Part shown: positions 1 to 64,000 of the stretch, piece by piece
How the letters are laid out: each line of letters opens with the position of its first letter
Numbering within the stretch: position 1 is the stretch's first letter
Assembly (NCBI RefSeq): GCF_025979705.1
Contig: NZ_CP110136.1
Span: forward strand, 124,001 to 188,000
Length of the DNA stretch: 64,000 nucleotides
Source of the DNA: Hymenobacter sp. YIM 151858-1
GTDB lineage: Bacteria; Bacteroidota; Bacteroidia; Cytophagales; Hymenobacteraceae
Direction: 5' to 3'
Position numbers and translations under genes: made by a program
The notes under the pieces: generated by a model
The model's database searches: none
The model's input: the letters and a program-made list of their open reading frames with translations, nothing else
What the model was told of the DNA's origin: nothing

Positions 1-1
1 C

Positions 2-1210
2 ATCGGCCAAAACCAGGACCTGAGCCTGCTGGCCACCTACCGCGACCTGTTGGCCCGCGACAGCGCCCGCCAACGCACGGCCCTAGGTCAGTTGGCCTGG
101 AACGCCTCGCTGCTGCAAGGGCAGGTGCGCTCCGAGCTGACGTACAACGTAGCCACCGGCCGCGAGCCGAAGCGCGACTACGTGTTCATACCGGTGCCAG
201 CCGGGCAGCAGGGGCAAGGCACGCACTACTACGCCGGCGACCTGAACAACAACGGCCGCCAGGACAAAGAGGAGTTTCTGGAGGCCGCTACGCCCGATGC
301 CGTGTTCCGCACGCACATCAAGGTGTTTTTGTTTACCGATACCTACGTAACGGCCTTCACCAACCGCTTTGGCTACCGCCTGCTGCTGGGCGCACCTAGG
401 GCGTGGCGCGAGGGCCGGGGCTGGCAGGCCGTGGCGGCGCGCTTCAGCAACGTCAGCAGCATCAACCTCGATCGGCGCACCACCGATAAGTCGCTGTCGG
501 CGCGCTTGAACCCGTTTGCCTACCAAACCAACGACGAGCAGTTGCTTTCGCTGAATAAGCTGCTGCGCAACACGCTGTACTTCAATCGCTCCAATCCGGT
601 ATTCGGGGCCGAGCTGACGGTGCTGCAGAATCAGCAGAAAACGCTGCTCACCACCGGCACCGATACGCGCAACCTAGCCAGCCAAAGCATGCTGCTGCGC
701 CGCACCTTGGCGCAATCGTTTACCTCGCGCCTCACGGCCACGCGCAGCATCCGCGAAAACAGCAGCACCTACCTGCTCACGCGCAACTTCCGCATCCGGC
801 AGTACGAGGTGGCGCCCGAGCTAAGCTACCAGCCCTCGGGCACATGGCGCTTCACGGGCACCTACCAGCACACCACCAAGGAAAACGTGTTCGGCCCCGA
901 AACCGGCGCCCGCGGTGCTTTCGATGAGTTGGGGGTTGAAACGCGCATCAGCCAGGTAAACAAGCGCACCGTTACGGCTGCCAGCCGCTACGTGCGCGTG
1001 GCCTACAGCGGCGACCAAGCTTCCGAAGCCTCCGTGGTGGGCCTCGAAATACTGCAGGCCCTGCGCCCCGGCAACAACGTAACCTGGACGATAAACCTGG
1101 AGCAGCGCCTCAGCAACGGCCTCAACATCACCATCAGCTACGACGGCCGCAAACCCGATGGCCTGCGCAGCATTCACACCGGGCGCATGCAGGCCTCGGT
1201 GCTGTTTTGA
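2..1210 (+). CDS. C-terminal part of a large outer-membrane/surface protein (5' end outside window)
   Basis: The reading frame is open from base 2 with no start, so the gene begins upstream and only about 402 C-terminal residues are visible. An early stretch contains DLNNNGRQDKEEF, which fits a calcium-binding EF-hand/dockerin loop (D-x-N-x-N-G-x-x-D). The rest is rich in alternating polar/aromatic residues, as in outer-membrane beta strands, and the last residue is Phe, the usual terminal residue of barrel proteins inserted by BAM. I infer a large Bacteroidota surface or outer-membrane protein but cannot name a family. The next gene is convergent, ending 21 bases downstream. Confidence 0.6.
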   Translation: MGQNQDLSLLATYRDLLARDSARQRTALGQLAWNASLLQGQVRSELTYNVATGREPKRDYVFIPVPAGQQGQGTHYYAGDLNNNGRQDKEEFLEAATPDAVFRTHIKVFLFTDTYVTAFTNRFGYRLLLGAPRAWREGRGWQAVAARFSNVSSINLDRRTTDKSLSARLNPFAYQTNDEQLLSLNKLLRNTLYFNRSNPVFGAELTVLQNQQKTLLTTGTDTRNLASQSMLLRRTLAQSFTSRLTATRSIRENSSTYLLTRNFRIRQYEVAPELSYQPSGTWRFTGTYQHTTKENVFGPETGARGAFDELGVETRISQVNKRTVTAASRYVRVAYSGDQASEASVVGLEILQALRPGNNVTWTINLEQRLSNGLNITISYDGRKPDGLRSIHTGRMQASVLF

Positions 1211-1230
1211 AAAACTTACTTCCTAGGTGC

Positions 1231-1848
1231 TCAGTAGCGCCAGTAACTTGGGCGTCGTACTGCCGGCTGCTTGCCTACTTTCTTGGTGATGTCGCGCTGC
1301 TTAAAGCAGAAATCGAACGGGTGACCGGTGCGCAGGGCGCGCAGCGTTAGCTCGGCGCAGGCCAGGGCGTCGGAAAGGCTGTCGTGGTGGTTTAGCTCGA
1401 TGCCGAAATGGGCCGACAGCTCGCTCAGCTTGCTGCGCCCGATGTGCGGAAAAGCCTCCTTGCACAGCTTAATCGAGCACATGCTGAAGAACTCGGGCAT
1501 GGGCAGCTGGTGCGTGGCCAGGCTATGCTGCAGCACGCTTACATCGAAAGAGGCATTGTGCGCCACTACCAACTGGCCCTGCATATAATGCTCGATGGCG
1601 GGCCACAGCTGCAGCAACGTAGCGGCGGGGCGCAGCTGCTCGGCCGAAATGCGATGAATGCTGTAGTTGATGCCCGACACGCGCAGCTCGGGCGGCCGGA
1701 TGAGGTGCTGCTCGCGCGCCACGATGTTGCCGCCGCGCACCTGCACAATGCCAATGGAGCAGGCGCTGTCGCGCTTCTCGTACGCCGTCTCGAAGTCGAT
1801 GGCGGTGAAGTTGAGCTCCTGGAGGTCCTGGAGGAGGCGTTTCTGCAT
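1231..1848 (-). CDS. DnaQ-like 3'-5' exonuclease (DEDDh)
   Basis: 205 residues with the three exonuclease motifs of the DNA polymerase III epsilon fold. Exo I is DFET (Asp18, Glu20), Exo II is HNASFD (Asp102) and Exo III is HHDSLSDA (His155, Asp160), so this is the DEDDh subtype. These acids bind two metals that cleave the terminal phosphodiester. The protein is short and has no polymerase-binding or BRCT domain, as expected of stand-alone exonucleases that proofread or trim DNA or RNA. The stop is convergent with the upstream surface-protein gene. The family is clear; the substrate is not. Confidence 0.85.
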   Translation of the reverse strand: MQKRLLQDLQELNFTAIDFETAYEKRDSACSIGIVQVRGGNIVAREQHLIRPPELRVSGINYSIHRISAEQLRPAATLLQLWPAIEHYMQGQLVVAHNASFDVSVLQHSLATHQLPMPEFFSMCSIKLCKEAFPHIGRSKLSELSAHFGIELNHHDSLSDALACAELTLRALRTGHPFDFCFKQRDITKKVGKQPAVRRPSYWRY

Positions 1849-1937
1849 GGCCGCGCGGTAAACTGGGTGGTAAATGATGCCTCGGGGCTAGGCCCGAAAA
1901 ACGGCATGCAATTACGCACTCTGTGGCCGCAACAGCC

Positions 1938-2852
1938 CTAGGGCAGCGGCGCTTTTTGGCCGGCAGCTACCGTGGGCCGCGGCCGCACCAAGGTGTAGAG
2001 CAAGCGGCCGCGCTGTAAGTCGGCTCCTTGCAGGCGCAGGGCGTACAGGCGTACCGTGTCGGGAGTGCTGATGTAGGCCAACCGACGGCGGCGCGGCGTG
2101 CCAGCATCGAGCAGCACGTAATCGAGGTTGTTGGCGTAGGTTTCAGCGAAATCGGTAGCGGCCTGGTAGCTGCGGTAGCGCCCCAGGCCACGCACACTCC
2201 CATCGGCACCTAGGCGCACCTGGCTGCAGCGCCCGGCCGAGTCGGTGGCTGCGTAGGTGCCGGCTAGTAGCTGCTGGTGTACGAAGCGTTGCACAGCGTT
2301 GGCCTCGGCGCCTGCGGCAGCGGCGTTGCGCTGCAGCCGGATGTATCGCTCCGACGCCAATTGCCGGCCGCTTTTGCTGTAGCGGTTTAGCAGCAGGGTG
2401 GTGTCGGCTAAGCGCTTCTCGTAGGCTAGCTCGAAAGCGTCATCAGGCTTCTCGGCGTCGCGGTAATCGGTGAGCAGGCCGGTATTGTTGGCCGTTGGGC
2501 GAAAATAGAGCGAGAGGTTGCCGGCTTCGTGGTTGTTTAGGTTGAGCGCCACGCGAAGGCTGTCGCCCGTGCGAGCAGCTGGGTCGATGCGCAGGGCCGC
2601 TATGCCCTGCAGAGTCGCAGCGGCTTGCAACGGCGAGCGGGTGCGGGCTACTTCCGCCATGTAGGTTTCTTTAACCCACACCCCGCGCAGCATGGGGCCA
2701 AACTCACGGGCCAAAGCCTCCACAGCAGCCGGCGTGACCGATTCGGCAGTTGAAGCAGGGTTGCGTTCGGCTTCCTGCTGACCTCGTTGGCAGGCAAGTA
2801 AACCGCCGCATGAAAGCAGTGCAAATAGTAAATGGCGAAGGGAGCAAGGCAT
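1938..2852 (-). CDS. putative lipoprotein of unknown function
   Basis: 304 residues. The start gives a short basic N-terminus, a hydrophobic core and the lipobox LLAC near residue 21, so it should be lipid-anchored after signal peptidase II cleavage. The mature part is soluble, Ala/Arg-rich and low in Cys. It has no motif I recognise, although the beta-rich pattern around residues 90-150 resembles small lipoprotein sensor or META/NlpE-like folds. It stands alone between the exonuclease and a repeat-containing spacer. Function unknown. Confidence 0.7.
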   Translation of the reverse strand: MPCSLRHLLFALLSCGGLLACQRGQQEAERNPASTAESVTPAAVEALAREFGPMLRGVWVKETYMAEVARTRSPLQAAATLQGIAALRIDPAARTGDSLRVALNLNNHEAGNLSLYFRPTANNTGLLTDYRDAEKPDDAFELAYEKRLADTTLLLNRYSKSGRQLASERYIRLQRNAAAAGAEANAVQRFVHQQLLAGTYAATDSAGRCSQVRLGADGSVRGLGRYRSYQAATDFAETYANNLDYVLLDAGTPRRRRLAYISTPDTVRLYALRLQGADLQRGRLLYTLVRPRPTVAAGQKAPLP

Positions 2853-2919
2853 GGAGAGAGGAAAAGAACACTCACCTGTACCGCAACTCAGCGCTTTGCG
2901 TTGCCCTAGGTGGTGTGCT

Positions 2920-3020
2920 GTAGCGCGGACTTTGTAGTCCGAGCTTGCTTAAACGGCGTCGTTGAACATAGAAAGTACAACGGCATCGTTCAATCAAACG
3001 CGGGCTGAAGCCCGCGCTAC
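2920..3020. repeat. palindromic intergenic repeat with GTAGCGCGG ends
   Basis: The ends form an inverted repeat: GTAGCGCGGACT at 2920-2931 against the complement of AGCCCGCGCTAC at 3009-3020 (11 of 12 match). Inside, two copies of ACGGCrTCGTT lie about 40 bases apart. The same terminal sequence recurs at 46828-46935, so this is a dispersed family, probably a small non-autonomous element or REP-like repeat. Confidence 0.75.
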
Positions 3021-3045
3021 ACCGGGCTACTGTTGTTCAGGCTGC

Positions 3046-5082
3046 TTAGCGCGTAATAGCCTTGCGTACCACTTCGGCCAACGGCAGCTCGGTTTGGCCG
3101 GCTGGTTTCTTGGCTTGCTCCAGCTGCTTCTGGGCAGCGGCCAGCCACTCGGCCGAAGCTGGTTTGCCTTTCTCGAGCTGCTCGAGGCGCTGCAGCATTA
3201 GGGTAGCCACCACGGTGAGCTGCGTTGACAGAGGAGCGTACTCGCGCAGGCTGGCGTTGGCTTGCAGCAGCGGCTGCACCTTCCCATCGTTCTGTTGCCA
3301 CTGCTTTAGCTGCGTGCGCAGCCGAGCCAGCTGTCGGCGGGTTTCGGGGGTGTGGGGTAGCTGCGTGGTCAGGGCACGCGGGTAGGAGAGCAGGCTGTCG
3401 AGCGTAGCCCCAAACTGCCGCACCACTTCCGATTCGGCCGGCGCGGCATCAACCAAGCGGTTGAGCGGCGTTTGGGTAGTGTACTTGAAGCCTTGGAAGT
3501 GTCGCTTGTACTCCTTTACGGGCTCTAGCGCATTAGCTAGCGTGCGCAGCGGCGCCGCATCGTAGCCGGCGGCCATCATAGCCAATAGCTGCTCGGGGGC
3601 GCGGCGGTGCTGCAGACCTAGGCCTTCGAGCTGCGCTGACACGGCACCTAGGCGCCGGTACATATCGGGTACGTTGGTAACCGTTGCCGGCGACCACAAC
3701 CGTTCGGCCACCGCCGCTGTGCGCGGCCACACCCGCGAATCGTAGATGACCGAATCGGCAAACTCCGACCACATGGTAGCCTCGCCACCCAGGATGCGCT
3801 TTTTCTCTTCGTCGGTTAGCGGAGCATCAGCAGGTATTGGGTCGGGGGCGTAGTGCGATGCCGCCGTGAGGTACAGATCGATGTAATAGCCATTCGACAA
3901 AATGGCTTGGTGTCCGGCCTTGGCGGCTTCGTACAGGCCTTTTTTGCCGCGCCAGCTCTGAATTACCGCATCGGCCGGCAACCCGGGGCCCAGGATTTCA
4001 TCCCAACCCACCATGCGCTTCTGGTATTTCGTTAGCATCGTCAGCACGCGCCGGTTAAAGGCCGTTTGTAGGGCATGCTTATCCACCGAGCCGTCGCGCT
4101 TTACCATGCCTCGCTCGCGCATGTACTGGGCAATGCGCGGGTTGCGGCGCCACTGCCGGCCGTCGTTCTCGTCGCCGCCGATGTGGAAATACGGGTCGGG
4201 GAACAAGGCCGTCATTTCGGCAAACAGCTTGTCGAGCAGCTCGTAAGTCGACTCCTTGGTAGGGTCCATGGCGATGTTGAGCACGCCCCAGCGCGGCGAT
4301 ACGCCGTAGGTGGAGTCGTTGGAGGCCAACTCGGGGTAAGCGGCCAGCCAGGCTGTGGCGTGGCCCGGCACATCAAACTCCGGAATCACCCGAATGCCGC
4401 GGGCTTGCGCGTACTGCAGCACCTCGCGCACCTGCTCTTGGGTGTAGTAGCCGTTGGCGCCGCCTACCTGGTGCAGCTTCGGCAGTACTTTGCTTTCCAC
4501 CCGAAAGCCTTGGTCGTCGCTGAGGTGCCAGTGCAACACGTTCAGCTTCACGGCGGCCATGGCATCGAGGTTGCGCTTGATAACCGACACGGGCATAAAG
4601 TGACGCGCCGGATCAATCAGCAGGCCGCGCCACGGAAAGCGCGGTTGGTCTTGTATCTCTACCTCGGGCAGGTAGCTGCGCTTGGCGTCGCCTTGCGGCA
4701 GCTGCTCCAGCGTAGCCAAGGCGCGCAGCACACCTAGGGAGGTGGGCGCATCAATGGTAATGCCGTTGGGCGTTACGCGCAGGCTGTAGCGCTCCTCATC
4801 GAACAGCTCCATGCGGCCGAGCTTGCCGTACCGGATTTGTAGGGGCAGGGCATTAGCTGAACCTGTGCCGTTGCGGTGCAGGCGGTCGAGCGTGCGGCCC
4901 ACGGCGGCGCGCAGCTGGGCGTCGTCGGGTCCGTCGAGCTGCGGTTTCAGCAGCGCCCTAGGTGCCAACGAGGCCTTGCCCCAGCTAACCTGGGCAGGCA
5001 CGGGCAGAAGCTGGCGGGTATCGGTAGGTTGAGCAAAAGTGGCAAGCGGCAAGAGGAGCAGAAGCAGAAGCGAACGAAGCAT
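3046..5082 (-). CDS. beta-N-acetylhexosaminidase, glycoside hydrolase family 20
   Basis: 678 residues. A signal peptide (hydrophobic Leu run, cleavage near TFAQ, residue 18) sends it to the periplasm or outside. A GH20b-like N-terminal domain (about 25-145) precedes the catalytic barrel. Diagnostic motifs are WRGLLIDPARHF (151-162), HWHLSDDQGFR (184-194) and HIGGDE (300-305), whose Asp304-Glu305 is the substrate-assisted catalytic pair. The family releases terminal GlcNAc/GalNAc from chitin oligomers, glycans or peptidoglycan fragments. The last ~150 residues form a charged helical tail. It lies 66 bases downstream of the DUF58 gene but is probably not part of that functional cluster. Confidence 0.93.
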   Translation of the reverse strand: MLRSLLLLLLLPLATFAQPTDTRQLLPVPAQVSWGKASLAPRALLKPQLDGPDDAQLRAAVGRTLDRLHRNGTGSANALPLQIRYGKLGRMELFDEERYSLRVTPNGITIDAPTSLGVLRALATLEQLPQGDAKRSYLPEVEIQDQPRFPWRGLLIDPARHFMPVSVIKRNLDAMAAVKLNVLHWHLSDDQGFRVESKVLPKLHQVGGANGYYTQEQVREVLQYAQARGIRVIPEFDVPGHATAWLAAYPELASNDSTYGVSPRWGVLNIAMDPTKESTYELLDKLFAEMTALFPDPYFHIGGDENDGRQWRRNPRIAQYMRERGMVKRDGSVDKHALQTAFNRRVLTMLTKYQKRMVGWDEILGPGLPADAVIQSWRGKKGLYEAAKAGHQAILSNGYYIDLYLTAASHYAPDPIPADAPLTDEEKKRILGGEATMWSEFADSVIYDSRVWPRTAAVAERLWSPATVTNVPDMYRRLGAVSAQLEGLGLQHRRAPEQLLAMMAAGYDAAPLRTLANALEPVKEYKRHFQGFKYTTQTPLNRLVDAAPAESEVVRQFGATLDSLLSYPRALTTQLPHTPETRRQLARLRTQLKQWQQNDGKVQPLLQANASLREYAPLSTQLTVVATLMLQRLEQLEKGKPASAEWLAAAQKQLEQAKKPAGQTELPLAEVVRKAITR

Positions 5083-5148
5083 AGGGCGAGTTTACGGCGA
5101 AGCGCCCAAGCAGGCGCAATTTCTTTGCCGTTTAGCTTCGGGCACTGC

Positions 5149-6564
5149 TTATATCATGCCCCTCGACTTAAACTCCAGGTACCGGTTGATGGTGTTGGCC
5201 GTGAGATTTTGCGGGGCCGTGAGCAAAGCCTGAATGCCGTAGCGCTGCAGTTCCAGCACCATGCGGCGCTTGTCCTGCACAAATTTTTCGGCTACGGTTT
5301 GGTTGTACAGTTCCTCGGTGCTGCTGGCCGGGGTTTCGAGCACGCTGCGCAGCTCGGTGTTCTCGAAGAACACTACCAGCAGCAGGTGCCGGCTAGCCAA
5401 GCGGCGCAGGTAAGGCAACTGGCGCTGCAGGCCGTGCAGGCTCTCGAAGTTGGTGAACAGCACCAGCAGGCTGCGCTGCTTTACCTGCCGCTGTACCAAG
5501 GCAGCCAGTCGCTCGAAGTCGGACTCTAGGAAGCGCGTTTGTTGCCGATACAGCACCTCCAGCAGGCGCGGCAGCTGGCCCCGGCGGCGGTCGGCGGGCA
5601 CCACGTCGCCGGGCTCGTGGGCGAAGGTGATGAGGCCAGCGCGGTCGTGCTTGATGAGGGCAATGTTGCTGAGCACCAGCGAGGCGTTGATGGCGTAATC
5701 GAGCAAGGCCAGCTGCTCGAAGGGCATGCGCATCACGCGGCCTTTATCGATAACGCAGTACACCTGCTGGGCGCGCTCGTCCTCGTGGTGATTCACGAGC
5801 AACTGGTCGCCGGCCTGGCTGGGGCGGCGGGCGGTGGCTTTCCAGTTGATGGTGCGCGGGTCGTCGCCGAGGGCGTAGGGGCGAATGTGGTCGAACTCCA
5901 TGCTTTGGCCCACGCGGCGAATGCGCTTCACGCCAACTTCGGTAAGGCGGTTGCTGAGGGCCAGCAGCTCGTAACGCCGCATCTGCAAAAACGAAGGATA
6001 CACGGCTACCGTCTCGTCGGCCTCGCCGAAACGGTAGCGGCGTTGCACCAGGCCCAGCGGCGAGCGGGCCAGCACGTTGGTTTGGCCGAACACGTACTCG
6101 CCGCGGCGCGTGGGCCGCAGCTGGTAGCGCAGCGTGGTGGCGGTGCCGCCGGCCAGCCGCAGCGGAAACAGCAAGTCGCGGCGCTGAAACTGCACGGGCA
6201 CATCGTCTACCACATCGAGGCGCGCGGCAAAGGGGTAGTGGTTTTCGACTATTACCTGCACGTCGTTGTCGTCGCCGTTGGAGAGGCGCCGGCCGAGTAT
6301 CCGCCGCGCAAACACGCCTTCGCCGCGGCCCAAGGCGTAGAGCAGCCCTAGGTCGAGGAGGGTGAAAAGCGTGAGGGCAACGGCCAGGATTTGCGCCGGC
6401 GCCACCAGCACGGGCCAGAAGTGCGCCACAATCAGCAGCGTAACTACCGCGGCCCACGCGGCAAAAAAGCGCGGCGGCAGCAGCAACGAGGCCACCAGAT
6501 TGCGGAAGAAGGAAGTGGGAGCAGGCATCGGCAACGAGGGCGCGTGCGGCAGGGAGTAATGCAC
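5149..6564 (-). CDS. DUF58 domain protein (MoxR-cluster membrane protein)
   Basis: About 471 residues. An internal Met at residue 13 (start 6528) is equally possible. Two membrane helices lie near residues 33-75, followed by an immunoglobulin-like stretch and the DUF58 signature EFDHIRPYALGDDPRTINWK (around 223-242), then a vWA-like region with LLVLFTNFES. DUF58 proteins are usually coded beside MoxR ATPases and are thought to be clients or partners in assembling metalloenzymes or in envelope stress. Here MoxR is the gene immediately upstream (7701-6682), so the context agrees. The ~120-base spacer to moxR holds a repeat arm and two CCTAGG sites. Confidence 0.9.
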   Translation of the reverse strand: MHYSLPHAPSLPMPAPTSFFRNLVASLLLPPRFFAAWAAVVTLLIVAHFWPVLVAPAQILAVALTLFTLLDLGLLYALGRGEGVFARRILGRRLSNGDDNDVQVIVENHYPFAARLDVVDDVPVQFQRRDLLFPLRLAGGTATTLRYQLRPTRRGEYVFGQTNVLARSPLGLVQRRYRFGEADETVAVYPSFLQMRRYELLALSNRLTEVGVKRIRRVGQSMEFDHIRPYALGDDPRTINWKATARRPSQAGDQLLVNHHEDERAQQVYCVIDKGRVMRMPFEQLALLDYAINASLVLSNIALIKHDRAGLITFAHEPGDVVPADRRRGQLPRLLEVLYRQQTRFLESDFERLAALVQRQVKQRSLLVLFTNFESLHGLQRQLPYLRRLASRHLLLVVFFENTELRSVLETPASSTEELYNQTVAEKFVQDKRRMVLELQRYGIQALLTAPQNLTANTINRYLEFKSRGMI

Positions 6565-6627
6565 CTAGGGCCTAGGTGCGGAAAAGAAAAAGCGGAGGGT
6601 CGGGGTTGCTATCCGGCGTCAGCACGC

Positions 6628-6659
6628 GAGATGTCTCGACAAGCTCGACATGACGTTCT
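6628..6659. repeat. single arm of a GTCAT-type dispersed repeat
   Basis: This 32-base stretch carries the core TCGACAAGCTC followed by ATGACGTTCT. It is nearly the same as 29328-29359 and related to the arms at 54182-54282. It occupies the spacer between moxR and the DUF58 gene of the same cluster, so the operon tolerates it. Confidence 0.6.
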
Positions 6660-6681
6660 TTTTGCCGGCTGCCTACGCGGC

Positions 6682-7701
6682 TTACCGCGGCACCTCCACT
6701 TGTTGCAGCAACTGCCGCACCACGTCGTCGGGGCCGAGGCCCTCCAGCTCGCGCTCGGGCGTCAGCTGAATGCGGTGGCGCAGCACCGGCGCGGCCAGGT
6801 GCTGAATGTCTTCGGGCGTTACGAAGTCGCGGCCGCGCAGGGCGGCCAGGGCTTTGGCGCCGTTCAGCAGGGCAATGGAGGCGCGCGGCGAGGCCCCTAG
6901 GTGCAGCGACTTGTGCGTGCGCGTGAGGCCCACCAGCCTGGCTACGTACTCAAACAACCTAGGCTCGACGTGCTGCTGGCGCACCTGGCGGCGCAGCGCG
7001 TGCAGCTGCTCGGGCGTAACCACGGCCTGCACCGCATCGAGCGGCAAGCCGCCCGAACCGGCGTGGTGGCCCTGCAGAATCAGGATTTCCTCGGCTTCGG
7101 TGGGGTAGGGTACGAGTACTTTGAACAGGAAACGGTCGAGCTGGGCTTCGGGCAGGCGGTACGTGCCTTCTTGCTCCACCGGGTTTTGGGTGGCTAGCAC
7201 CATAAAAGGCTCCCCCAGGCGGTGGGTGTGGCCGTCGTGGGTAATGTGGCGCTCCTCCATTACCTCGAACAAGGCCGACTGGGTTTTGGCCGGGGCGCGG
7301 TTAATCTCGTCGATCAGCACCACGCTCGAGAAGATGGGGCCCTGGCGAAACTCGAAGCTGCCGCGCGCCGGCACGTACACCGAGGTGCCGAGCACATCGG
7401 AGGGCATGAGGTCGGGCGTAAACTGGATGCGGCCAAACGGCACCGATAGCGTGCGGGCCAGCAGCTTGGCGGTAAGCGTTTTGGCAACGCCGGGCACGCC
7501 TTCGAGCAGCACGTGGCCATCGGCCAGCAACGCTACCAGCAGCAGCTCTACCAGGTCGTGTTGGCCTACGAGTACGCGGCTTACCTCGCGGCGCACGGCC
7601 TCGGTGGTGCCCGCAAGCTGGCTGAGGTCGGTGCGGGTGCCGAAGGGCATGTCGGCCGTTGCGTTGGTGGGGTGCGGAGTATGGTTGGTGGAGGGTTCCA
7701 T
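6682..7701 (-). CDS. MoxR-family AAA+ ATPase
   Basis: 339 residues, typical for MoxR. The Walker A motif is GVPGVAKT (68-75), and Walker B is VVLIDEINRAP (127-137, Asp131-Glu132). Sensor 1 is ATQNPVEQEG, and a C-terminal lid follows (SPRASIALL, sensor 2). MoxR ATPases act as chaperones that remodel or activate partner proteins, generally with DUF58 or vWA proteins encoded next door. The DUF58, DUF4350 and DUF4129 genes around it form that standard set. The start gives a ~20-residue polar leader; the Met at residue 18 is an alternative. Confidence 0.95.
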   Translation of the reverse strand: MEPSTNHTPHPTNATADMPFGTRTDLSQLAGTTEAVRREVSRVLVGQHDLVELLLVALLADGHVLLEGVPGVAKTLTAKLLARTLSVPFGRIQFTPDLMPSDVLGTSVYVPARGSFEFRQGPIFSSVVLIDEINRAPAKTQSALFEVMEERHITHDGHTHRLGEPFMVLATQNPVEQEGTYRLPEAQLDRFLFKVLVPYPTEAEEILILQGHHAGSGGLPLDAVQAVVTPEQLHALRRQVRQQHVEPRLFEYVARLVGLTRTHKSLHLGASPRASIALLNGAKALAALRGRDFVTPEDIQHLAAPVLRHRIQLTPERELEGLGPDDVVRQLLQQVEVPR

Positions 7702-7772
7702 GCGGTAAGAAGTGGCCGCGGCACCTAGGGCAGGGCGGGCGGCATGTAGTTGATAGAGGTTAAACCAAGCAA

Positions 7773-9017
7773 TTAGCGCTCGGCGCGTTGCTGAAAGTTG
7801 GTTAGCAGTTGATACAGCTTGTGCAGCTCGGTTTCGGAAACGTGGTCGGCATCAAGCCAATTATTCAGGCGGGCCAGCAGCGCCGTTACTTCATCAACCG
7901 GAATGCCGGTGCGCAAACTCAGGCGGCGCGGGTAGTCGGCATCGATGGTAAGCGGCACGGGCTCCTGAAAGCGGGTGCGCAGGTAGTCGAAGAACAAGCG
8001 GATGCGCAGGGCGGCTAAGCTGTGGTGGTTGCGGCCCTGGCGGTACACGTTGGCCACCGTGCGCACAAACTGCAGGCTGGTGTTGGGCAAGGGGCGCAGC
8101 GTAGGCACGGGGCGCTGGCGGCGGCGCGCACCCAGGAGCGCAAACAGCAGCCCCCCGATGAGCAGGCCATTCCAGGCCCAGGTAAGCGCCGGACTGGTGT
8201 GCACCACGCGCAGCAGCGAATCGTCGCCCTCGCGCCCTTGGGTGTAAAACTCGTCCCAGAGCACCGGCCCTTGCGGCAAATAGCTCAGGGCCCCGGCCAC
8301 GAAGTCGGCATTGCGGCCGTGCAGCACGCCGTAGTTGCTGAGCAAAGCCGGCACCGCGCACAAATACAAGTGCCCGCGGCCCACCGATACGTGCACCAGC
8401 ACCGGGTGCTGCTGGTTGTCGGTGGCGAGTACGGTACCGCCCGAGGTGCGCCCCGCATGCCCGCCCGAAGCAGCCCGCAAGCGACCTAGGCTATCCTGGG
8501 CAAAGTAGGTACCCACCACGCGGGCAGGAAGGGCCGCGCTGCGTTGGCGCAACGCTGGCGCCAACAACCTGAAGCGTACGGTGTCTTTAACGTTGGCAGC
8601 TAAATCGAAAGGTACATCGAGGGTGGCCGGTACTTGCCAGAGGCTGTCGGTAGCGGCCGAGGTAAGAAACCGCTCGGCCGCTACCCACACGGTGCCGCCA
8701 CGTTGCAGGTAGCGCGTAATGGCTTGCTCATCGGCGGGGCCGGGCTGAAAGGTTTGCTGCGCCAAGAAATACACAGCCGGCGGCGTATCGGCCGAATCCT
8801 GCAGGGCCACGTAAGGCGACTCGCGGGTGGGGCGCACCGGGGCTTTGGTAAGGGTTGGCAGCAGCCGGAAGGTGGCGTAGGTACCTAGGGGCTTTTTGTG
8901 GTCGTTGCGGTACGAGGGTGTCCAGTCGAGCTGTTTGGGCTGGTTGTAAGCTATCAGCAACCAAATGCCCGCCAGCACTCCTAACACCGTAAGCGGCCAA
9001 CGAATAGAACGAAGCAT
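7773..9017 (-). CDS. DUF4350 domain membrane protein
   Basis: 414 residues. One membrane helix lies near the N-terminus (about 8-24) and a second near 278-296, followed by a basic RRRQR stretch. The region between is DUF4350-like: an extracytoplasmic Rossmann-like domain with GGTVWVAAERF around residue 112. The start codon overlaps the stop of the DUF4129 gene (TAATG), so the two are translationally coupled. DUF4350 proteins occur with MoxR/DUF58/DUF4129 in many phyla; their biochemical role is not established. They probably form part of one membrane complex. Confidence 0.85.
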   Translation of the reverse strand: MLRSIRWPLTVLGVLAGIWLLIAYNQPKQLDWTPSYRNDHKKPLGTYATFRLLPTLTKAPVRPTRESPYVALQDSADTPPAVYFLAQQTFQPGPADEQAITRYLQRGGTVWVAAERFLTSAATDSLWQVPATLDVPFDLAANVKDTVRFRLLAPALRQRSAALPARVVGTYFAQDSLGRLRAASGGHAGRTSGGTVLATDNQQHPVLVHVSVGRGHLYLCAVPALLSNYGVLHGRNADFVAGALSYLPQGPVLWDEFYTQGREGDDSLLRVVHTSPALTWAWNGLLIGGLLFALLGARRRQRPVPTLRPLPNTSLQFVRTVANVYRQGRNHHSLAALRIRLFFDYLRTRFQEPVPLTIDADYPRRLSLRTGIPVDEVTALLARLNNWLDADHVSETELHKLYQLLTNFQQRAER

Positions 9018-9799
9018 TAGGCGGCGCGGCGGTTATGGAGGTCGGTAAGAAAGGCCTGGCGCATGGCGCGCACCTGCTCGTAGGGCGCGGCCTCCAACTC
9101 CAGCTCGCCGTACCACACGTACTCAAACTGGTGCGTAACGGAAGCAAAAACGGGCGCCAGCCGGGCCGCATTGGCTTGCAACTCGGCCTGGTAGTGGTGG
9201 TTGGTTTTGTCGGGCGTCCAGGTAATCAGTCCGCGGTCGGTAAGGGCCTTCAGCACCAGCAAGTAACCGAGGCGCGTGGCCAGGCGCCACTGGCCTTGCT
9301 CCTCGGCCTGTTGCAGGCGTTGGGGCAAGGTTTGCTCGTGCACGTCGTCGGCTTCGGTTGCGTAGGGCACGGCAATGTTGCGCCCGCGCCCGCGCAGCCA
9401 ATCGGAAAGCCGAAGGTTGAGCAGCTGCATTACGATGAGCACCAGGGCCACGGCCGCCGCGCCGTAGGCCAGCACGCGCCAAAATACCGCGCCGCTGCCT
9501 TCGGGCAGGGCCTCAAACAGGCGGCGCATCAGGTTTTGCCACCAGCGGCTGATCGGGTTGGTAGGCGGTGGGGCCTCGTGGTACTGCAGGTCGTCGTCGG
9601 CTTGCAGGCGCTGCAGCTCAGCGGCAGCAAAGTGGCGCACCGAAGCCGGCGCGGGTGCTTGCTGCACCGTGGCAACGGCCGGTGGCCCAGGTGCTTGGGG
9701 CTGACCCGGCGCCGGGGCAGCTACAGCCAGCTGCCCCCATAACAAACCAATTGCCAGGCTACCTAGGAGGCAGGTAAATCGACGCGAAAAGGGGAGCAT
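9017..9799 (-). CDS. DUF4129 domain membrane protein
   Basis: The ATG at 9799 begins MLPFSRRF and a clear signal peptide; a longer open frame upstream has no matching N-terminus. The protein is about 260 residues: signal peptide, a Pro/Ala-rich linker, one membrane helix near 115-137 (AVFWRVLAYGAAAVALVLIV) and a cytosolic C-terminal DUF4129 domain rich in Leu, Arg and Trp (TRLGYLLVLKALTDRGLI, then ...FEYVWYGE). The ATG overlaps the upstream stop by one base (TGATG), and its own stop overlaps the next start, so the three genes are tightly coupled. Confidence 0.85.
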   Translation of the reverse strand: MLPFSRRFTCLLGSLAIGLLWGQLAVAAPAPGQPQAPGPPAVATVQQAPAPASVRHFAAAELQRLQADDDLQYHEAPPPTNPISRWWQNLMRRLFEALPEGSGAVFWRVLAYGAAAVALVLIVMQLLNLRLSDWLRGRGRNIAVPYATEADDVHEQTLPQRLQQAEEQGQWRLATRLGYLLVLKALTDRGLITWTPDKTNHHYQAELQANAARLAPVFASVTHQFEYVWYGELELEAAPYEQVRAMRQAFLTDLHNRRAA

Positions 9800-10746
9800 C
9801 AAACGGTAGGGTCGCCGTAGCTGGGGCGGAAGAGGGTGTCGTCGGCAGGGGTGGGGCCGGTGCCGGGCTGGGGCATCTGGCCTATTTCCTGCACGCGCCA
9901 CTGCAGGCTCACGCCGTCGCGGCGCTCAACCAGGTTGAAGTACTGGAACATCAGCAGCAGAAACAGCACGGGGTACAAAGCCATGTTGAGGGCCATTTGT
10001 ACGCTTTGGATGAGGGCAAAGCCCGCGCTGCCAAACTCATCGGAGCTGAAGAAACCCATAAAGCCGAGTACCAGGCCTATCACGCCGCCCACAGCAGCCG
10101 ACAAAATGCCCACGCCGAGGCCGCCCACAAACATCAGCCCGAACGTGGACCACCACTTGCCGCGAATCAAGCCCACGCAGCGGCTCAGCGTCTGGCCTAG
10201 GTCGGCCCCCTCAAACACAATCACGCAGGGCAGCAGGTACATGGCCATGGTGAGGTACACTCCCGGAATAATAAGCAGCATGAAGCCCAGTGCCACGCAA
10301 ATGCCGGCCACAATGCCGTAGCCTACCAGCGGCAGCATGTGGGGCCGGGCCTCGGCCCACACCTCGGCAGCGGTTAGCGGCGCGGTGGCATCGGGGCTTT
10401 CCATGCGGCGCTTCACGAAGGCATACATCATGGTGTAGGTGGCCAGCATGGCCAGCATGGCAATAATCACCAGGCCTATGTAGGCAGGCATCATCATTAC
10501 CTGCACCGAGGAAGGGCTGCCACCCGCGAAGGCGCTGCTCAGCACCGAGAAAAACAGCCCTGCCATGGCGGCCATGGTTACCACCATGGGCACCAGCAAC
10601 ACGCGGTAGAGGTTGCCGCCGTGCTTGCCCAAAAAAGCAAAGGTGGCCTCGAACTTCTGGCCGAAGTCGCGGCGGCGGTAAAAGTCCTGCGGGGTGGTAA
10701 ACGTGCGCTCCGACTCGGTGCGTGGCGCTAGGGTAGAGGTTGGCAT
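9799..10746 (-). CDS. multi-pass membrane protein of the MoxR/SpoIIM cluster
   Basis: 315 residues with a soluble N-terminus containing DFYRRRDFGQKFEATFAFL and about six hydrophobic segments (roughly 47-70, 83-105, 137-162, 165-185, 203-233, 245-270), then a polar Pro-rich tail. It resembles the membrane domains annotated as glycerophosphodiesterase-membrane or DUF4013-like, but the assignment is uncertain. It is paralogous to the frameshifted gene just upstream (DFYQVRDFGQKWEAT), so the pair arose by tandem duplication. It is coupled to the DUF4129 gene by a one-base overlap. Confidence 0.75.
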   Translation of the reverse strand: MPTSTLAPRTESERTFTTPQDFYRRRDFGQKFEATFAFLGKHGGNLYRVLLVPMVVTMAAMAGLFFSVLSSAFAGGSPSSVQVMMMPAYIGLVIIAMLAMLATYTMMYAFVKRRMESPDATAPLTAAEVWAEARPHMLPLVGYGIVAGICVALGFMLLIIPGVYLTMAMYLLPCVIVFEGADLGQTLSRCVGLIRGKWWSTFGLMFVGGLGVGILSAAVGGVIGLVLGFMGFFSSDEFGSAGFALIQSVQMALNMALYPVLFLLLMFQYFNLVERRDGVSLQWRVQEIGQMPQPGTGPTPADDTLFRPSYGDPTV

Positions 10747-10785
10747 GCGGCTATGGTAGTGGTTGTTGAGAATGCGAACTGGAGG

Positions 10786-11672
10786 CTACAGCTGGTATTC
10801 GCCCTCGGCAGTGGCGCCTAGGTCGGTGGGTGGGCCGCCGGCCGCCGGGGCAAGGCCAATGCGCGATGCCCGCCAGCTGAGGCCCGGGCTTTCTTTGCTC
10901 TCTACTATGCTAAAGTAGTTAAATGCCAGAAGGATAGCCGTAACCGGCTGCAGCAAAAACTGCAGGCCCGAAATCAGCAGGCGCACGGGCAGCACCCAGG
11001 CCAGCCCGACGGATCGATTTCCAGCGCCGCCCCCAGGCTTTGCAGCAGCGTTTGGGGCACCTGAATAACCCCTATGCTCAGCAGCGCCGTCAGCAGCACC
11101 AGCCCGAACGTGGGCCACCAGCACCGCTCAATCAGCCGGAAGCAGCGCGACAACGGCTCTTCGTGGTCTTCGAGCAGCACCACGCCGGGCAGCAAGGTAA
11201 ACGCCGGCCACAGGTAAAAGCCCGGAATCAGCAGGCACAAAAAGCCCAGCACCACCAGGGCGCCGAAGATGAGGTAGCTGCCGAAAAACGAGCCCAGCCC
11301 GCTCACGAAATCCCAGATCTGATCGGGCGAGTAGCGGGCCTCGGGCTCGTCGAGGGCATGCATGCGGGCCCGCAAAAAGCCGTACACGACGCCGGTGCCT
11401 ACAAAGGAGCCAATCCAATAAAACACCGTGCCGATGGGGTACAGCATGGCGCCATCGGTGCCCACCAAATGCTCGCCGGCCACCTGAAACAGCGCCCCGA
11501 TAAGCATATAAAGGCCGGTGTAGCGCACCAGCGCCCCCAGCAGCTCGCGGTAGTGCAGGCGCAGCAGCTGGGCCGTGGCCTCCCACTTCTGGCCGAAGTC
11601 GCGCACCTGGTAAAAGTCGGCGGGGTGGCTAAAGGGCGGTGCGGCCGTGGGCGCCTGGGTAAGCGTAGACAT
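10786..11672 (-). pseudogene. frameshifted paralogue of the adjacent multi-pass membrane protein
   Basis: Two overlapping frames together make one protein. The first (from 11672) reads MSTLTQAPTAAPPF, DFYQVRDFGQKWEAT and several membrane helices, then loses homology after ALEIDPS and stops at 10974. The second frame picks up SVGLAWVLPVRLLISGLQF, another helix and the tail FNYFSIVESKESPGLSW, which matches the tail of the downstream paralogue (FQYFNLVERRDGVSLQW), and stops at 10786. The switch lies near 11000-11010, at the bases encoding DPS. One missing base would explain it. It could be a true recent inactivation, a programmed shift or a sequencing error; I see no classic slippery heptamer. 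Confidence 0.75.
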
Positions 11673-11728
11673 AAAAAACTAACGGGGGAGGTAAGCAGGA
11701 GAGCAGCGAAACGGCGGGCGGGGCAACA

Positions 11729-12718
11729 TCAGGGAGCCTCCTCGTCGGTGTCGGGCAGGGCCAGACCTAGGCGCGTGGTGCGGCGGTACACCCACCACGG
11801 GTACACCACAAAGTAGCCCACCACCAGCACCAACGAGAGGCCGATAACGGGCAAACTAACGGCCAGCGGGTGGCGCGGCGCCAGGCGCGTTACAAAGCCT
11901 TCGAGAAACGCGGCCACCACAATCAGCGGCACCAGGCCCGCCATTAAGCGCATACCGTCGCGGGCGCCGCGGCGCAGGGCCTCGCCCCGCGGGTAGCTGC
12001 CCGGAAAAAGCAAGCTGTTGCCGAGCACCAGCCCGGCCCCGGCGGCCAATATTATGCAGCTGATTTCGATGGTGCCGTGCACCCAAATGGCCATGGCCGA
12101 TTTCAGCCCCACGCCTTGCTCGATGAAGAAGTACTGAAAGCTGCCCACCATCACGGCGTTGCGGAAAAGCAGAAACAGCGTGCCCACGCCGCCCATCACC
12201 CCAAAGGCAAACGTGAGCAAGGCCACCCGCACGTTGTTGAAGGCGATGTACAGAAACATGGATACCTCGGGGGAGGTACCGTACACGTCGGTGGGGCGCC
12301 CGCGCCGGATGTTTTCGAGCGTCGAGTTCACGTAGGCGTCGCCCAGAATCAGGCGCACAAAGCTGTCGTCTTCGGCGGCCGAGAGGGCCCCCAGGCCCGC
12401 AAACAGCAGAAACAGACCTAGGGCCAGCAGCATGGTGCGCCAGTAGCGCACCATCAGCAGGGGCAACTCGAGGCGCCAAAACGTGCCCAGGGGCTGGCGG
12501 CGGGTGCTGCGGCGGCGGTACAGTTGCTCATGAAAGCGGGCCGCCAGCTGGTTGAGGTGCTCGGTAACGGGCGCCGAGGGGTAAAACGTGCGGGCGTACG
12601 CCAGGTCGTCGGTGAGGGCCACAAACCGCTCGGCCAACTCCTCGGGCGTGCCGGCCGGCGTGTGTTCGTAAGAGTGCCACCGCTCCTGATTGCGTCGGAT
12701 GAATACAGCTTCGCGCAT
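11729..12718 (-). CDS. stage II sporulation protein M (SpoIIM)-like membrane protein
   Basis: The start at 12718 (MREAVFIRRNQERW) is preferred over an upstream Met at 12751. About 329 residues: a helical soluble N-terminus (FVALTDDLAYARTFYPSAPV), then six or so membrane helices with the SpoIIM-type segment FNNVRVALLTFAFGVMGGVGTLFLLFRNAVMVGSF and WVHGTIEI. In non-sporulating Bacteroidota this family appears with RDD, MoxR and DUF58 genes and has no sporulation role. It heads the leftward cluster and is divergent from the RDD gene, with only about 90 bases between the two starts. Confidence 0.88.
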   Translation of the reverse strand: MREAVFIRRNQERWHSYEHTPAGTPEELAERFVALTDDLAYARTFYPSAPVTEHLNQLAARFHEQLYRRRSTRRQPLGTFWRLELPLLMVRYWRTMLLALGLFLLFAGLGALSAAEDDSFVRLILGDAYVNSTLENIRRGRPTDVYGTSPEVSMFLYIAFNNVRVALLTFAFGVMGGVGTLFLLFRNAVMVGSFQYFFIEQGVGLKSAMAIWVHGTIEISCIILAAGAGLVLGNSLLFPGSYPRGEALRRGARDGMRLMAGLVPLIVVAAFLEGFVTRLAPRHPLAVSLPVIGLSLVLVVGYFVVYPWWVYRRTTRLGLALPDTDEEAP

Positions 12719-12807
12719 AAAGAAACGCCCGGCCGTAAGCGGCGGGCGCAAATCGTGTCAGGAAGATTATATTTTTGAAAGTATTCTCCAATAATAGTTT
12801 GCCGCCC

Positions 12808-13557
12808 ATGGCTCAGTTGCGCATCCCCACCACCCAAAACGTTACGCTCGAGTACGAAACCGCCTCCATCGGCGAGCGTATTGCCGCCACTTTGCTCGAC
12901 GGCGTGGTGCAGGCCGGCTGGGTTATTCTGTGGCTGACGCTGCTGTTCGGGGTGTTTGATGTGGAAACCAGCCGCAACGAGGTGCTGGTGGGCGTCGTCG
13001 TAATTGCGGTAGTGGTGCTGCCGTTGTTTGTGTACCACCTGGTGTCGGAGGCGCTGTGGCAGGGCCAGAGCATCGGCAAGCGCATCATGAAGGTGCGCGT
13101 GATTAGCCTCAACGGCACGCCGGCGCGCTTCACGCAGTACCTGCTGCGCTGGGTGCTGCGCATTGTCGATGTCAGCATGTTCTACGGCATTGTGGCCATT
13201 GCGTGCATTTTGGGCAGCGGCCGCGGGCAGCGCCTCGGCGACATGGCAGCCGGCACGGCCGTGGTGCGCCTCAACCGCCGCCAAACCACCGCCGATAACT
13301 CCCTGTTCGGCTCCGACTACGACTCCAATTACCGCGTTACCTTTCCGCAAGTAGCCTCCTTGGCCGACCACGACGTGCGCCTGATCCAGGAGCTGGTTAC
13401 GCAAAGCGAAAAACGCGGCGCCTACCACATTCTCGACGATGTGGCCCAGCGCGTGCGCACCCTCACCGGCATCGAAACCACCATGCCCAACCACGAATTT
13501 CTGCTGGTGGTGCTGCGCGACTACGGCTACCTGGCCTCGCAGGCCGCTGCACACTAA
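12808..13557 (+). CDS. RDD family membrane protein
   Basis: The ATG at 12808 gives MAQLRIPTTQNVTLEYETASIGERIAAT; an earlier in-frame start is unlikely. The RDD domain has Arg in GERIAATLLDG, helices near 33-52 and 57-80, and the Asp pair region RWVLRIVDVSMFYG. A soluble C-terminal part of about 90 residues follows (FGSDYDSNYRVTFPQVASLADHDVRLIQELV). RDD proteins are small membrane proteins; some are transporters, but most have no known substrate. Divergent placement from the SpoIIM/MoxR operon is the usual Bacteroidota arrangement, so a shared function is likely. Confidence 0.88.
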   Translation: MAQLRIPTTQNVTLEYETASIGERIAATLLDGVVQAGWVILWLTLLFGVFDVETSRNEVLVGVVVIAVVVLPLFVYHLVSEALWQGQSIGKRIMKVRVISLNGTPARFTQYLLRWVLRIVDVSMFYGIVAIACILGSGRGQRLGDMAAGTAVVRLNRRQTTADNSLFGSDYDSNYRVTFPQVASLADHDVRLIQELVTQSEKRGAYHILDDVAQRVRTLTGIETTMPNHEFLLVVLRDYGYLASQAAAH

Positions 13558-13656
13558 GCCGCGCAACGGGCAGGCGCCTAGGTGGTTGAGGACGGCAGCG
13601 CCAACTCCCGGGCCGTTTGGCCGTAGCAGGAGGGTAAACCCAACCCTGCAACCGCC

Positions 13657-14052
13657 ATGAACACCGACAATAGAAACGACAACGATAAATTCGATTTCGT
13701 AAAGGACAATTCGCCCGCCGAATCGCCCAACCTCAGCCCGCAGCCCGAAAACCTGCGCCGCGGCGCCGAGGTAGCCAACCAGCCCGAGGGCATACCGGGC
13801 CAAACGGCCAACCCCGGCCTGCAGGCCCCGCACCAGCAGGCACCCAACTACGGCGACTTTGGCAAGCCCGAAAACGCCCAGCCGCAAAGCCAGGCTTCTA
13901 CCGATCCGCAGAACTTTCAGCCGTACTACGGCCAGGAAACCCCGCCCGAGCCCGACGATACGCGCCACGGCGACGCCCGTTTCCGGCAGAGCGGCACCCG
14001 CAACTGGGAAACCAACGAGCCCGAAAACCCGCACTTGGGCTCCGAGAGCTAA
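13657..14052 (+). CDS. small hydrophilic, probably disordered protein
   Basis: 131 residues, starting MNTDNRNDNDKFDF, dominated by Asn, Gln, Pro, Glu and Asp with no hydrophobic core, signal peptide or membrane helix. The composition predicts an intrinsically disordered cytosolic protein. Codon use is like the surroundings, and a strong terminator lies 27 bases after the stop, which supports a real transcription unit. Function unknown; such proteins are sometimes stress or desiccation linked, but nothing here proves it. Confidence 0.6.
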   Translation: MNTDNRNDNDKFDFVKDNSPAESPNLSPQPENLRRGAEVANQPEGIPGQTANPGLQAPHQQAPNYGDFGKPENAQPQSQASTDPQNFQPYYGQETPPEPDDTRHGDARFRQSGTRNWETNEPENPHLGSES

Positions 14053-14079
14053 GCTCTTAGTCCCTAGGTACCCAACACG

Positions 14080-14116
14080 CAAAACGCCCCTGCCAACAAC
14101 TGGCAGGGGCGTTTTG
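14080..14116. terminator. strong bidirectional terminator
   Basis: AAAACGCCCCTGCCA at 14081-14095 pairs perfectly with 14101-14115 across a 5-base loop, with A and T runs at both ends. It serves the convergent disordered-protein and TonB-domain genes. Confidence 0.9.
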
Positions 14117-14153
14117 TAAACAGCTGTGTTTGGTTGCTAACTAGGCCAAGGGC

Positions 14154-14852
14154 TCAGCGCACGTTCTGCACAACCAGCTCCAAAAAGCGCCCGGGCTGCT
14201 GAGCTTCATCTGCACGGGCCGTTACGGGTGTGCTCGTGGTGATTCCGGTATGGGCCAAGTCAACGTGGTTTTTCTTGGGCGCATTGAAGGCGTTCTGGTA
14301 CTGAAAGTGAACCAGAATAAACAAACGAGCATCGTGCGCACGGTCTTGATGGACGGCTGGTAACCAGGTATCTTGCTGTGTTGCCAGTGCGCGCAGTACT
14401 TCCTGGGCAAGCTCCCGGCTAGGCGTAGCTTCTATTTGAGCATCGGTTACCTCGCCCGTACGAGTAACGGTAAACGCCAGCCGCACTGTGCCTTGGGTTT
14501 GTGTGCGTAGGGCTATTATAGGGTAACGCAATTCCCTGCAGATGGCGGTAGCGTACCGGTCGTGGCTGCCCAACAAGTGGGGCGGGCGGCTGGGGCGAGC
14601 CAACACCCATTCATCAGCAAGGCGCAACATGTGCACCGCCGAATCAGGCCGCACGTACGTTATCCGCCCGCTATCGTAGTCGATGCCTAGGTCCAGCTTG
14701 CCGTCGACGTCGAAATACTGCCATTCGCCTTTTGGGCGGCCATTAACCAAGCGGCCGCGCTCGAATTTGGTTTTAACGTTTTGCTCTGCCGGTGATTGGG
14801 CCAAGGCTAGTCCTGGCAGCCATGCCACAAGGAACAGGAGATAACGCGACAT
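14154..14852 (-). CDS. TonB C-terminal domain protein
   Basis: Start 14852 (MSRYLLFLVAWLPGLALAQ) gives a clean signal peptide cleaved after ALA; the longer frame adds eight residues before it. About 232 residues. Residues ~25-60 hold a MORN-like stretch (NGRPKGEWQYFD), and the C-terminal ~100 residues fit the TonB fold (LRYPIIALRTQTQGTVRLAFTV, then TGEVTDAQI). It has a signal peptide rather than an N-terminal anchor and lacks ExbB/D neighbours, so it is probably a periplasmic TonB-domain protein rather than the energy transducer itself. Confidence 0.75.
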   Translation of the reverse strand: MSRYLLFLVAWLPGLALAQSPAEQNVKTKFERGRLVNGRPKGEWQYFDVDGKLDLGIDYDSGRITYVRPDSAVHMLRLADEWVLARPSRPPHLLGSHDRYATAICRELRYPIIALRTQTQGTVRLAFTVTRTGEVTDAQIEATPSRELAQEVLRALATQQDTWLPAVHQDRAHDARLFILVHFQYQNAFNAPKKNHVDLAHTGITTSTPVTARADEAQQPGRFLELVVQNVR

Positions 14853-14864
14853 AATCAGACACAA

Positions 14865-14891
14865 AAAGGGCCGCAAATTACGCGGCCCTTT
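14865..14891 (-). terminator. terminator whose arm contains a promoter-like -7 box
   Basis: AAAGGGCCGC at 14865-14874 pairs with GCGGCCCTTT at 14882-14891. On the minus strand a T-run follows, so it can end the GNAT-nitrilase transcript (stop at 14905). The same minus-strand bases read TAATTTGCGGCC, close to the TAnnTTTGCGGCC promoter seen elsewhere here, 13 or more bases ahead of the TonB-domain start. Confidence 0.65.
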
Positions 14892-14904
14892 GCGGTTGGC
14901 AAGC

Positions 14905-16632
14905 TTAGCCCGCCGTGTGCTGCAATTTGTTTTTGCGGCCGGGCCGCACGGGCAGGCGGTCTTCGCCTTGGCCGAGCAACTCGTCGTCGCGTTCGGTTTT
15001 CTTCACCACCCAGCTTACCGAGTACAGGTCCTTGCGCCGGTCGCGCAGGTTGCGTACGGCGCCGCTGGTGTTCAGGTCCTTCAGCAAATCCAGGTCGAGG
15101 TCGGCAATGAGCGTCATCTCGGTGTTGGGCGTGGCTTCGGCCACGATGGCGTCGTGCGGGAAGGCAAAGTCGCTGGGGCTGAACACGGCCGACTGCGAGT
15201 ACTGGATGTCCATGTTCTCTACGCGCGGTAGGTTGCCCACCGAGCCGGTAATGGCCACGTAGCACTCGTTTTCGATGGCGCGGGCCTGGGCGCACAGGCG
15301 CACGCGCTGGTAGGCATTCTTGGTATCCGTCCAGAACGGCACGAACAGAATCTTCATGCCTTCGTCGGAAAGCATGCGCGAGAGTTCCGGAAACTCCACG
15401 TCGTAGCACACCAGAATGCCGATTTTACCGAAGTCGGTATCAAAGCACTTCAGCTTGTCGCCGCCGCGCATGCCCCAGTACGAGGCCTCGTCGGGCGTAA
15501 CGTGCAGCTTGTACTGCTCGTCTACGGTGCCGTCGCGGCGGCACAGGTAGGCCACATTGTGCAGCTTGCCGTCCTGGTACAGCGGCATCGAGCCGGCAAT
15601 GATGTTGATGTTGTAGCTCAGGGCCAGCTCCATCATCTTGGTTTTGATGGGCTCGGTGAAGGCCGCCATGGCCCGGATGGCTACCGAAGGCGTGTCTTCG
15701 TTGGTGAGGGCCATCAAGGGGGCGTTGAAGAACTCCGGGAACATCACGCAGTCGGCTTTGTAGCCCGACACGGTATCCACGAAAAACTCGATCTGCTGAA
15801 ACAGGTCTTCGAGCGAGCGGGTACCGCGCATCTGCCACTGCACAATGCCGATGCGCACGTTGCTCTTCACGTTGCCGATGAGCTTCTCGGCGTCCTCGTC
15901 GTAGTACACGTTAATCCACTCCAGCAGCGTGGCGTAGGCCTTCGACTCGGAGTCGTAGGGCAGGTAGCCGCGGATGATTTTGCGCACGTGAAACTCGTTG
16001 GATAGCTGGAAGGTGAGGATGGGGTCGGTCAACTCCTTGTTGCGCACCATCTCCACGTACTTGGCCGGCGTCAGTTCGTCGGCGTACTTGGCGTAGCCCG
16101 GAATGCGGCCGCCAGCCACCATCGCGCGCAGGTTCAGGTTTTCGCACAGCTCCTTGCGCGCATCGTACAGGCGCCGACCTAGGCGCAGGTTGCGGTACGC
16201 GGGGTCCACGAACACATCCACGCCGTACAGCGTGTCGCCGTCGGGGTTGTGCGTGTCGAACTTGCCGTTGCCGGTAATTTTGGCGTAGGTGTGTCGGTCG
16301 CCGAAGTCGGAGTACTGCACGATGATGGCCAGGGCCGCAGCTATTACCAGGCCGTTGTCTTCGATGCAGATCTGGCCTTCCGGAAATTTCCGGATCAGGG
16401 CATTGTATTCGTCCTGGGCCCAGGCGCCCTCCATGTTGGAGTACACCTTGTCCATGATGTCGCGCACGGCTTTGTAGTCCGATTTGCGGAGCGTGCGCAG
16501 CACCAGCTTGTGCGGCTGCGGGGCCTGGCCCTCTTCGGGGGCCATGGGCGTGGCAGCCGCCGCGGGTGCAGCAGGTTTCTTATCGGCCTTTTTGGCTTGG
16601 CCGTTTGATTTAGCAGAAGAACTCGAAGCCAT
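14905..16632 (-). CDS. GNAT acetyltransferase - carbon-nitrogen hydrolase fusion
   Basis: The ATG at 16632 (MASSSSAKSNGQAKKADKK) is chosen because a promoter lies at 16660-16667, which excludes the longer frame. About 575 residues. After a Lys/Ala-rich leader comes a GNAT domain (about 40-200) with YRNLRLGRRLYDARKELCE as the acetyl-CoA loop. The nitrilase domain (about 255-530) has the Glu of MFPEFFNAP, the Lys of EQYKLHVTPDE and the Cys of ILVCYDVEFPE, the complete E-K-C triad. The nitrilase half resembles omega-amidase/amidohydrolase members; the real substrate is unknown. This fusion is found across Bacteroidota. Confidence 0.9.
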   Translation of the reverse strand: MASSSSAKSNGQAKKADKKPAAPAAAATPMAPEEGQAPQPHKLVLRTLRKSDYKAVRDIMDKVYSNMEGAWAQDEYNALIRKFPEGQICIEDNGLVIAAALAIIVQYSDFGDRHTYAKITGNGKFDTHNPDGDTLYGVDVFVDPAYRNLRLGRRLYDARKELCENLNLRAMVAGGRIPGYAKYADELTPAKYVEMVRNKELTDPILTFQLSNEFHVRKIIRGYLPYDSESKAYATLLEWINVYYDEDAEKLIGNVKSNVRIGIVQWQMRGTRSLEDLFQQIEFFVDTVSGYKADCVMFPEFFNAPLMALTNEDTPSVAIRAMAAFTEPIKTKMMELALSYNINIIAGSMPLYQDGKLHNVAYLCRRDGTVDEQYKLHVTPDEASYWGMRGGDKLKCFDTDFGKIGILVCYDVEFPELSRMLSDEGMKILFVPFWTDTKNAYQRVRLCAQARAIENECYVAITGSVGNLPRVENMDIQYSQSAVFSPSDFAFPHDAIVAEATPNTEMTLIADLDLDLLKDLNTSGAVRNLRDRRKDLYSVSWVVKKTERDDELLGQGEDRLPVRPGRKNKLQHTAG

Positions 16633-16659
16633 GGTAGCGAAATGATGAAACGCGTGCCG

Positions 16660-16667
16660 CAAAAGTA
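16660..16667 (-). promoter_or_regulatory. -7 box TACTTTTG of the GNAT-nitrilase gene
   Basis: The plus strand reads CAAAAGTA, i.e. TACTTTTG on the minus strand, matching the Bacteroidota TAnnTTTG box. It lies 28 bases before the chosen start and fixes it. No clear upstream TTTG is seen. Confidence 0.6.
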
Positions 16668-16793
16668 GAGAGTTGGCGGCCGCGCGGGGGCAATATGTAG
16701 CAACGTAGCCGAGGGGCCAGGTGTTCCGCAGCGGGCTGGCTTCGTGCAAACCCTAGGTGGCGCGGCCGCACCCCGTACCCAAGGGCCAAAACA

Positions 16794-16829
16794 AAAAGCT
16801 TCGCCCGGCTCAGGCCAAGCGAAGCTTTT
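16794..16829 (-). terminator. terminator downstream of scoB
   Basis: AAAAGCTTCGC at 16794-16804 pairs with GCGAAGCTTTT at 16819-16829, and a T-run follows on the minus strand. It ends the scoA-S23-scoB block. Confidence 0.8.
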
Positions 16830-16850
16830 CGGTAGGCGGCAGCCGCGGGG

Positions 16851-17507
16851 CTACAGCGCCATTTCGGGTACGCCGCCCTCGGGCACCACCAGCTTGCCGG
16901 CGGTAGCCGCCTGAATTTGCTCCACCGATACGCCCGGGGCCCGCTCGCGCAGCACAAAGCCATCGGGCGTCACGTCGATTACGGCCAGCTCCGTCACGAT
17001 CTTTTTCACGCAGCGCAGGCCCGTGATGGGCAGCGTGCAATCGGGCAGCAGTTTGCTCGAGCCGTCTTTGGCTACGTGCTGCATGGCCACGATGATGTTT
17101 TTGGCCGAGGCCACCAAATCCATGGCGCCGCCCATGCCCTTCACCATTTTGCCGGGAATCTTCCAGTTGGCAATGTCGCCGCGCTCCGACACCTCCATGG
17201 CGCCCAAAATGGTCAGGTCGACGTGTTCGCCGCGGATCATGCCAAACGACTCGGCCGAGGAGAAAATGCTGGAGCCCGGCAGCGTGGTAATGGTTTGCTT
17301 ACCGGCGTTGATGAGGTCGGGGTCTACCTGGTCTTCGGCAGGGAAGGGGCCCATGCCCAGCAGCCCGTTCTCCGACTGCAGCACCACCTGCACGCCCGCG
17401 GGTATGTAGTTGGCTACCAGCGTCGGAATACCAATGCCGAGGTTTACGTAGTAGCCGTCTTTCACTTCTTTGGCAATGCGCTTGGCAATGCCGTGTTTGT
17501 CTAACAT
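16851..17507 (-). CDS. scoB: 3-oxoacid CoA-transferase subunit B
   Basis: 218 residues, normal length for the beta subunit. The N-terminus has [16 protein letters not shown], and the catalytic Glu is in [12 protein letters not shown], which forms the glutamyl-CoA intermediate. With ScoA (18022-18717) it moves CoA from succinyl-CoA to acetoacetate for ketone-body and short-chain acid use. The two subunits normally sit next to each other; here a four-helix-bundle gene and TTAGGG-type repeats separate them. The start at 17507 is the only good ATG. Confidence 0.95.
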
Positions 17508-17510
17508 AGG

Positions 17511-17537
17511 TTTTAGGGCTTAGGGACTTAGGGCTTG
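17511..17537. repeat. TTAGGG-type short repeats, left flank of S23 cassette 1
   Basis: Three TTAGGG units spaced 8-9 bases apart (TTAGGGCTTAGGGACTTAGG). They lie between scoB and the four-helix-bundle gene and overlap the last codons of that gene. Confidence 0.8.
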
Positions 17538-17914
17538 GTTGAGGAAGCCGGCGTCGCCATACGCTTTTTCAAAGTTTGAATGAATTGGCTAAGCATCTTG
17601 CGAATCGCAGTTAGCTCTTCAGCAATCTGCTGCCAGGTTTCGGAGGTGAGATATCCCAACTCGTAAGCCAGCAGAAAGTGGTAATCAAGTTCGCTGGCCG
17701 AGCCGGCCGCAATGGTGAGAAAGCGCGCCAGCTCGGCATCGGAACCGCGCCCGCACCCTTCAGCAATGTTTGCCGGCACCGATGCGGCTGCTCGTCGCAG
17801 CTGACTCACGAGCCCAAACAGTTCTTCGCGCGGAAAGGCTTGCGTGCTTGCATACGTCGTGAGGGTAAGCTGATGGCTACGCTGCCATATCTGTAAAGAA
17901 CGGTAATTGAGCAT
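17528..17914 (-). CDS. four-helix-bundle protein (S23/intervening-sequence protein family)
   Basis: 128 residues, almost all helical. The family signature is present: LQIWQRSHQLTLTTYAST, then SQLRRAAASVPANIAEGCGRGS and ASELDYHFLLAYELGYL. Relatives are coded in the intervening sequences of some 23S rRNA genes and resemble the accessory protein Avd of diversity-generating retroelements; they are basic and probably bind nucleic acid. This copy is not in an rRNA gene. It is wedged between scoA and scoB and its last codons lie inside a TTAGGG-type repeat, suggesting it arrived as a cassette. A second family member is at 21959-22348. Confidence 0.85.
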   Translation of the reverse strand: MLNYRSLQIWQRSHQLTLTTYASTQAFPREELFGLVSQLRRAAASVPANIAEGCGRGSDAELARFLTIAAGSASELDYHFLLAYELGYLTSETWQQIAEELTAIRKMLSQFIQTLKKRMATPASSTKP

Positions 17915-17918
17915 GAGA

Positions 17919-18032
17919 ATTAGGGCTTAGTATTTAGGGATTAGATGTTAGTGCTAAGCGAAATCGTTGTACGGAAACGCTGGCCCCAGACCGACAAAAT
18001 CTAAACTCTAATACCTAATCCCTAAGCCCTAA
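17919..18032. repeat. TTAGGG-type inverted repeats, right flank of S23 cassette 1
   Basis: ATTAGGGCTTAGTATTTAGG begins at 17919, and its near reverse complement (CTAATCCCTAAGCCCTAAT) ends at 18032, with about 65 bases between. The second arm supplies the last codons of scoA (I-R-A-stop), so the repeat is embedded in coding sequence. Confidence 0.75.
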
Positions 18033-18717
18033 TAGTCCTTTGCTCAATGCGCTTCTCGTAGCGCTGGCCCTGGTAGATGCGCTGCACGTAGATGCCGGGC
18101 GTATGAATCTGGTTGGGGTCTAGCTCGCCGGCGGGTACCAGCTCCTCCACTTCGGCAACCGTGATTTTGCCCGCGGCGGCCATCATGGGGTTGAAGTTGC
18201 GCGCGGTGCCTTTGTAAATGAGGTTGCCGGCGGTGTCGCCCTTCCAGGCCTTCACGAAGGCAAAATCGGCGTGCAGGGCGGTTTCGAGCAGGTACATCTT
18301 GCCGTTGAATTCGCGCGACTCCTTGCCTTCGCCCACCTCGGTGCCGTAGCCGGCCGGGGTGTAAAAGGCCGGAATGCCGGCGCCGCCCGCGCGGCAGCGC
18401 TCGGCCAGCGTGCCCTGCGGAATCAGCTCAACCTCCAGCTCGCCCGACAGCAGCTGGCGCTCGAACTCGGCGTTTTCGCCCACGTAGCTCGAAATCATCT
18501 TTTTCACCTGGCGCTGTTGCAGCAGCAGGCCAATGCCAAAGTCATCGACGCCGGCGTTGTTGCTGATGCAGGTGAGGTTTTTGACACCTAGGCGAAGCAG
18601 CTCCTGGATGCTGTTCTCGGGGATGCCGCACAGGCCAAAGCCGCCGAGCATGAGCGTCATGCCGTCGGTGATGCCCTGCAGCGCGGCCTGGGCATCGGCC
18701 ACTACTTTGTTGATCAT
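18022..18717 (-). CDS. scoA: 3-oxoacid CoA-transferase subunit A
   Basis: The ATG at 18717 gives [35 protein letters not shown]; the longer frame upstream is GC-rich spurious sequence. About 231 residues, normal for the alpha subunit. Conserved features are the glycine-rich GGFGLCGIP, the [10 protein letters not shown] segment and [17 protein letters not shown]. It pairs with ScoB to form the active transferase. The final residues T-I-R-A are coded by a TTAGGGCTTAG repeat unit shared with the flanks of the neighbouring S23 gene, so the normal C-terminus may have been altered by that insertion. Confidence 0.95.
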
Positions 18718-18899
18718 AGAAATCGGGTGGGAGTTTGGTGGCGCCAAAATAGCAACTCCCCGCCGAGCATGCGCAGTGCCGGGCGGGGAGTTGCGTGTAC
18801 GAAGGCCGGCGCCGAGCGGTGAAATCCCTAGGTGCCGGGGCAAGCAAAGGGCACTGGCACCTGGGGCACGGCAAGGCCGCCTAGGTGCCCCAAGCCGCG

Positions 18900-19853
18900 T
18901 TAGCCGCTGATGAGGTGGCGCCGGGCCTCCTCGGCGTCGTTTCCGAGTTGGGCTTTCAGGGCATCGAGGCCGTTAAACTTCTGCTCGTCGCGCAGGCGGG
19001 CCACAAACTGCACCGTCAGGGGCTGGTCGTACAGGTCGCCATCAAAATCGAGCAGGTGCGCTTCCACGGTTTCGGCCAGGTCGCCGCCCACGGTGGGCCG
19101 CACGCCAATGTTCAGCATGGCGGCGTGGTGGGCGCCGTCGGCGGTGGTGGCCATTACGGCGTACACGCCGCGGCCGGGCACCTGCTTCAAGGGCTCCTCG
19201 CACTTAATGTTGGCCGTGGGGTAGCCAATGGTGCGGCCCAACTGCTGGCCGCGCACCACCGTGCCGGTGTAGGGGTAGTCGTAGCCGAGGTAGCGGTTGG
19301 CGGTGGCAATGTCGCCGGCTTCCAGCGCCCGCCGAATGCGCGTGCTGCTTACGCCCACGGCGTCCACGTCTTCGCGCGGTATTTCCTCTACCTCCAGCCC
19401 GTATTGGGCCGCGTGCGCCTGCAGGTACTCAAAGCTGCCTTCGCGGTTTTTGCCGAACCGGTGGTCGTAGCCGATAACCAGCTTTTTGGCGCCCACGGTT
19501 TCGAGCAGCAGCTCGCGGATGTACTGCTCCGAGGTCCACTCGGCAAACTCGCGGGTAAACGGCACGATCAGCAGATAATCCACGCCGTGCGAAGCCAGCT
19601 TTTCGATGCGCTCCTCCAGCGTGTTCAGCAAGTGCAGTTTCAGCGGCTCGGGGTGCGCCAGGGGCGGGGCCAGCACCAGGCGCGGATGCGGCCAGTAGGT
19701 GATAACCACGCTGGGCCCGTCGGATTGCCGCGCCACCTCCTGCAGCCGCTGCAGAATTTTCTGATGCCCTAGGTGCACGCCGTCGAAGGTGCCGCTGGTA
19801 ACCACAGCGTTGGTTAAGCGCGGAAACGCGGCGGGGTCGCGAACAACATGCAT
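18900..19853 (-). CDS. ribF: bifunctional riboflavin kinase / FAD synthetase
   Basis: The ATG at 19853 gives [10 protein letters not shown]; the longer frame starts with TTG and is rejected. About 317 residues. The N-terminal nucleotidyltransferase has the [10 protein letters not shown] motif and SSTRIRRAL, forming FAD from FMN. The C-terminal riboflavin kinase domain has [24 protein letters not shown] and GVYAVMA, phosphorylating riboflavin to FMN. It is followed on the same strand by no close partner; truB starts the next unit upstream with 124 bases between. Confidence 0.96.
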
Positions 19854-19977
19854 GAATGGCAAAATTTATACGGGTAATGCTGCGTACGCAGCAGGTAGCC
19901 CGCCGGTCGTAAGCATCCGCAATCAATCAGTAATAGAAGATGCAGCCCTTTGTACGGCGGCAGGGCGCAAATGGCGC

Positions 19978-20805
19978 TTAGGCTTGCGGCTCGGGTTGCT
20001 CGGGCGCCGGGCCGTGGGTGGCGTCGTAGTGCTCCAGCCCGGCCCGGCGCTCGGGGCGCGGCTCGCGCTGGCGGCGCGGGCGCTCGGCCTCGCCCGCGGG
20101 GCGGGGCGGGCGCATGGCCTCAATGGTAGCCATGCTCAGGGCGTTTTCGAGGCGGTACTCGCCGATGCGTGTGCGCACCAGCTGGGTCAGGTGCGCGCCG
20201 CAGCCCAGCAGCTCGCCAAAGTCGCGGGCCAAGCTGCGCACGTAGGTGCCCTTGGAGCACACAATGCGGAAATGCACGTTGGGCCCGTCGGTTTTGGTTA
20301 GCTCAAAGGCCTTAATCTCAACCACCTTGCTCTTAATCTCGGCGGTGTCGCCGCGGCGGGCTACCTCGTAGGCCCGCTCGCCGTTGATCTTCACGGCCGA
20401 AAACAGCGGGGGCGTCTGCTCGATTGAGCCGGTAAGCTTAGCTGCGGCTGCCAGCAGGTTGTCCTGCGTGATGTGCTCCCAAGGCTTTTCAGCATCCACG
20501 GGCGTTTCCAGGTCAAACGAAGGCGTGGTCTGACCCAGGCGGAAAATGCCGGTGTACTCCTTTTCCTGGGCCTGAATCTGGTCGATGCTCTTGGTTTTCT
20601 TGCCGGTGCACAAAATCAGCAGGCCCGTGGCCAAGGGGTCGAGCGTGCCGGCGTGCCCGATTTTGCGGGGCTTGAGGGCGTACTTCACCTTCTTCACCAC
20701 ATCGAAGGACGTCCAGCGCAGGGGTTTATCGACGAGCAAAACTTCGCCGGGGTCCATTTCGGGCTGCGGGGCCTGGGAGCGGCGCTGGGGCTTGTGCTGG
20801 TTCAT
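19978..20805 (-). CDS. truB: tRNA pseudouridine(55) synthase
   Basis: 275 residues. Catalytic Asp56 lies in HAGTLDPLATG (51-61). Further TruB motifs are KEYTGIFRLGQ and CSKGTYVRSLARDFGE. It isomerises U55 in the T-loop of nearly all tRNAs. A short Pro/Arg-rich tail (RRQREPRPERRAG) follows the catalytic domain, which is longer than in E. coli and may be a basic RNA-binding extension. Its start overlaps the uppP stop by four bases (ATGA), so the genes are coupled. Confidence 0.96.
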   Translation of the reverse strand: MNQHKPQRRSQAPQPEMDPGEVLLVDKPLRWTSFDVVKKVKYALKPRKIGHAGTLDPLATGLLILCTGKKTKSIDQIQAQEKEYTGIFRLGQTTPSFDLETPVDAEKPWEHITQDNLLAAAAKLTGSIEQTPPLFSAVKINGERAYEVARRGDTAEIKSKVVEIKAFELTKTDGPNVHFRIVCSKGTYVRSLARDFGELLGCGAHLTQLVRTRIGEYRLENALSMATIEAMRPPRPAGEAERPRRQREPRPERRAGLEHYDATHGPAPEQPEPQA

Positions 20806-21590
20806 AGCAGTTGCAGGTTGATGCCCAATCCGATCATCGTCAGAATAATGCCCCCGACGATGATGCGGTAAATGCCAAACGCCCGGAAGCCGTAGCGGCT
20901 CACAAATGCCACAAACGACTTTACGGCCAGCAGCGCCACCACAAACGCCACCGCGTTGCCGAACAGCAGCACCTTAATGTCGGCGGCCTGCAACGGGTTC
21001 AGCTTGTAGGTTTTGTACAGCTCGTAGGCGGTAATTACCGTCATGGTAGGCACGGCCAGCAGAAACGAGAAGTCGGCCGCCGAGCGGCGGTCGAAGCCTT
21101 GCGCCAGGCCGCCCACGATGGTAGCCGCCGAACGCGACACGCCCGGCACCAACGCCAGGCACTGAAACAGGCCCACCTTCAGGGCTTTGGCGTAGCTGGG
21201 CGTGGTAATCTGCTTGCCGGGGTCTTTAAAAATACGGTCGATGAACAGCAGCACGAGGCCGCCTACCACCAGCGAGGTAGCTACCACCGTTACGCTTTTC
21301 AGCAGGTCGGCAATAACATCCTTCAGCAAAAAGCCCAAAATGCCGAAGGGCAGAAACGCCACGGCGAGTTTCAGGTAAAAATCGAAGCTCTGCAGAAAGC
21401 GGCGCCAGTACAGCACCACCACCGACAGAATTGCCCCGAGCTGAATGCTGGTAATAAAGGTTTCGGTGAAGGGCAACTGCCCGATGCCGAGCAAATTGGC
21501 CACGATAACCATGTGCCCGGTGCTGGAAACAGGCAAAAACTCCGTAAGACCCTCCACGATAGCCAGCAGGAGGGCGTGCCAATAACTCAT
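20802..21590 (-). CDS. uppP: undecaprenyl-diphosphate phosphatase
   Basis: 262 residues, about eight membrane helices. The family signature EGLTEFLPVSSTGHMV (13-28) carries the catalytic glutamates, and PGVSRSAATI carries the essential Ser and Arg. It dephosphorylates undecaprenyl pyrophosphate to recycle the lipid carrier for peptidoglycan and other surface polymers. It lies directly between the DUF3098 and truB genes on the same strand, with 9 and -4 bases of spacing, so these three form an operon. Confidence 0.96.
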   Translation of the reverse strand: MSYWHALLLAIVEGLTEFLPVSSTGHMVIVANLLGIGQLPFTETFITSIQLGAILSVVVLYWRRFLQSFDFYLKLAVAFLPFGILGFLLKDVIADLLKSVTVVATSLVVGGLVLLFIDRIFKDPGKQITTPSYAKALKVGLFQCLALVPGVSRSAATIVGGLAQGFDRRSAADFSFLLAVPTMTVITAYELYKTYKLNPLQAADIKVLLFGNAVAFVVALLAVKSFVAFVSRYGFRAFGIYRIIVGGIILTMIGLGINLQLL

Positions 21591-21599
21591 CCGTAGAAA

Positions 21600-21905
21600 C
21601 TAGCGGCGCTGAAACGTAGGCCGTGCCGGTTCGGCCGGGGCAGCCGGAGCGGCGTTCGGCGTGGTGGCACTGGTGTTGGCAGGCTGCGTGGGGGTAGCCG
21701 CACCCGACGACGATTTTGCCATGATGGCAAAAAACTCGACCGTGAAGCCAGCTGCCAGCAACAGCGGACCTAGGGTAAGGCCCAGGAAGCCCTCGCCGTA
21801 ATCGGCCGTGTCGAGGCTCATCGTGATAAAACCAGCGGCCAGCAATGCCAGCCCGATAAACATCAGGCGGTAGTTGCGGGGCCCAAAGGCGAAGCGGGAG
21901 GACAT
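21600..21905 (-). CDS. DUF3098 small membrane protein
   Basis: The ATG at 21905 gives MSSRFAFGPRNYRLMFIGLALLAAGF; the longer frame reads through repeat DNA and is spurious. About 101 residues. It has the DUF3098 pattern FGPRNYRLMFIGL..LLAAGFI and a second helix (LGLTLGPLLLAAGFTVEFFAIM), so two membrane helices with an Ala/Pro/Thr-rich tail. DUF3098 genes are found next to ftsX and uppP in Bacteroidota, suggesting a link to cell division or the envelope. Here ftsX is separated from it by the S23-2 cassette. Confidence 0.9.
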   Translation of the reverse strand: MSSRFAFGPRNYRLMFIGLALLAAGFITMSLDTADYGEGFLGLTLGPLLLAAGFTVEFFAIMAKSSSGAATPTQPANTSATTPNAAPAAPAEPARPTFQRR

Positions 21906-22378
21906 ATGAGCGGATGAGTAGTTGAGTGGATGAGTAAATGAGCCGAAGAATAGCTGGCTCAACGAGAAGCGGTTTTGCGGGCGGTGGTTAAAATGGCCAC
22001 AACCCGGCTGTAATCGTGATGCAATTCGTGCAAGCGGCTGGCCGGCACAATCTCGGCTTCGCCGAGCAATTCGAGCCAAAAAAGGGTTTCGTCGGCTTCT
22101 TCAATGCAAATGCTGAGTTTGGCGAAGTGCTCTTTCTCGGAACGGGCCCGGCACAAAGCTCGGTAATTGGCTCCAACCGAAGTAGCCGAGCGCAGCAGTT
22201 GGCGGCCAATAACGCGTGATTCTTCGGTGGCTGGCAGTTGGCGGTGCAAGCGAATTACGCGCAAAGCCAGGTCTTTAGTTAGCTGACGCAACGCTGCGGT
22301 AAATTCGGCTTTGGTGCCGGCCTTGTCCAACGAGGCAAATCTGTCCATCTGCTCAGCCACTCATCTGCTCATCCGAAT
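21906..22378. repeat. GATGAG-type inverted repeats flanking S23 cassette 2
   Basis: The left flank (about 21908-21943) reads GCGGATGAGTAGTTGAGTGG and on. The right flank (about 22345-22377) is its near reverse complement: read on the minus strand it gives TCGGATGAGCAGATGAGTGG. About 20 of 25 positions match. The repeat sequence differs entirely from that around S23 cassette 1, although the layout is similar. Confidence 0.75.
21959..22348 (-). CDS. second four-helix-bundle (S23-like) protein
   Basis: The ATG at 22348 (MDRFASLDKAGTKAEFTAAL) is preferred to a GTG four codons earlier. About 129 residues, helical and basic, with the family pattern LRQLTKDLALRVIRLHRQL, then IGRQLLRSATSVGANYRALCRARSEKEHFAKLSICIEEADETLFWLELL. 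It is a clearly diverged relative of 17528-17914, from a different subgroup. It sits between the DUF3098 and ftsX genes, a pair normally contiguous, with its own inverted GATGAG repeats on either side. Confidence 0.85.
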   Translation of the reverse strand: MDRFASLDKAGTKAEFTAALRQLTKDLALRVIRLHRQLPATEESRVIGRQLLRSATSVGANYRALCRARSEKEHFAKLSICIEEADETLFWLELLGEAEIVPASRLHELHHDYSRVVAILTTARKTASR

Positions 22379-23271
22379 CAGTACAAATCATCGAGCGACA
22401 TGCGCAGGTATTTGCGCACGGCCCGGTACGAACTGAAAAAACCAATTACGCAGCCCAGCAGCACCAGCGCCACCAGCACGGCGGCAATCAAGCGCTCATC
22501 GCGCAGCAGGCGCAGCTCATCCAGCTGCAGGTACGCCGATTGCAGCAAGGCCAGCAGCAGCAAGGCAGCAATGGTGCCGCTTACAAAGCCCTGCCAGGTG
22601 GCGCGGCGCAAAAACGGCCCTTGGATAAACCAGGGCGTGGCGCCCACCAGCTGCATGGAGCGGATTAGAAAACGCTGCGAGAACAAGGCCAGCTTGATGG
22701 TATTGTTGATGAGCACCACCACCACAAACGTGAGCAGCAGCGCAAAGCCCAACAGTAGCAGGCTCACTTTGCGCACGTTCTGGTTGATGGAGCTGATGAG
22801 GCCCTGCACGTAGGTAACCTCGTACACGCCTTGCTGCTGGCGCAAATCCTGGCTGATGCGGCGCAGCTGTACCGAATCGGCAAACTGCGGGTTGATCTTG
22901 AGAATGTAGGCGTCGCGCAGGGGATTGTCGCCCAGAAACTGCTGAAACTCCTCGCCGGTCAGCTCCACAAACTGCCGCGCGCCTTCTTCCTTCGACAAGA
23001 AACGCACCTGCGCCTGCTCGTTGCGGTAGGCGATGTAGGGCTTTTGCGCAAACGTGCGCTGCAGGCGCAGCAGCTGGGTTTCGGGCAGGTTGCGCTCGAG
23101 GTACACCTGCACCTCCAGGTTTTCCTTCACGGCTTCCGAAAGCTTGTGCGCGTGCACCAGCAGCAGCCCAAACAACCCGATTACCAGCAACGCCAACGTG
23201 ATGCTGAACACCACCATGGTGTGCGGGTAAGACCCTAGTTTTTTCTTACGGGCGGGGCGGAACTGCGGCAT
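22378..23271 (-). CDS. ftsX: cell division protein FtsX
   Basis: Start 23271 (MPQFRPARKKKLGSYPHTMVVFS) is supported by a promoter box immediately upstream. About 297 residues: a basic N-terminus, a first helix near 20-42, a periplasmic FtsX extracellular domain (LEVQVYLERNLPETQLLRL...QFLGDNPLRDAYIL), then three helices with the FtsX permease fold. With FtsE it forms an ABC-type complex that activates peptidoglycan hydrolases at the division site. The ftsE gene is not in this window. Confidence 0.93.
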   Translation of the reverse strand: MPQFRPARKKKLGSYPHTMVVFSITLALLVIGLFGLLLVHAHKLSEAVKENLEVQVYLERNLPETQLLRLQRTFAQKPYIAYRNEQAQVRFLSKEEGARQFVELTGEEFQQFLGDNPLRDAYILKINPQFADSVQLRRISQDLRQQQGVYEVTYVQGLISSINQNVRKVSLLLLGFALLLTFVVVVLINNTIKLALFSQRFLIRSMQLVGATPWFIQGPFLRRATWQGFVSGTIAALLLLALLQSAYLQLDELRLLRDERLIAAVLVALVLLGCVIGFFSSYRAVRKYLRMSLDDLY

Positions 23272-23279
23272 CGGTGGGC

Positions 23280-23287
23280 AAAAGTAC
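23280..23287 (-). promoter_or_regulatory. -7 box TACTTTTG of ftsX
   Basis: The plus strand reads CAAAAGTA, giving TACTTTTG on the minus strand, only 9 bases before the ftsX ATG. Transcription should start within a few bases of the start codon, so the message would be nearly leaderless. Confidence 0.6.
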
Positions 23288-23307
23288 AATGATCAGTGAA
23301 CAATGAG

Positions 23308-23393
23308 CAATGAGCAGCAAGCCACCCGGGTTAACCGCCCGAAGGCAGTAGGCGAAGTTCAGCGGCCAACTGAGCATTGATAACTGCTCATTG
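23308..23393. repeat. CAATGAGCAG inverted repeat between ftsX and the TamB-like gene
   Basis: CAATGAGCAG (23308-23317, preceded by a second copy of AATGAGCA) pairs with CTGCTCATTG (23384-23393) across 66 bases. It resembles the flanks of S23 cassette 2 in style but encloses no gene. Confidence 0.55.
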
Positions 23394-23395
23394 CA

Positions 23396-26300
23396 TCACA
23401 GGGCCGTGCGCGGGTCGTCGTCGATGATAAGCTGCTCGCGGGCTTTGCGGCGGGCCTCCTCGCGGCGGCGCAGGCGCTTGCGGGCAAAGAGCTCAGTTAA
23501 GTTGTCGAACTGCTCGGTGTGCACCACCGAAAGGCCCGCCCGTTGCTGGTTGGCAAACTGGGCCTGGTCGCCGATGTCGCGCGGGGTGGTTTCGTAGCGC
23601 AGGCGCACCCTAAACTTGCCATCGGCGCGCAGAAAATACTCCAGCCCGATGTCGCCGATGAGCGAGTTTTGGGCCGGGTTCACGGAGGTGCCGTTGGTGT
23701 TGTTGGTAATGCCGCCCGAGCGCGTAACGCGCAAGCGGCCCTGCAACAGGCTGTAGCTCAGGCGCACCTGCAGGTCGCGGAGCTCTTCGGCCGTTACGCC
23801 GTCGAGGTTGAAGTCGATTTCGAGGTTCTGGTCGATTTGCGAGGTGAGCAGCCCCAGCTGCGTCGACAGAATTTGCCCTAGGCTATTTTGCACGGCGTTG
23901 TTGCCGGCAAACAAATCGGGGGTGCCAAACTGGCCCGGCGCCGAGAGCTGGCGGAACAGCAGCAGCGAAAACACCTGCCGGTTGAGCTCCTGCTCGTCGT
24001 TGCGGATGTTGGAGAGGAAAGAGGTGAGCTGCCCTTCGAGCGTGGTAGGCGCGTCGTTGAACTCGAGACCCAGCTGAATGCGCGGCAGCAGCATGTCGCC
24101 GGTGAGGTGCATGATGGCCGTTACGCTGGCAAAAGTGGCCGAGCCTTCGGTTGCGTTCAAAATGGGCGCCAGCGAAGTGCGCTGGGTGTAGGCCGCCGTT
24201 ACGTCCATCTGGCCTTCGAGGGGGCTGCCGTTCCAGGTGAGCGTGCCGCCCGGGCGCACCTGGAATTCTTTGTTCACGAGGCCCTGCAGCGTGAAGTTGT
24301 AAGCCCCGCGCACCACCTCCAGCTGGCCGTACATATTAAAGTCGCCGCGCGTATCGATGTTCAGGCGCAGCTGCCCGCTGGCCGTACCCCGAATTACGTC
24401 GCCGGTGGTTTCGTCCAGAATCACCTCCATGTAGGCGTCGGGCGTCACGTCGAACACGCAATTCAGCAAAATGCCCGATAAATCGACGGCAGCGCTTTTG
24501 GGGGCGGGCGTCGCCTTGGTGGTGTCGGCCGGCACGTTGCGGTTTACGAACTGAATGTAGTTGGCTTGCGTGGCGGTGGCGGCGTTGTCGAGGGGCAACG
24601 AGAGGCGGGTGCCGGCTTCGCTGCGGGCCCGTACGTTGATAACCAGGTTGTTGGTGGGGCCCGTTACGCTGGCCTCGCCCGTGGCGAAGGCCGTGCCGAA
24701 GTACAACTCGTTTTGCCGGCGCGTGGTATTCAGCACTTGCATGCGCCGGAAATTGGCCCGCAAAGCCAGGCGCATGTTCTCGAAGCCCTGGTGGTAAATG
24801 GTGCCGTCGAGCGTGCCGGTGTTGCCCAGCACGTCGCGCAGGCGAATGCTGCGGAACACCATGCGGTCTTCGAAAAAGCGGATGTTGTCTTCGAAGGTGT
24901 AGGTGGTGTTCAGGTACGGAAACGTGAACACGCCCTGGCGCACAGCCACGTCGCCGCGCAGGGTAGGGGCCGAGAAGGGCCCGGTAAGCCGCAGGGTACC
25001 CCGGCCCGTGCCCCCTAGGTTGGTGAGCACGCCGGCCAAAAAGGGCTCGGCCAGCTTCAGCGGCGCATCGTTGAGGGCGCCGGTGAGGTTGAGCTGCTCT
25101 TGCGCCGCGCCGGGGGCAATGGTGCCCGCCACGCTGAGCACGTTCAGCTGGTCGCGCCCCACCGAGAGGTTGACACCTAGGCGCTTGCTCGGGTTATCCC
25201 AGTTCGACATGCCCGACACGTTGCCAATCAGCACGTTATCAAAATACAGCGAGTCGACGGTGAGGCGCGAGGCGGCTACCAGCTGCCCGAACACGCCGCG
25301 CACGTCGCCGGTGGCGTTTACGCGGCCGCGCATGTTCTGGCGCGTTAGCGGCGAAAGGGTGGCCAGCTCCAGGTCTTTTACCTCTAGGTGCAGGGTTTGG
25401 GCCGGGTCGTCGGATACTTGCCCGGTGGCCAGGATGCGCTGCGGCCCGTTGGAGAGCGAAAAGTTCGGCACGGTGATTTCGTGGCCGGCGCCGGCAATCA
25501 AAATGGCGTCGTCCTGCGCAATCGTCCATTCGCGGCCCAGCAGGTTCAGGCCCGATTTGCGGAACACGATCTGCACGGCGTTCGGCAGAAAATCGAGGGC
25601 GCCGTTGATGGTGGCGCGGTTGGTGGTGCCCGTTTGCGCCACCGACGACGAGAAGTTGATCTTGTCCTGGTCCCACACGCCTTCGGCGTAAAACTGCTCG
25701 GTGCGACCTAGGACGGGCAGCTCTTGCCGCGTGCTGGTTACGCTGGCCTGGGCCAGCACATCGGGGGCATTGGGCGCTTTCGAGGTCAGCAGGTCGAACT
25801 CCACGTTGTGCGCCCGGATGCTGTCGTACTGCACAAAGCCGGCTTTGCCACCTAGGGTTAGGATGGAGGTGGCGCCGTTGCGGAACGAGCCCTCGATGCG
25901 CGCCGAATCGCTGACCGTGAGCTGCGGCAGAAACACGTGAATCAGCGGGTTGGCTTGCTTGAGCTGCAGGTTCAGGTCGATGGCGTAGTCGGGCGTTACC
26001 TGGCGGCGCTTGCGGCGGTAATAGGCCGCGGTGGCCGCCGCGTCGCCCTCGAAATTGAGGCGGTATTCCTGCACCAACTGCTGCACATCGCGCATGGCCT
26101 GCGAAAACTGGTAGTTGCCGCGGGCCCGCAGCCGGAAGGCATCGGAGCGCATAGCCAGCAGCCGCTGGCCGTCGCGGCGGGTAGCCAGCACATCCAGCGT
26201 ATCAAGGAAAACGGTGCGGCCGCGCAGGCTCAGGCGGGTATCGCGCAGGTGAATGCGGCCCAGCAGCTCATCGAGCGTGAGGCCCTGGAAGCGCACGTCG

Positions 26301-27964
26301 GCCTGAGTGCTCACCACCAGCGGCTCGCTGGTAATACCCAGGGCCTGCAGGTTGGCACGGCGCACATCCGACACCAGGTCGAAGGCCTGGCGGCCGCGGC
26401 CCCAGTTCACGTTGCCTTCGCCAATCAGCTGCAGGTTGGGGTCGTTGATGTTTACCTTGCCTTCAAACTCCTGGCGGGTAAGGCGGCCATTGGTTACCAC
26501 AATGTTCTGGTAGCGGTACCCCTTCACCCAGATGTGCGGAATGGTGGCATTGGCCTGCAGGCGGGCCGCGTCGGGGTCGAAGCCTACGCCCTCCACGCGG
26601 CCGTTCACGGCCAGGTCCCGAATCAGCGACTCATCGCCGAGCAGCTTGCCCAGCTGAAAGCCGGCGGTGCGCACGGTGCCCTCGTAGCTGGAGTTGCGCG
26701 GGTCGGTCTTGAACTTCAGGTTGACGTCGGCCGTGAGGTTGCCCAGGTTGGTCTTGAAGTCGCCGTTGGCTACAAAGTCGTTGTAGAAACCCAGGAAATG
26801 CCCGTTCAGCTTAACCGTGCCCAGGCGCTGGAAGTAGGGGTACACCGAGGCGGGCAGCACCGGCCGCAGGTCGCGCGGGTTGAGCACGGTGCCGGGGCGC
26901 AGGCGCAGCTCGGCAAAGGTTTCCTTCCACTCGGGCAGGCCCTCGGCCGATACGTTGCCGATGATGTGGGTGCCGCCGTTGCTGTACTTCACGTCCAGGT
27001 TCTTGGCCGAGAAGTTGCGCACGTAGCCCTTGGCCTCGCCCGATACCAGCACGTGCTCGTTCCAGTTTTCGAGCTGGGGCGCAAACTGGGCAATGTCGTC
27101 GGAGTACACGCTGCTGGGCTGCAGGCGCGCCGTCACTTTCACCGAGTCGTTGAAATCGGTGAAAGTGAGAAAGTGCTTGTACTCAAACTTCACGTAGTTG
27201 CTGAGGCGGCTCCGGCCTACGCGCAGCGTCAGCTTATCAAACTCCCAAAACCGCGAGGCATACGTCATGTCGGCCGTAAGCTCGCGCAGCCGGGTTTTCG
27301 ACGGAATATCGACGGCCCGCAGCCCGTCGATCCGGGTGTGCAGCGTATCGCCCCGAAACCAGATCTGCGACACGTCGGCGTAAATGCTGTCGACGAACAT
27401 GTGCGCGTAGTCCATGGAGCGGCCGTATTCAGAGGCCCTAGGTCGGTCCTGGCGGTCGAGCACAAAGCGGGCATTGCGCAGCGCCACCCGCTCCACCTTA
27501 AAGTCGAAGGGCTTGGTTTTTTTGGTGGTGTCGGGCGCACCCAGGAGCCGCTTGAACGCGGCCAAGAACTCATCGAGGTTGGTTTTGGCGTTGGGTGCGT
27601 TGGGGTAGGTTACCAGCGCAAAACGGGCCTCGGTAAGCGTAACTTTGCTGAGGTAAAGCTTGTTGGGCGAGAAAACAGAGAACGTGCTGACATCGGCCTC
27701 CAACTCGCCGATGTAAAACAACGGCCCGCCACGCCGATCGAGCACCTGCACGCGCTCCAGCACCACTTTGGTAAAGGGCCGGATGTCGACGCGCCCGATG
27801 CTAACCGGCTGATCCAGCTTGTCCGACAGGATTTCGGCCGCCCGCTGCGCCACCCGGGTTTGCACCGCAGGCACCCGCAAGGCCAGCACCGCCGCGCCCA
27901 GCAACAGGCCAAGCACGAGCACGAGCCCGAGCAGCACCTTCAGGATGGCCTTTATAACTTGCAC
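23396..27964 (-). CDS. tamB: TamB-like translocation/assembly protein
   Basis: A GTG at 27964 (VQVIKAILKVLLGLVLVLGLL) is the best start; the open frame extends to 28078 but begins with TTG upstream of a promoter-like box. About 1522 residues: one N-terminal membrane anchor, an AsmA-like N-terminal region (VPAVQTRVAQRAAEILSDKLDQPVSIG), then long beta-repeat (RBG) sequence, and the C-terminal TamB domain (about the last 350 residues, with GTLTWNGSPLEGQMDVTAAY and SLLLFRQLSAPGQF). TamB-like proteins form a bridge across the periplasm for lipid transport and outer-membrane assembly. Confidence 0.92.
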   Translation of the reverse strand: MQVIKAILKVLLGLVLVLGLLLGAAVLALRVPAVQTRVAQRAAEILSDKLDQPVSIGRVDIRPFTKVVLERVQVLDRRGGPLFYIGELEADVSTFSVFSPNKLYLSKVTLTEARFALVTYPNAPNAKTNLDEFLAAFKRLLGAPDTTKKTKPFDFKVERVALRNARFVLDRQDRPRASEYGRSMDYAHMFVDSIYADVSQIWFRGDTLHTRIDGLRAVDIPSKTRLRELTADMTYASRFWEFDKLTLRVGRSRLSNYVKFEYKHFLTFTDFNDSVKVTARLQPSSVYSDDIAQFAPQLENWNEHVLVSGEAKGYVRNFSAKNLDVKYSNGGTHIIGNVSAEGLPEWKETFAELRLRPGTVLNPRDLRPVLPASVYPYFQRLGTVKLNGHFLGFYNDFVANGDFKTNLGNLTADVNLKFKTDPRNSSYEGTVRTAGFQLGKLLGDESLIRDLAVNGRVEGVGFDPDAARLQANATIPHIWVKGYRYQNIVVTNGRLTRQEFEGKVNINDPNLQLIGEGNVNWGRGRQAFDLVSDVRRANLQALGITSEPLVVSTQADVRFQGLTLDELLGRIHLRDTRLSLRGRTVFLDTLDVLATRRDGQRLLAMRSDAFRLRARGNYQFSQAMRDVQQLVQEYRLNFEGDAAATAAYYRRKRRQVTPDYAIDLNLQLKQANPLIHVFLPQLTVSDSARIEGSFRNGATSILTLGGKAGFVQYDSIRAHNVEFDLLTSKAPNAPDVLAQASVTSTRQELPVLGRTEQFYAEGVWDQDKINFSSSVAQTGTTNRATINGALDFLPNAVQIVFRKSGLNLLGREWTIAQDDAILIAGAGHEITVPNFSLSNGPQRILATGQVSDDPAQTLHLEVKDLELATLSPLTRQNMRGRVNATGDVRGVFGQLVAASRLTVDSLYFDNVLIGNVSGMSNWDNPSKRLGVNLSVGRDQLNVLSVAGTIAPGAAQEQLNLTGALNDAPLKLAEPFLAGVLTNLGGTGRGTLRLTGPFSAPTLRGDVAVRQGVFTFPYLNTTYTFEDNIRFFEDRMVFRSIRLRDVLGNTGTLDGTIYHQGFENMRLALRANFRRMQVLNTTRRQNELYFGTAFATGEASVTGPTNNLVINVRARSEAGTRLSLPLDNAATATQANYIQFVNRNVPADTTKATPAPKSAAVDLSGILLNCVFDVTPDAYMEVILDETTGDVIRGTASGQLRLNIDTRGDFNMYGQLEVVRGAYNFTLQGLVNKEFQVRPGGTLTWNGSPLEGQMDVTAAYTQRTSLAPILNATEGSATFASVTAIMHLTGDMLLPRIQLGLEFNDAPTTLEGQLTSFLSNIRNDEQELNRQVFSLLLFRQLSAPGQFGTPDLFAGNNAVQNSLGQILSTQLGLLTSQIDQNLEIDFNLDGVTAEELRDLQVRLSYSLLQGRLRVTRSGGITNNTNGTSVNPAQNSLIGDIGLEYFLRADGKFRVRLRYETTPRDIGDQAQFANQQRAGLSVVHTEQFDNLTELFARKRLRRREEARRKAREQLIIDDDPRTAL

Positions 27965-28117
27965 GCGGTTGTTGGCGGTGTGGTAGAAAGCGGAGCCGCT
28001 GCGCGACTGCCCAGCAGCAAGACGTAAACGCTGCCCCAACGGATGCTTGTGTGCTCCGATAGGGCAGATAATCTGCAAAAAAAGCTAACTGCCCGCACAT
28101 AAGCCGCGGATCATCCT

Positions 28118-29128
28118 ATGGAACACCCAATTATTCTGGCCATTGAATCGTCGTGCGACGATACGGGCGCGGCAGTAATGGCCGGGGGCAAAATTCTGGC
28201 CAACGTGGTGGCCTCGCAGCAAGTGCACGAATTGTACGGCGGCGTGGTGCCCGAACTGGCCTCGCGCGCCCACCAGCAGCATATTTTGCCGGTGGTGCAG
28301 GCCGCGCTGCAAAAAGCCGGTGTGGATAAAGAACAGCTCGATGCCGTTGCGTTTACCCAAGGGCCCGGCTTGCTGGGCTCGTTGCTGGTGGGCGGCATGT
28401 TTGCCAAAAGCTTTGCGCTGGCCCTGGGCAAGCCGCTGCTGGCCGTAAACCATATGCGTGCTCACATTCTGGCGCATTTCATCGAGGAGCCCCGGCCCGA
28501 GTTTCCGTTTCTGTGCCTTACCGTAAGCGGCGGCCACACCCAATTGGTGGTGGTGCGCAGCGCCCTGCACATGGAAATTGTTGGCCAAACCCAGGACGAC
28601 GCCGCCGGCGAAGCTTTCGACAAAACGGCCAAGCTGCTGGGCCTGCCGTACCCCGGCGGACCTAGGCTCGACAAATTGGCCCAGCAAGGCAACCCGTTGC
28701 GCTTCCCGTTCCCGGTCAACCAAATGCCAGGCTACGACTTCTCGTTTTCGGGCGTGAAAACGGCCGTGATGTACTTCCTGCGCCAGCAAACGCAGCAGAA
28801 CCCCAAATTCATCGAAGAAAACCTGCCCGACCTCTGCGCCAGCATTCAGCACACCATTCTGCAAACGCTGATGCGCCAGCTGCGCCGCGCCGCCGCCGAT
28901 TTCAACCTCACCAACATTGCCATTGCCGGAGGCGTAGCGGCCAACTCGGGCCTGCGGGCCGAACTGCAGCGCTTGGCCGAAAACCACGACTGGCGCGTGT
29001 TCATCCCGGCTTTTCAGTACTGCACCGATAACGCCGGCATGATTGCCATGGCCGCGCACTTCCAGTACCTGGCCGGCGACTTTGCCTCCCAACTTGCCAG
29101 CCCCGACCCTAGGTTGAAGCTGGCGTAG
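28118..29128 (+). CDS. tsaD: tRNA threonylcarbamoyladenosine synthase subunit
   Basis: 336 residues, full length. The family metal site is NHMRAHI (His112, His116), and the ASKHA ATPase motifs include AIESSCDDT (9-17), FTQGPGLLGSLLVG and AGGVAANSGLR. TsaD, with TsaB and TsaE, attaches the threonylcarbamoyl group to A37 of tRNAs that read ANN codons. It is divergent from the TamB-like gene, with about 150 bases between starts if the GTG start is right. The gene is followed by a large palindromic repeat. Confidence 0.97.
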   Translation: MEHPIILAIESSCDDTGAAVMAGGKILANVVASQQVHELYGGVVPELASRAHQQHILPVVQAALQKAGVDKEQLDAVAFTQGPGLLGSLLVGGMFAKSFALALGKPLLAVNHMRAHILAHFIEEPRPEFPFLCLTVSGGHTQLVVVRSALHMEIVGQTQDDAAGEAFDKTAKLLGLPYPGGPRLDKLAQQGNPLRFPFPVNQMPGYDFSFSGVKTAVMYFLRQQTQQNPKFIEENLPDLCASIQHTILQTLMRQLRRAAADFNLTNIAIAGGVAANSGLRAELQRLAENHDWRVFIPAFQYCTDNAGMIAMAAHFQYLAGDFASQLASPDPRLKLA

Positions 29129-29136
29129 TAAGCTAA

Positions 29137-29284
29137 AGTTAGCAGTTAGTTCCCCTCCTCAGATGAGGAGGGGCTAGGGGTGGTTGAAAAGCGAGGATTA
29201 GCAGCTAGTTCTAGATGCCGTGCAAACGCCAAGTCAACCACCCCTAGCCCCTCCTCAGATGAGGAGGGGAACTAGCTGCTAACT
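29137..29284. repeat. double-hairpin inverted repeat (51-base arms)
   Basis: The left arm 29137-29187 and right arm 29234-29284 are reverse complements with few mismatches. Each arm is itself a hairpin: TCCCCTCCTC, AGAT, GAGGAGGGG. The 46-base spacer holds a third partial copy of the arm start (TTAGCAGCTAGTTC). The arms pair at two levels, which is typical of a small non-autonomous mobile element. Confidence 0.85.
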
Positions 29285-29327
29285 CGTTAATAGCATTGGT
29301 ACACTACAGCCGGACAACGAAGCGGTA

Positions 29328-29359
29328 GAGGTGCTTCGACAAGCTCAGCATGACGTTCT
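29328..29359. repeat. single arm of a GTCAT-type dispersed repeat
   Basis: Contains GTGCTTCGACAAGCTCAGCA followed by TGACGTTCT, nearly the same as 6628-6659. It ends 12 bases before the thioesterase start and so may form part of its leader. Confidence 0.65.
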
Positions 29360-29371
29360 AGAATATCGGCA

Positions 29372-29779
29372 ATGCACAACCCCTTCCACCCAGGCGCCCA
29401 GAAAACCCATCACTACACCGTCGTACCTGCCGACTTTGCCAGCTTTGAAGCTGGCAATGGGCTGGTGCACCCCGTGCTGAGCACCTTTGCCCTAGGGCGC
29501 GAAATGGAGTGGGCGGGCCGCTTGTTCGTGCTCGAGATGCGCGAAGCAGGGGAGGAGGGCATTGGCACCATGCTGGAGGTGCAGCACCACGCGCCCGCCT
29601 TTGAGGGCGAAGCCGTACAGGTTACTGCTACCTTTGCCGCCCTTGTTGGCCGCGAGCTTACCTGCACCGTAGAAGCGCGGGTGGGCGAGCGGCTGGTAGC
29701 CACGGGCCGCACCGGCCAGCGCATCGTTGACAAAGCCAAGCTCGAAGCCCGGTTTTCGGCCTTGCGCGAGGCCAAATGA
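29372..29779 (+). CDS. thioesterase, FlK-like hot-dog fold
   Basis: 135 residues, consistent with a single hot-dog domain. It follows the fluoroacetyl-CoA thioesterase-like pattern: VPADFASFEAGNGLVHPVLSTFALGREMEWAG, a Glu-rich helix, then GEAVQVTATFAALVGRELTCTVEARVGERLVATG. Proteins like this hydrolyse acyl-CoA or acyl-ACP thioesters in the cytosol; the actual substrate is unknown. The promoter of smpB begins 16 bases after its stop. Confidence 0.8.
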   Translation: MHNPFHPGAQKTHHYTVVPADFASFEAGNGLVHPVLSTFALGREMEWAGRLFVLEMREAGEEGIGTMLEVQHHAPAFEGEAVQVTATFAALVGRELTCTVEARVGERLVATGRTGQRIVDKAKLEARFSALREAK

Positions 29780-29794
29780 CCGCCGCGCCCGCTC

Positions 29795-29802
29795 TATTTT
29801 CG
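29795..29802 (+). promoter_or_regulatory. -7-like box TATTTTCG before smpB
   Basis: TATTTTCG fits TAnnTTTG with one change. It lies 52 bases before the smpB ATG in a short spacer with no other candidate. Confidence 0.45.
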
Positions 29803-29853
29803 TAAAGCAACGGCCACCGCAACCGCTGCGCTATTCCCCCGCGACATCCATCC

Positions 29854-30324
29854 ATGGCAAAAGCCAACGACACCAAACCACGCTCCATCAACATCCAGAA
29901 CCGCCGGGCCGGGTACGAGTACTCGTTTCTGGTTAAGTACACCGCCGGCATGGTGTTGCTCGGTACCGAAATCAAAAGCCTGCGCGACGGCAACGCCAAC
30001 ATCACCGACGGCTATTGCACCTTCGGTAGCAACGGCACACTGTGGCTGCACGGCGTAACCATTGCGCAGTACACCCAAGGCACCTACAACAACCACGAGC
30101 CCACCCGCCCGCGGCAGTTGCTGCTTACCAAAAAGGAAATGCGCCAGCTCGAAGCCAAAAGCCAGGAGCAGGGCCTCACCATTATTCCGCTGCGTATGTT
30201 TATCGGCGAGCGGGGCTTTGCTAAGGTTGAAATCGCGCTGGCCAAGGGCAAAAAGCTGTTCGACAAGCGCGAGGACATAAAAGCCCGCGACGTGAAGCGC
30301 GAAATGGACCGCGCCCGCTACTAA
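29854..30324 (+). CDS. smpB: SsrA-binding protein
   Basis: 156 residues, standard length. It has SINIQNRRAGYEYSF, GTEIKSLRDGNANITDGYC and the basic C-terminal tail (GKKLFDKREDIKARDVKREMDRARY). SmpB binds tmRNA and takes it to stalled ribosomes for trans-translation. The tail is disordered until it enters the empty mRNA channel. No tmRNA gene was recognised in the window. Confidence 0.97.
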   Translation: MAKANDTKPRSINIQNRRAGYEYSFLVKYTAGMVLLGTEIKSLRDGNANITDGYCTFGSNGTLWLHGVTIAQYTQGTYNNHEPTRPRQLLLTKKEMRQLEAKSQEQGLTIIPLRMFIGERGFAKVEIALAKGKKLFDKREDIKARDVKREMDRARY

Positions 30325-30397
30325 TCGGCTGCATTGATCTGCCAAGCCGAGCCTTTCCTTGCGTACCTTGCGGCCTGATTTACCTCTAATTACCACC

Positions 30398-31201
30398 TTG
30401 GAACACGGAATTTGCGCCCTGAGCGTGGTGCCGGTGCGGGCCGAGCCGGCTGACAAAGCCGAAATCGTAACGCAGCTGATTTTCGGCGACTGCTACAGCA
30501 TTGTGCAGGCGCAGGGCAACTGGGTGCAGGTGCGCACCACCGCCGACGACTACCTCGGCTGGATGGACGTGAAGCAGCACACGCGCGTGTCGGCGGAGTA
30601 CCTGGCGGCCTGGAGCGCGCAAGACCACCCCCGCAGCCTCGATGTGGTGCAAATGGTGAGCAACGCCACCACCCGTATTCCCATTACCCTAGGTGCCCGC
30701 CTGCCGTTTTTTGATGGCATGACCCTGCGCCTCGGCTCCGAAACGTATTTCTACAACGGCGCGGCCACCAACCCGCTCAACGGCCACGGCCCGCTGGGCC
30801 CCGCCGACAAGCGCACGGCCTTGTTGCTGAAAGCCGGCCAACTGTTCCTGAAAGCACCGTACCTGTGGGGCGGCCGCACGCTGTTCGGCGTCGATTGCTC
30901 GGGCCTGATGCAGCAGCTGTTCGGGCTGATTGGCGTGCAGCTCCCCCGCGATGCCCGCCAGCAAATCGATCTAGGCGAGGTGGTGCACTTTGTAACCCAA
31001 ACCCGCCCCGGCGACCTGGCCTTTTTCGACAACGCCGACGGCCGCATCATTCACGTGGGCATGCTGCTCGACGACCAGCAGATTTTGCACGCCAGCGGCG
31101 AGGTGCGCGTGGATGTGCTCGACCACAACGGCATCTTCAACCAGCAACGCCAGAAGTACACCCACAAGCTGCGCCTCATTAAGCGCGTGCTGCCTGCCTA
31201 G
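30398..31201 (+). CDS. C40 (NlpC/P60) peptidase with SH3-like N-terminus
   Basis: I chose the TTG at 30398 (reads MEHGICALSVVPVRAEP) because a promoter-like TACCTTGCGGCC at 30365 precedes it; an upstream TTG at 30359 would lie in front of that. About 267 residues. The N-terminal ~120 residues form SH3-like domains (VPVRAEPADKAEIVTQLIFGD, WVQVRTTADDYLGWM). The NlpC/P60 domain has the Cys in FGVDCSGLMQQLFG and the His in HVGMLLDD. Such enzymes cut peptidoglycan peptides. No signal peptide is visible, which is common in this Bacteroidota subgroup. It stops in a CCTAGG (stop TAG). Confidence 0.88.
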   Translation: MEHGICALSVVPVRAEPADKAEIVTQLIFGDCYSIVQAQGNWVQVRTTADDYLGWMDVKQHTRVSAEYLAAWSAQDHPRSLDVVQMVSNATTRIPITLGARLPFFDGMTLRLGSETYFYNGAATNPLNGHGPLGPADKRTALLLKAGQLFLKAPYLWGGRTLFGVDCSGLMQQLFGLIGVQLPRDARQQIDLGEVVHFVTQTRPGDLAFFDNADGRIIHVGMLLDDQQILHASGEVRVDVLDHNGIFNQQRQKYTHKLRLIKRVLPA

Positions 31202-31337
31202 GTGCCGCCCCGGGCCCTGCAAAATGCAAGCATAATAGGCAAGCTCAACTTGAACCAACCCGCACCTGCGGTGGTTGCGTAAACGGCTGGAAAGCCCTAG
31301 CTTACCGCTAGTTCCGAACGCTTACGACCCCCGGTGT

Positions 31338-31832
31338 ATGGACCAAAAAGTGCTCGTGTTGAATGGCGACTACTCCGCCATTACCCTCTGCAGCGTGCAG
31401 AAGGCATTTGTGTTGCTGTATCTCGAAAAAGCCGAACTCATTGCCAACAAAGAGGGGGCGTTTTTGCGCACCGTCAGCATGGCCTACCCCAAGCCAAGCA
31501 TTATCCGGTTGCAGCGCTACGTGCGCGTGCCCTACAAAGGCATTGCCCTGAGCCGCCACAACGTAATGAAGCGCGACAACTTTGAGTGCCAGTACTGCGG
31601 CTCCACCAAAAACCTCACCCTCGACCACGTGCTGCCCCGTTCGCGCGGCGGCGACTCGAGTTGGGGCAACCTGCTGACTGCCTGTGCCCGCTGCAACCAC
31701 GCCAAAGGCCACCGCACCCCCGAAGAAGCTGGACTTACCGTCCGGCAAAAACCCAAGAAGCCAACCCTTGCCGGTTTCCTTAAGCTAAGTGCCGGCACCA
31801 TCGACCATACCTGGCACGCCTACCTCAACTGA
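31338..31832 (+). CDS. HNH endonuclease
   Basis: Start 31338 (MDQKVLVLNGDYSAITLCSVQKAFVLLYLEKAE). About 164 residues. The HNH core is CQYCGSTKNLTLDHVLPRSRGGDSSWGNLLTACARCNHAKGHRTPEEAG: two CxxC pairs bind structural zinc, and the His of LDH and the Asn/His of RCNHAKG form the active site. This compact group is widespread as a stand-alone gene in Bacteroidota. Its role is unknown; it is not evidently linked to a toxin, intron or restriction unit here. Confidence 0.9.
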   Translation: MDQKVLVLNGDYSAITLCSVQKAFVLLYLEKAELIANKEGAFLRTVSMAYPKPSIIRLQRYVRVPYKGIALSRHNVMKRDNFECQYCGSTKNLTLDHVLPRSRGGDSSWGNLLTACARCNHAKGHRTPEEAGLTVRQKPKKPTLAGFLKLSAGTIDHTWHAYLN

Positions 31833-31864
31833 ACCGGCGCAGCAGTAGCTGCCCGGTTTTTTTG
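31832..31864 (+). terminator. terminator after HNH gene
   Basis: AACCGG-c-GCAGC pairs with GCTGC-CCGGTT around a short loop, starting at the stop codon, and is followed by a run of eight T. Confidence 0.8.
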
Positions 31865-31901
31865 TGCCGAAACCCTAGGTGCCTCGGCGTTGGCGTCAGA
31901 A

Positions 31902-31936
31902 AAAAGGCCCCGCGGCTACGTGCTGCGGGGCCTTTT
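31902..31936. terminator. bidirectional terminator between HNH and hydrolase genes
   Basis: AAAAGGCCCCGC (31902-31913) pairs with GCGGGGCCTTTT (31925-31936). It lies 22 bases past the end of the leftward hydrolase gene. Confidence 0.85.
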
Positions 31937-31957
31937 GGGCAAGTAAGGGGCCGAGGC

Positions 31958-32863
31958 TTAACGGCTGCCGAGTGGCTGGTGCGCCGTGGTGTAGCGGCTG
32001 TCGTCGCTTACGGGCGAGCCGGAGGCGCCCGTGAATTCGAGCAGGTCTTTGGTAAGGCGGTCTTTGCCATCGGCGGTGGCAAACAGGCCGTGCGGCTCGC
32101 CATCGTAGCGGATGTAGGTGGCGCTGGGCAGCAGCTTGGCCAGCTGATCGGAGCTGGACTTGATGGGCACGGTTTTGTCGCTGGTGCCGTGGATGATCAG
32201 CGTGGGCACCCGAATGGCCAGCACATCCTGGCGGAAGTCGGTTTCGGCCCAGGCGTGGGCGCAGGCTTCGGTGGCGTGCGGCGTAGCCTGCAGGCAAATC
32301 ATCTGCATCCAATCGAGGGTGGCCTGGCTTACGGGGTGGCTTACCACGCCCACGCCGTAAAACTGCTTGCCGAAGGTTTGCAGAAACGCGGGGCGGTCTT
32401 TGCGCAGGTTATCCACGATGTCGTCGAACGTCGCTTTGTCGACGCCATCGGGGTTGTCGTCGGTTTTCAGCAGGTAAGGCAACACGCTGGCCACCAGCAC
32501 CACTTTGCTTACGCGGGCCCCGCCGTAGCGGCTCATGTAGCGGGCCACTTCGCCACCGCCCATCGAAAAGCCTACCAGCGTTACGTTCTGCAGGTTCAGG
32601 CCCTCCAGCAGCGCGTTAAGGTCGCTGGCCAGCGTGTCGTAATCGTAGCCGTCCCAGGGCTTGTCCGATTTGCCGAAGCCGCGGCGGTCGTAGGCAATTA
32701 CCCGCTTGCCGTAGTGCGGCAACGCGTGGGCCTGGTGCTCCCACATTTGGTGGTCGGCAGGCCAGCCATGAATCAGCACCACGGGGTCGCCCTGGCCCCA
32801 ATCCTGGTAGAAGATATTAACGGGGTTGCCTTGGGCATCTTGCCCTACTTTGAGGTAGCTCAT
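31958..32863 (-). CDS. alpha/beta hydrolase (arylesterase/haloperoxidase type)
   Basis: 301 residues. Elements of the fold: oxyanion-hole HGWP (around 34), nucleophile Ser in GFSMGGGE, Asp in HGTSDKTVP and His in GEPHGLFATA, giving a complete Ser-Asp-His triad. YDRRGFGKSDKP matches the cofactor-free haloperoxidase/arylesterase group. It hydrolyses an ester or related bond in the cytosol; no signal peptide. The substrate is unknown. Confidence 0.9.
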   Translation of the reverse strand: MSYLKVGQDAQGNPVNIFYQDWGQGDPVVLIHGWPADHQMWEHQAHALPHYGKRVIAYDRRGFGKSDKPWDGYDYDTLASDLNALLEGLNLQNVTLVGFSMGGGEVARYMSRYGGARVSKVVLVASVLPYLLKTDDNPDGVDKATFDDIVDNLRKDRPAFLQTFGKQFYGVGVVSHPVSQATLDWMQMICLQATPHATEACAHAWAETDFRQDVLAIRVPTLIIHGTSDKTVPIKSSSDQLAKLLPSATYIRYDGEPHGLFATADGKDRLTKDLLEFTGASGSPVSDDSRYTTAHQPLGSR

Positions 32864-33148
32864 ATGCGGTGTGGTTGTGTAATTGGGTTGCTATGCGGTA
32901 TCTGCCTGCGTACTGCCGCAAGCATACCAGGGTTAGCGGGGCTGCCTGTCCGCAAGTATTGCAGCATTAGGTATTTGGCGGCGAAACTCAGGAGGCGCTC
33001 GGCAAATTGCCCGATCCTCCCGACGAAAATTATTCCGCCTTTTTTCAGCACACACCCGCAGCCCCGCCACCAACCGCAGCAGCGGCCCTAGGTGCCGGGC
33101 AGTGCTGCGGCTGCGGCAGCTTCGGAACAAATAGCCACCTTTGGCCCA

Positions 33149-34378
33149 ATGAGCCGCCATCAGACCATTTTCCTAGGTGCCCATGCCCTGTTACTGACCC
33201 TTGCAGCCTGCCAGGAGCGTCAGAAAACCGAAGCCCGCACTTCGGCCGAACAGCCCACCACAGCGCCCGCCGCGGCAGCGCTTAGCAACTCGCCGGGCGC
33301 GTGGTACCGGCAGTACCGCGGCCTGCTGCCCGGCAGCCCCGATAGCATTACCCTGCACCTAACGGCCGCGCCTGCCAACCCAACCGAAGCCGAAATAGCC
33401 AGCTACTACGGTTCTTACAGCCGCCCCGACGGGCAGCCTTTTGAGCTGGTGGGCTTGGCCGCCATCAGCCCCGATAGCGTGGTGCTGCAAGACATCAGCC
33501 CCGAAGTAGCTGCTTCGGATAACAACGGCCCCGTGTGGCGCCTGCGCCGGCAAGGCACCGCGTTGGTAGGCACGTACAAGGGCCAGGCCGTGCGTTTACG
33601 CCTGGCCCGGCCGGCGGGCAGCGTAGCAATGGTGGCGCGCTATTTCGCCGATTCGGTAGCGGCTTACCCCGGCCAGGCGCAAACCCCGTATGCGCACCTC
33701 AGCCTGTTGGCCTTGCTTCCGGTTGAAGCCCCCGCCGAGCTTCGGGCCAACATCCTGCGCACGCTGCGCGGCGATACGCTCAGCAACCGGCCAGCGCCCA
33801 CGCTCGCCGGGTACTGGCAGGCGCAATGGCGGAATTACGCTGCCGATTACCGCGCCAACGCCGCCGAAGCCCGCAGCGCCACCGCCCCCGACGATACCAC
33901 CGCCCTGCCGGCCTACGCCCTCCGCTACGACGAGCAGCAGCTCGTGCGCGTGCTCTGGAACCAGGCGCCGGTGCTTAGTCTGGGCTTTCTGAACTACAGC
34001 TACACCGGCGGCGCCCACGGCAACTACGGCACCACCGTGGCCAGCTTTGATGTGCGCACCGGGCGGGCCCTGCGCTACGCCGACATCTTTCGGCCCGGCA
34101 CAGAGGCGCAGCTTACGCCGGTGCTCAGCCGCGCCGTGCGCCGCACCCTAGGTATCGGGGCCGCCGCCCGCCTCGATGAGGTGCTGATGGTAGAGCAGAT
34201 GCCCGTTACGCGCAACGTTTACCTGACCGGCGGGGGCGTAGTGTTTGTGTACGTGCCCTACGAAATAGCCTCGTACGCCCAGGGCGAAATCCGGGTGTTT
34301 GTGCCCTTTGCCGAGCTGCGGCCCTACTTGCAGCCGGGCCTGCCCCTAGGTACCCACGCCGACGTAGCCGTCCTTTAG
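33149..34378 (+). CDS. DUF3298-domain lipoprotein (RsiV-like)
   Basis: Start 33149 (MSRHQTIFLGAHALLLTLAACQERQ) gives a lipoprotein signal with lipobox LAAC near residue 21. About 409 residues. The N-terminal half is a beta-rich domain I cannot name. The C-terminal ~170 residues fit DUF3298/RsiV: FLNYSYTGGAHGNYGTTVASFDVRTGRALRYADIF and YLTGGGVVFVYVPYEIASYAQGEIRVFVPFAELRPYL. RsiV itself binds lysozyme and releases a sigma factor, but no sigma gene is adjacent, so a sensor role is only a guess. Confidence 0.85.
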   Translation: MSRHQTIFLGAHALLLTLAACQERQKTEARTSAEQPTTAPAAAALSNSPGAWYRQYRGLLPGSPDSITLHLTAAPANPTEAEIASYYGSYSRPDGQPFELVGLAAISPDSVVLQDISPEVAASDNNGPVWRLRRQGTALVGTYKGQAVRLRLARPAGSVAMVARYFADSVAAYPGQAQTPYAHLSLLALLPVEAPAELRANILRTLRGDTLSNRPAPTLAGYWQAQWRNYAADYRANAAEARSATAPDDTTALPAYALRYDEQQLVRVLWNQAPVLSLGFLNYSYTGGAHGNYGTTVASFDVRTGRALRYADIFRPGTEAQLTPVLSRAVRRTLGIGAAARLDEVLMVEQMPVTRNVYLTGGGVVFVYVPYEIASYAQGEIRVFVPFAELRPYLQPGLPLGTHADVAVL

Positions 34379-34634
34379 GTTTTTGGCCTCCGGAGCCTGC
34401 CGCTGCTGAGCGGTGGTTCTCAGCCCGGAGCCCTGGCTGGGCTATTGCCGAGTTGCCTGACCTTTAGCACAATCGGGGAACGAGGCGGCGGTAATCTACG
34501 TATGAGAGGTCCGCTTCAAGCCCCAGCCGTTGTAAGCAACAGGATGATAAATGTCATTCGTCTGCTTTGGGTGGTTGGCGTTTACAGCGGCCTTTAGCGC
34601 GTACCTTCGCGGCCCATTCCGTTTCCCCGTTTGC

Positions 34635-35708
34635 ATGTCAGTACCCAAGTTTGCCGCCGTTCGGCAAAAAGAGTCGTTTCACAATGAGCTGAAGCGCCGC
34701 GTCAACGCCTATTTCGAAGAATCGGGCAAAGCCACTACCGGCAACGCCACGCTGTTCACCAAAGCGGCCCTGCTCACGGGCGCGCTGCTGTTTCTCTACA
34801 TCCACCTCGTGTTCTTCACGCCGCCTACGGGCTGGGCCATTCTGGAGTGCATCCTGATGGGTGGGGTAGGGGCCGCTATCGGCTTCAACATCATGCACGA
34901 CGGTGCCCACGGTTCGTTCTCGAAGCACGGCTGGCTCAACCAGGCCGCCGCTTTCACCCTGAACGTGTTCGGCGGCAACTCGTTCATGTGGAACATGAAG
35001 CACAACCTCATCCACCACATGTACACCAACATCGACGGCGTGGATGACGACATCGATGCCCAGCCCTGGCTGCGCCTGAGCGAAACCCAGCCGCGCCGCG
35101 CCCTGCACCGCTACCAGCACTACTACTTCTGGTTTCTGTACGCCCTCTTCTACCTGGCTTGGGTTGTGATGATGGACTACCAGAAATACTTCAAAGGCTC
35201 CATCGGCTCGGTGCCGCTGAAGAAGATGGAAACCAAGGATCAGCTAGTGTTCTGGGGGTTTAAGGCGCTGTACCTCGTGCTTTTCGTGGGCATTCCCATC
35301 TACATCGTGGGCTTTCTGCCCTGGGTTATCGGCTTCCTGATCTTCGCCGCCGTGGCCGGTTTCTCGCTCAGCCTGGTGTTCCAGCTGGCCCACACCGTGG
35401 AGCCCGCCACCTTCCCGGTGCCCGACGCCCAGACCTACAAAATGGAAGATGAGTGGGCCGTGCACCAGCTGAAAACCACCGCCAACTTCGCCACCAACAA
35501 CAAAGTAGTTACCTGGCTCCTAGGTGGCCTGAACTTCCAGGTGGAGCATCACCTGTTCCCGAAAATTTCGCACGTGCACTACCCGGCCATCAGCAAGATC
35601 ATCAAGCAGGCCTGCGAGGAGTTCAACGTGACCTACAACGAATTCCCGCGCATGCGCTCGGCGGTGCTGTCGCACGTGCTGTTCCTGCGGCAGCTGGGGC
35701 GGGCGTAG
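34635..35708 (+). CDS. acyl-CoA/fatty acid desaturase
   Basis: Start 34635 (MSVPKFAAVRQKESFHNELKRRV). About 357 residues, four membrane helices. The three His boxes are HDGAHGS, HNLIHHMYTN and the final QVEHHLFP. The Gln in place of the first His of the third box is typical of front-end desaturases, here without a cytochrome b5 domain. It should insert a double bond into membrane fatty acids using ferredoxin or a separate electron donor. A promoter-like TACCTTCGCGGCC lies at 34602, 33 bases before the start. Confidence 0.92.
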   Translation: MSVPKFAAVRQKESFHNELKRRVNAYFEESGKATTGNATLFTKAALLTGALLFLYIHLVFFTPPTGWAILECILMGGVGAAIGFNIMHDGAHGSFSKHGWLNQAAAFTLNVFGGNSFMWNMKHNLIHHMYTNIDGVDDDIDAQPWLRLSETQPRRALHRYQHYYFWFLYALFYLAWVVMMDYQKYFKGSIGSVPLKKMETKDQLVFWGFKALYLVLFVGIPIYIVGFLPWVIGFLIFAAVAGFSLSLVFQLAHTVEPATFPVPDAQTYKMEDEWAVHQLKTTANFATNNKVVTWLLGGLNFQVEHHLFPKISHVHYPAISKIIKQACEEFNVTYNEFPRMRSAVLSHVLFLRQLGRA

Positions 35709-35731
35709 TATTAGACTGTTGATAAATCCTG

Positions 35732-35765
35732 ATAAGCCTCAAACGTTAAAGCGTTTGAGGCTTAT
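35732..35765. terminator. bidirectional terminator overlapping a coding end
   Basis: ATAAGCCTCAAACG (35732-35745) pairs with CGTTTGAGGCTTAT (35752-35765). It ends both the desaturase and the convergent orphan gene, whose last codons lie in it. Confidence 0.85.
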
Positions 35766-36288
35766 TTATTTTCTGGTCATACTCTTGCGGCTGGCTTTCA
35801 CTCTGCACTAAGCGCCAACCTTGTTCTGCTAGTAATTTGGCTTGAACTCCTATGTAGCAACCATAATCGAACTTCTGAAAGTATTGCGCTATAGCTCTTC
35901 GGAACAACTTGATAATTGGCTGAGAAAATTCGGCCTTGTATGCTGTGCTTATAGTTCCTTCAATCAGCACTCCTTCTTTATGGATGCCGCCTGGACGGAA
36001 AGAAATGGTATCGGGATTAGATAATTGGTCGACGGCATATTTGATTCCGCCGCTCCGTTGTGGTATGGCACGTACTTGAACTTCGCAGGATGTGGATAAG
36101 ACAAGGTAATTAGGCGAATGAGCTGAGTCCCTCAGAGCTATTCCAAGCTTAGGAATTAATCCAAGTGAAGGATAGCTGGTTGCTTCGGGTGAATCGAATA
36201 GCCCGGTTTCGCAATACTTCAGACTATATCTGGACTCAATGGCTGCGATGACTGAAAGTAGATGCTCCCGGGTTGCGTAGAAGCGCAT
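35746..36288 (-). CDS. AT-rich orphan protein of unknown function
   Basis: The ATG at 36288 (MRFYATREHLLSVIAAIESRYSLKYCE) is preferred over a TTG at 36318. About 180 residues with a mixed alpha/beta pattern and no signal or helix anchor. Its base and codon use is much richer in A and T than the neighbours, a strong hint of recent transfer. I recognise no motif; the stretch RSGGIKYAVDQLSNPDTISFRPGG looks conserved-like. The stop lies inside the terminator loop. Function unknown. Confidence 0.7.
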   Translation of the reverse strand: MRFYATREHLLSVIAAIESRYSLKYCETGLFDSPEATSYPSLGLIPKLGIALRDSAHSPNYLVLSTSCEVQVRAIPQRSGGIKYAVDQLSNPDTISFRPGGIHKEGVLIEGTISTAYKAEFSQPIIKLFRRAIAQYFQKFDYGCYIGVQAKLLAEQGWRLVQSESQPQEYDQKINKPQTL

Positions 36289-36350
36289 ATGAGCACATAC
36301 TAGTTTGTTGATTGCCAAAACTAAAGCTTTCTAAACCTCACCCAAACCCG

Positions 36351-36358
36351 TATCTTTG
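36351..36358 (+). promoter_or_regulatory. rpsA -7 box TATCTTTG (then CGGCC)
   Basis: TATCTTTGCGGCC is an exact match to the TAnnTTTG box with the CGGCC extension seen at several promoters here. It lies about 110 bases before the rpsA ATG. Confidence 0.75.
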
Positions 36359-36359
36359 C

Positions 36360-36467
36360 GGCCCTGCCAGGGTGGCAGGACGGGGCTTTGGCCCTGGAAA
36401 TCAATACAAACGCGTTCCGGAGGCTTGGCCCTGCGCCGGACGTGTACACCAGGGCCACTGCAATATC
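36360..36467 (+). promoter_or_regulatory. structured 5' leader of rpsA
   Basis: The leader between promoter and ATG can fold. CCTGCC pairs with GGCAGG around AGGGT near its start, and TGGCCCTG pairs perfectly with CAGGGCCA about 16 bases later, the second arm ending about 13 bases before the ATG. This is consistent with S1 protein controlling its own mRNA; it could also be a general stabiliser. Confidence 0.6.
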
Positions 36468-38297
36468 ATGGCAGAAATGGTAGACAACTTCGACTGGGAC
36501 AACGTCGGAGCCAACAGCTTCGGTGGCAACTACTCGCAAGAGGAGCGCGCCCGTCTCGAAGAAATGTACGCCGGTACGCTCACCACCGTTGAGGAGGAGC
36601 AAGTAGTAAAAGGCACGGTAGTTTCGGTTAACGACCGCGACGTAATCGTGAACATCGGCTTTAAGTCGGATGGTCTGGTTCCGCGTTCGGAATTCCGCGA
36701 CCTGGCTGAGCTGAAGCCCGGCGACGAAGTTGAAGTATTCATCGAAGACCAGGAAGATGCCAACGGTCAGCTGATCCTGTCGCGCAAGAAGGCGAAGATC
36801 AAGCAGGCTTGGAAGGCCATCTACGACGCACTGGAAAACGACACCATCCTGGAAGGTGTGGTGAAGCGTCGCACCAAGGGCGGTCTGATCATGGAGCTGG
36901 ACGGCGTAGAAGCCTTCTTGCCCGGCTCGCAGATCGACGTGAAGCCCATCCGCGACTTCGACATCTATGTTGGTCGTCGCATGGAGGTGAAAGTGGTGAA
37001 AATCAACGCCGCTTTCGACAACGTGGTTGTTTCGCACAAAGTCCTCATCGAGAAGGACCTGGAGAAGCAGCGCGAAGCCATCCTCAACAACCTGGAGAAA
37101 GGCCAGATCCTCGAGGGCGTTATCAAGAACATGACCAACTTCGGTGTGTTCATCGACCTCGGCGGCGTAGACGGCCTGCTGCACATTACCGACATCTCGT
37201 GGGGCCGTATCGCTCACCCGTCGGAAGTACTGCAGCTCGACCAGAAACTGAACGTAGTAGTTCTGGACTTCGACGAAGCCAAGAAGCGTATTTCGCTCGG
37301 TCTGAAGCAGCTGACCCCGCACCCGTGGGATTCGTTGCCGCAAGACCTGCAGCCCGGCTCGCGCGTACAAGGCCGCATCGTGAACGTGGCCGACTACGGT
37401 GCGTTCATGGAGATTGTGCCTGGCGTTGAAGGCCTGATCCACGTTTCGGAAATGTCGTGGAGCCAGCACCTGCGCAACCCGCAGGACTTCATCAAGCAGG
37501 GCGACGTAGTGGAGGCTCAGATCCTGACCCTCGACCGCGACGAGCGCAAGATGAGCCTGGGCATCAAGCAACTGACCGAAGACCCGTGGACTCGCGCCGA
37601 CTTCGGTGGCAAGTACGCTGTAGGTACCAAGCACAACGGTCTGGTGCGTAACCTCACCAACTTCGGCCTGTTCGTAGAACTGGAAGAAGGTGTTGACGGC
37701 CTCGTACACGTTTCGGACCTGTCGTGGACCAAGAAGGTGAAGCACCCCTCGGAAATGGTGAAGGTTGGTGACCGTCTGGACGTAGTAGTTCTCGAACTCG
37801 ACGTGCAGAACCGCCGCCTGGCCCTGGGCCACAAGCAGCTGGAAGAAAACCCCTGGGATACCTTCCAGACGGTATTCACCCCTGGCTCGGTTCACAAGGC
37901 TACCATCACCGAGAAGTCGGACCGCGGCGCCGTTCTGGAGCTGCCCTACGGCATCGAAGGTTTTGCTTACCCCAAGTCGCTGGCCAAAGAAGATGGCTCG
38001 CAGCCTGAAGTAGGCGAGGCGCTGGACTTCCGCGTAGTTGAATTCTCGAAAGACGACCGTCGCATCGTGCTGTCGCACTCTGCTACCTACGGTGCTGGCC
38101 AAGAGGAGGAAAACAACCGCGCTGCCAAGTTCCAGAAGAAGAAGCCTGCTGCTGGCGGCAACGCTGGTGGCAACACCGGCGAAGGCAAAGTTGCCGATCT
38201 GAAGAAAGCCGAGAAGTCGACCCTGGGCGACCTCGACGCTTTGAGCGCCCTGCGCGACCGGATGCTGGGCAACGAGCAAGGTGAAAACAACGGCTAA
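36468..38297 (+). CDS. rpsA: 30S ribosomal protein S1
   Basis: Start ATG 36468 (MAEMVDNFDWDN), fixed by the promoter and leader. 609 residues with six S1 repeats, seen from GTVVSVNDRDVIVNIGFKSDG, GVVKRRTKGGLIMELDG, GVIKNMTNFGVFIDLGG, GRIVNVADYGAFMEIVPG, GLVRNLTNFGLFVELEEG and ATITEKSDRGAVLELPYG. It binds mRNA and helps load it on the small subunit. The tail is Lys/Gly-rich and disordered. Codon use is strongly biased to the preferred set and poor in CCTAGG, as expected for a highly expressed gene. Confidence 0.97.
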   Translation: MAEMVDNFDWDNVGANSFGGNYSQEERARLEEMYAGTLTTVEEEQVVKGTVVSVNDRDVIVNIGFKSDGLVPRSEFRDLAELKPGDEVEVFIEDQEDANGQLILSRKKAKIKQAWKAIYDALENDTILEGVVKRRTKGGLIMELDGVEAFLPGSQIDVKPIRDFDIYVGRRMEVKVVKINAAFDNVVVSHKVLIEKDLEKQREAILNNLEKGQILEGVIKNMTNFGVFIDLGGVDGLLHITDISWGRIAHPSEVLQLDQKLNVVVLDFDEAKKRISLGLKQLTPHPWDSLPQDLQPGSRVQGRIVNVADYGAFMEIVPGVEGLIHVSEMSWSQHLRNPQDFIKQGDVVEAQILTLDRDERKMSLGIKQLTEDPWTRADFGGKYAVGTKHNGLVRNLTNFGLFVELEEGVDGLVHVSDLSWTKKVKHPSEMVKVGDRLDVVVLELDVQNRRLALGHKQLEENPWDTFQTVFTPGSVHKATITEKSDRGAVLELPYGIEGFAYPKSLAKEDGSQPEVGEALDFRVVEFSKDDRRIVLSHSATYGAGQEEENNRAAKFQKKKPAAGGNAGGNTGEGKVADLKKAEKSTLGDLDALSALRDRMLGNEQGENNG

Positions 38298-38325
38298 TTA
38301 GCCGCTGGTAACCTCAGCCCTATGA

Positions 38326-38358
38326 GAAGCCCCCGGCCGAAAGGTCGGGGGCTTTTTT
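38326..38358 (+). terminator. rpsA terminator
   Basis: A GCCCCCGGCC stem with GAAA loop pairs with GGTCGGGGGC, followed by six T. Confidence 0.9.
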
Positions 38359-38425
38359 GTTCAAGTTTTTTTGAGCACGCTACCAGCGATTTAGCCTGCT
38401 GCAGAGCAAATACAACGGCGCGGGC

Positions 38426-38456
38426 TTTGCAAAAGCAAATGGATAACGTATGTTTG
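38426..38456 (+). promoter_or_regulatory. tRNA-Cys promoter
   Basis: TTTG at 38426-38429, a 19-base spacer, then TATGTTTG at 38449-38456 and CGGCC. This is a full match to the Bacteroidota housekeeping promoter, 20 bases before the tRNA. Confidence 0.85.
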
Positions 38457-38475
38457 CGGCCCCAAGTCTTACCAA

Positions 38476-38546
38476 GGTGACGTGACCGAGAGGCTAGGTA
38501 GAGGTCTGCAAAACCTCGTACAGCGGTTCGAATCCGCTCGTCACCT
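38476..38546 (+). tRNA. tRNA-Cys (anticodon GCA)
   Basis: The acceptor GGTGACG pairs with CGTCACC, the discriminator base is T, and the anticodon stem GAGGT/ACCTC encloses CTGCAAA, so the anticodon is GCA. The T arm contains GGTTCGAATCC. It has no encoded CCA, which must be added. It has its own promoter and terminator. Confidence 0.95.
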
Positions 38547-38551
38547 CAACT

Positions 38552-38592
38552 AAAAGCCGGCCCGAGCTATTACAGCTCGGGCCGGCTTTTTT
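38552..38592 (+). terminator. tRNA-Cys terminator
   Basis: AAAGCCGGCCCGAGCT pairs with AGCTCGGGCCGGCTTT around ATTAC, then a T-run. Confidence 0.9.
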
Positions 38593-38671
38593 GTGCTTGT
38601 GGCCGCGCCTAGGTGGTACCGCCAGGGCCGAGGAGCAGGGGCAGTACGAGTATCAGGTACCAGAAAAGCAT

Positions 38672-38701
38672 AAAGCCCCGGCTCAACGAACCGGGGCTTT
38701 T
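38672..38701 (+). terminator. orphan terminator-like hairpin
   Basis: AAAGCCCCGG pairs with CCGGGGCTTTT across CTCAACGAA. No gene is recognised between it and the tRNA terminator, so it may end a small RNA. Confidence 0.7.
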
Positions 38702-38802
38702 GGGCTAACCTAGCAGCCAACAATTGTCGGCTGCGGGTACCTACGATGCTGGGAGGGCCGCTGGATTGGCAGGCGGGGAAATATTTTCGGCGGGCATGAA
38801 AC

Positions 38803-38838
38803 GGAAAAAGCCACGGGCCAGTGGACCGCGGCTTTTCC
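38803..38838. terminator. second orphan terminator-like hairpin
   Basis: GGAAAAAGCCACGG pairs with CCGCGGCTTTTCC with one mismatch and a short bulge. A TATTTTCG promoter-like box lies about 15 bases before it, so a very short transcript is possible. Confidence 0.6.
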
Positions 38839-38841
38839 CAT

Positions 38842-39296
38842 ATTCCAAACAAAAACGCTCTTACGCGTTCAGGAGGGTAAACCGATAAGGCGACTGATAA
38901 GTGCCTGAAAAGGAGGAGGAAAATTTGGGTGGCGTGGATGCGAAGGCTTGCCGCTCACGGATGCCAGACTTTGTGCAGGAGGCCGCAATGGGAGCAGAAG
39001 CTACGTATTTGTACGCGATAAAATGCGTATTGTGCTATAGTCAATTGGCAAGGATGAGCCGTAGAATAAAGCTGTGCACGGTGCGCAAGCTCCAGCACAA
39101 CAAAACGCCTGAGCTTGAGAAAGGTGGCCGTGTTGCTGTGCCCGCAAGAGCAACGGCCGCCGGGCTGAAGCGAAGGCCACAGTGAACAGCGGAAAACTCA
39201 AAAATAGGCCGCAACTAACTGCTGAGGCCACATCCCAAAGCCAAGCTCAGCCGTAGAAGCGCCCGATCTGTATTCTCTCAACATCCCCCCCCTGCT
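38842..39296. other. non-coding stretch between tRNA-Cys and cphA
   Basis: About 450 bases with no convincing gene. Small open frames (38901-39185 plus, 39001-39231 minus) have weak starts and no recognisable motif. Part is less GC-rich than its surroundings. I looked for RNase P, tmRNA and 6S features and saw none that I could support. Confidence 0.5.
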
Positions 39297-41942
39297 ATGA
39301 AAATCGTCGACCTCCGCACCATGCGTGGGCCTAGCTACTGGTCCGTGAAGCACCCCAAGATTATCGTGCTGAAACTTGACCTGGAAGAACTGGCCGATAC
39401 CTGGAGCAACGCCGTGCCGGGCCTCGATACGCGCCTGCTGCGCCTGCTGCCCAACCTCGAGGAGCCCCGCAGCAACGACGCCCGCGAGGCCTCCAAGCGC
39501 CCTCCGCTCTCGCGCGAGCAAATTGCCGACGGCGAACCATGGGGCCACATTGTGCAGCACGTGGCGCTGGAGCTGCAGCGCATGGCCGGCATGCCCATGC
39601 GCTGGGGCAAATCGCATCCGGCGCACGAGGAGAACATGGAGATGGTACTGTTCGAGTACCAGGAGGAGCGGGCGGGCCGTGTAGCGGCCGAAGCCGCCGT
39701 TGACCTGCTGAACGCCTTGGTGCGGAAGGAGAAGTACGACGTGCGCGCCATCGTCGACGAGCTGCACGAAATCCGGGAGGAGGAATACTTTGGGCCGAGC
39801 ACCTACAGCATTGTGGCGGAGGCGGCCTCGCGGGGCATTCCGTACATCCAGCTGCGCGAGAGCAACATCATTCAGCTGGGCTATGGCGTAAATCAAAAGC
39901 GCATTTGGGCCACTACCAGCAGCTACACCTCGCACGCGGCCGTGGAAATTGCCGGCAACAAAAACCGCACGAAAGCCTTGCTGGCCGAGGCAGGCGTGCC
40001 GGTGCCGCGCGGTACCACCGTGTACGATGCCGAAGAGCTGAAGCAGGCCGTGGAGGACCTAGGGTACCCCATCGTGACGAAGCCGCTCGACGGCAACCAC
40101 GGCAAGGGCGCTACCATCAACATCAAGAACTGGAAGGAGGCACTGGCCGGCCTGAAGGCCGCGCAACAGTACTCCGAGGCGGTGATTGTGGAGCAGTTCA
40201 TCGAGGGCTTCGATTTCCGCCTGCTCGTAATCAACGGCAAACTGGTGGCCGCGGCCAAGCGTACTCCGGCTGCCGTTACCGGCGACGGGGTGCACACCAT
40301 TCAGGAGCTGATCGACGAGATTAACAAAGACCCGCGACGTGGGATTGGCCACGAAAAGGTGCTCACTAAAATCAAAATTGATAAGCACACCAACCAAATC
40401 CTGAAGGCCCGCGAGCTGACGCCCAAATCGGTGCTGCCGGCGGGGGAGGTGCTGTACCTCAAGAGCACGGCCAACATCAGCACGGGCGGCACTGCTACCG
40501 ATGTCACCGACCTTGTCGACCCCTACAACGTGCTGTTGGCCGAACGCGTGGCCGGCATCATCGGGCTCGATATCTGCGGCATCGACGTGCTGACGACCGA
40601 CATTGCCATTCCGCTGAACGAAACGCGCGGAGCGGTAATTGAGGTAAACGCCGCGCCGGGCTTCCGGATGCACATTTCGCCCGCCGAAGGCCTGCCGCGC
40701 AACGTAGCCGCGCCCGTGGTGGATATGCTTTTCCCGAGGGGCGCTACCTCGCGCATTCCCATTTTCTCGGTAACGGGCACCAACGGCAAAACCACCACCA
40801 CTTTGCTGCTTTCTCACTTGGTAGCTTCCAAAGGCTTTAAAGTGGGCCACACCACCACCAGCGGCATTTACATACAGGGCCGCCAGCTGCAAAGCGGCGA
40901 CTGCACCGGCTCGCAAAGCACCGAGTTTGTGCTGAAAGACCCCACCGTAAACTTTGCGGTGCTGGAGGTGGCCCGCGGCGGTATGCTGCGCTCGGGCCTG
41001 GGCTTCCGGTACTGCGACGTGGCCGTGGTAACCAACGTGGCCGCCGACCACCTAGGGATGCGCGACATTCATACGGTAGAGGAAATGGCCGCCGTGAAGG
41101 GCGTGCTGCCGCGCACAGTGCGCAAGAGCGGCTGGGCCGTGCTCAACGCCGATAACGACTACACCTACGCCATGCGGCAATGGGTCGACTGCAAAGTGGC
41201 CCTGTTCAGCATGGATGAAAACAGCCCGCGTATCCGTAGCCACGTGGAGGCCGGCGGGGTGGCGGCCGTGTACGAAGAAGGCTACATCACGATTTACAAA
41301 AACACCTACAAGCTGCGCATCGACCAGGCCGAGAACTTCCCGATTACTCTAGGTGGCCGGGCCAAGTTCAACATCGAGAATGCCCTGGCAGCAGCTTTGG
41401 CGGCCTATTGCTACGGCTTCGATAAGGACGACATCAAGACGGCGCTGCGCACGTTTGTGCCGTCGGCCACGAAAACGCCGGGCCGCATGAACGTGTTCCG
41501 CTTCCCAGGTTTCGAGGTTATTGTCGACTACGCCCACAACACGCACGGCATCGAGAAATTCGGCGAGTTTCTGGCGGCCACGCCGGCCACGCACCGCGTG
41601 GGCGTGGTATCGGGCCTCGGCGACCGGCGCGAAGAAGACACCATCGACTACGCCCGAACAGCCGGCCGCATCTTCGATGAGGTGGTGCTGCGCCAGGACC
41701 GCGACCTGCGCGGCAAAACCGCCGAGGAAATTGAGCGCCTGATGCGCAGCGGCCTCACCATGGATAAGCCCGACCTGCCCATTTCGTACGTGGAGGACGA
41801 GCTCGATGCCATTGAGTACGCCGTGCAAACGGCCCGCGAAGGCTCGGTAATCACCATCTTCACCGAGAACATCAAAGGCGCCCTGGGTAAGGTGGAGGAG
41901 CTGCAGGCCCGCATTGGCCAACCCCAGCAGCAACCCGCCTAA
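39297..41942 (+). CDS. cphA: cyanophycin synthetase
   Basis: 881 residues, full length. An N-terminal domain (MKIVDLRTMRGPSYWS) is followed by an ATP-grasp domain (about 210-475, with NKNRTKALLAEAGVPVPRG, EQFIEGFDFRLLVI and GAVIEVNAAPGFRMH) and a Mur-ligase domain (about 490-870) with the P-loop GTNGKTTTTLL and DYAHNTHGIEKF. It polymerises Asp and Arg into cyanophycin, a nitrogen and carbon store, adding Asp and Arg in turn. No cyanophycinase or isoaspartyl dipeptidase is seen nearby. Confidence 0.95.
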   Translation: MKIVDLRTMRGPSYWSVKHPKIIVLKLDLEELADTWSNAVPGLDTRLLRLLPNLEEPRSNDAREASKRPPLSREQIADGEPWGHIVQHVALELQRMAGMPMRWGKSHPAHEENMEMVLFEYQEERAGRVAAEAAVDLLNALVRKEKYDVRAIVDELHEIREEEYFGPSTYSIVAEAASRGIPYIQLRESNIIQLGYGVNQKRIWATTSSYTSHAAVEIAGNKNRTKALLAEAGVPVPRGTTVYDAEELKQAVEDLGYPIVTKPLDGNHGKGATINIKNWKEALAGLKAAQQYSEAVIVEQFIEGFDFRLLVINGKLVAAAKRTPAAVTGDGVHTIQELIDEINKDPRRGIGHEKVLTKIKIDKHTNQILKARELTPKSVLPAGEVLYLKSTANISTGGTATDVTDLVDPYNVLLAERVAGIIGLDICGIDVLTTDIAIPLNETRGAVIEVNAAPGFRMHISPAEGLPRNVAAPVVDMLFPRGATSRIPIFSVTGTNGKTTTTLLLSHLVASKGFKVGHTTTSGIYIQGRQLQSGDCTGSQSTEFVLKDPTVNFAVLEVARGGMLRSGLGFRYCDVAVVTNVAADHLGMRDIHTVEEMAAVKGVLPRTVRKSGWAVLNADNDYTYAMRQWVDCKVALFSMDENSPRIRSHVEAGGVAAVYEEGYITIYKNTYKLRIDQAENFPITLGGRAKFNIENALAAALAAYCYGFDKDDIKTALRTFVPSATKTPGRMNVFRFPGFEVIVDYAHNTHGIEKFGEFLAATPATHRVGVVSGLGDRREEDTIDYARTAGRIFDEVVLRQDRDLRGKTAEEIERLMRSGLTMDKPDLPISYVEDELDAIEYAVQTAREGSVITIFTENIKGALGKVEELQARIGQPQQQPA

Positions 41943-41958
41943 CGGCCCTAGGTGCTGC

Positions 41959-42003
41959 AACGCAAAACGCCCCGCCGGATGCTCCGGCGGGGCGTTTTGC
42001 GTT
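41959..42003. terminator. cphA terminator
   Basis: AACGCAAAACGCCCCGCCGG pairs with its complement around ATGCT, ending GCGTT. A near-perfect long hairpin, serving the convergent pair. Confidence 0.85.
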
Positions 42004-42060
42004 GAGTCTGGAGGAAAGAGTAGCGCGGGCACTAAGCCCTAAACCCTAGGTCCCTGATTC

Positions 42061-43008
42061 CTATTTCAGCGTGAAGGTGGTTTTGCCGATCAGGTAGCCG
42101 TCGGCGTATAGCTCCACGGTGTGGGCGCCGGTTTTGTACTCGTTGCCTTTGGCGTATACAAACTGCACGGGCTGGCGCGTGTTGTCGTACACGATTTCCT
42201 GCTTGGCAGTGTAAAAGGCTTCGTTGCCGTCGATCAGGAACGTGCCGCCGCCGGTGCTCAGGTTGTACAGGGCCGAGCCATCGGGCTCGAGCAGGCGCAT
42301 CATGATCTGCTTGGTTTCCTTGGGGGCCACGTCGTTGCGAGACAGGTTGAAGGTAACCTTGATTTTCTCGACGCGCTTGGCCTTGAACTCGTTGTCTTCG
42401 TCCTGGGCCTCCTTGTTGCGGCGGTTTACCACGCCCACCCGAATGTTTTCGGCCTGCAGGCGCGAGGCAATGGCCACCTTTTCGCTGAGCTCCTGGTTGG
42501 AGCGGGCAATGGTGCCGAGCGTATCGGTCAGCTTGTTCTGGCGCTCCTTCAGGGTTTGCGTTTCCGTAAACAACATTTCGTTGTCCTTCTTCAGCTGGGC
42601 AATTTCGTCGTCCTTCTGGCGCAGCTGGCGCTCAAAGTTCTGGGCGCGCTGCTGGTAGCGCTTCTGGTCGGCGAGCGAAAACGAGCCCGCCCGGAAGGAG
42701 CGCAGCTTCAGCAAGTCGGCATTTACGCTGGCAATTTTGGCCTCCAGCGAGTCGTTGGCGAGGCCCATGCCTTGCAGCTCCTGGCTTTGGCGCTCGAAAT
42801 CGGCCTTCAGGGCTTCGTACTGCTTGATCTGTTCCTCCAACTTGGTGTCCTTCACTTTGATATCAGCGGCGAGCTGCTCGTTCTGCTTGCTCTTTTGCTG
42901 GTTCATGTAGAAGAGGATACCGTTGATGCCTAGCAGCACGAGAAACAGCGCGACAATCAGCAGCACGCGATTATTGTTGCGGCGTTCGGGGGCTTGCTCT
43001 TGTTCCAT
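42061..43008 (-). CDS. single-pass membrane protein with long coiled coil
   Basis: 315 residues. One membrane helix near 14-36 (RVLLIVALFLVLLGINGILFYM), then a coiled coil from about 37 to 205 with regular hydrophobic heptads (KSKQNEQLAADIKVKDTKLEEQIKQYEAL...), and a beta-rich C-terminal domain of about 100 residues. A Cpx/Rod-like role is possible, but no family is recognised. A Bacteroidota promoter (43072-43079, minus) lies just upstream and is divergent from the methyltransferase promoter. Confidence 0.8.
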   Translation of the reverse strand: MEQEQAPERRNNNRVLLIVALFLVLLGINGILFYMNQQKSKQNEQLAADIKVKDTKLEEQIKQYEALKADFERQSQELQGMGLANDSLEAKIASVNADLLKLRSFRAGSFSLADQKRYQQRAQNFERQLRQKDDEIAQLKKDNEMLFTETQTLKERQNKLTDTLGTIARSNQELSEKVAIASRLQAENIRVGVVNRRNKEAQDEDNEFKAKRVEKIKVTFNLSRNDVAPKETKQIMMRLLEPDGSALYNLSTGGGTFLIDGNEAFYTAKQEIVYDNTRQPVQFVYAKGNEYKTGAHTVELYADGYLIGKTTFTLK

Positions 43009-43060
43009 AGGGGGGTGGAAAGTGAATGAAACCGCACCGGGATTAGCCCGGCCACAGCGT

Positions 43061-43079
43061 TACCTTTACGCCAAAAATA
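43061..43079. promoter_or_regulatory. overlapping divergent promoter boxes
   Basis: On the plus strand TACCTTTA (43061-43068) precedes the methyltransferase gene by 65 bases. On the minus strand TATTTTTG (complement of CAAAAATA at 43072-43079) precedes the coiled-coil gene. The boxes are only 3 bases apart. Confidence 0.5.
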
Positions 43080-43133
43080 CACGGATATTATAGCCGAGCA
43101 ACTTTATTGCCCAGCTTACCCGTTGTTCGCCGC

Positions 43134-43745
43134 ATGTCAGCAACCCCCTTCGACGCCGCTTATTGGAGCGCCCGCTACGCCGCCGGCCACGACCAGTGGG
43201 ATACCGGCGCCGTGACCGAACCGCTTCGGGCGTACTTCGCTCAGCTGGGCCCCGGCGATGCCCGCCGCATTCTGATTCCGGGTGCTGGCCGCGCCTACGA
43301 GGCTGAGTACCTGCATCGTGCAGGGTTTGCGCAGGTGTACGTGGCCGACATTGCGCCCGAGGCCCTAGGTGCGCTGCAACAGCGCGTACCCGATTTTCCG
43401 GCCGAGCACCTGCTGCTTCAGGATTTCTTCGCCTTGCAAGGGCCCTACGACCTAATCGTGGAGCAAACATTTTTCTGCGCCCTCGATCCTGCGCTGCGCC
43501 TCCGCTACGCCCAGCAGTGTGCCAACCTGCTCCGGCCGGGCGGCAAGCTGGTGGGTTTACTCTTCGATGGCCAGGTAGGTCCGGGCAACGAGCCGCCCTT
43601 CGGCGGTACCCGCCAAGAGTACCGCCGTTACTTCGAGCCGTACTTCGATTTCATTTACTTCGATACGGCCTACAACTCCATTAAGCCGCGGGCCGACCGC
43701 GAGCTGTTCATCTGCCTTCAGAAAAAAGCCGACACCCTGGCCTAG
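43134..43745 (+). CDS. thiopurine S-methyltransferase-like methyltransferase
   Basis: Start 43134 (MSATPFDAAYWSARYAAGHDQWDTGAVT). About 203 residues. The TPMT signature FWxxRY-like start and the SAM site LIPGAGRAYEAEYLHRAGFAQVYVADIAPEAL are clear, followed by DFFALQGPYDLIVEQTFFCAL. Bacterial TPMT-like enzymes methylate selenium, tellurium, thiols or small toxins. It ends in a CCTAGG (stop TAG) 28 bases before kdsA, so co-transcription is likely. Confidence 0.85.
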   Translation: MSATPFDAAYWSARYAAGHDQWDTGAVTEPLRAYFAQLGPGDARRILIPGAGRAYEAEYLHRAGFAQVYVADIAPEALGALQQRVPDFPAEHLLLQDFFALQGPYDLIVEQTFFCALDPALRLRYAQQCANLLRPGGKLVGLLFDGQVGPGNEPPFGGTRQEYRRYFEPYFDFIYFDTAYNSIKPRADRELFICLQKKADTLA

Positions 43746-43772
43746 GTGCCGAGGCGTCATTCCTCTACCAAC

Positions 43773-44600
43773 ATGCTGAATACCCTAACCGCTGCCCTGC
43801 CCAACTTCGCACATACCAACTCGGGCCAGTTCTTCCTGATGGCCGGCCCTTGCGTTATCGAAGGCGAAGACATGGCCTTGCGCATTGCCGAGCAGGTGCG
43901 CACGATTTGCGACCGGCTGCAGATTCCGTTCATCTTTAAGGGCTCGTACCGCAAGGCCAACCGTTCGCGCCTCGACTCCTTCACGGGCATCGGCGACGAA
44001 ACCGCGCTGCGCATCCTGCAGAAAGTGGGCCGCGAAATCGGCGTGCCCACCGTTACCGACATTCACGAATCGGGGGAGGCGGCCATGGCGGCCGAGTACG
44101 TGGATGTGCTGCAGATACCCGCCTTTTTGTGCCGCCAAACCGAGCTGCTGGTGGCTGCGGCCGAAACGGGCAAGGTGGTCAACATCAAGAAAGGCCAGTT
44201 TTTGTCGGGCGAATCGATGGGCTTTGCCGTGGATAAGGTGCGCCAGTCGGGCAACCCGCACGTAATCCTCACCGACCGCGGCAACTCGTTCGGCTACTCC
44301 GATCTGGTGGTGGATTACCGCAACATTCCGGCCATGCAAAGCTTCGGCGTGCCCGTGGTGATGGACGTAACGCACTCCCTGCAGGAGCCCAACCAAAGCA
44401 GCGGCGTAACCGGCGGCAAGCCGCAACTCATCCAAACCATTGCCAGCGCCGCCATTGCCGTGGGCGCCGATGGCTTGTTCATCGAAACGCACCCCACGCC
44501 CGCCACGGCCAAATCGGACGGCGCCAACATGCTGCAGCTCGACCGCCTCGAAGCATTGCTGGAGCGCCTGACGCGCATCCGCGAGGCGGTGCGCGCCTAG
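43773..44600 (+). CDS. kdsA: 3-deoxy-8-phosphooctulonate (KDO 8-P) synthase
   Basis: Start 43773 (MLNTLTAALPNFAHTNSGQFFLMAGPCVIEGED). 275 residues. Motifs are AGPCVIEGE, FIFKGSYRKANRSR (PEP and arabinose 5-phosphate binding) and DVTHSLQEPNQSSGVTGGKPQ. It condenses PEP with arabinose 5-phosphate to form KDO 8-phosphate for lipopolysaccharide, so the cell has a KDO-containing outer membrane. The Asn in KANRSR and the QSSG loop fit the metal-independent class, though this is only inference. The stop TAG is in CCTAGG. Confidence 0.96.
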   Translation: MLNTLTAALPNFAHTNSGQFFLMAGPCVIEGEDMALRIAEQVRTICDRLQIPFIFKGSYRKANRSRLDSFTGIGDETALRILQKVGREIGVPTVTDIHESGEAAMAAEYVDVLQIPAFLCRQTELLVAAAETGKVVNIKKGQFLSGESMGFAVDKVRQSGNPHVILTDRGNSFGYSDLVVDYRNIPAMQSFGVPVVMDVTHSLQEPNQSSGVTGGKPQLIQTIASAAIAVGADGLFIETHPTPATAKSDGANMLQLDRLEALLERLTRIREAVRA

Positions 44601-44625
44601 GTGCCAGAACTATTATCCGGCATTC

Positions 44626-44725
44626 GTCATCCTGAGCAAAGCGAAGGACCTTCTCACGCCTGAACGGCTGACGTAATAACGTCTTGTTCTTGTGTGAGAA
44701 GGTCCTTCGCTTTGCTCAGGATGAC
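44626..44725. repeat. perfect 32-base inverted repeat (GTCATCCTGAG)
   Basis: The left arm (44626-44657) and right arm (44694-44725) are exact reverse complements, starting GTCATCCTGAGCAAAGCGAA. The 36-base loop is AT-richer. It lies between convergent kdsA and methyltransferase ends. It shares GTCAT...GCGAAG with the repeats at 6628, 29328, 46748 and 54182. Confidence 0.9.
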
Positions 44726-44735
44726 AGCGTTTACA

Positions 44736-45545
44736 CTAAACCCCCAAGCCGCGCTCCGCAATGCGCAGGGTAAAGTGCTGCTTGGGCGCATTGCGCCGGA
44801 AGAACACCAGGCCGATAAAGAACAAATCGATGGTCAGCATCACGTCGGGGTGCGCTTTGATGGCCTCCCAGGCTCGGTCCATCTCGCCCGACCAATGAAT
44901 GTCGTCGAACACGAAAACGGAGTTGTCGGTGCGGTGGGGGAGGCACTGCTCGAAGTAGCGCAGCGTGGGCACGTAGCGGTGGTTGCCGTCGAAAAAGGCG
45001 AAGTCGATGGGCTGCTGCAGCTGCGCCAGGACCTGCGGCAGCGTTTCGTCGAAGTTGCCTTCTGTCAGCTCCACGTTGCCTAGGTGCAGCTGCTCGAATG
45101 TTTCGCGGGCAACGGCAGCCGTTTGGGGGCAGCCTTCGAAGGTGAGCACCCGGGCCCGCGAACTGGCCGAAGCCAAATAGGCGGTAGTCAGACCTAGGGA
45201 CGTGCCCAACTCGAGAATAGTAGTTGGCTGCAAGTGGTTCACCAACCGAAACAGCAGCTGCGCCAACCTGGGCGGCTTGGCCGCCGAGCGGGCTATGCTG
45301 CGCACGGCCCGCTCGTGGCCGGCGCCCGTGTGCGAACCGGCACCAAAATCGGTGATGCGCAGGCGGCGGGTATCCTCGCGTAGTGCGTGGCGACGGGCTT
45401 CAATGGCCTGAAAAGGCGCGAATTGCCCGGTGTGGCAAACCACGTCGAGGTAAACCGAAAAAACAAACGGGGAATGCAGCCCGTGTGCATTCCCCGATCG
45501 AAGCCAGTAGCGGATGTAGCGCAGTGCCTGGGGCAGTAGCGACAA
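44736..45545 (-). CDS. class I SAM-dependent methyltransferase
   Basis: 269 residues. The SAM-binding motif is TTILELGTSLGLTTAYLASAS, followed by VLTFEGCPQTAAVARETFEQL and the acidic FAFFDGNHRYVPTLRYFEQC. The layout resembles caffeoyl-CoA O-methyltransferase-like enzymes. The N-terminus (LPQALRYIRYWLRSGNAHGLHSPFVFSVY) is a typical Bacteroidota extension. Substrate unknown. The next gene upstream, apaG, is 12 bases away on the same strand. Confidence 0.87.
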   Translation of the reverse strand: MSLLPQALRYIRYWLRSGNAHGLHSPFVFSVYLDVVCHTGQFAPFQAIEARRHALREDTRRLRITDFGAGSHTGAGHERAVRSIARSAAKPPRLAQLLFRLVNHLQPTTILELGTSLGLTTAYLASASSRARVLTFEGCPQTAAVARETFEQLHLGNVELTEGNFDETLPQVLAQLQQPIDFAFFDGNHRYVPTLRYFEQCLPHRTDNSVFVFDDIHWSGEMDRAWEAIKAHPDVMLTIDLFFIGLVFFRRNAPKQHFTLRIAERGLGV

Positions 45546-45557
45546 AGCGGAGCGGGT

Positions 45558-45944
45558 TTAGTTGAGGCGGAACGGCACCACGAGCGTAAACTCGGGTATC
45601 TCGACCTCAAAGGTACGGCCATCGGCCACACGCTCCATCAGGTAGGTGCCGCGCATCTTGCCGATGCCGGTTTTCAGGTTGCAGCCCGATACGTACTGGT
45701 GCGCATCGCCGGGCTCGAGGGTGGGTTGCTGGCCCACCACGCCTTCGCCCTCCACCTCGCGCACCACGCCGTTGGCGTCGTAAATGTGCCAGTGGCGGCG
45801 CAGCAGCTTCACGGTGTATTCGCTGTGGTTGCGAATGTCGATTCTATAGGCAAAAACGAAATGTTCCTGGTTGGGGCTCGAATACTCGGACAGGTAGCTG
45901 GTCGATACGCTAACCGTCACGCCCTGAGTGGTTGTAGAGTTCAT
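45558..45944 (-). CDS. apaG: ApaG domain protein
   Basis: 128 residues, a single ApaG (fibronectin-like) fold. The motif set VFAYRIDIRNHSEYTVKLLRRHWHI and GDAHQYVSGCNLKTGIGKMRGTYLM is diagnostic. ApaG in E. coli is linked to Co2+ resistance and to diadenosine tetraphosphate handling, but its mechanism is not known. The gene pairs with the methyltransferase downstream on the same strand. Confidence 0.95.
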   Translation of the reverse strand: MNSTTTQGVTVSVSTSYLSEYSSPNQEHFVFAYRIDIRNHSEYTVKLLRRHWHIYDANGVVREVEGEGVVGQQPTLEPGDAHQYVSGCNLKTGIGKMRGTYLMERVADGRTFEVEIPEFTLVVPFRLN

Positions 45945-46004
45945 GGCAGCGGGGCCGAAACGGCAATGGGTGAGTATGGAAGGAGCTAACAGCAGCCTTT
46001 CGGA

Positions 46005-46036
46005 TTTGGTTTACGTACGCAACCCGGCTACGTTTG
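46005..46036 (+). promoter_or_regulatory. ung promoter
   Basis: TTTG (46005-46008), 20-base spacer, TACGTTTG (46029-46036), 36 bases before the ung ATG. A full match to the phylum consensus. Confidence 0.85.
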
Positions 46037-46072
46037 GCCCAAGTTGTCGCATCCGTTTACCACCCCACAGGC

Positions 46073-46735
46073 ATGACCGTAAAGATAGATGAAAGCTGGC
46101 GCAAGGTGTTGCAGCCCGAGTTCGAGAAGCCCTATTTTCAGGAGCTTATTCAATTTGTAAAGCAGGAGTACCAAACGCAAACGGTATACCCCGCGGGCGG
46201 CCAGATTTTCCATGCTTTCGACGCCTGCCCCTTCGAGCGGGTGAAGGTGGTTATCCTAGGTCAGGACCCGTACCACGGCAAAGGCCAGGCCCACGGATTG
46301 GCCTTTTCGGTGCAGTTTGGGGTTCGGTCGCCGCCTTCGCTCGTCAACGTGTTCAAGGAGCTGGAAAGCGACCTGGGCATCGCGCGCCCCGACAACGGCA
46401 ACCTCGACCGGTGGGCCCAGCAAGGCGTGCTGCTGCTGAATGCCACGCTTACGGTACGCGCCTCCACGCCCGGCTCGCACCAGAAGAAAGGCTGGGAGGA
46501 GTTCACCGATGCCGTTATCCGCATCATCTCCGAGCAGAAGGAGCACGTGGTGTTCATCCTGTGGGGGGCCTACGCCCAGAAAAAAGCCGAGCTAATCGAC
46601 AGCCGCAAGCACCTCGTGCTGAAAGCCGCGCACCCCTCGCCCTACGCCGCCGATAAAGGATTCTTCGGCTCGAAGCCCTTCAGCAAAACCAACGCTTACC
46701 TGCAGCAGAAAGGTCTGGAGCCCATTCAGTGGTAG
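46073..46735 (+). CDS. ung: uracil-DNA glycosylase (family 1)
   Basis: Start 46073 (MTVKIDESWRKVLQPEFEKPYFQ), fixed by the promoter. 220 residues. Family 1 motifs: VILGQDPYHGKGQAHGL (catalytic Asp), LLLNATLTV and HPSPYAADKGFFGSKPFSKTNAYL. It removes uracil from DNA to begin base-excision repair. Preceded by a classical promoter, followed by a nested repeat element. Confidence 0.97.
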   Translation: MTVKIDESWRKVLQPEFEKPYFQELIQFVKQEYQTQTVYPAGGQIFHAFDACPFERVKVVILGQDPYHGKGQAHGLAFSVQFGVRSPPSLVNVFKELESDLGIARPDNGNLDRWAQQGVLLLNATLTVRASTPGSHQKKGWEEFTDAVIRIISEQKEHVVFILWGAYAQKKAELIDSRKHLVLKAAHPSPYAADKGFFGSKPFSKTNAYLQQKGLEPIQW

Positions 46736-46747
46736 GCCCGTTCCTCC

Positions 46748-47032
46748 GCTGTCATTGCGAGGACGAAGGACGAAGCAATCGGTCCTGGGCTGGGCACTAC
46801 CTCTCACCTAGCAGCAACCGAAAAAATGTAGCGCGGACTTTCCCGCTCGCGTAGCTCAGATAGTAACTCCTGACCTAGCGACCTAAGCGGTTGAGATTAC
46901 TATCCGGAACACGCGAACTGGAAAGTTCGCGCTACTTCGTTCGGCCGAGCCCTAAGTGGTTTTTCGCTTAGCGCTGAGGAGCGGTCGTGCCCAGCCCAGG
47001 ACCGATTGCTTCGCTTGGCTCGCAATGACAGC
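46748..47032. repeat. nested inverted repeats: GTCAT-type outside, GTAGCGCGG-type inside
   Basis: The outer arms (46748-46797 and 46987-47032) are reverse complements over about 46 bases, with GCTGTCATTGCGAGG at the end and GGTCCTGGGCTGGGCAC inside. Inside lie the inner arms GTAGCGCGGACTTTCC (46828-46843) and GGAAAGTTCGCGCTAC (46920-46935; 15 of 16 pair). The inner element is the family also at 2920-3020. No gene is seen within. Confidence 0.9.
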
Positions 47033-47039
47033 AGGTTTG

Positions 47040-47084
47040 AAAACGCGACGGCCCGGTGAGGTAATCACCGGGCCGTCGCGTTTT
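47040..47084 (-). terminator. lepB terminator
   Basis: AAAACGCGACGGCCCGGTGA pairs perfectly with its complement around GGTAA. A long, GC-rich stem directly after lepB. Confidence 0.85.
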
Positions 47085-47099
47085 GCCTAATGGCTGAAC

Positions 47100-48260
47100 T
47101 TAGTCGATGGTATTAAACAAGCGGCTCCAGCGGATTTTACCACCCAGGCCGGCGTTCGGGTCGACGGACATCCAGATCAGCACGGCTTTGCCCACGATGT
47201 GGTCGGCGGGCACGAAGCCCCAGTAGCGCGAGTCGAGCGAGTCGTGGCGGTTGTCGCCCATCATGAAGTAGTAATCCTGTTTGAAGGTGTAGCTCGTCAG
47301 GGGCTTGCCGTTTTGCAGAATCTGGCCGTTGGCTACCGTGATGCCCTCGTTGCGCTCGTAGCGCTGAATAATCTTCTGGTACAGCGGCACGTTTTGCGGC
47401 GTCAGCTGCACGGTCTGGCCCTTTTTGGGCACTTGCAGCGGGCCGTAGTTGTCGCGGTTCCAGTTGGTGAGCGGGGCGGGCGTGCTGTGCGGGTAGTCGG
47501 GGTTGTTCGGGAACACGTCGGCCTCGGCTTTGCCGGGCTCGGTGGCGTCGTTCACCACGCTGCGCACGTAGGGCTGCTTCTTGAAGAACGCCGCGGTGGT
47601 GGCCGTCATGTCAACCATGTACACCGGCGTGTTGAAGGCCGGGTTGGGCTGCGGAATACCGCCCTGGGCGTAGTAGTCAACCACGCCCTGCTGCTGAAAC
47701 GCGGCTTTCAGGTCGTCGTTGGGCTGCGGCACATCCAGGAAGTAGCGGCGCTGCGACTGCGGCGGCGTGGGCTGCGGCTTGCCGTTGATGAACACCTCCT
47801 GGTTTTTGATTTCGAGCACGTCGCCGGCCACGGCCACGCAGCGCTTGATGTAGTTGGTGCGCAAATCGGCGGGGTGCTGGTCCTCGAAGGGCACGTTGAA
47901 CACCACCACGTCGCCGCGCTTTACCTCCGAAAAGCCCGGCAGGCGGTAGGAGGGCAGCTGAATCAGATCGGAGTAGCTTTTGATGGCCGTGCCCCACAGC
48001 GTTTGGTGCGTAAGTGGCACCTGCAGCGGGGTTTGCGGAGTGCGCGGGCCGTAGTGCAACTTGCTCACAAACAGGTAGTCGCCCACCAGCAGCGAGTGCT
48101 CCATGGAGGGCGTCGGGATGGTGTAGGCCTCAAACGTAGCCCAGCGAATGAGCGTGGCCGCCACCACCGCAAACAGGATGGCATCGCCCCACTCGCGCCA
48201 GAAGCCTTTGGGTTTGGTGGGCTGCTCGGCCGGTTTTTTCTTCCAGAAAGTAACTGCCAT
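47100..48260 (-). CDS. lepB: signal peptidase I
   Basis: Start 48260 (MAVTFWKKKPAEQPTKPKGFWREWGD). About 386 residues, longer than the E. coli enzyme because of insertions usual in Bacteroidota. One N-terminal helix, then the catalytic Ser in TPSMEHSLLVGD and the general-base Lys in NYIKRCVAVAGD; the box GDNRHDSLDSRYWGFVPADHIVGKA is also present. It cleaves signal peptides of secreted proteins. Part of the parB-DUF5683-dapB-lepB row. Confidence 0.95.
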   Translation of the reverse strand: MAVTFWKKKPAEQPTKPKGFWREWGDAILFAVVAATLIRWATFEAYTIPTPSMEHSLLVGDYLFVSKLHYGPRTPQTPLQVPLTHQTLWGTAIKSYSDLIQLPSYRLPGFSEVKRGDVVVFNVPFEDQHPADLRTNYIKRCVAVAGDVLEIKNQEVFINGKPQPTPPQSQRRYFLDVPQPNDDLKAAFQQQGVVDYYAQGGIPQPNPAFNTPVYMVDMTATTAAFFKKQPYVRSVVNDATEPGKAEADVFPNNPDYPHSTPAPLTNWNRDNYGPLQVPKKGQTVQLTPQNVPLYQKIIQRYERNEGITVANGQILQNGKPLTSYTFKQDYYFMMGDNRHDSLDSRYWGFVPADHIVGKAVLIWMSVDPNAGLGGKIRWSRLFNTID

Positions 48261-48467
48261 GGAGAACAACAAAGCGGCCGGGCCGCCTTTGGGTGTCGGT
48301 AGTGAAAAGATTTGTGCGGCTGAATATCTGATTTTCCGCGTCGATTAGCGCTAACGCCGACGAAAACCCGGTATTGCAGCCAGAAGAAACTTGCTTCTGC
48401 CGGATATAAAAAGAACGCGCCGAAACGCGTTCCATTTACTCGGCGGCAAACCCTAGGTGCTTGGAGG

Positions 48468-49187
48468 CTAAAGGCCCAGCAGGTCCTTCATGCCGAATAC
48501 GCCCTGGCGGCCGGGCAGCCACTCGGCGGCCAGCACGGCGCCGTGCGCAAAGCCTTCGCGCGAGTAGGCCTCGTGCTTCAGCTCCAGGCCGTCCACGGGC
48601 GAGGTGTAGGTTACCACGTGGGTGCCTACGGTTTCAGAAAGGCGCTCCGAGATGATAGCCAACTCCTCCGGCGCCTGGGCCGGATCGTTGCGCCAGCGTT
48701 TCTTCTCGGGGTAGTGGCGCATAATGCCCTCGGCCACCGTGAGGGCCGTGCCGCTCGGCTGGTCGACCTTGTGCACGTGGTGGATTTCGCGCACTTGCAC
48801 ATCGTAGCCGCCAAACTGGTGCATTTTGGCCGCGATGTACTCGTTGAAGTGGAAGAACAGGTTTACGCCCACGCTGTAGTTGGAGGCGTAGAACAGCGCG
48901 CCGCCTTTATCCTGCGCCAAAGCCCGCGCCTCGGGGAAGTGGTGCAGCCAGCCCGTGGAGCCGCACACCACCGGCAGGCCCTGCTGCAGGCAGGCTTGCA
49001 CGTTTTCGAAGGCGGCATCGGGGTGGGTAAACTCGATGGCTACATCGGCCTCGGCCGGGCCGAACTGGCTAAGCTGGGTTTCGGGGCGGGCGGGGTCGAT
49101 GATGCCGGCAATCTGGTGGCCGCGGCTGATGGCCTGGGCTTCAATGGCCTGGCCCATTTTGCCATAGCCAATCAAAAGAATCTTCAT
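48468..49187 (-). CDS. dapB: 4-hydroxy-tetrahydrodipicolinate reductase
   Basis: Start 49187 (MKILLIGYGKMGQAIEAQA). 239 residues. The nucleotide-binding GYGKMG, the AIEFTHP loop, SNYSVGVNLFFHF and the catalytic/substrate HHVHKVDQPSGTA are present. It makes tetrahydrodipicolinate on the way to diaminopimelate and lysine, so it feeds peptidoglycan. It is 4 bases after the DUF5683 stop, in an operon. Confidence 0.96.
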   Translation of the reverse strand: MKILLIGYGKMGQAIEAQAISRGHQIAGIIDPARPETQLSQFGPAEADVAIEFTHPDAAFENVQACLQQGLPVVCGSTGWLHHFPEARALAQDKGGALFYASNYSVGVNLFFHFNEYIAAKMHQFGGYDVQVREIHHVHKVDQPSGTALTVAEGIMRHYPEKKRWRNDPAQAPEELAIISERLSETVGTHVVTYTSPVDGLELKHEAYSREGFAHGAVLAAEWLPGRQGVFGMKDLLGL

Positions 49188-49191
49188 AGAG

Positions 49192-49857
49192 CTAAAAGCG
49201 GCGCGGCACCGCCGGGCTGTGCCCGGGCCGCAGCGTAAAGGTAAGGGCAACACCGGCCGCCGGCCCGCTCGGGGTGGGCACGGCCGTAGGCTGCCAGCGT
49301 AAGCTTAAATCGTCGCTTACATCGAAATCGTGGAGGTGCGCATCCACCAGCGCGTCCAGCATTTGCAGGGCGTAAGCGCCCGCAATGTAGGCAACAAACA
49401 CGTCGCGCTGGGTGCGGTAGAAGTTAAGCGCCTGCTGCTGGCCAGCATCGGTAGTGAATGTACTTGACCGCGGCCCCGTATCGGGTAAGCCTGCCCGGCG
49501 CGCGTTGTACCCGTCGCGAAACTCGCGGTAGCGGTCGAGGTAGAACAGCTCCCCGGCAATGGTACCACCTAGGGCGCCGTATACCAGCGGCAGCTTCCAG
49601 TACTTGCGGTTGTACACCTGCCCGGCGCCGGGCAGCACCGCGGCCAGTATCAGGGCTTTGGTGGGGCGGCTCACCCGCAGGCCCAGCAGCCGCTCGCGGC
49701 GGCGCAACGAGTCGGGCACGGTGGGGCCGGCCGCTACCTGCGCCGAGTCGGAGCCGGCCGTTACGGTTTGGGCCGAAGCGGGTGCGGAAAGACAAAGCAG
49801 CCCCACTGCCATAAGCAATGGGGCTACCGATAGGCGTATAGCGAATGGGTTGCTCAT
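49192..49857 (-). CDS. DUF5683 domain protein
   Basis: Start 49857 (MSNPFAIRLSVAPLLMAVGLLCLSAPASAQT) with a signal peptide. About 221 residues. It has the DUF5683 pattern ALILAAVLPGAGQVYNRKYWKLPLVYGALGGTIAGELFYLDRYREFRDGYN and hydrophobic segments. This family sits between parB and dapB in many Bacteroidota; its function is unknown. Closely packed with parB (20 bases) and dapB (4 bases). Confidence 0.92.
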   Translation of the reverse strand: MSNPFAIRLSVAPLLMAVGLLCLSAPASAQTVTAGSDSAQVAAGPTVPDSLRRRERLLGLRVSRPTKALILAAVLPGAGQVYNRKYWKLPLVYGALGGTIAGELFYLDRYREFRDGYNARRAGLPDTGPRSSTFTTDAGQQQALNFYRTQRDVFVAYIAGAYALQMLDALVDAHLHDFDVSDDLSLRWQPTAVPTPSGPAAGVALTFTLRPGHSPAVPRRF

Positions 49858-49877
49858 AAGTGCCACCCTCAACGTGG

Positions 49878-50825
49878 TTAGGCCGGTTGCAGTATGCTGA
49901 TGATGCGGTGCATGTCTTCGGCCGAATCGAAGCTGATGCGAATTTCGCCGCGGCCTTGCGCTGTGGGCTTCACTTGTACGCGCGAACCAAAGCGGTCGGA
50001 CAAGAAACGCTCGGCGCGTTTGGCTTCGGCCGGCGGCACGGGCAACGCATCCTCGGCGGGCTGGGGCTGGTTGGGCTTGGCCGCTACCGGCACGCCCTGG
50101 CGCACCAGCTGCTCGATGCGGCGCACCGACAGCTCCTCGGCCACAATGCGGTTGAACAGGTTAAGCTGGTGCTGCGCATCCTCCACGCTCAGCAGCGCGC
50201 GGGCGTGGCCCATGCTGATAACGTTGTCGCGCAGGCCGATCTGGATATCGGGCGGCAGCTTCAGCAGGCGCAGGTAGTTGGTTACGGTCGAGCGGTTTTT
50301 GCCCACCCGGTCGCCCAACTCCTCCTGCTTCAGGTTGCACTCGCTCACCAGGCGCTGGTAGCTCAGCGCAATTTCGATGGCGTTGAGGTTTTCGCGCTGG
50401 ATGTTCTCGATCAGGGCCATTTCCAGCATCTGCTGGTCGTCGGCCTTGCGGATGTACGCCGGAATAGTCTCCAGGCCCGCGAGGCGCGAGGCCTGCAAGC
50501 GCCGCTCACCCGAAATCAGCTGGTATGCAGCGGGGCCGGTTTGGCGCACGGTAATGGGCTGAATAATGCCCTGTACCCGAATGCTTTCGGCCAGTTCCTG
50601 CAGCGCTTCCTGATCGAAGTGCGTGCGTGGCTGGTAGGGGTTCGCCTCGATTTGCTCCGTAGGAATAAACCCTACCGAGTTAACCGGGTGCGGCACCAGC
50701 CGTTCGCTCTTTTTCTCGTAGCTACCCTCGATGAGGGCGTTCAACCCGCGGCCCAGGCCACCCACGCGGCGCTTGGCCAGCGGCGTCTGGGCGGTTTTCT
50801 CTTCGTGCTTCTCTGACATACTCAC
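49878..50825 (-). CDS. parB: ParB/Spo0J chromosome-partition protein
   Basis: 315 residues. The ParB domain carries NPYQPRTHFDQEALQELAESIRVQGIIQPITV and the CTPase box SGERRLQASRLAG, followed by the helix-turn-helix IALSYQRLVSECNLKQEELGDRVGKNRSTVTNYLRLLKLP. It loads on parS as a CTP clamp and spreads to partition the origin. Usually encoded next to ParA; here ParA is at 62089-62898 on the other strand. A TATTTTTG promoter and parS-like half sites lie upstream. Confidence 0.95.
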   Translation of the reverse strand: MSMSEKHEEKTAQTPLAKRRVGGLGRGLNALIEGSYEKKSERLVPHPVNSVGFIPTEQIEANPYQPRTHFDQEALQELAESIRVQGIIQPITVRQTGPAAYQLISGERRLQASRLAGLETIPAYIRKADDQQMLEMALIENIQRENLNAIEIALSYQRLVSECNLKQEELGDRVGKNRSTVTNYLRLLKLPPDIQIGLRDNVISMGHARALLSVEDAQHQLNLFNRIVAEELSVRRIEQLVRQGVPVAAKPNQPQPAEDALPVPPAEAKRAERFLSDRFGSRVQVKPTAQGRGEIRISFDSAEDMHRIISILQPA

Positions 50826-50863
50826 TCTGAGGCCCTAGGGCCAGACGGCGGCCGAAGGGAAAT

Positions 50864-50965
50864 CAAAAATAGCACAAACCCCCCGGAAGAAATCCACAAT
50901 TTTTGTGGAACATTGGTGGATAAAGTATTTAACGATTTGCAATACAGGATGTTATCCGTGGAACA
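50864..50965 (-). promoter_or_regulatory. parB promoter with parS-like half sites
   Basis: Plus CAAAAATA at 50864-50871 gives TATTTTTG on the minus strand, 39 bases before the parB start. Upstream, GTGGAACA occurs at 50905-50912 and again within TGTTATCCGTGGAACA (50950-50965), which matches 13 of 16 bases of the symmetric form TGTTCCACGTGGAACA. This may be a degenerate ParB site for autoregulation. Confidence 0.5.
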
Positions 50966-51063
50966 ATTGTTTCTCGCGGTTCGCGAAAAACACGACTGAG
51001 CAGCTTTGAACCGAGCGTAAGTGCTTCGGAAACAGCCCGAAACGCGCGCAGTGCCCGGCCGCG

Positions 51064-54152
<3,089 letters not shown>

Positions 54153-54181
54153 GGTAAATGAGTTGAAGCATAGCACGTTAT

Positions 54182-54282
54182 GCTTCATCTGACGTCCGCT
54201 TGTCGAAGCATCTCCTCTGATAGTGATTTTGCTATCTAGTAAAGCGGTAGAGATGCTTCGACAAGCGGACGTCAGATGAAGC
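54182..54282. repeat. perfect 33-base inverted repeat (GTCAT-type variant)
   Basis: The left arm (54182-54214) and right arm (54250-54282) are exact reverse complements, containing CGCTTGTCGAAGCATCTC. The left arm is preceded by an extra small hairpin (GAAGCATA / TATGCTTC). It lies in the pyrG-yidC spacer. Confidence 0.9.
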
Positions 54283-54408
54283 CTGACGTTCTTTATCATT
54301 CTTATTCTCAGCCAATTTGGCAGGTTGCCCTAGGTGCGCCCGGTTGTTGCAACCCCCGGAACCCGACCGAGTTTGTACGGGGTTGTTAGCAGTTAGCTGA
54401 ATGCCACG

Positions 54409-54416
54409 TACTTTTG
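54409..54416 (+). promoter_or_regulatory. yidC -7 box TACTTTTG (then CGGCT)
   Basis: TACTTTTGCGGC matches the extended consensus. It lies 70 bases before the yidC ATG and excludes the longer reading frame as coding. Confidence 0.65.
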
Positions 54417-54485
54417 CGGCTCGCTTGGGCAGTGGCGAGCCGGAGGCCGGCTGTAACTGCCTTTTACCCAATACCTAATCCATTC

Positions 54486-56327
54486 ATGGATCGAAATCAG
54501 GCCACCGGCCTCATGCTCATGTCGGCCATGCTGCTGATTTACCTGTTCTTCTTCTCGCCGAAGAAGGAAGAGCAGGCCCAGCAACCCGCCAAGCCAGCAG
54601 TTGCTGCCGCCGCAGCCCGCCCCGATACCACCACGGCCCCCGCTGTTGCCCAGCTCGACTCGGCCGCGCTGGTGCGCAACCTAGGTGCATTTGCTGCCGC
54701 TGCCCAAGGCACCGAGCAAAACGTGGAGCTGCGCAACAGCAAGGTTACCGTTTCGCTGAGCACGCGCGGCGGCCGCCCCCAAGTGGTGTTGCTCAACGAC
54801 GAAAAAACGTACTTCGGCACCCCGTTGTACCTGCTCGATAAGCAGAGCGGCGGTATCGACGTGCAGGTGCCCGCCGCCGATGGCCGCAAGGTGAAGCTTT
54901 CGAGCCTCAACTTCCGCCCCTCGGCCGTGCAGCCCGTAACCGAGGGCAACAAGCAAGGCCAGCGCGTGCAGTTTGTAGCTGAGCTGGCGCCCGGCCAGCA
55001 GATTCTGCAGACCTACACGCTCTACAACGACTCGTACCAGCTGGCCTACAACCTGAAGTTTCAGGGGCTGAACGGTGTGGTAACGGCCGAGCCGCTGACG
55101 CTCACCTGGCTCGACAAAGTGCGTCAGACGGAAAAGAGCGCGAAGCAAAACCGCAACCACACCACCATCAACTACTACCTGGCCGAAGACGATCTGGGCT
55201 CGATTGCCGAGGCCAGCGAAGACCCCGAGGAGCAGGTGGCGCCGGGCCCGGTAAAATGGATCGGCCACAAGCACGATTTCTTTACGGCCGGCCTGATTGC
55301 TGACAAAGAATTTGCCAATGGCAAGTTCAACTCGAACGTAAACAACGCCGACAGCACCTTCCTGAAGACGTTGCAAAGCACCGTACAGATTCCGGCCGCC
55401 GATGTGCAGTCGGCCAGCGGTGCCAGCTTCCAGTACTACTTCGGTCCGAACTCCTTCCCGATCCTGAAGAAGGTAGCGCCCAACTTCGAGCGCAACGTGT
55501 ACCTGGGCTGGGGTATTTTCCGGTACGTAAACCGCTTCCTGGTTATTCCGGTCTTCAACTTCCTCGAGCAGTACATCAGCTCGTACGGTATCATCATCGT
55601 GCTGCTGGTAATTATCATCAAGCTGGCCCTGTGGCCGCTGGTGTATAAGTCGTACCTGTCGCAGGCCAAGATGCGCGTGCTGAAGCCCGAAATCGACCAG
55701 ATTAAGGAGCGCCTCGGCGACGACCAGATGGCCGTGCAGCAGGAAACCATGAAGCTGTACCAGAGCACCGGCGCCAGCCCGCTCAGCGGCTGCTTGCCCA
55801 TGCTGGCTACGCTGCCCATCCTGTTTGCGCTGTTCCAGTTCTTCCCGAACGCTATTGAGCTGCGCGGCGAATCGTTCTTGTGGGCGCAGGACCTGAGCAC
55901 CTACGACGACCCCATTAAGCTGCCCTTCATGGTGCCGTTCCTGGGCAACCACATCAGCTTGTTTACGCTGCTGATGACCATCTCGACGCTGCTGATGACC
56001 TGGCAGAGCAACCAGATGAACCCGGCCGCCATGCAGGGCCCGATGAAGTTCTACAGCTACCTGATGCCGCTGATTTTCTTCTTCGTGCTGAACGACTTCC
56101 CGGCGGGCCTTACGTGGTACTACTTCGTGTCGAACATCGTAACGTTTGCCCAGCAGGCCATTACCCGCACCTTCGTCGACGAAGACAAGCTGCACGCCCA
56201 GCTGCAGGCCAACAAAGAGAAAAACAAGGACAAGAAGCCCGGTGGCTTTCAGGCCCGCCTGGCCGAGGCAATGAAAGCCGCGCAGGAGCGCGAAGCCGAT
56301 ACCCGCAAGCAGTCGAAGAAAAAATAG
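54486..56327 (+). CDS. yidC: membrane protein insertase YidC
   Basis: Start 54486 (MDRNQATGLMLMSAMLLIYLFFFSPKK), consistent with promoter and family. 613 residues. An N-terminal helix, a large periplasmic beta domain (about 60-350), and the conserved membrane core from about 360 with IIIVLLVIIIKLALWPLVYKSYLSQAKMR, then GCLPMLATLPILFALFQFFPN and a Lys-rich tail (KEKNKDKKPGG). It inserts and folds inner-membrane proteins, alone or with SecYEG. A terminator follows. Confidence 0.96.
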   Translation: MDRNQATGLMLMSAMLLIYLFFFSPKKEEQAQQPAKPAVAAAAARPDTTTAPAVAQLDSAALVRNLGAFAAAAQGTEQNVELRNSKVTVSLSTRGGRPQVVLLNDEKTYFGTPLYLLDKQSGGIDVQVPAADGRKVKLSSLNFRPSAVQPVTEGNKQGQRVQFVAELAPGQQILQTYTLYNDSYQLAYNLKFQGLNGVVTAEPLTLTWLDKVRQTEKSAKQNRNHTTINYYLAEDDLGSIAEASEDPEEQVAPGPVKWIGHKHDFFTAGLIADKEFANGKFNSNVNNADSTFLKTLQSTVQIPAADVQSASGASFQYYFGPNSFPILKKVAPNFERNVYLGWGIFRYVNRFLVIPVFNFLEQYISSYGIIIVLLVIIIKLALWPLVYKSYLSQAKMRVLKPEIDQIKERLGDDQMAVQQETMKLYQSTGASPLSGCLPMLATLPILFALFQFFPNAIELRGESFLWAQDLSTYDDPIKLPFMVPFLGNHISLFTLLMTISTLLMTWQSNQMNPAAMQGPMKFYSYLMPLIFFFVLNDFPAGLTWYYFVSNIVTFAQQAITRTFVDEDKLHAQLQANKEKNKDKKPGGFQARLAEAMKAAQEREADTRKQSKKK

Positions 56328-56352
56328 TTTGGCCGCTCTGCGCTAATGCATT

Positions 56353-56387
56353 AAAAGCCTCCCGGTTGGTAGCCGGGAGGCTTTTTT
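56353..56387 (+). terminator. yidC terminator
   Basis: AAAAGCCTCCCGG pairs with CCGGGAGGCTTTT around TTGGTAG, then a T-run. Confidence 0.9.
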
Positions 56388-56465
56388 GTGCCTGAATATT
56401 CGGTATTTGCAGTATTGGTCCGCTTTTGGCAATGGCCCGGGCATCGCCTTCTCTCAACAACTACT

Positions 56466-57734
56466 ATGCGTGCATCTTTACTTACGCTGGGCCTGGGTTT
56501 GCTGATTAGCACCCTGCCTGCCTGCACCGTGAACTACTACGTGGCCGCGCCGGCCGCCGCGCCCGCGCAACCCCCGGTTCCGCAACCCGGCTACGACTAC
56601 GATTACCCCGCACCCGGCCCCGTTGCTAGCGGGCCGGCAGGGCCCTCCAGAGGTCCTGCCTATCCGCCGCCCACGGCACCACCTAGGGTGCCGCCCGGGC
56701 GTACTACGCCGCCCCCGGTACGCACCACGCCGCCTCCGCCCGTAAGAACTACCCCGCCGCCGGTGCGCAATAACCCCGCACCCACGAGGCCGCCCGTACG
56801 CACCAACCCTACGCCGAGTACGCCAGCCCCTACCACTCCGCCGCCGGCGCACACGCCGGGCAGCACAGCCCCACCGCCCGCCTCGCACACCCCGCCGGTG
56901 CGCCCGCCCCGTACGCCGCGGCCCAGGGTTGATGAAACCATCGGTAACCCCGTGCCTGCTACAACCCCAACAGGGGGCAGCACCACGCCACCCGTTGGGC
57001 CAAACAAGCCAACCACTTCGGGCACGCCAGGGCCGGGGGGCAACGCGCCCGCGCCAACGCCGCAGCAGCCTACCTTGCCCACGGCCCCTCCAAAGCGGGC
57101 CGAGGTACCGGCTGCCCCGGCCGAAAGCCCCGCGCCTCCGACTAGGCCCGAAGCCAACCCCAACAGCCCGGCTTACCCAACTTCGCACACGCCCGATACT
57201 AAACCCACGCCCGGCCCGGGCCGCGGGCATGACGCCGACCCCATGCCCACCGCTCCGCCCGTTGAAAGCAGCCCCCAGGTGCCCACCGGCCCCACCACGC
57301 GCCTGCCCATCGAGCAGGAGCCGCGGGTTGAGCCGGCACCCGTGCCCCAGAGCAATGCGCCGGTGCTCGTGTTCAGCAAAAGGCCTTGCCTGGGCAGGTG
57401 CCCGCACTTCGAGGCCAGTATTTTTGCCGATGGCCGCGTGCAGTACGTTGGTTACCAGCACGTAGTGAAAATGGGTGCCCACGAGTTGCGGCTTGCTCCG
57501 GAGGTAGTGGCCGCAATGCTCAATCAGGCCAATGCCATTCAGTTCCGAAGCCTGAACGAGCAGTACCTGAGCGGCGCATCGGATATGCCCTCCACCTTCC
57601 TGACGCTCAACGAGCCGGGGAAGCCCGGTAAAACCGTGCAGGTCGAAACCGAAGCGCCTGCGCAGCTGATGAGCTTGCTAAACTTCATCGAAAGCGAAAT
57701 AGGGCGGCTCACGGGCGAGGCGGCCACAAACTAG
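56466..57734 (+). CDS. proline-rich lipoprotein with DUF6438 domain
   Basis: Start 56466 (MRASLLTLGLGLLISTLPACTVNYY), lipobox LPAC near residue 20. About 422 residues in three parts: lipid anchor, a long Pro/Thr/Ala linker (about 25-300) with repeated RTTPPP / PVRTTPPP units, and a C-terminal DUF6438 domain (about the last 115) with VLVFSKRPCLGRCPHFEASIFADGRVQY. The linker should extend through the envelope, so the domain probably sits far from the anchor. Function unknown. Confidence 0.82.
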   Translation: MRASLLTLGLGLLISTLPACTVNYYVAAPAAAPAQPPVPQPGYDYDYPAPGPVASGPAGPSRGPAYPPPTAPPRVPPGRTTPPPVRTTPPPPVRTTPPPVRNNPAPTRPPVRTNPTPSTPAPTTPPPAHTPGSTAPPPASHTPPVRPPRTPRPRVDETIGNPVPATTPTGGSTTPPVGPNKPTTSGTPGPGGNAPAPTPQQPTLPTAPPKRAEVPAAPAESPAPPTRPEANPNSPAYPTSHTPDTKPTPGPGRGHDADPMPTAPPVESSPQVPTGPTTRLPIEQEPRVEPAPVPQSNAPVLVFSKRPCLGRCPHFEASIFADGRVQYVGYQHVVKMGAHELRLAPEVVAAMLNQANAIQFRSLNEQYLSGASDMPSTFLTLNEPGKPGKTVQVETEAPAQLMSLLNFIESEIGRLTGEAATN

Positions 57735-58035
57735 CCCTAGGTTGCCCAACCGCCCAGGGGCGGGTGTAGGTGCCGGTTGTCAGCAAACCTTGGTAGTGGG
57801 CCAGGTTGCTGATGGCCGGCACCTGCGGCTTTAGGGCAATGACGCAGCAAGCAGGTTGCATTTTTTGAACGGCTGCAATCGGGGTTTCACCCTAAAGTTG
57901 TGGTGGTTAGTCGAAAAGAAGATTTGTATATAATAAATACAATATAATCAATTAATAACAATGCTGACGAGGTAGGCGTACAGGTACTGTGGTGTTTGAC
58001 AATTAGCCGCATTTTGTTCAACAAACCAACTTGAT
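57735..58035 (+). other. regulatory-looking spacer before the hydroxylase/DUF1989 pair
   Basis: About 300 bases with no gene. 57768-57824 can fold into a long imperfect hairpin: AGGTGCCGG and TCAGCAA on both arms. From 57890 the DNA is AT-rich, and 57924-57942 contains TTGTAT-N7-ATACAA, a possible operator. No sure promoter box was found. Confidence 0.5.
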
Positions 58036-58728
58036 ATGTCTCATGCAGAAAGCCAGGCAATATCAAGGGAATACCTCTCGTTTATCAATAACAAAGATTT
58101 CCCTTGCGTTGCGGCCAAAACGGCCCTTACCTGGAATCAACTCCATTGCTACGTTGTCGACCACTTGGCTTGCCCCAAGGACGATGCCGACATCCTGCAG
58201 TTTGTATACGATTTCGTAGATGCCTACCGCCAGTCGGATAAGCTGTACCACAGCGCCGCCGTGGTGTTCAAAGGCCCCGAAGAAATAAGCGAGGCCATGT
58301 TCGAGCAGCTGTTCTGGCAACGGCTGCAGTCGCTCTCCAACCTCGATGCCCGCCGCTACGGCTACGACCCCAGGGTGGTGGCCGACCCAGCCTCGCCCGA
58401 CTTCAGCTTTAGCCTGAAAGAAGAAGCGTTTTTCGTGATAGGCCTGCACCCGGGCAGCACCCGCGCCGCGCGGCGCTTTAAGTACCCCACCATGGTGTTT
58501 AACGCGCACCAGCAGTTTGAGCAACTGCGCGAAAACGGCCGCTACGAATACCTGCAGAAAACCATCCGGAAGCGCGACGAAGCTTTCTCGGGCTCCGTAA
58601 ACCCCATGCTGGCCAACTTCGGCGAGGCCTCCGAAGCGCATCAGTACACCGGCAGCCTGCACGACGAATCCTGGAAATGCCCCTTTTTAAGCCAACATGG
58701 ACGAACTGACCGTAATACCGCCGCGTAG
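58036..58728 (+). CDS. YqcI/YcgG family protein (GntA-like heme-dependent hydroxylase)
   Basis: 230 residues starting MSHAESQAISREYLSFINNKDFPCVAAKTALTWNQLHCYV, with FKGPEEISEAMFEQLFWQRLQSL and FPxVAAKT as the YqcI/YcgG pattern, then PDFSFSLKEEAFFVIGLHPGSTRAARRFKYPTMVFNAHQQFEQLRENGRYE. The family includes GntA, a heme-dependent N-hydroxylase of guanitoxin synthesis; related members oxidise arginine or guanidino groups. The conserved His-rich C-terminus (CPFLSQH) is present. Whether this copy shares that activity is inference. It overlaps the DUF1989 gene by 32 bases. Confidence 0.75.
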   Translation: MSHAESQAISREYLSFINNKDFPCVAAKTALTWNQLHCYVVDHLACPKDDADILQFVYDFVDAYRQSDKLYHSAAVVFKGPEEISEAMFEQLFWQRLQSLSNLDARRYGYDPRVVADPASPDFSFSLKEEAFFVIGLHPGSTRAARRFKYPTMVFNAHQQFEQLRENGRYEYLQKTIRKRDEAFSGSVNPMLANFGEASEAHQYTGSLHDESWKCPFLSQHGRTDRNTAA

Positions 58729-59287
58729 CGGTGCCGCCTTCGAGCTGCGCAAGGGCCAACGCTTGCGCGTGGTTGATTTGCAGGGCGAGCAGGTATCGGA
58801 TTTTGTGTGCTACAACCGGCACGACCCCAACGAGTACCTCTCGTCGGGCCGCACGATTGACTACGCCGAAACCATCTTCCTGACCACCGGGCATCCGTTT
58901 TACTCGAACCGCAGCAACGTAATGTTCGAGCTGGTGGAGGACACCGTGGGCCGGCACGATTTCCTGCTCACGCCGTGCTCGGCCGATACGTTTCGCATTA
59001 TTTACGGGCACGAGCACCCGCACCGCGGCTGCTTCGGTAACCTCTGCGAGGCGCTGCAGCCCTACGGCATCAGCCCCGACAGCATCCCGATTTGCTTCAA
59101 CATCTTCATGCACGTAACCGTGGACGGCGAGACGGGCAAGGTGGGCGTGCTGCCCCCCAAAAGCCGCGCCGGCGACTACGTAGTAATTGAAGCCAAGATG
59201 GACCTGATTGTGGGCATGACGGCCTGCTCGGCCGAAATGTCGAACAACTACGCCTTCAAGCCCATCGGCTACCAAATAGAAGGCTAA
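58697..59287 (+). CDS. DUF1989 (urea carboxylase-associated) protein
   Basis: 196 residues, starting inside the previous gene (32-base overlap), so translation is coupled. The DUF1989 pattern is KGQRLRVVDLQGEQVSDFVCYNRHDPNEYLSSGRTIDYAETIF and TPCSADTFRIIYGHEHPHRGCFGNLCEALQPYG. Members include CgdA/CgdB carboxyguanidine deiminase subunits acting with urea or guanidine carboxylase. No urea carboxylase is nearby, so here it may process the product or substrate of the neighbouring hydroxylase-like protein. Confidence 0.82.
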   Translation: MDELTVIPPRSGAAFELRKGQRLRVVDLQGEQVSDFVCYNRHDPNEYLSSGRTIDYAETIFLTTGHPFYSNRSNVMFELVEDTVGRHDFLLTPCSADTFRIIYGHEHPHRGCFGNLCEALQPYGISPDSIPICFNIFMHVTVDGETGKVGVLPPKSRAGDYVVIEAKMDLIVGMTACSAEMSNNYAFKPIGYQIEG

Positions 59288-59304
59288 CGGCCCCTAGGTG
59301 CCCG

Positions 59305-59351
59305 AAACGTCAGGGCCCGGCTGCAGCAGTTGCAGCCGGGCCCTGACGTTT
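59305..59351. terminator. long bidirectional terminator
   Basis: AAACGTCAGGGCCCGGCTGC pairs with its complement around a short loop, almost perfectly. It separates DUF1989 from the convergent peptide-binding lipoprotein gene. Confidence 0.85.
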
Positions 59352-59372
59352 GTAATCCGGGCTTGCCCTAGG

Positions 59373-61103
59373 TCAGTCTTTCCAGACGCGCTCCAGCACC
59401 AGCTGGTTCATGGGGTTGGGTGTGAGGCCATGCACGTTGTTTTGCGTGAGGCGCACCACCTGGTCGTAGTACAGCGGAATAACGGGCACATCGCGCACCA
59501 CCAGGCGGTCCATGGCCTGGTACAGCTCCCAGCGGCGGCGGTCGTCGCGCTCCAGCTTGGCTTGCTCGTAGAGGCGGTCGTATTCGGGGTTTTTGTAATG
59601 GGTTTTGTTGGGGCCGGCCGGCGAGAAGTTAGCGCTGTAAAACAAGGCGAGGTAGTTCTCGGCATCGGGGTAGTCGCCGAGCCACGACTTGGTAAAAAAC
59701 GCCGCCCGGCCGTTGTCCACCATCTCCTGGTGCGCCGCCGATTGGTTCACGTCGATTTGCACCTGCACGCCCACTTCGGCCCACTTCTTCTGGAGGTACT
59801 CGCTTATTTCTTTGGTGTCGGCCACGGTGCTCAGGCGCAGGCGCAGCGGTTTGCCGGGCCCGTAACCGGCCTCGCGCAGCAACTGGCGGGCTTTTTCGGG
59901 CTGATACGTGTAGCCCGGCACCGCCTGCTGGCTAAACGACGGCAGCGACGACGGCACGAAGCCCGAATGGCCCGGCACGCCCACGTTGTTGAGGAAATAA
60001 GCCAGCAGCTCGGGCTTGTTGAGGGCGTAGTTAAGCGCCTGCCGCACGCGCCGGTCGCGCAGGGCCGGCTGGTCGGCGTCGCCGCGCAGGTTGGTGGCAT
60101 CCTGCTGAATCCCTAAGTACTCGGTGTTCAAATAGGGCACCTTCTCGAAGCGGAACTTGCCCGCAAAGTCTTCGCGCAGCTGGCCGTTGGGGTACAAAAT
60201 CAAATCGCGCGAGCCGGCCCGAATGCCCGACAGGAAATCGAGCTTGCCCTGCTGAAACGTCAGAAACTCCGATTTGCGGTCAGAAATAAAGCTGATTTGC
60301 ACCGCGTCGAGGTAAGGGAGCTGCTTGCCCTTGGCATCGCGCCGCCAGTAGTTGGGGTTGCGGTGGTACACAATGGCCGAGCCCTCGTCCCAGCGCCGGA
60401 ACACGAAAGGGCCGGTGCCCACCGGGTGCTCCCGAAAGTCTTTGCCGTAGCGCTCCACGGCCTCGCGCGGCACCACGTAGGCATAGGGCATCGTGAGGAT
60501 ACCCAGAAACGGAATGAACGGCTCCTTGAGGTAGATGCGCACCGTAGAGTCGTTGGGGGCCACAAAGGCGGTATCCGATGGTTCGCCCTGGGCGTTTTCG
60601 AGCACCTTACCCCGGAAAATCCAGCCGCCGGGGCTGGCCGTGGGCTTGTCGAGGATGCGGCGGAAAGAGTAAACCACGTCGTGGGCCTTTACCTCGCGGC
60701 CCTTGCCCCCCGGAAATACCTCCGAATCGTGGAAACGCACACCCGGGCGCAGCACAAAGGTGTAGCGTCGGCCATCGGGCGAAATATCGTAGCGGCGGGC
60801 CAGGGCAGGGGCGGGGCGCAGCGAGTCGTTCAGCTCTACCAAGCCGTTGTAGAGCTGCGTAACGGCCCAAATGTTGGCCTGATTGCGGGAAAACGCCGGG
60901 TCGAGCGAGGTAAGGGCCTCGGGCTGGTTGTAGCGGAACACGCGCCGCTCGTCGGCGGGCTTATCGGCCGCGCCGCACGCACTCAGCAGCGCCAGCACCG
61001 GCAGCGCCAGGCTGCGCCCTAGGTGCTGGCGGCGGCGGAATAAAGCAGGAGGGGAGAAAAGAGGGTTCAAGTGCTTACGGGGCCAGGAGCTAGCAGCCGC
61101 CAT
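59373..61103 (-). CDS. peptide/oligopeptide ABC transporter substrate-binding lipoprotein
   Basis: Start 61103 (MAAASSWPRKHLNPLFSPPALF) since the longer frame begins with TTG. About 576 residues. The N-terminal part has lipobox LSAC (ALLSACGAAD), so it is lipid-anchored outside the inner membrane. SBP family 5 pattern: EALTSLDPAFSRNQANIWAVTQLYNGLVELND, LRPGVRFHDSEVF, AHDVVYSFRRIL, and RRVRQALNYALNKPELL. It binds peptides or similar compounds for an Opp/Dpp-type transporter, but no permease or ATPase genes are adjacent, so it may work with one elsewhere. Confidence 0.92.
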   Translation of the reverse strand: MAAASSWPRKHLNPLFSPPALFRRRQHLGRSLALPVLALLSACGAADKPADERRVFRYNQPEALTSLDPAFSRNQANIWAVTQLYNGLVELNDSLRPAPALARRYDISPDGRRYTFVLRPGVRFHDSEVFPGGKGREVKAHDVVYSFRRILDKPTASPGGWIFRGKVLENAQGEPSDTAFVAPNDSTVRIYLKEPFIPFLGILTMPYAYVVPREAVERYGKDFREHPVGTGPFVFRRWDEGSAIVYHRNPNYWRRDAKGKQLPYLDAVQISFISDRKSEFLTFQQGKLDFLSGIRAGSRDLILYPNGQLREDFAGKFRFEKVPYLNTEYLGIQQDATNLRGDADQPALRDRRVRQALNYALNKPELLAYFLNNVGVPGHSGFVPSSLPSFSQQAVPGYTYQPEKARQLLREAGYGPGKPLRLRLSTVADTKEISEYLQKKWAEVGVQVQIDVNQSAAHQEMVDNGRAAFFTKSWLGDYPDAENYLALFYSANFSPAGPNKTHYKNPEYDRLYEQAKLERDDRRRWELYQAMDRLVVRDVPVIPLYYDQVVRLTQNNVHGLTPNPMNQLVLERVWKD

Positions 61104-61250
61104 TGGCTTAGGCAAAGGAAAAGAACTCAGAAGCAGGCCGTTGCCCGGCGGATGAGCGCGCCTTTGGCACTAGGCTTTGGCTCTTTTCGAAGGGGTTTCG
61201 GAAGGGCCGCCAGATGCCAAAAAACGGGCTCCGCGAACGGGAAAGACGTG

Positions 61251-61258
61251 TATATTTG
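61251..61258 (+). promoter_or_regulatory. promoter box TATATTTG before the metal-dependent hydrolase
   Basis: TATATTTG fits TAnnTTTG and lies 62 bases before the hydrolase start. Confidence 0.6.
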
Positions 61259-61319
61259 TAGCAAAGTACGGCTAAATCTGCGCTCGGCCGCAGCCGTGTT
61301 TATCCGCTAACTTCGCTGC

Positions 61320-62000
61320 ATGGAACTTACCTATTACGGACACTCCTGCTTTGGTCTGCTGGTGGGCGGCTCGCGCCTGCTGTTCGATCCGTTCATCCGG
61401 CCCAACGCGTTGGCCAAAGACGTACAGGTAGATCAGATCCAGGCCGACTTTATCCTGCTCTCGCACGGCCACTTCGACCACGTATCGGAAGTTGAGGAAA
61501 TTGGCAAGCGCACCAACGCCCCGCTGGTAGGTATGTTTGAGGTGCTGAGCTGGTTTGAGCAGAAAGGCCTGCAGGCGCCGTACAAAATGAACATCGGCGG
61601 CCGCGCGCAGCTGCCCTTCGGTACCGTAAAGATGGTGCCGGCCGTGCACAGCTCCTCCATGCCCGATGGCTCGTACGGCGGCGTGGCCGGCGGCTTCGTG
61701 CTCGAAACCGCCGAAGGCAACCTGTACTTTGCCGGCGACACGGCCCTCACCTACGAAATGAAGCTCATCGGCGAGCGTACCAAGCTCGACGTAGCCCTGC
61801 TGCCCATCGGCGACAACTTCACCATGGGCATCGACGATGCTTTGCAGGCGGCCCAGTGGCTTGGCGTAAAGCGCGTGGTGGGCATGCACTACGACACCTT
61901 TCCGCCGATTAAGCTCGACCACGACGCGGCGCAGCGCAAAGCGCAGGAGGCCGGTGTGGAGCTGGTGCTGCTGAACATCGGCCAAACGATTAACTTGTGA
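61320..62000 (+). CDS. UPF0173-type metal-dependent hydrolase (metallo-beta-lactamase fold)
   Basis: 226 residues. The metal site HGHFDH (about 50-55), GDTALT, and a terminal GMHYDTFPPI give the metallo-beta-lactamase fold with UlaG/UPF0173 shape (starts MELTYYGHSCFGL). The substrate is unknown. It lies 88 bases before parA on the same strand and may be co-transcribed with it; the spacer carries short AACAGCTAA-like repeats. Confidence 0.92.
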   Translation: MELTYYGHSCFGLLVGGSRLLFDPFIRPNALAKDVQVDQIQADFILLSHGHFDHVSEVEEIGKRTNAPLVGMFEVLSWFEQKGLQAPYKMNIGGRAQLPFGTVKMVPAVHSSSMPDGSYGGVAGGFVLETAEGNLYFAGDTALTYEMKLIGERTKLDVALLPIGDNFTMGIDDALQAAQWLGVKRVVGMHYDTFPPIKLDHDAAQRKAQEAGVELVLLNIGQTINL

Positions 62001-62088
62001 AAGCTTTCAGCCGATAGCGGCAAGCCATTGGCCGAAAACTTCGTCATAAACTAACAGCTAAAAGCCAACAGCTAATAGCTCAGAACAC

Positions 62089-62898
62089 ATGGGTAAAATT
62101 ATTGCGGTAGCAAACCAGAAAGGCGGCGTGGGCAAAACCACCTCGTCCATCAACCTCGCGGCGTCGTTGGCTGCGCTGGAATACCGCACCCTGCTGGTAG
62201 ATGCCGATCCGCAGGCCAACGCCACCTCCGGCGTGGGCTTCGATCCGAAGGACATCCAACACAGCATTTACGAGTGCATGGTCGACGGCATCAACGCCCA
62301 GGACATTATCCTGCAGACCAATATTCTGCCTCACCTCGACCTGATGCCTTCGCACATCGACCTGGTAGGGGCCGAGGTGGAAATGATCAACCTGCCCAAC
62401 CGCGAGGAAAAGATGAAGCAGGCGTTGGCGGCGTTGGCCGATCAGTACGACTTCATCATCATCGACTGTTCGCCCTCCCTAGGTCTGATCACCGTAAACG
62501 CCCTCACGGCCGCCAACTCGGTGATTATCCCGGTGCAGTGCGAGTACTTTGCCCTGGAGGGCCTGGGCAAGCTGCTGAACACCATCAAGATTATCCAGAG
62601 CCGCCTGAACCCGCAGTTGGAAATCGAGGGCATCCTGCTCACGATGTACGACGTGCGTTTGCGCCTCTCCAACCAGGTGGTAGAAGAGGTAAAGCTGCAC
62701 TTCCAGCAACTGGTGTTCGATACCATCATTCCGCGCAACGTAAAGCTGTCGGAGTCGCCGAGCTTCGGTATTCCGGTTATCCTGCACGATGCCGAAAGCA
62801 AAGGCTCGATCAGTTACCTGAACCTGGCCCGCGAAATCGTGGAGAAAAACGCCGTAACCCAGGACGGCGCCGCTTACGCCGAAGGCGACGCCGCGTAA
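62089..62898 (+). CDS. parA: ParA/Soj chromosome-partition ATPase
   Basis: 269 residues. Deviant Walker A KGGVGKTT (about 11-18), Walker A' DADPQANAT and Walker [15 protein letters not shown]. It makes ATP-dependent dynamic gradients with ParB-parS to move origins apart. ParB normally lies next to it; here it is 11 kb away in reverse orientation. A terminator containing CCTAGG follows. Confidence 0.96.
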
Positions 62899-62922
62899 AC
62901 GTTATTTGCTACTTCAGCCTGC

Positions 62923-62954
62923 AAGGGCAGCTCCTACCTAGGAGCTGCCCTTTT
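62923..62954 (+). terminator. parA terminator with CCTAGG at its apex
   Basis: AAGGGCAGCTCCTA pairs with TAGGAGCTGCCCTT, and a CCTAGG spans the loop and stem. Followed by T-run. Confidence 0.85.
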
Positions 62955-63260
62955 GCTTTGCCTCAAAAACCCGCGCCGGGGAGTGCGAAGCCGGACAGCG
63001 TGCGGCTGGGATTATCGGGTGTTGGTGGTGCGCCGATTAGCCGAAAACCCACGATCAAGCATCTCATCAGTAGGCAATTATGATTTATTGTAGAGGTATT
63101 GTATTTGTTATATTATTCCTTGATGAAATAAAATTTAAAGATTAAATTATCTAAACAAAACATCAAACCGTACAAGGTATGGCTCCCTACAGCTACTGCT
63201 TTTCCGCCGTGGCGCACTCGTGCTCTTCGCTATTACCCGCCCACCTCTTCTCCACCCGCT
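62955..63260 (+). other. AT-rich spacer before secreted-protein gene
   Basis: About 300 bases with no gene. From 63080 to 63180 it is clearly AT-rich, as upstream regions are here, but no sure promoter box was identified. Confidence 0.4.
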
Positions 63261-64000
63261 ATGAAGCATGCTTTACTGTTATTCCTCCTGTCGGTAGGGC
63301 AGGTGGGATACTTACAGAGTTCGGCTTCGGGGCAAAACCTGATCCAGAACGGAACCTTTAGCAAGTACCCGGCGCACTCGGCCACTGCCGCCGAACTGCC
63401 GCCCGGAACCGACCTAGGCGGCTGGAGCAGTGGTTTGGGGTATGCCGGCACCAGCATGTACCCGCCCGATACCAAGATATCGGTGCAAACGGGCTCCGTT
63501 GTTTACTACTACAACATGGTGCGCCAAGGTACTTTCCCCGGCGACCCGGCCAACCGCGTGCCGCCGTCCAGCACTTGGCTGTACTCCAACGGCAATATCA
63601 GCGGCTTGCCCATGACGGTGTGGATTCAGCGCGTGGAGGTGAAGCCCAATGCCGATTACCTGTTCAGCTTTTATACCTCCAACGCCATCAGCTCGGAGCG
63701 CGACCTGAAGTCGGACCCGGTGCTGCGCATCGAGGTGGATGGCAAGCAGGTAGGAAAAGACATGCAGGTGTACGACGAGGCCGATCCGCGCTCGGGCCAC
63801 AACGGCCGCGACGGTTGGGACCGGCGCGTAGTGCACTTTCAAACCGGGCCCACCACTACCAGCATCGAGCTGAAGATTATTGACCTGGCCACCGATAGCA
63901 ACGGCGACGACCTGGCCCTTACCGCCCTGGACTTGCACCAGGCTACCAAGGAAGAAATTATTCGGGCCACCGCGCCCAGCGGGCTGGCGCTGTTTCCTAA
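63261..64000 (+). CDS. secreted, probably type IX cargo protein (3' end outside window)
   Basis: The ATG at 63261 gives MKHALLLFLLSVGQVGYLQSSASGQNLIQNGTFSKY, a signal peptide followed by NLIQNGTF, typical of carbohydrate-binding-type beta domains. The frame stays open to the window end, at 246 residues, and its last visible residues, PSGLALFP, resemble the start of a type IX C-terminal sorting domain (usually a LYPNP-like motif). It is therefore probably a secreted beta-rich protein exported by the type IX system. The sorting domain itself is beyond the window. Confidence 0.65.
   Translation, partial: MKHALLLFLLSVGQVGYLQSSASGQNLIQNGTFSKYPAHSATAAELPPGTDLGGWSSGLGYAGTSMYPPDTKISVQTGSVVYYYNMVRQGTFPGDPANRVPPSSTWLYSNGNISGLPMTVWIQRVEVKPNADYLFSFYTSNAISSERDLKSDPVLRIEVDGKQVGKDMQVYDEADPRSGHNGRDGWDRRVVHFQTGPTTTSIELKIIDLATDSNGDDLALTALDLHQATKEEIIRATAPSGLALFP

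What the first reader, a model, noticed from the sequence alone, without database searches (positions are those of the whole stretch)
1..64000. CCTAGG is a highly iterated palindrome in this genome
By hand I count about 78 CCTAGG sites (plus or minus a few), roughly one per 820 bases, against about 21 expected from base composition. CTAG is normally rare in bacteria, yet here about half of the CTAG occurrences I noticed sit in CCTAGG. About a third extend on one side as CCTAGGTGC. In genes it usually codes Leu-Gly with the otherwise uncommon CTA codon (e.g. RLGADG in 1938-2852). In the NlpC, methyltransferase and kdsA genes the stop codon TAG lies in it. This resembles cyanobacterial HIP1, where a palindrome is kept at high density, perhaps by methylation, mismatch or recombination systems.
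Basis: partly seen in the sequence, partly recalled or inferred. Interest (0 to 1): 0.75.

Follow-up and report, generated by a model that had tools for sequence, protein, structure and literature searches.

The report
Uptake-sequence-like DNA motif in Hymenobacter relatives
An eight-letter DNA word (ACCTAGG followed by G or C) is stamped about once per thousand letters across this bacterium's chromosome, and related bacteria carry different versions of it or none, much like the tags some bacteria use to recognise and take up DNA of their own kind.

Summary
It is not a plain palindrome: 460 of 491 sampled sites carry exactly one A/T flank (245 expected), so the unit is ACCTAGGS. Of 200 family genomes 9 have 5,325-8,806 CCTAGG, 4 have 1,209-2,331, and 187 have 54-888. 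On a YidC tree the enriched genomes fall into four groups with different dialects: ACCTAGGS, ASCTAGST, TGGCCTAG, (A/S)CCTAGGS. In this genome sites show no strand order, are twice as dense between genes, densest between convergent genes, and close pairs are mostly inverted. No methyltransferase family of four tested is shared by the 13 enriched genomes; one of them lacks all four. Best reading: a DNA-uptake-sequence-like self-recognition word spread by molecular drive. Competence is unproven, type IV pilin signals are absent, few one-mismatch sites are seen, and no recogniser was found. HIP1-like drive is the main rival.

The parts
1..64000. 78 CCTAGG cores across the window (all coordinates). 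Oriented by the single A flank: 29 as ACCTAGG on +, 44 on -, 5 without exactly one A/T flank.
6561..6579 (.). Inverted pair GCACCTAGG-G-CCTAGGTGC: two oppositely oriented sites one base apart
   Evidence: (sites 6564 + and 6571 -)
1937..1942 (.). CCTAGG supplying the TAG stop of a predicted minus-strand gene
31197..31202 (.). CCTAGG (ACCTAGGC on -) supplying the TAG stop of predicted gene 30398-31201
43741..43746 (.). CCTAGG (ACCTAGGC on -) supplying the TAG stop of predicted gene 43134-43745
44596..44601 (.). CCTAGG (ACCTAGGC on -) supplying the TAG stop of predicted gene 43773-44600
46255..46260 (-). Site present in enriched relatives G004 and G005; all five low congeners read CCTGGG or CCTCGG here
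52739..52744 (+). ACCTAGGG site; G004 has the same, G005 ACCTAGGC, the three low congeners aligned here ACCTGGGC
41051..41056 (+). ACCTAGGG site in the cyanophycin synthetase gene; G005 has the same, G004 ACCTAGGC, the five low congeners ACCTCGGG or ACCTGGGY
35519..35524 (-). Site kept in G004 and G005; the four low congeners aligned here read GCTGGGCGG or GCTCGGCGG

Best explanation
ACCTAGGS is a lineage-specific self-recognition word that works like a DNA uptake sequence. A cell-surface or uptake-associated protein that prefers it brings in DNA carrying it. Homologous recombination then copies it into the chromosome, so sites accumulate by molecular drive wherever coding constraint is weak (intergenic ends, synonymous X-Leu-Gly positions) until about one per kb. 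Changes in the recogniser produce dialects around a shared CTAG core; its loss lets the word vanish. Shown: the word, its asymmetry, its genome-wide density, its dialects, its near absence from low congeners and from the sampled smaller replicons, its excess conservation, context-dependent gain, intergenic and inverted-pair placement, lack of strand order, and ComEC in every genome tested. Inferred: competence, uptake preference, the recogniser, and recombination as the copying step.
For: Density about 1.15 per kb. Single-sided motif: 460 of 491 sites vs 245 expected. Four tree groups, four dialects. Low congeners have 9 CCTAGG in 420 kb. Conserved at 53 of 69 aligned sites in G004 and 30 of 37 in G005, vs 57% and 59% for 6-mers of the same composition (p 0.001 and 0.006). 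A G000 CCCAGG reads CCTAGG in the relative mainly in dialect flanks: flanks judged in the relative 13 of 28 vs 2 of 37 (G004) and 10 of 16 vs 2 of 21 (G005); only places with identical flanks in both, 8 of 20 vs 1 of 30 (p 0.002) and 9 of 12 vs 2 of 19 (p 0.0005). Intergenic 2.07 vs coding 0.91 per kb (p 3e-16); convergent 4.6, tandem 2.9, divergent 2.1 per kb. Pairs within 50 bp: 25 inverted, 3 direct (G000, G004+G005, and CTAGGCCA in G171); one folds as a 17-bp hairpin whose 3' arm ends in a T run, -31 kcal/mol, z -7.6. No strand order: 2,272 vs 2,286 genome-wide, heterogeneity over 18 stretches p 0.21. Similar features are reported for DUS (passages of PMC3630211; PMC1939737). Bacteroidota can be naturally competent: Riemerella columbina prefers its own DNA (passages of PMC7965970), and R. 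anatipestifer uses ComEC, DprA, ComF, RecA plus four proteins of unknown function (abstract of PMC8459023). ComEC: 31 of 31 genomes.
Against: No competence is known to me here: the two papers holding both 'Hymenobacter' and 'natural competence' have one mention of each and were seen only in the listing; Flavobacterium johnsoniae was not competent in the R. columbina study (abstract passage). Type IV pilin signal PF07963: 0 of 31 genomes, controls 8 of 14. ComEC is equally present in low genomes, so it does not explain on/off. In the own clade one-mismatch words are only 1.24 times expectation (1.08 in the low control) against about elevenfold for a Pasteurellaceae uptake sequence. Dialects of G079/G180 and G058 are palindromic or nearly so; uptake sequences are described as not palindromic, and only about 10% as inverted repeats. 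With flanks judged in G000 the context effect is not significant for G004 (9 of 26 vs 6 of 39, p 0.13; for G005 9 of 14 vs 3 of 23, p 0.003). Placement differs between clades: G079 is highest in divergent regions, G180 has no intergenic excess, and for the shorter word TAGGCCA in G171 pairs are 11 inverted, 7 direct. Counting pairs within 60 bp in G000 gives 17 inverted, 6 direct.
Confidence: 0.4

Rival explanations
1. HIP-like drive inside the cell: a sequence-specific modification or mismatch-repair activity preserves mutations that create the word, as Elhai proposes for HIP1, with no link to uptake.
For: Density like HIP1 (about 1 per kb). Sharp word: one-mismatch excess over perfect-match excess is 0.27 in G000; the HIP1 row for Synechocystis in PMC1939737 gives about 0.3 by my arithmetic. 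Alternate HIPs also occur sporadically (PMC4390886 section 2.3 and part 1 of section 3.4). The commonest gain is CCCAGG/CCTGGG to CCTAGG (15 of 26 in G004, 12 of 17 in G005).
Against: Methyltransferase families PF01555, PF00145, PF02086, PF02384 do not track enrichment; G163 lacks all four, D12 is in 0 of 13 enriched genomes. One-sided flank rule. Gains also come by transversions and at other positions. Nothing in that model predicts inverted pairs or convergent-gene excess.
Confidence: 0.22
2. Selection for binding of a chromosomal protein (nucleoid, segregation, replication or repair) or for another intracellular role.
For: Chromosome-wide spread; near absence from 20-kb samples of two smaller replicons and of one island; excess conservation.
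Against: Spacing is close to random (CV 0.91), no orientation order, and close relatives live without it. Turnover of dialects within one family is unlike core chromosome machinery.
Confidence: 0.15
3. A context-dependent mutation bias alone, without any benefit or copying.
For: The main gain path is a transition, synonymous as CTG to CTA in the usual phase.
Against: The same transition depends on flanks (weaker for G004 when flanks are judged in G000); states in low congeners differ at each core position in at least one case, often at several at once; excess conservation needs maintenance as well.
Confidence: 0.1
4. A Chi-like recombination hotspot or an orienting sequence for chromosome segregation.
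For: Asymmetric 8-mer, over-represented.
Against: Both strands used equally overall (2,272 vs 2,286); the best two-arc split of the sampled chromosome gives only 58% co-orientation, heterogeneity p 0.21 (origin not mapped); nearly absent in five of eight genus genomes.
Confidence: 0.04
5. Mainly a transcription terminator element.
For: Convergent-gene excess, inverted pairs, hairpin.
Against: 291 of 491 sites lie wholly inside predicted genes; only a minority are in close inverted pairs.
Confidence: 0.03

Closest known systems
DNA uptake sequences (DUS) of Neisseriaceae, with dialects (PMC3630211, 12 of 30 passages found)
   Same: About 1 per kb, intergenic regions permissive, inverted pairs at terminators, core-genome location, lineage-wise dialects around a conserved core
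   Different: Core is CTAG not CTG; some dialects palindromic; no type IV pilin signal found; uptake never tested; different phylum
Uptake signal sequences of Pasteurellaceae (PMC1939737, passages)
   Same: Density, no orientation bias, non-coding excess
   Different: In this clade there is almost no halo of one-mismatch sites; that paper cites even spacing for uptake sequences, here spacing is near random
HIP1 and alternate HIPs of cyanobacteria (PMC4390886; abstract, section 2.3 and part 1 of 2 of section 3.4)
   Same: Iterated octamer at about 1 per kb, sporadic replacement by other words, sharp consensus
   Different: Asymmetric word here; no shared methyltransferase of the four families tested
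Chi (recalled; also a table row in PMC1939737)
   Same: Asymmetric over-represented octamer
   Different: No strand order, on/off among congeners

Membership tests
DUS/USS uptake sequence | Single short word over-represented genome-wide at about 1 per kb | tested here: met
DUS/USS uptake sequence | Non-palindromic word | tested here: inconclusive
   Met in the G000 clade and in G171; not met in G079/G180 (ASCTAGST) and largely not in G058 (CCCTAGGG)
DUS/USS uptake sequence | No orientation bias along the chromosome | tested here: met
   for G000 only; origin not mapped
DUS/USS uptake sequence | Non-coding excess and inverted pairs at terminators | tested here: met
   G000, G004+G005 and (CTAGGCCA) G171; weak or absent intergenic excess in G180 and G137
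DUS/USS uptake sequence | Related dialects following phylogeny | tested here: met
   single-gene tree, group G184/G058/G137 weakly supported (84/59)
DUS/USS uptake sequence | Marked excess of one-mismatch variants (molecular drive halo) | tested here: not met
   1.24 times in G000, 1.3 in G004+G005, 1.08 in the low control; 2.2-3.3 times in other dialects, where part is true degeneracy
DUS/USS uptake sequence | Type IV pilus / minor pilin receptor | tested here: not met
   PF07963 in 0 of 31 genomes; rings in 8 of 14 control genomes
DUS/USS uptake sequence | DNA with the word is preferentially taken up | not testable with these tools
   Needs a transformation assay
HIP1-type iterated palindrome | Palindromic octamer | tested here: not met
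   ACCTAGGS in the own clade
HIP1-type iterated palindrome | Cognate DNA methyltransferase in genomes with the word | tested here: not met
   Four families searched in 31 genomes, none common to the 13 enriched ones, G163 has none; families specific to type IIG enzymes not searched, specificities not known
HIP1-type iterated palindrome | About 1 site per kb | tested here: met
Chi | Strand bias with replication | tested here: not met
   (origin not mapped)

The most novel reading that the evidence does not exclude
An uptake-sequence system outside the Pasteurellaceae and Neisseriaceae: a type-IV-pilus-independent self-DNA recognition system in the Hymenobacter family, with at least four CTAG-cored dialects switched on and off among close species, read by an unknown protein.
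Probability: 0.35. Interest if true: 0.9.

Novelty: new variant of a known kind. Interest (0 to 1): 0.75.

Why it matters
Words at this density that mark a genome as 'self' are known in few groups, and how they arise and change is disputed. Here close species with and without the word, and several dialects in one family, give a natural experiment: gene-content comparison should expose the recogniser, and transformation tests with short DNA would decide between uptake drive and HIP-like repair drive. Uptake specificity without type IV pili would be new to my knowledge.

Tried and rejected
Considered and put aside: window-only artefact (refuted); composition effect (control word 75 copies; low congeners, 63% G+C against 61%, have 9 in 420 kb); plain palindrome; C5, beta-class, D12 and gamma N6 methyltransferases as common cause; type IV pilus; Chi or segregation sequence; even spacing; depletion of one particular one-mismatch neighbour as sign of one-step conversion (not seen). 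ComEC did not separate high from low genomes. A scan for named relatives kept 80 of 590 loci, of which four were Hymenobacter, none with CCTAGG among its five commonest CTAG 6-mers in about 20 kb; the tool says records near the window's genome may be left out. Of 395 genomes over the phylum none but G000 has many ACCTAGGS (next: G379 with 126 and 140), but only four of the 395 are of this family. The structure and fold tools were not used.

Weak points: gene calls are from my own codon-usage gene finder on sampled stretches, not a standard annotator; the tree is one gene (YidC); dialects rest on 10-404 kb samples per genome. One search ended in an error at the short stretch L076 (G181), so G181, G010 and G012 were not counted there, and G149's 1-kb stretch (L053) was left out. 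The context test is partly circular where flanks are judged in the relative; one search gives the other two ways of judging. An earlier count said about 45 genomes nearly without GGATCC; recounting one search gives 31 of 200 with 15 or fewer.

Print: in the held library no paper has 'Hymenobacter' with 'DNA uptake sequence', with 'CCTAGG', or with 'overrepresented' and 'octamer'; two have 'Hymenobacter' with 'natural competence' and three have 'DNA uptake sequence', 'Bacteroidetes' and 'natural transformation', all seen in the listing only.
Full report
Observation. The window holds exactly 78 CCTAGG against 13.1 in dinucleotide shuffles. The genome (4,621,779 bases, three contigs; window = contig 1, 124001-188000) holds 5,325 against 75 for the reversed control word. 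In 464 kb of sampled sequence CCTAGG is the most enriched 6-mer, and ACCTAGGG (291 vs 10.3 expected) the most enriched 8-mer, under a third-order Markov model. Named relatives by CTP synthase are Hymenobacter species at 84-86% identity, then Adhaeribacter, Rufibacter and Pontibacter at 78-79%, so membership of the Hymenobacter family is an inference.

The real unit. In 404 kb of chromosome, 460 of 491 CCTAGG sites have exactly one A/T flank (ACCTAGG followed by G 290, C 139, A 31), 7 have both and 24 neither. Independent flanks would give 245, 114 and 131. The word is therefore ACCTAGGS, often extended to CACCTAGGGC (100 vs 2.2). Genome-wide ACCTAGGS occurs 2,272 times on one strand and 2,286 on the other.

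Where it is. Of 18 sampled 20-kb stretches of the chromosome 17 have 15-30 sites and one, C1:1.10-1.12 Mb, has 1; 20-kb samples of contigs 2 and 3 have 2 and 0. The contig 3 sample has a TraG-type gene, so it looks like a conjugative plasmid (inference). Of the 491 sites in the 404-kb sample (which leaves out that island and contigs 2 and 3), 291 lie wholly in predicted genes (0.91 per kb), 172 in intergenic DNA (2.07 per kb) and 28 at edges; 261 of the 291 read X-Leu-Gly with CTA, 30 Pro-Arg, and none is in the stop phase. Convergent intergenic regions have 4.6 sites per kb, tandem 2.9, divergent 2.1 (convergent vs divergent p 0.006, vs tandem p 0.04). Spacing is near random (CV 0.91). Pairs of oriented sites within 50 bp are inverted rather than direct: 14 to 2 in G000, 4 to 1 in G004 and G005, 7 to 0 for CTAGGCCA in G171 (together p 3e-5). 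Within 60 bp in G000 it is 17 to 6 (my count of the list, 3 unoriented pairs aside), and for the shorter TAGGCCA in G171 11 to 7. One pair, L002:4210-4255, folds into a 17-bp hairpin (one G-U pair) whose 3' arm ends in a T run, -31.2 kcal/mol, z -7.6. Orientation shows no order along the chromosome (heterogeneity p 0.21, best two-arc split 58%).

Relatives. Within the genus, G000, G004 and G005 have 5,325, 5,678 and 6,212 CCTAGG; the other five genomes have 123-249. Of 200 family genomes 9 have over 5,000 (also G058, G079, G137, G178, G180, G184), 4 have 1,209-2,331 (G162, G163, G171, G172), 187 have 54-888; the 13 are all in two of the six genera sampled. Of 395 genomes drawn over the phylum none but G000 has many ACCTAGGS; only four of those were of this family.

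Dialects. k-mer counts without a preset motif show: G004 and G005 ACCTAGGS like G000; G079, G178 and G180 ASCTAGST (G079 in 100 kb: ACCTAGGT 66, ACCTAGCT 62, AGCTAGCT 27); G171, and more weakly G172 and G163, TGGCCTAG, often ASTGGCCTAG (G171: CTAGGCCA 97 vs 5.9); G058 CCCTAGGG (120 vs 4.7 on both strands, that is 60 sites); G137 and G184 mixtures of ACCTAGGS and SCCTAGGS. G162 was seen in only 10 kb, too little to settle. A YidC tree puts these in four separate groups with low genomes between: G000/G004/G005 (100/100), G079/G178/G180 (100/100), G162/G163/G171/G172 (88/78; 100/100 with G149), and G184/G058/G137 (84/59). Whether this is several gains or one gain with losses is not resolved. The low genomes sampled (20-40 kb each) mostly show no comparable word. 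Exceptions: G052 CCTACCCC 19 vs 1.6, G083 GGGGCCCC 38 vs 8.6, G138 CGACGGCA 18 vs 2.1, G007 ACGGCCGT 18 vs 2.2, and G003 AACGTCAT 14 vs 0.7, the last with other words that look like pieces of a longer repeat.

Evolution of sites. Against G004 (89% identical where aligned), 53 of 69 aligned sites are conserved and against G005 30 of 37, versus 57% and 59% for other 6-mers of the same composition; CCTGGG/CCCAGG are conserved only in 23 of 66 and 11 of 37. Sites in G004 but not G000 number 26, of which 15 are CCCAGG/CCTGGG in G000; in G005 17, of which 12. This change depends on context. With flanks judged in the relative: 13 of 28 in dialect flanks vs 2 of 37 otherwise (G004), 10 of 16 vs 2 of 21 (G005). 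With flanks judged in G000: 9 of 26 vs 6 of 39 (p 0.13) and 9 of 14 vs 3 of 23 (p 0.003). With identical flanks in both: 8 of 20 vs 1 of 30 (p 0.002) and 9 of 12 vs 2 of 19 (p 0.0005). In low congeners the orthologous places read CCTGGG, CCTCGG, CCCAGC, CCGCGG and others, each core position differing in at least one case. So the final word, not one mutation type, seems favoured. Against a slow-drive picture, one-mismatch words in G000 are only 1.24 times expectation (low control 1.08); in other dialects 2.2-3.3 times.

Mechanism. Four methyltransferase families were searched in 31 genomes (13 enriched, G052, 17 low). PF01555 is missing from 8 of 13 enriched genomes, PF00145 from 9 of 13, PF02086 from 13 of 13, PF02384 from 2 of 13; G163 lacks all four. 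PF02384 covers type I enzymes with bipartite targets (recalled), so its wide presence (28 of 31) says little. Type IV pilin PF07963 is in none, ComEC in all 31. Published Bacteroidota data show competence with ComEC, DprA, ComF, RecA and four proteins of unknown function (abstract), and preference for own DNA in Riemerella columbina, though Flavobacterium johnsoniae was not competent under the same conditions (passages). DUS and USS share with this word the density, lack of orientation bias, non-coding excess, inverted pairs, core-genome placement and dialects. I therefore favour uptake-linked molecular drive at 0.4, ahead of HIP-like intracellular drive at 0.22. Membership in the DUS family is not claimed: the pilus part and the one-mismatch halo were tested and not met, and uptake was not testable.

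Noticed in passing
L003:11226-11361 (G000 C1, about 451 kb); single copies of the 10-mer at window 17513, 17920, 18023, 42033 and L015:8929: Heptamer array (TAAGCCC)n of about 19 copies between predicted genes, with single copies elsewhere.
   Followed up: partly
   Followed up: no
family genomes: GGATCC is nearly absent (15 or fewer copies) in 31 of 200 family genomes but common in most others, as restriction avoidance would give.
   Followed up: no
L057 (G052) and L065 (G083): Other enriched words: CCTACCCC 19 vs 1.6 and GGGGCCCC 38 vs 8.6 in 20 kb; G052 lies next to an enriched group on the tree and may hold a further dialect.
   Followed up: no
G137, G184, G178, G180, G151, G189, G161 samples: CTAG as a whole is not depleted (2.7-5.4 per kb) whereas the low congeners of the own genus have 0.62 per kb; G151, G189 and G161 show this without any clearly enriched word.
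   Followed up: no
L006 (G000 C1:1100001-1120000): Stretch with one CCTAGG in 20 kb; proteins with Big_7/GDSL lipase and pectate-lyase-like domains and a 1630-aa open frame without Pfam match.
   Followed up: partly
window 39345-41942: Cyanophycin synthetase gene (TIGR02068, 1102 bits).
   Followed up: no
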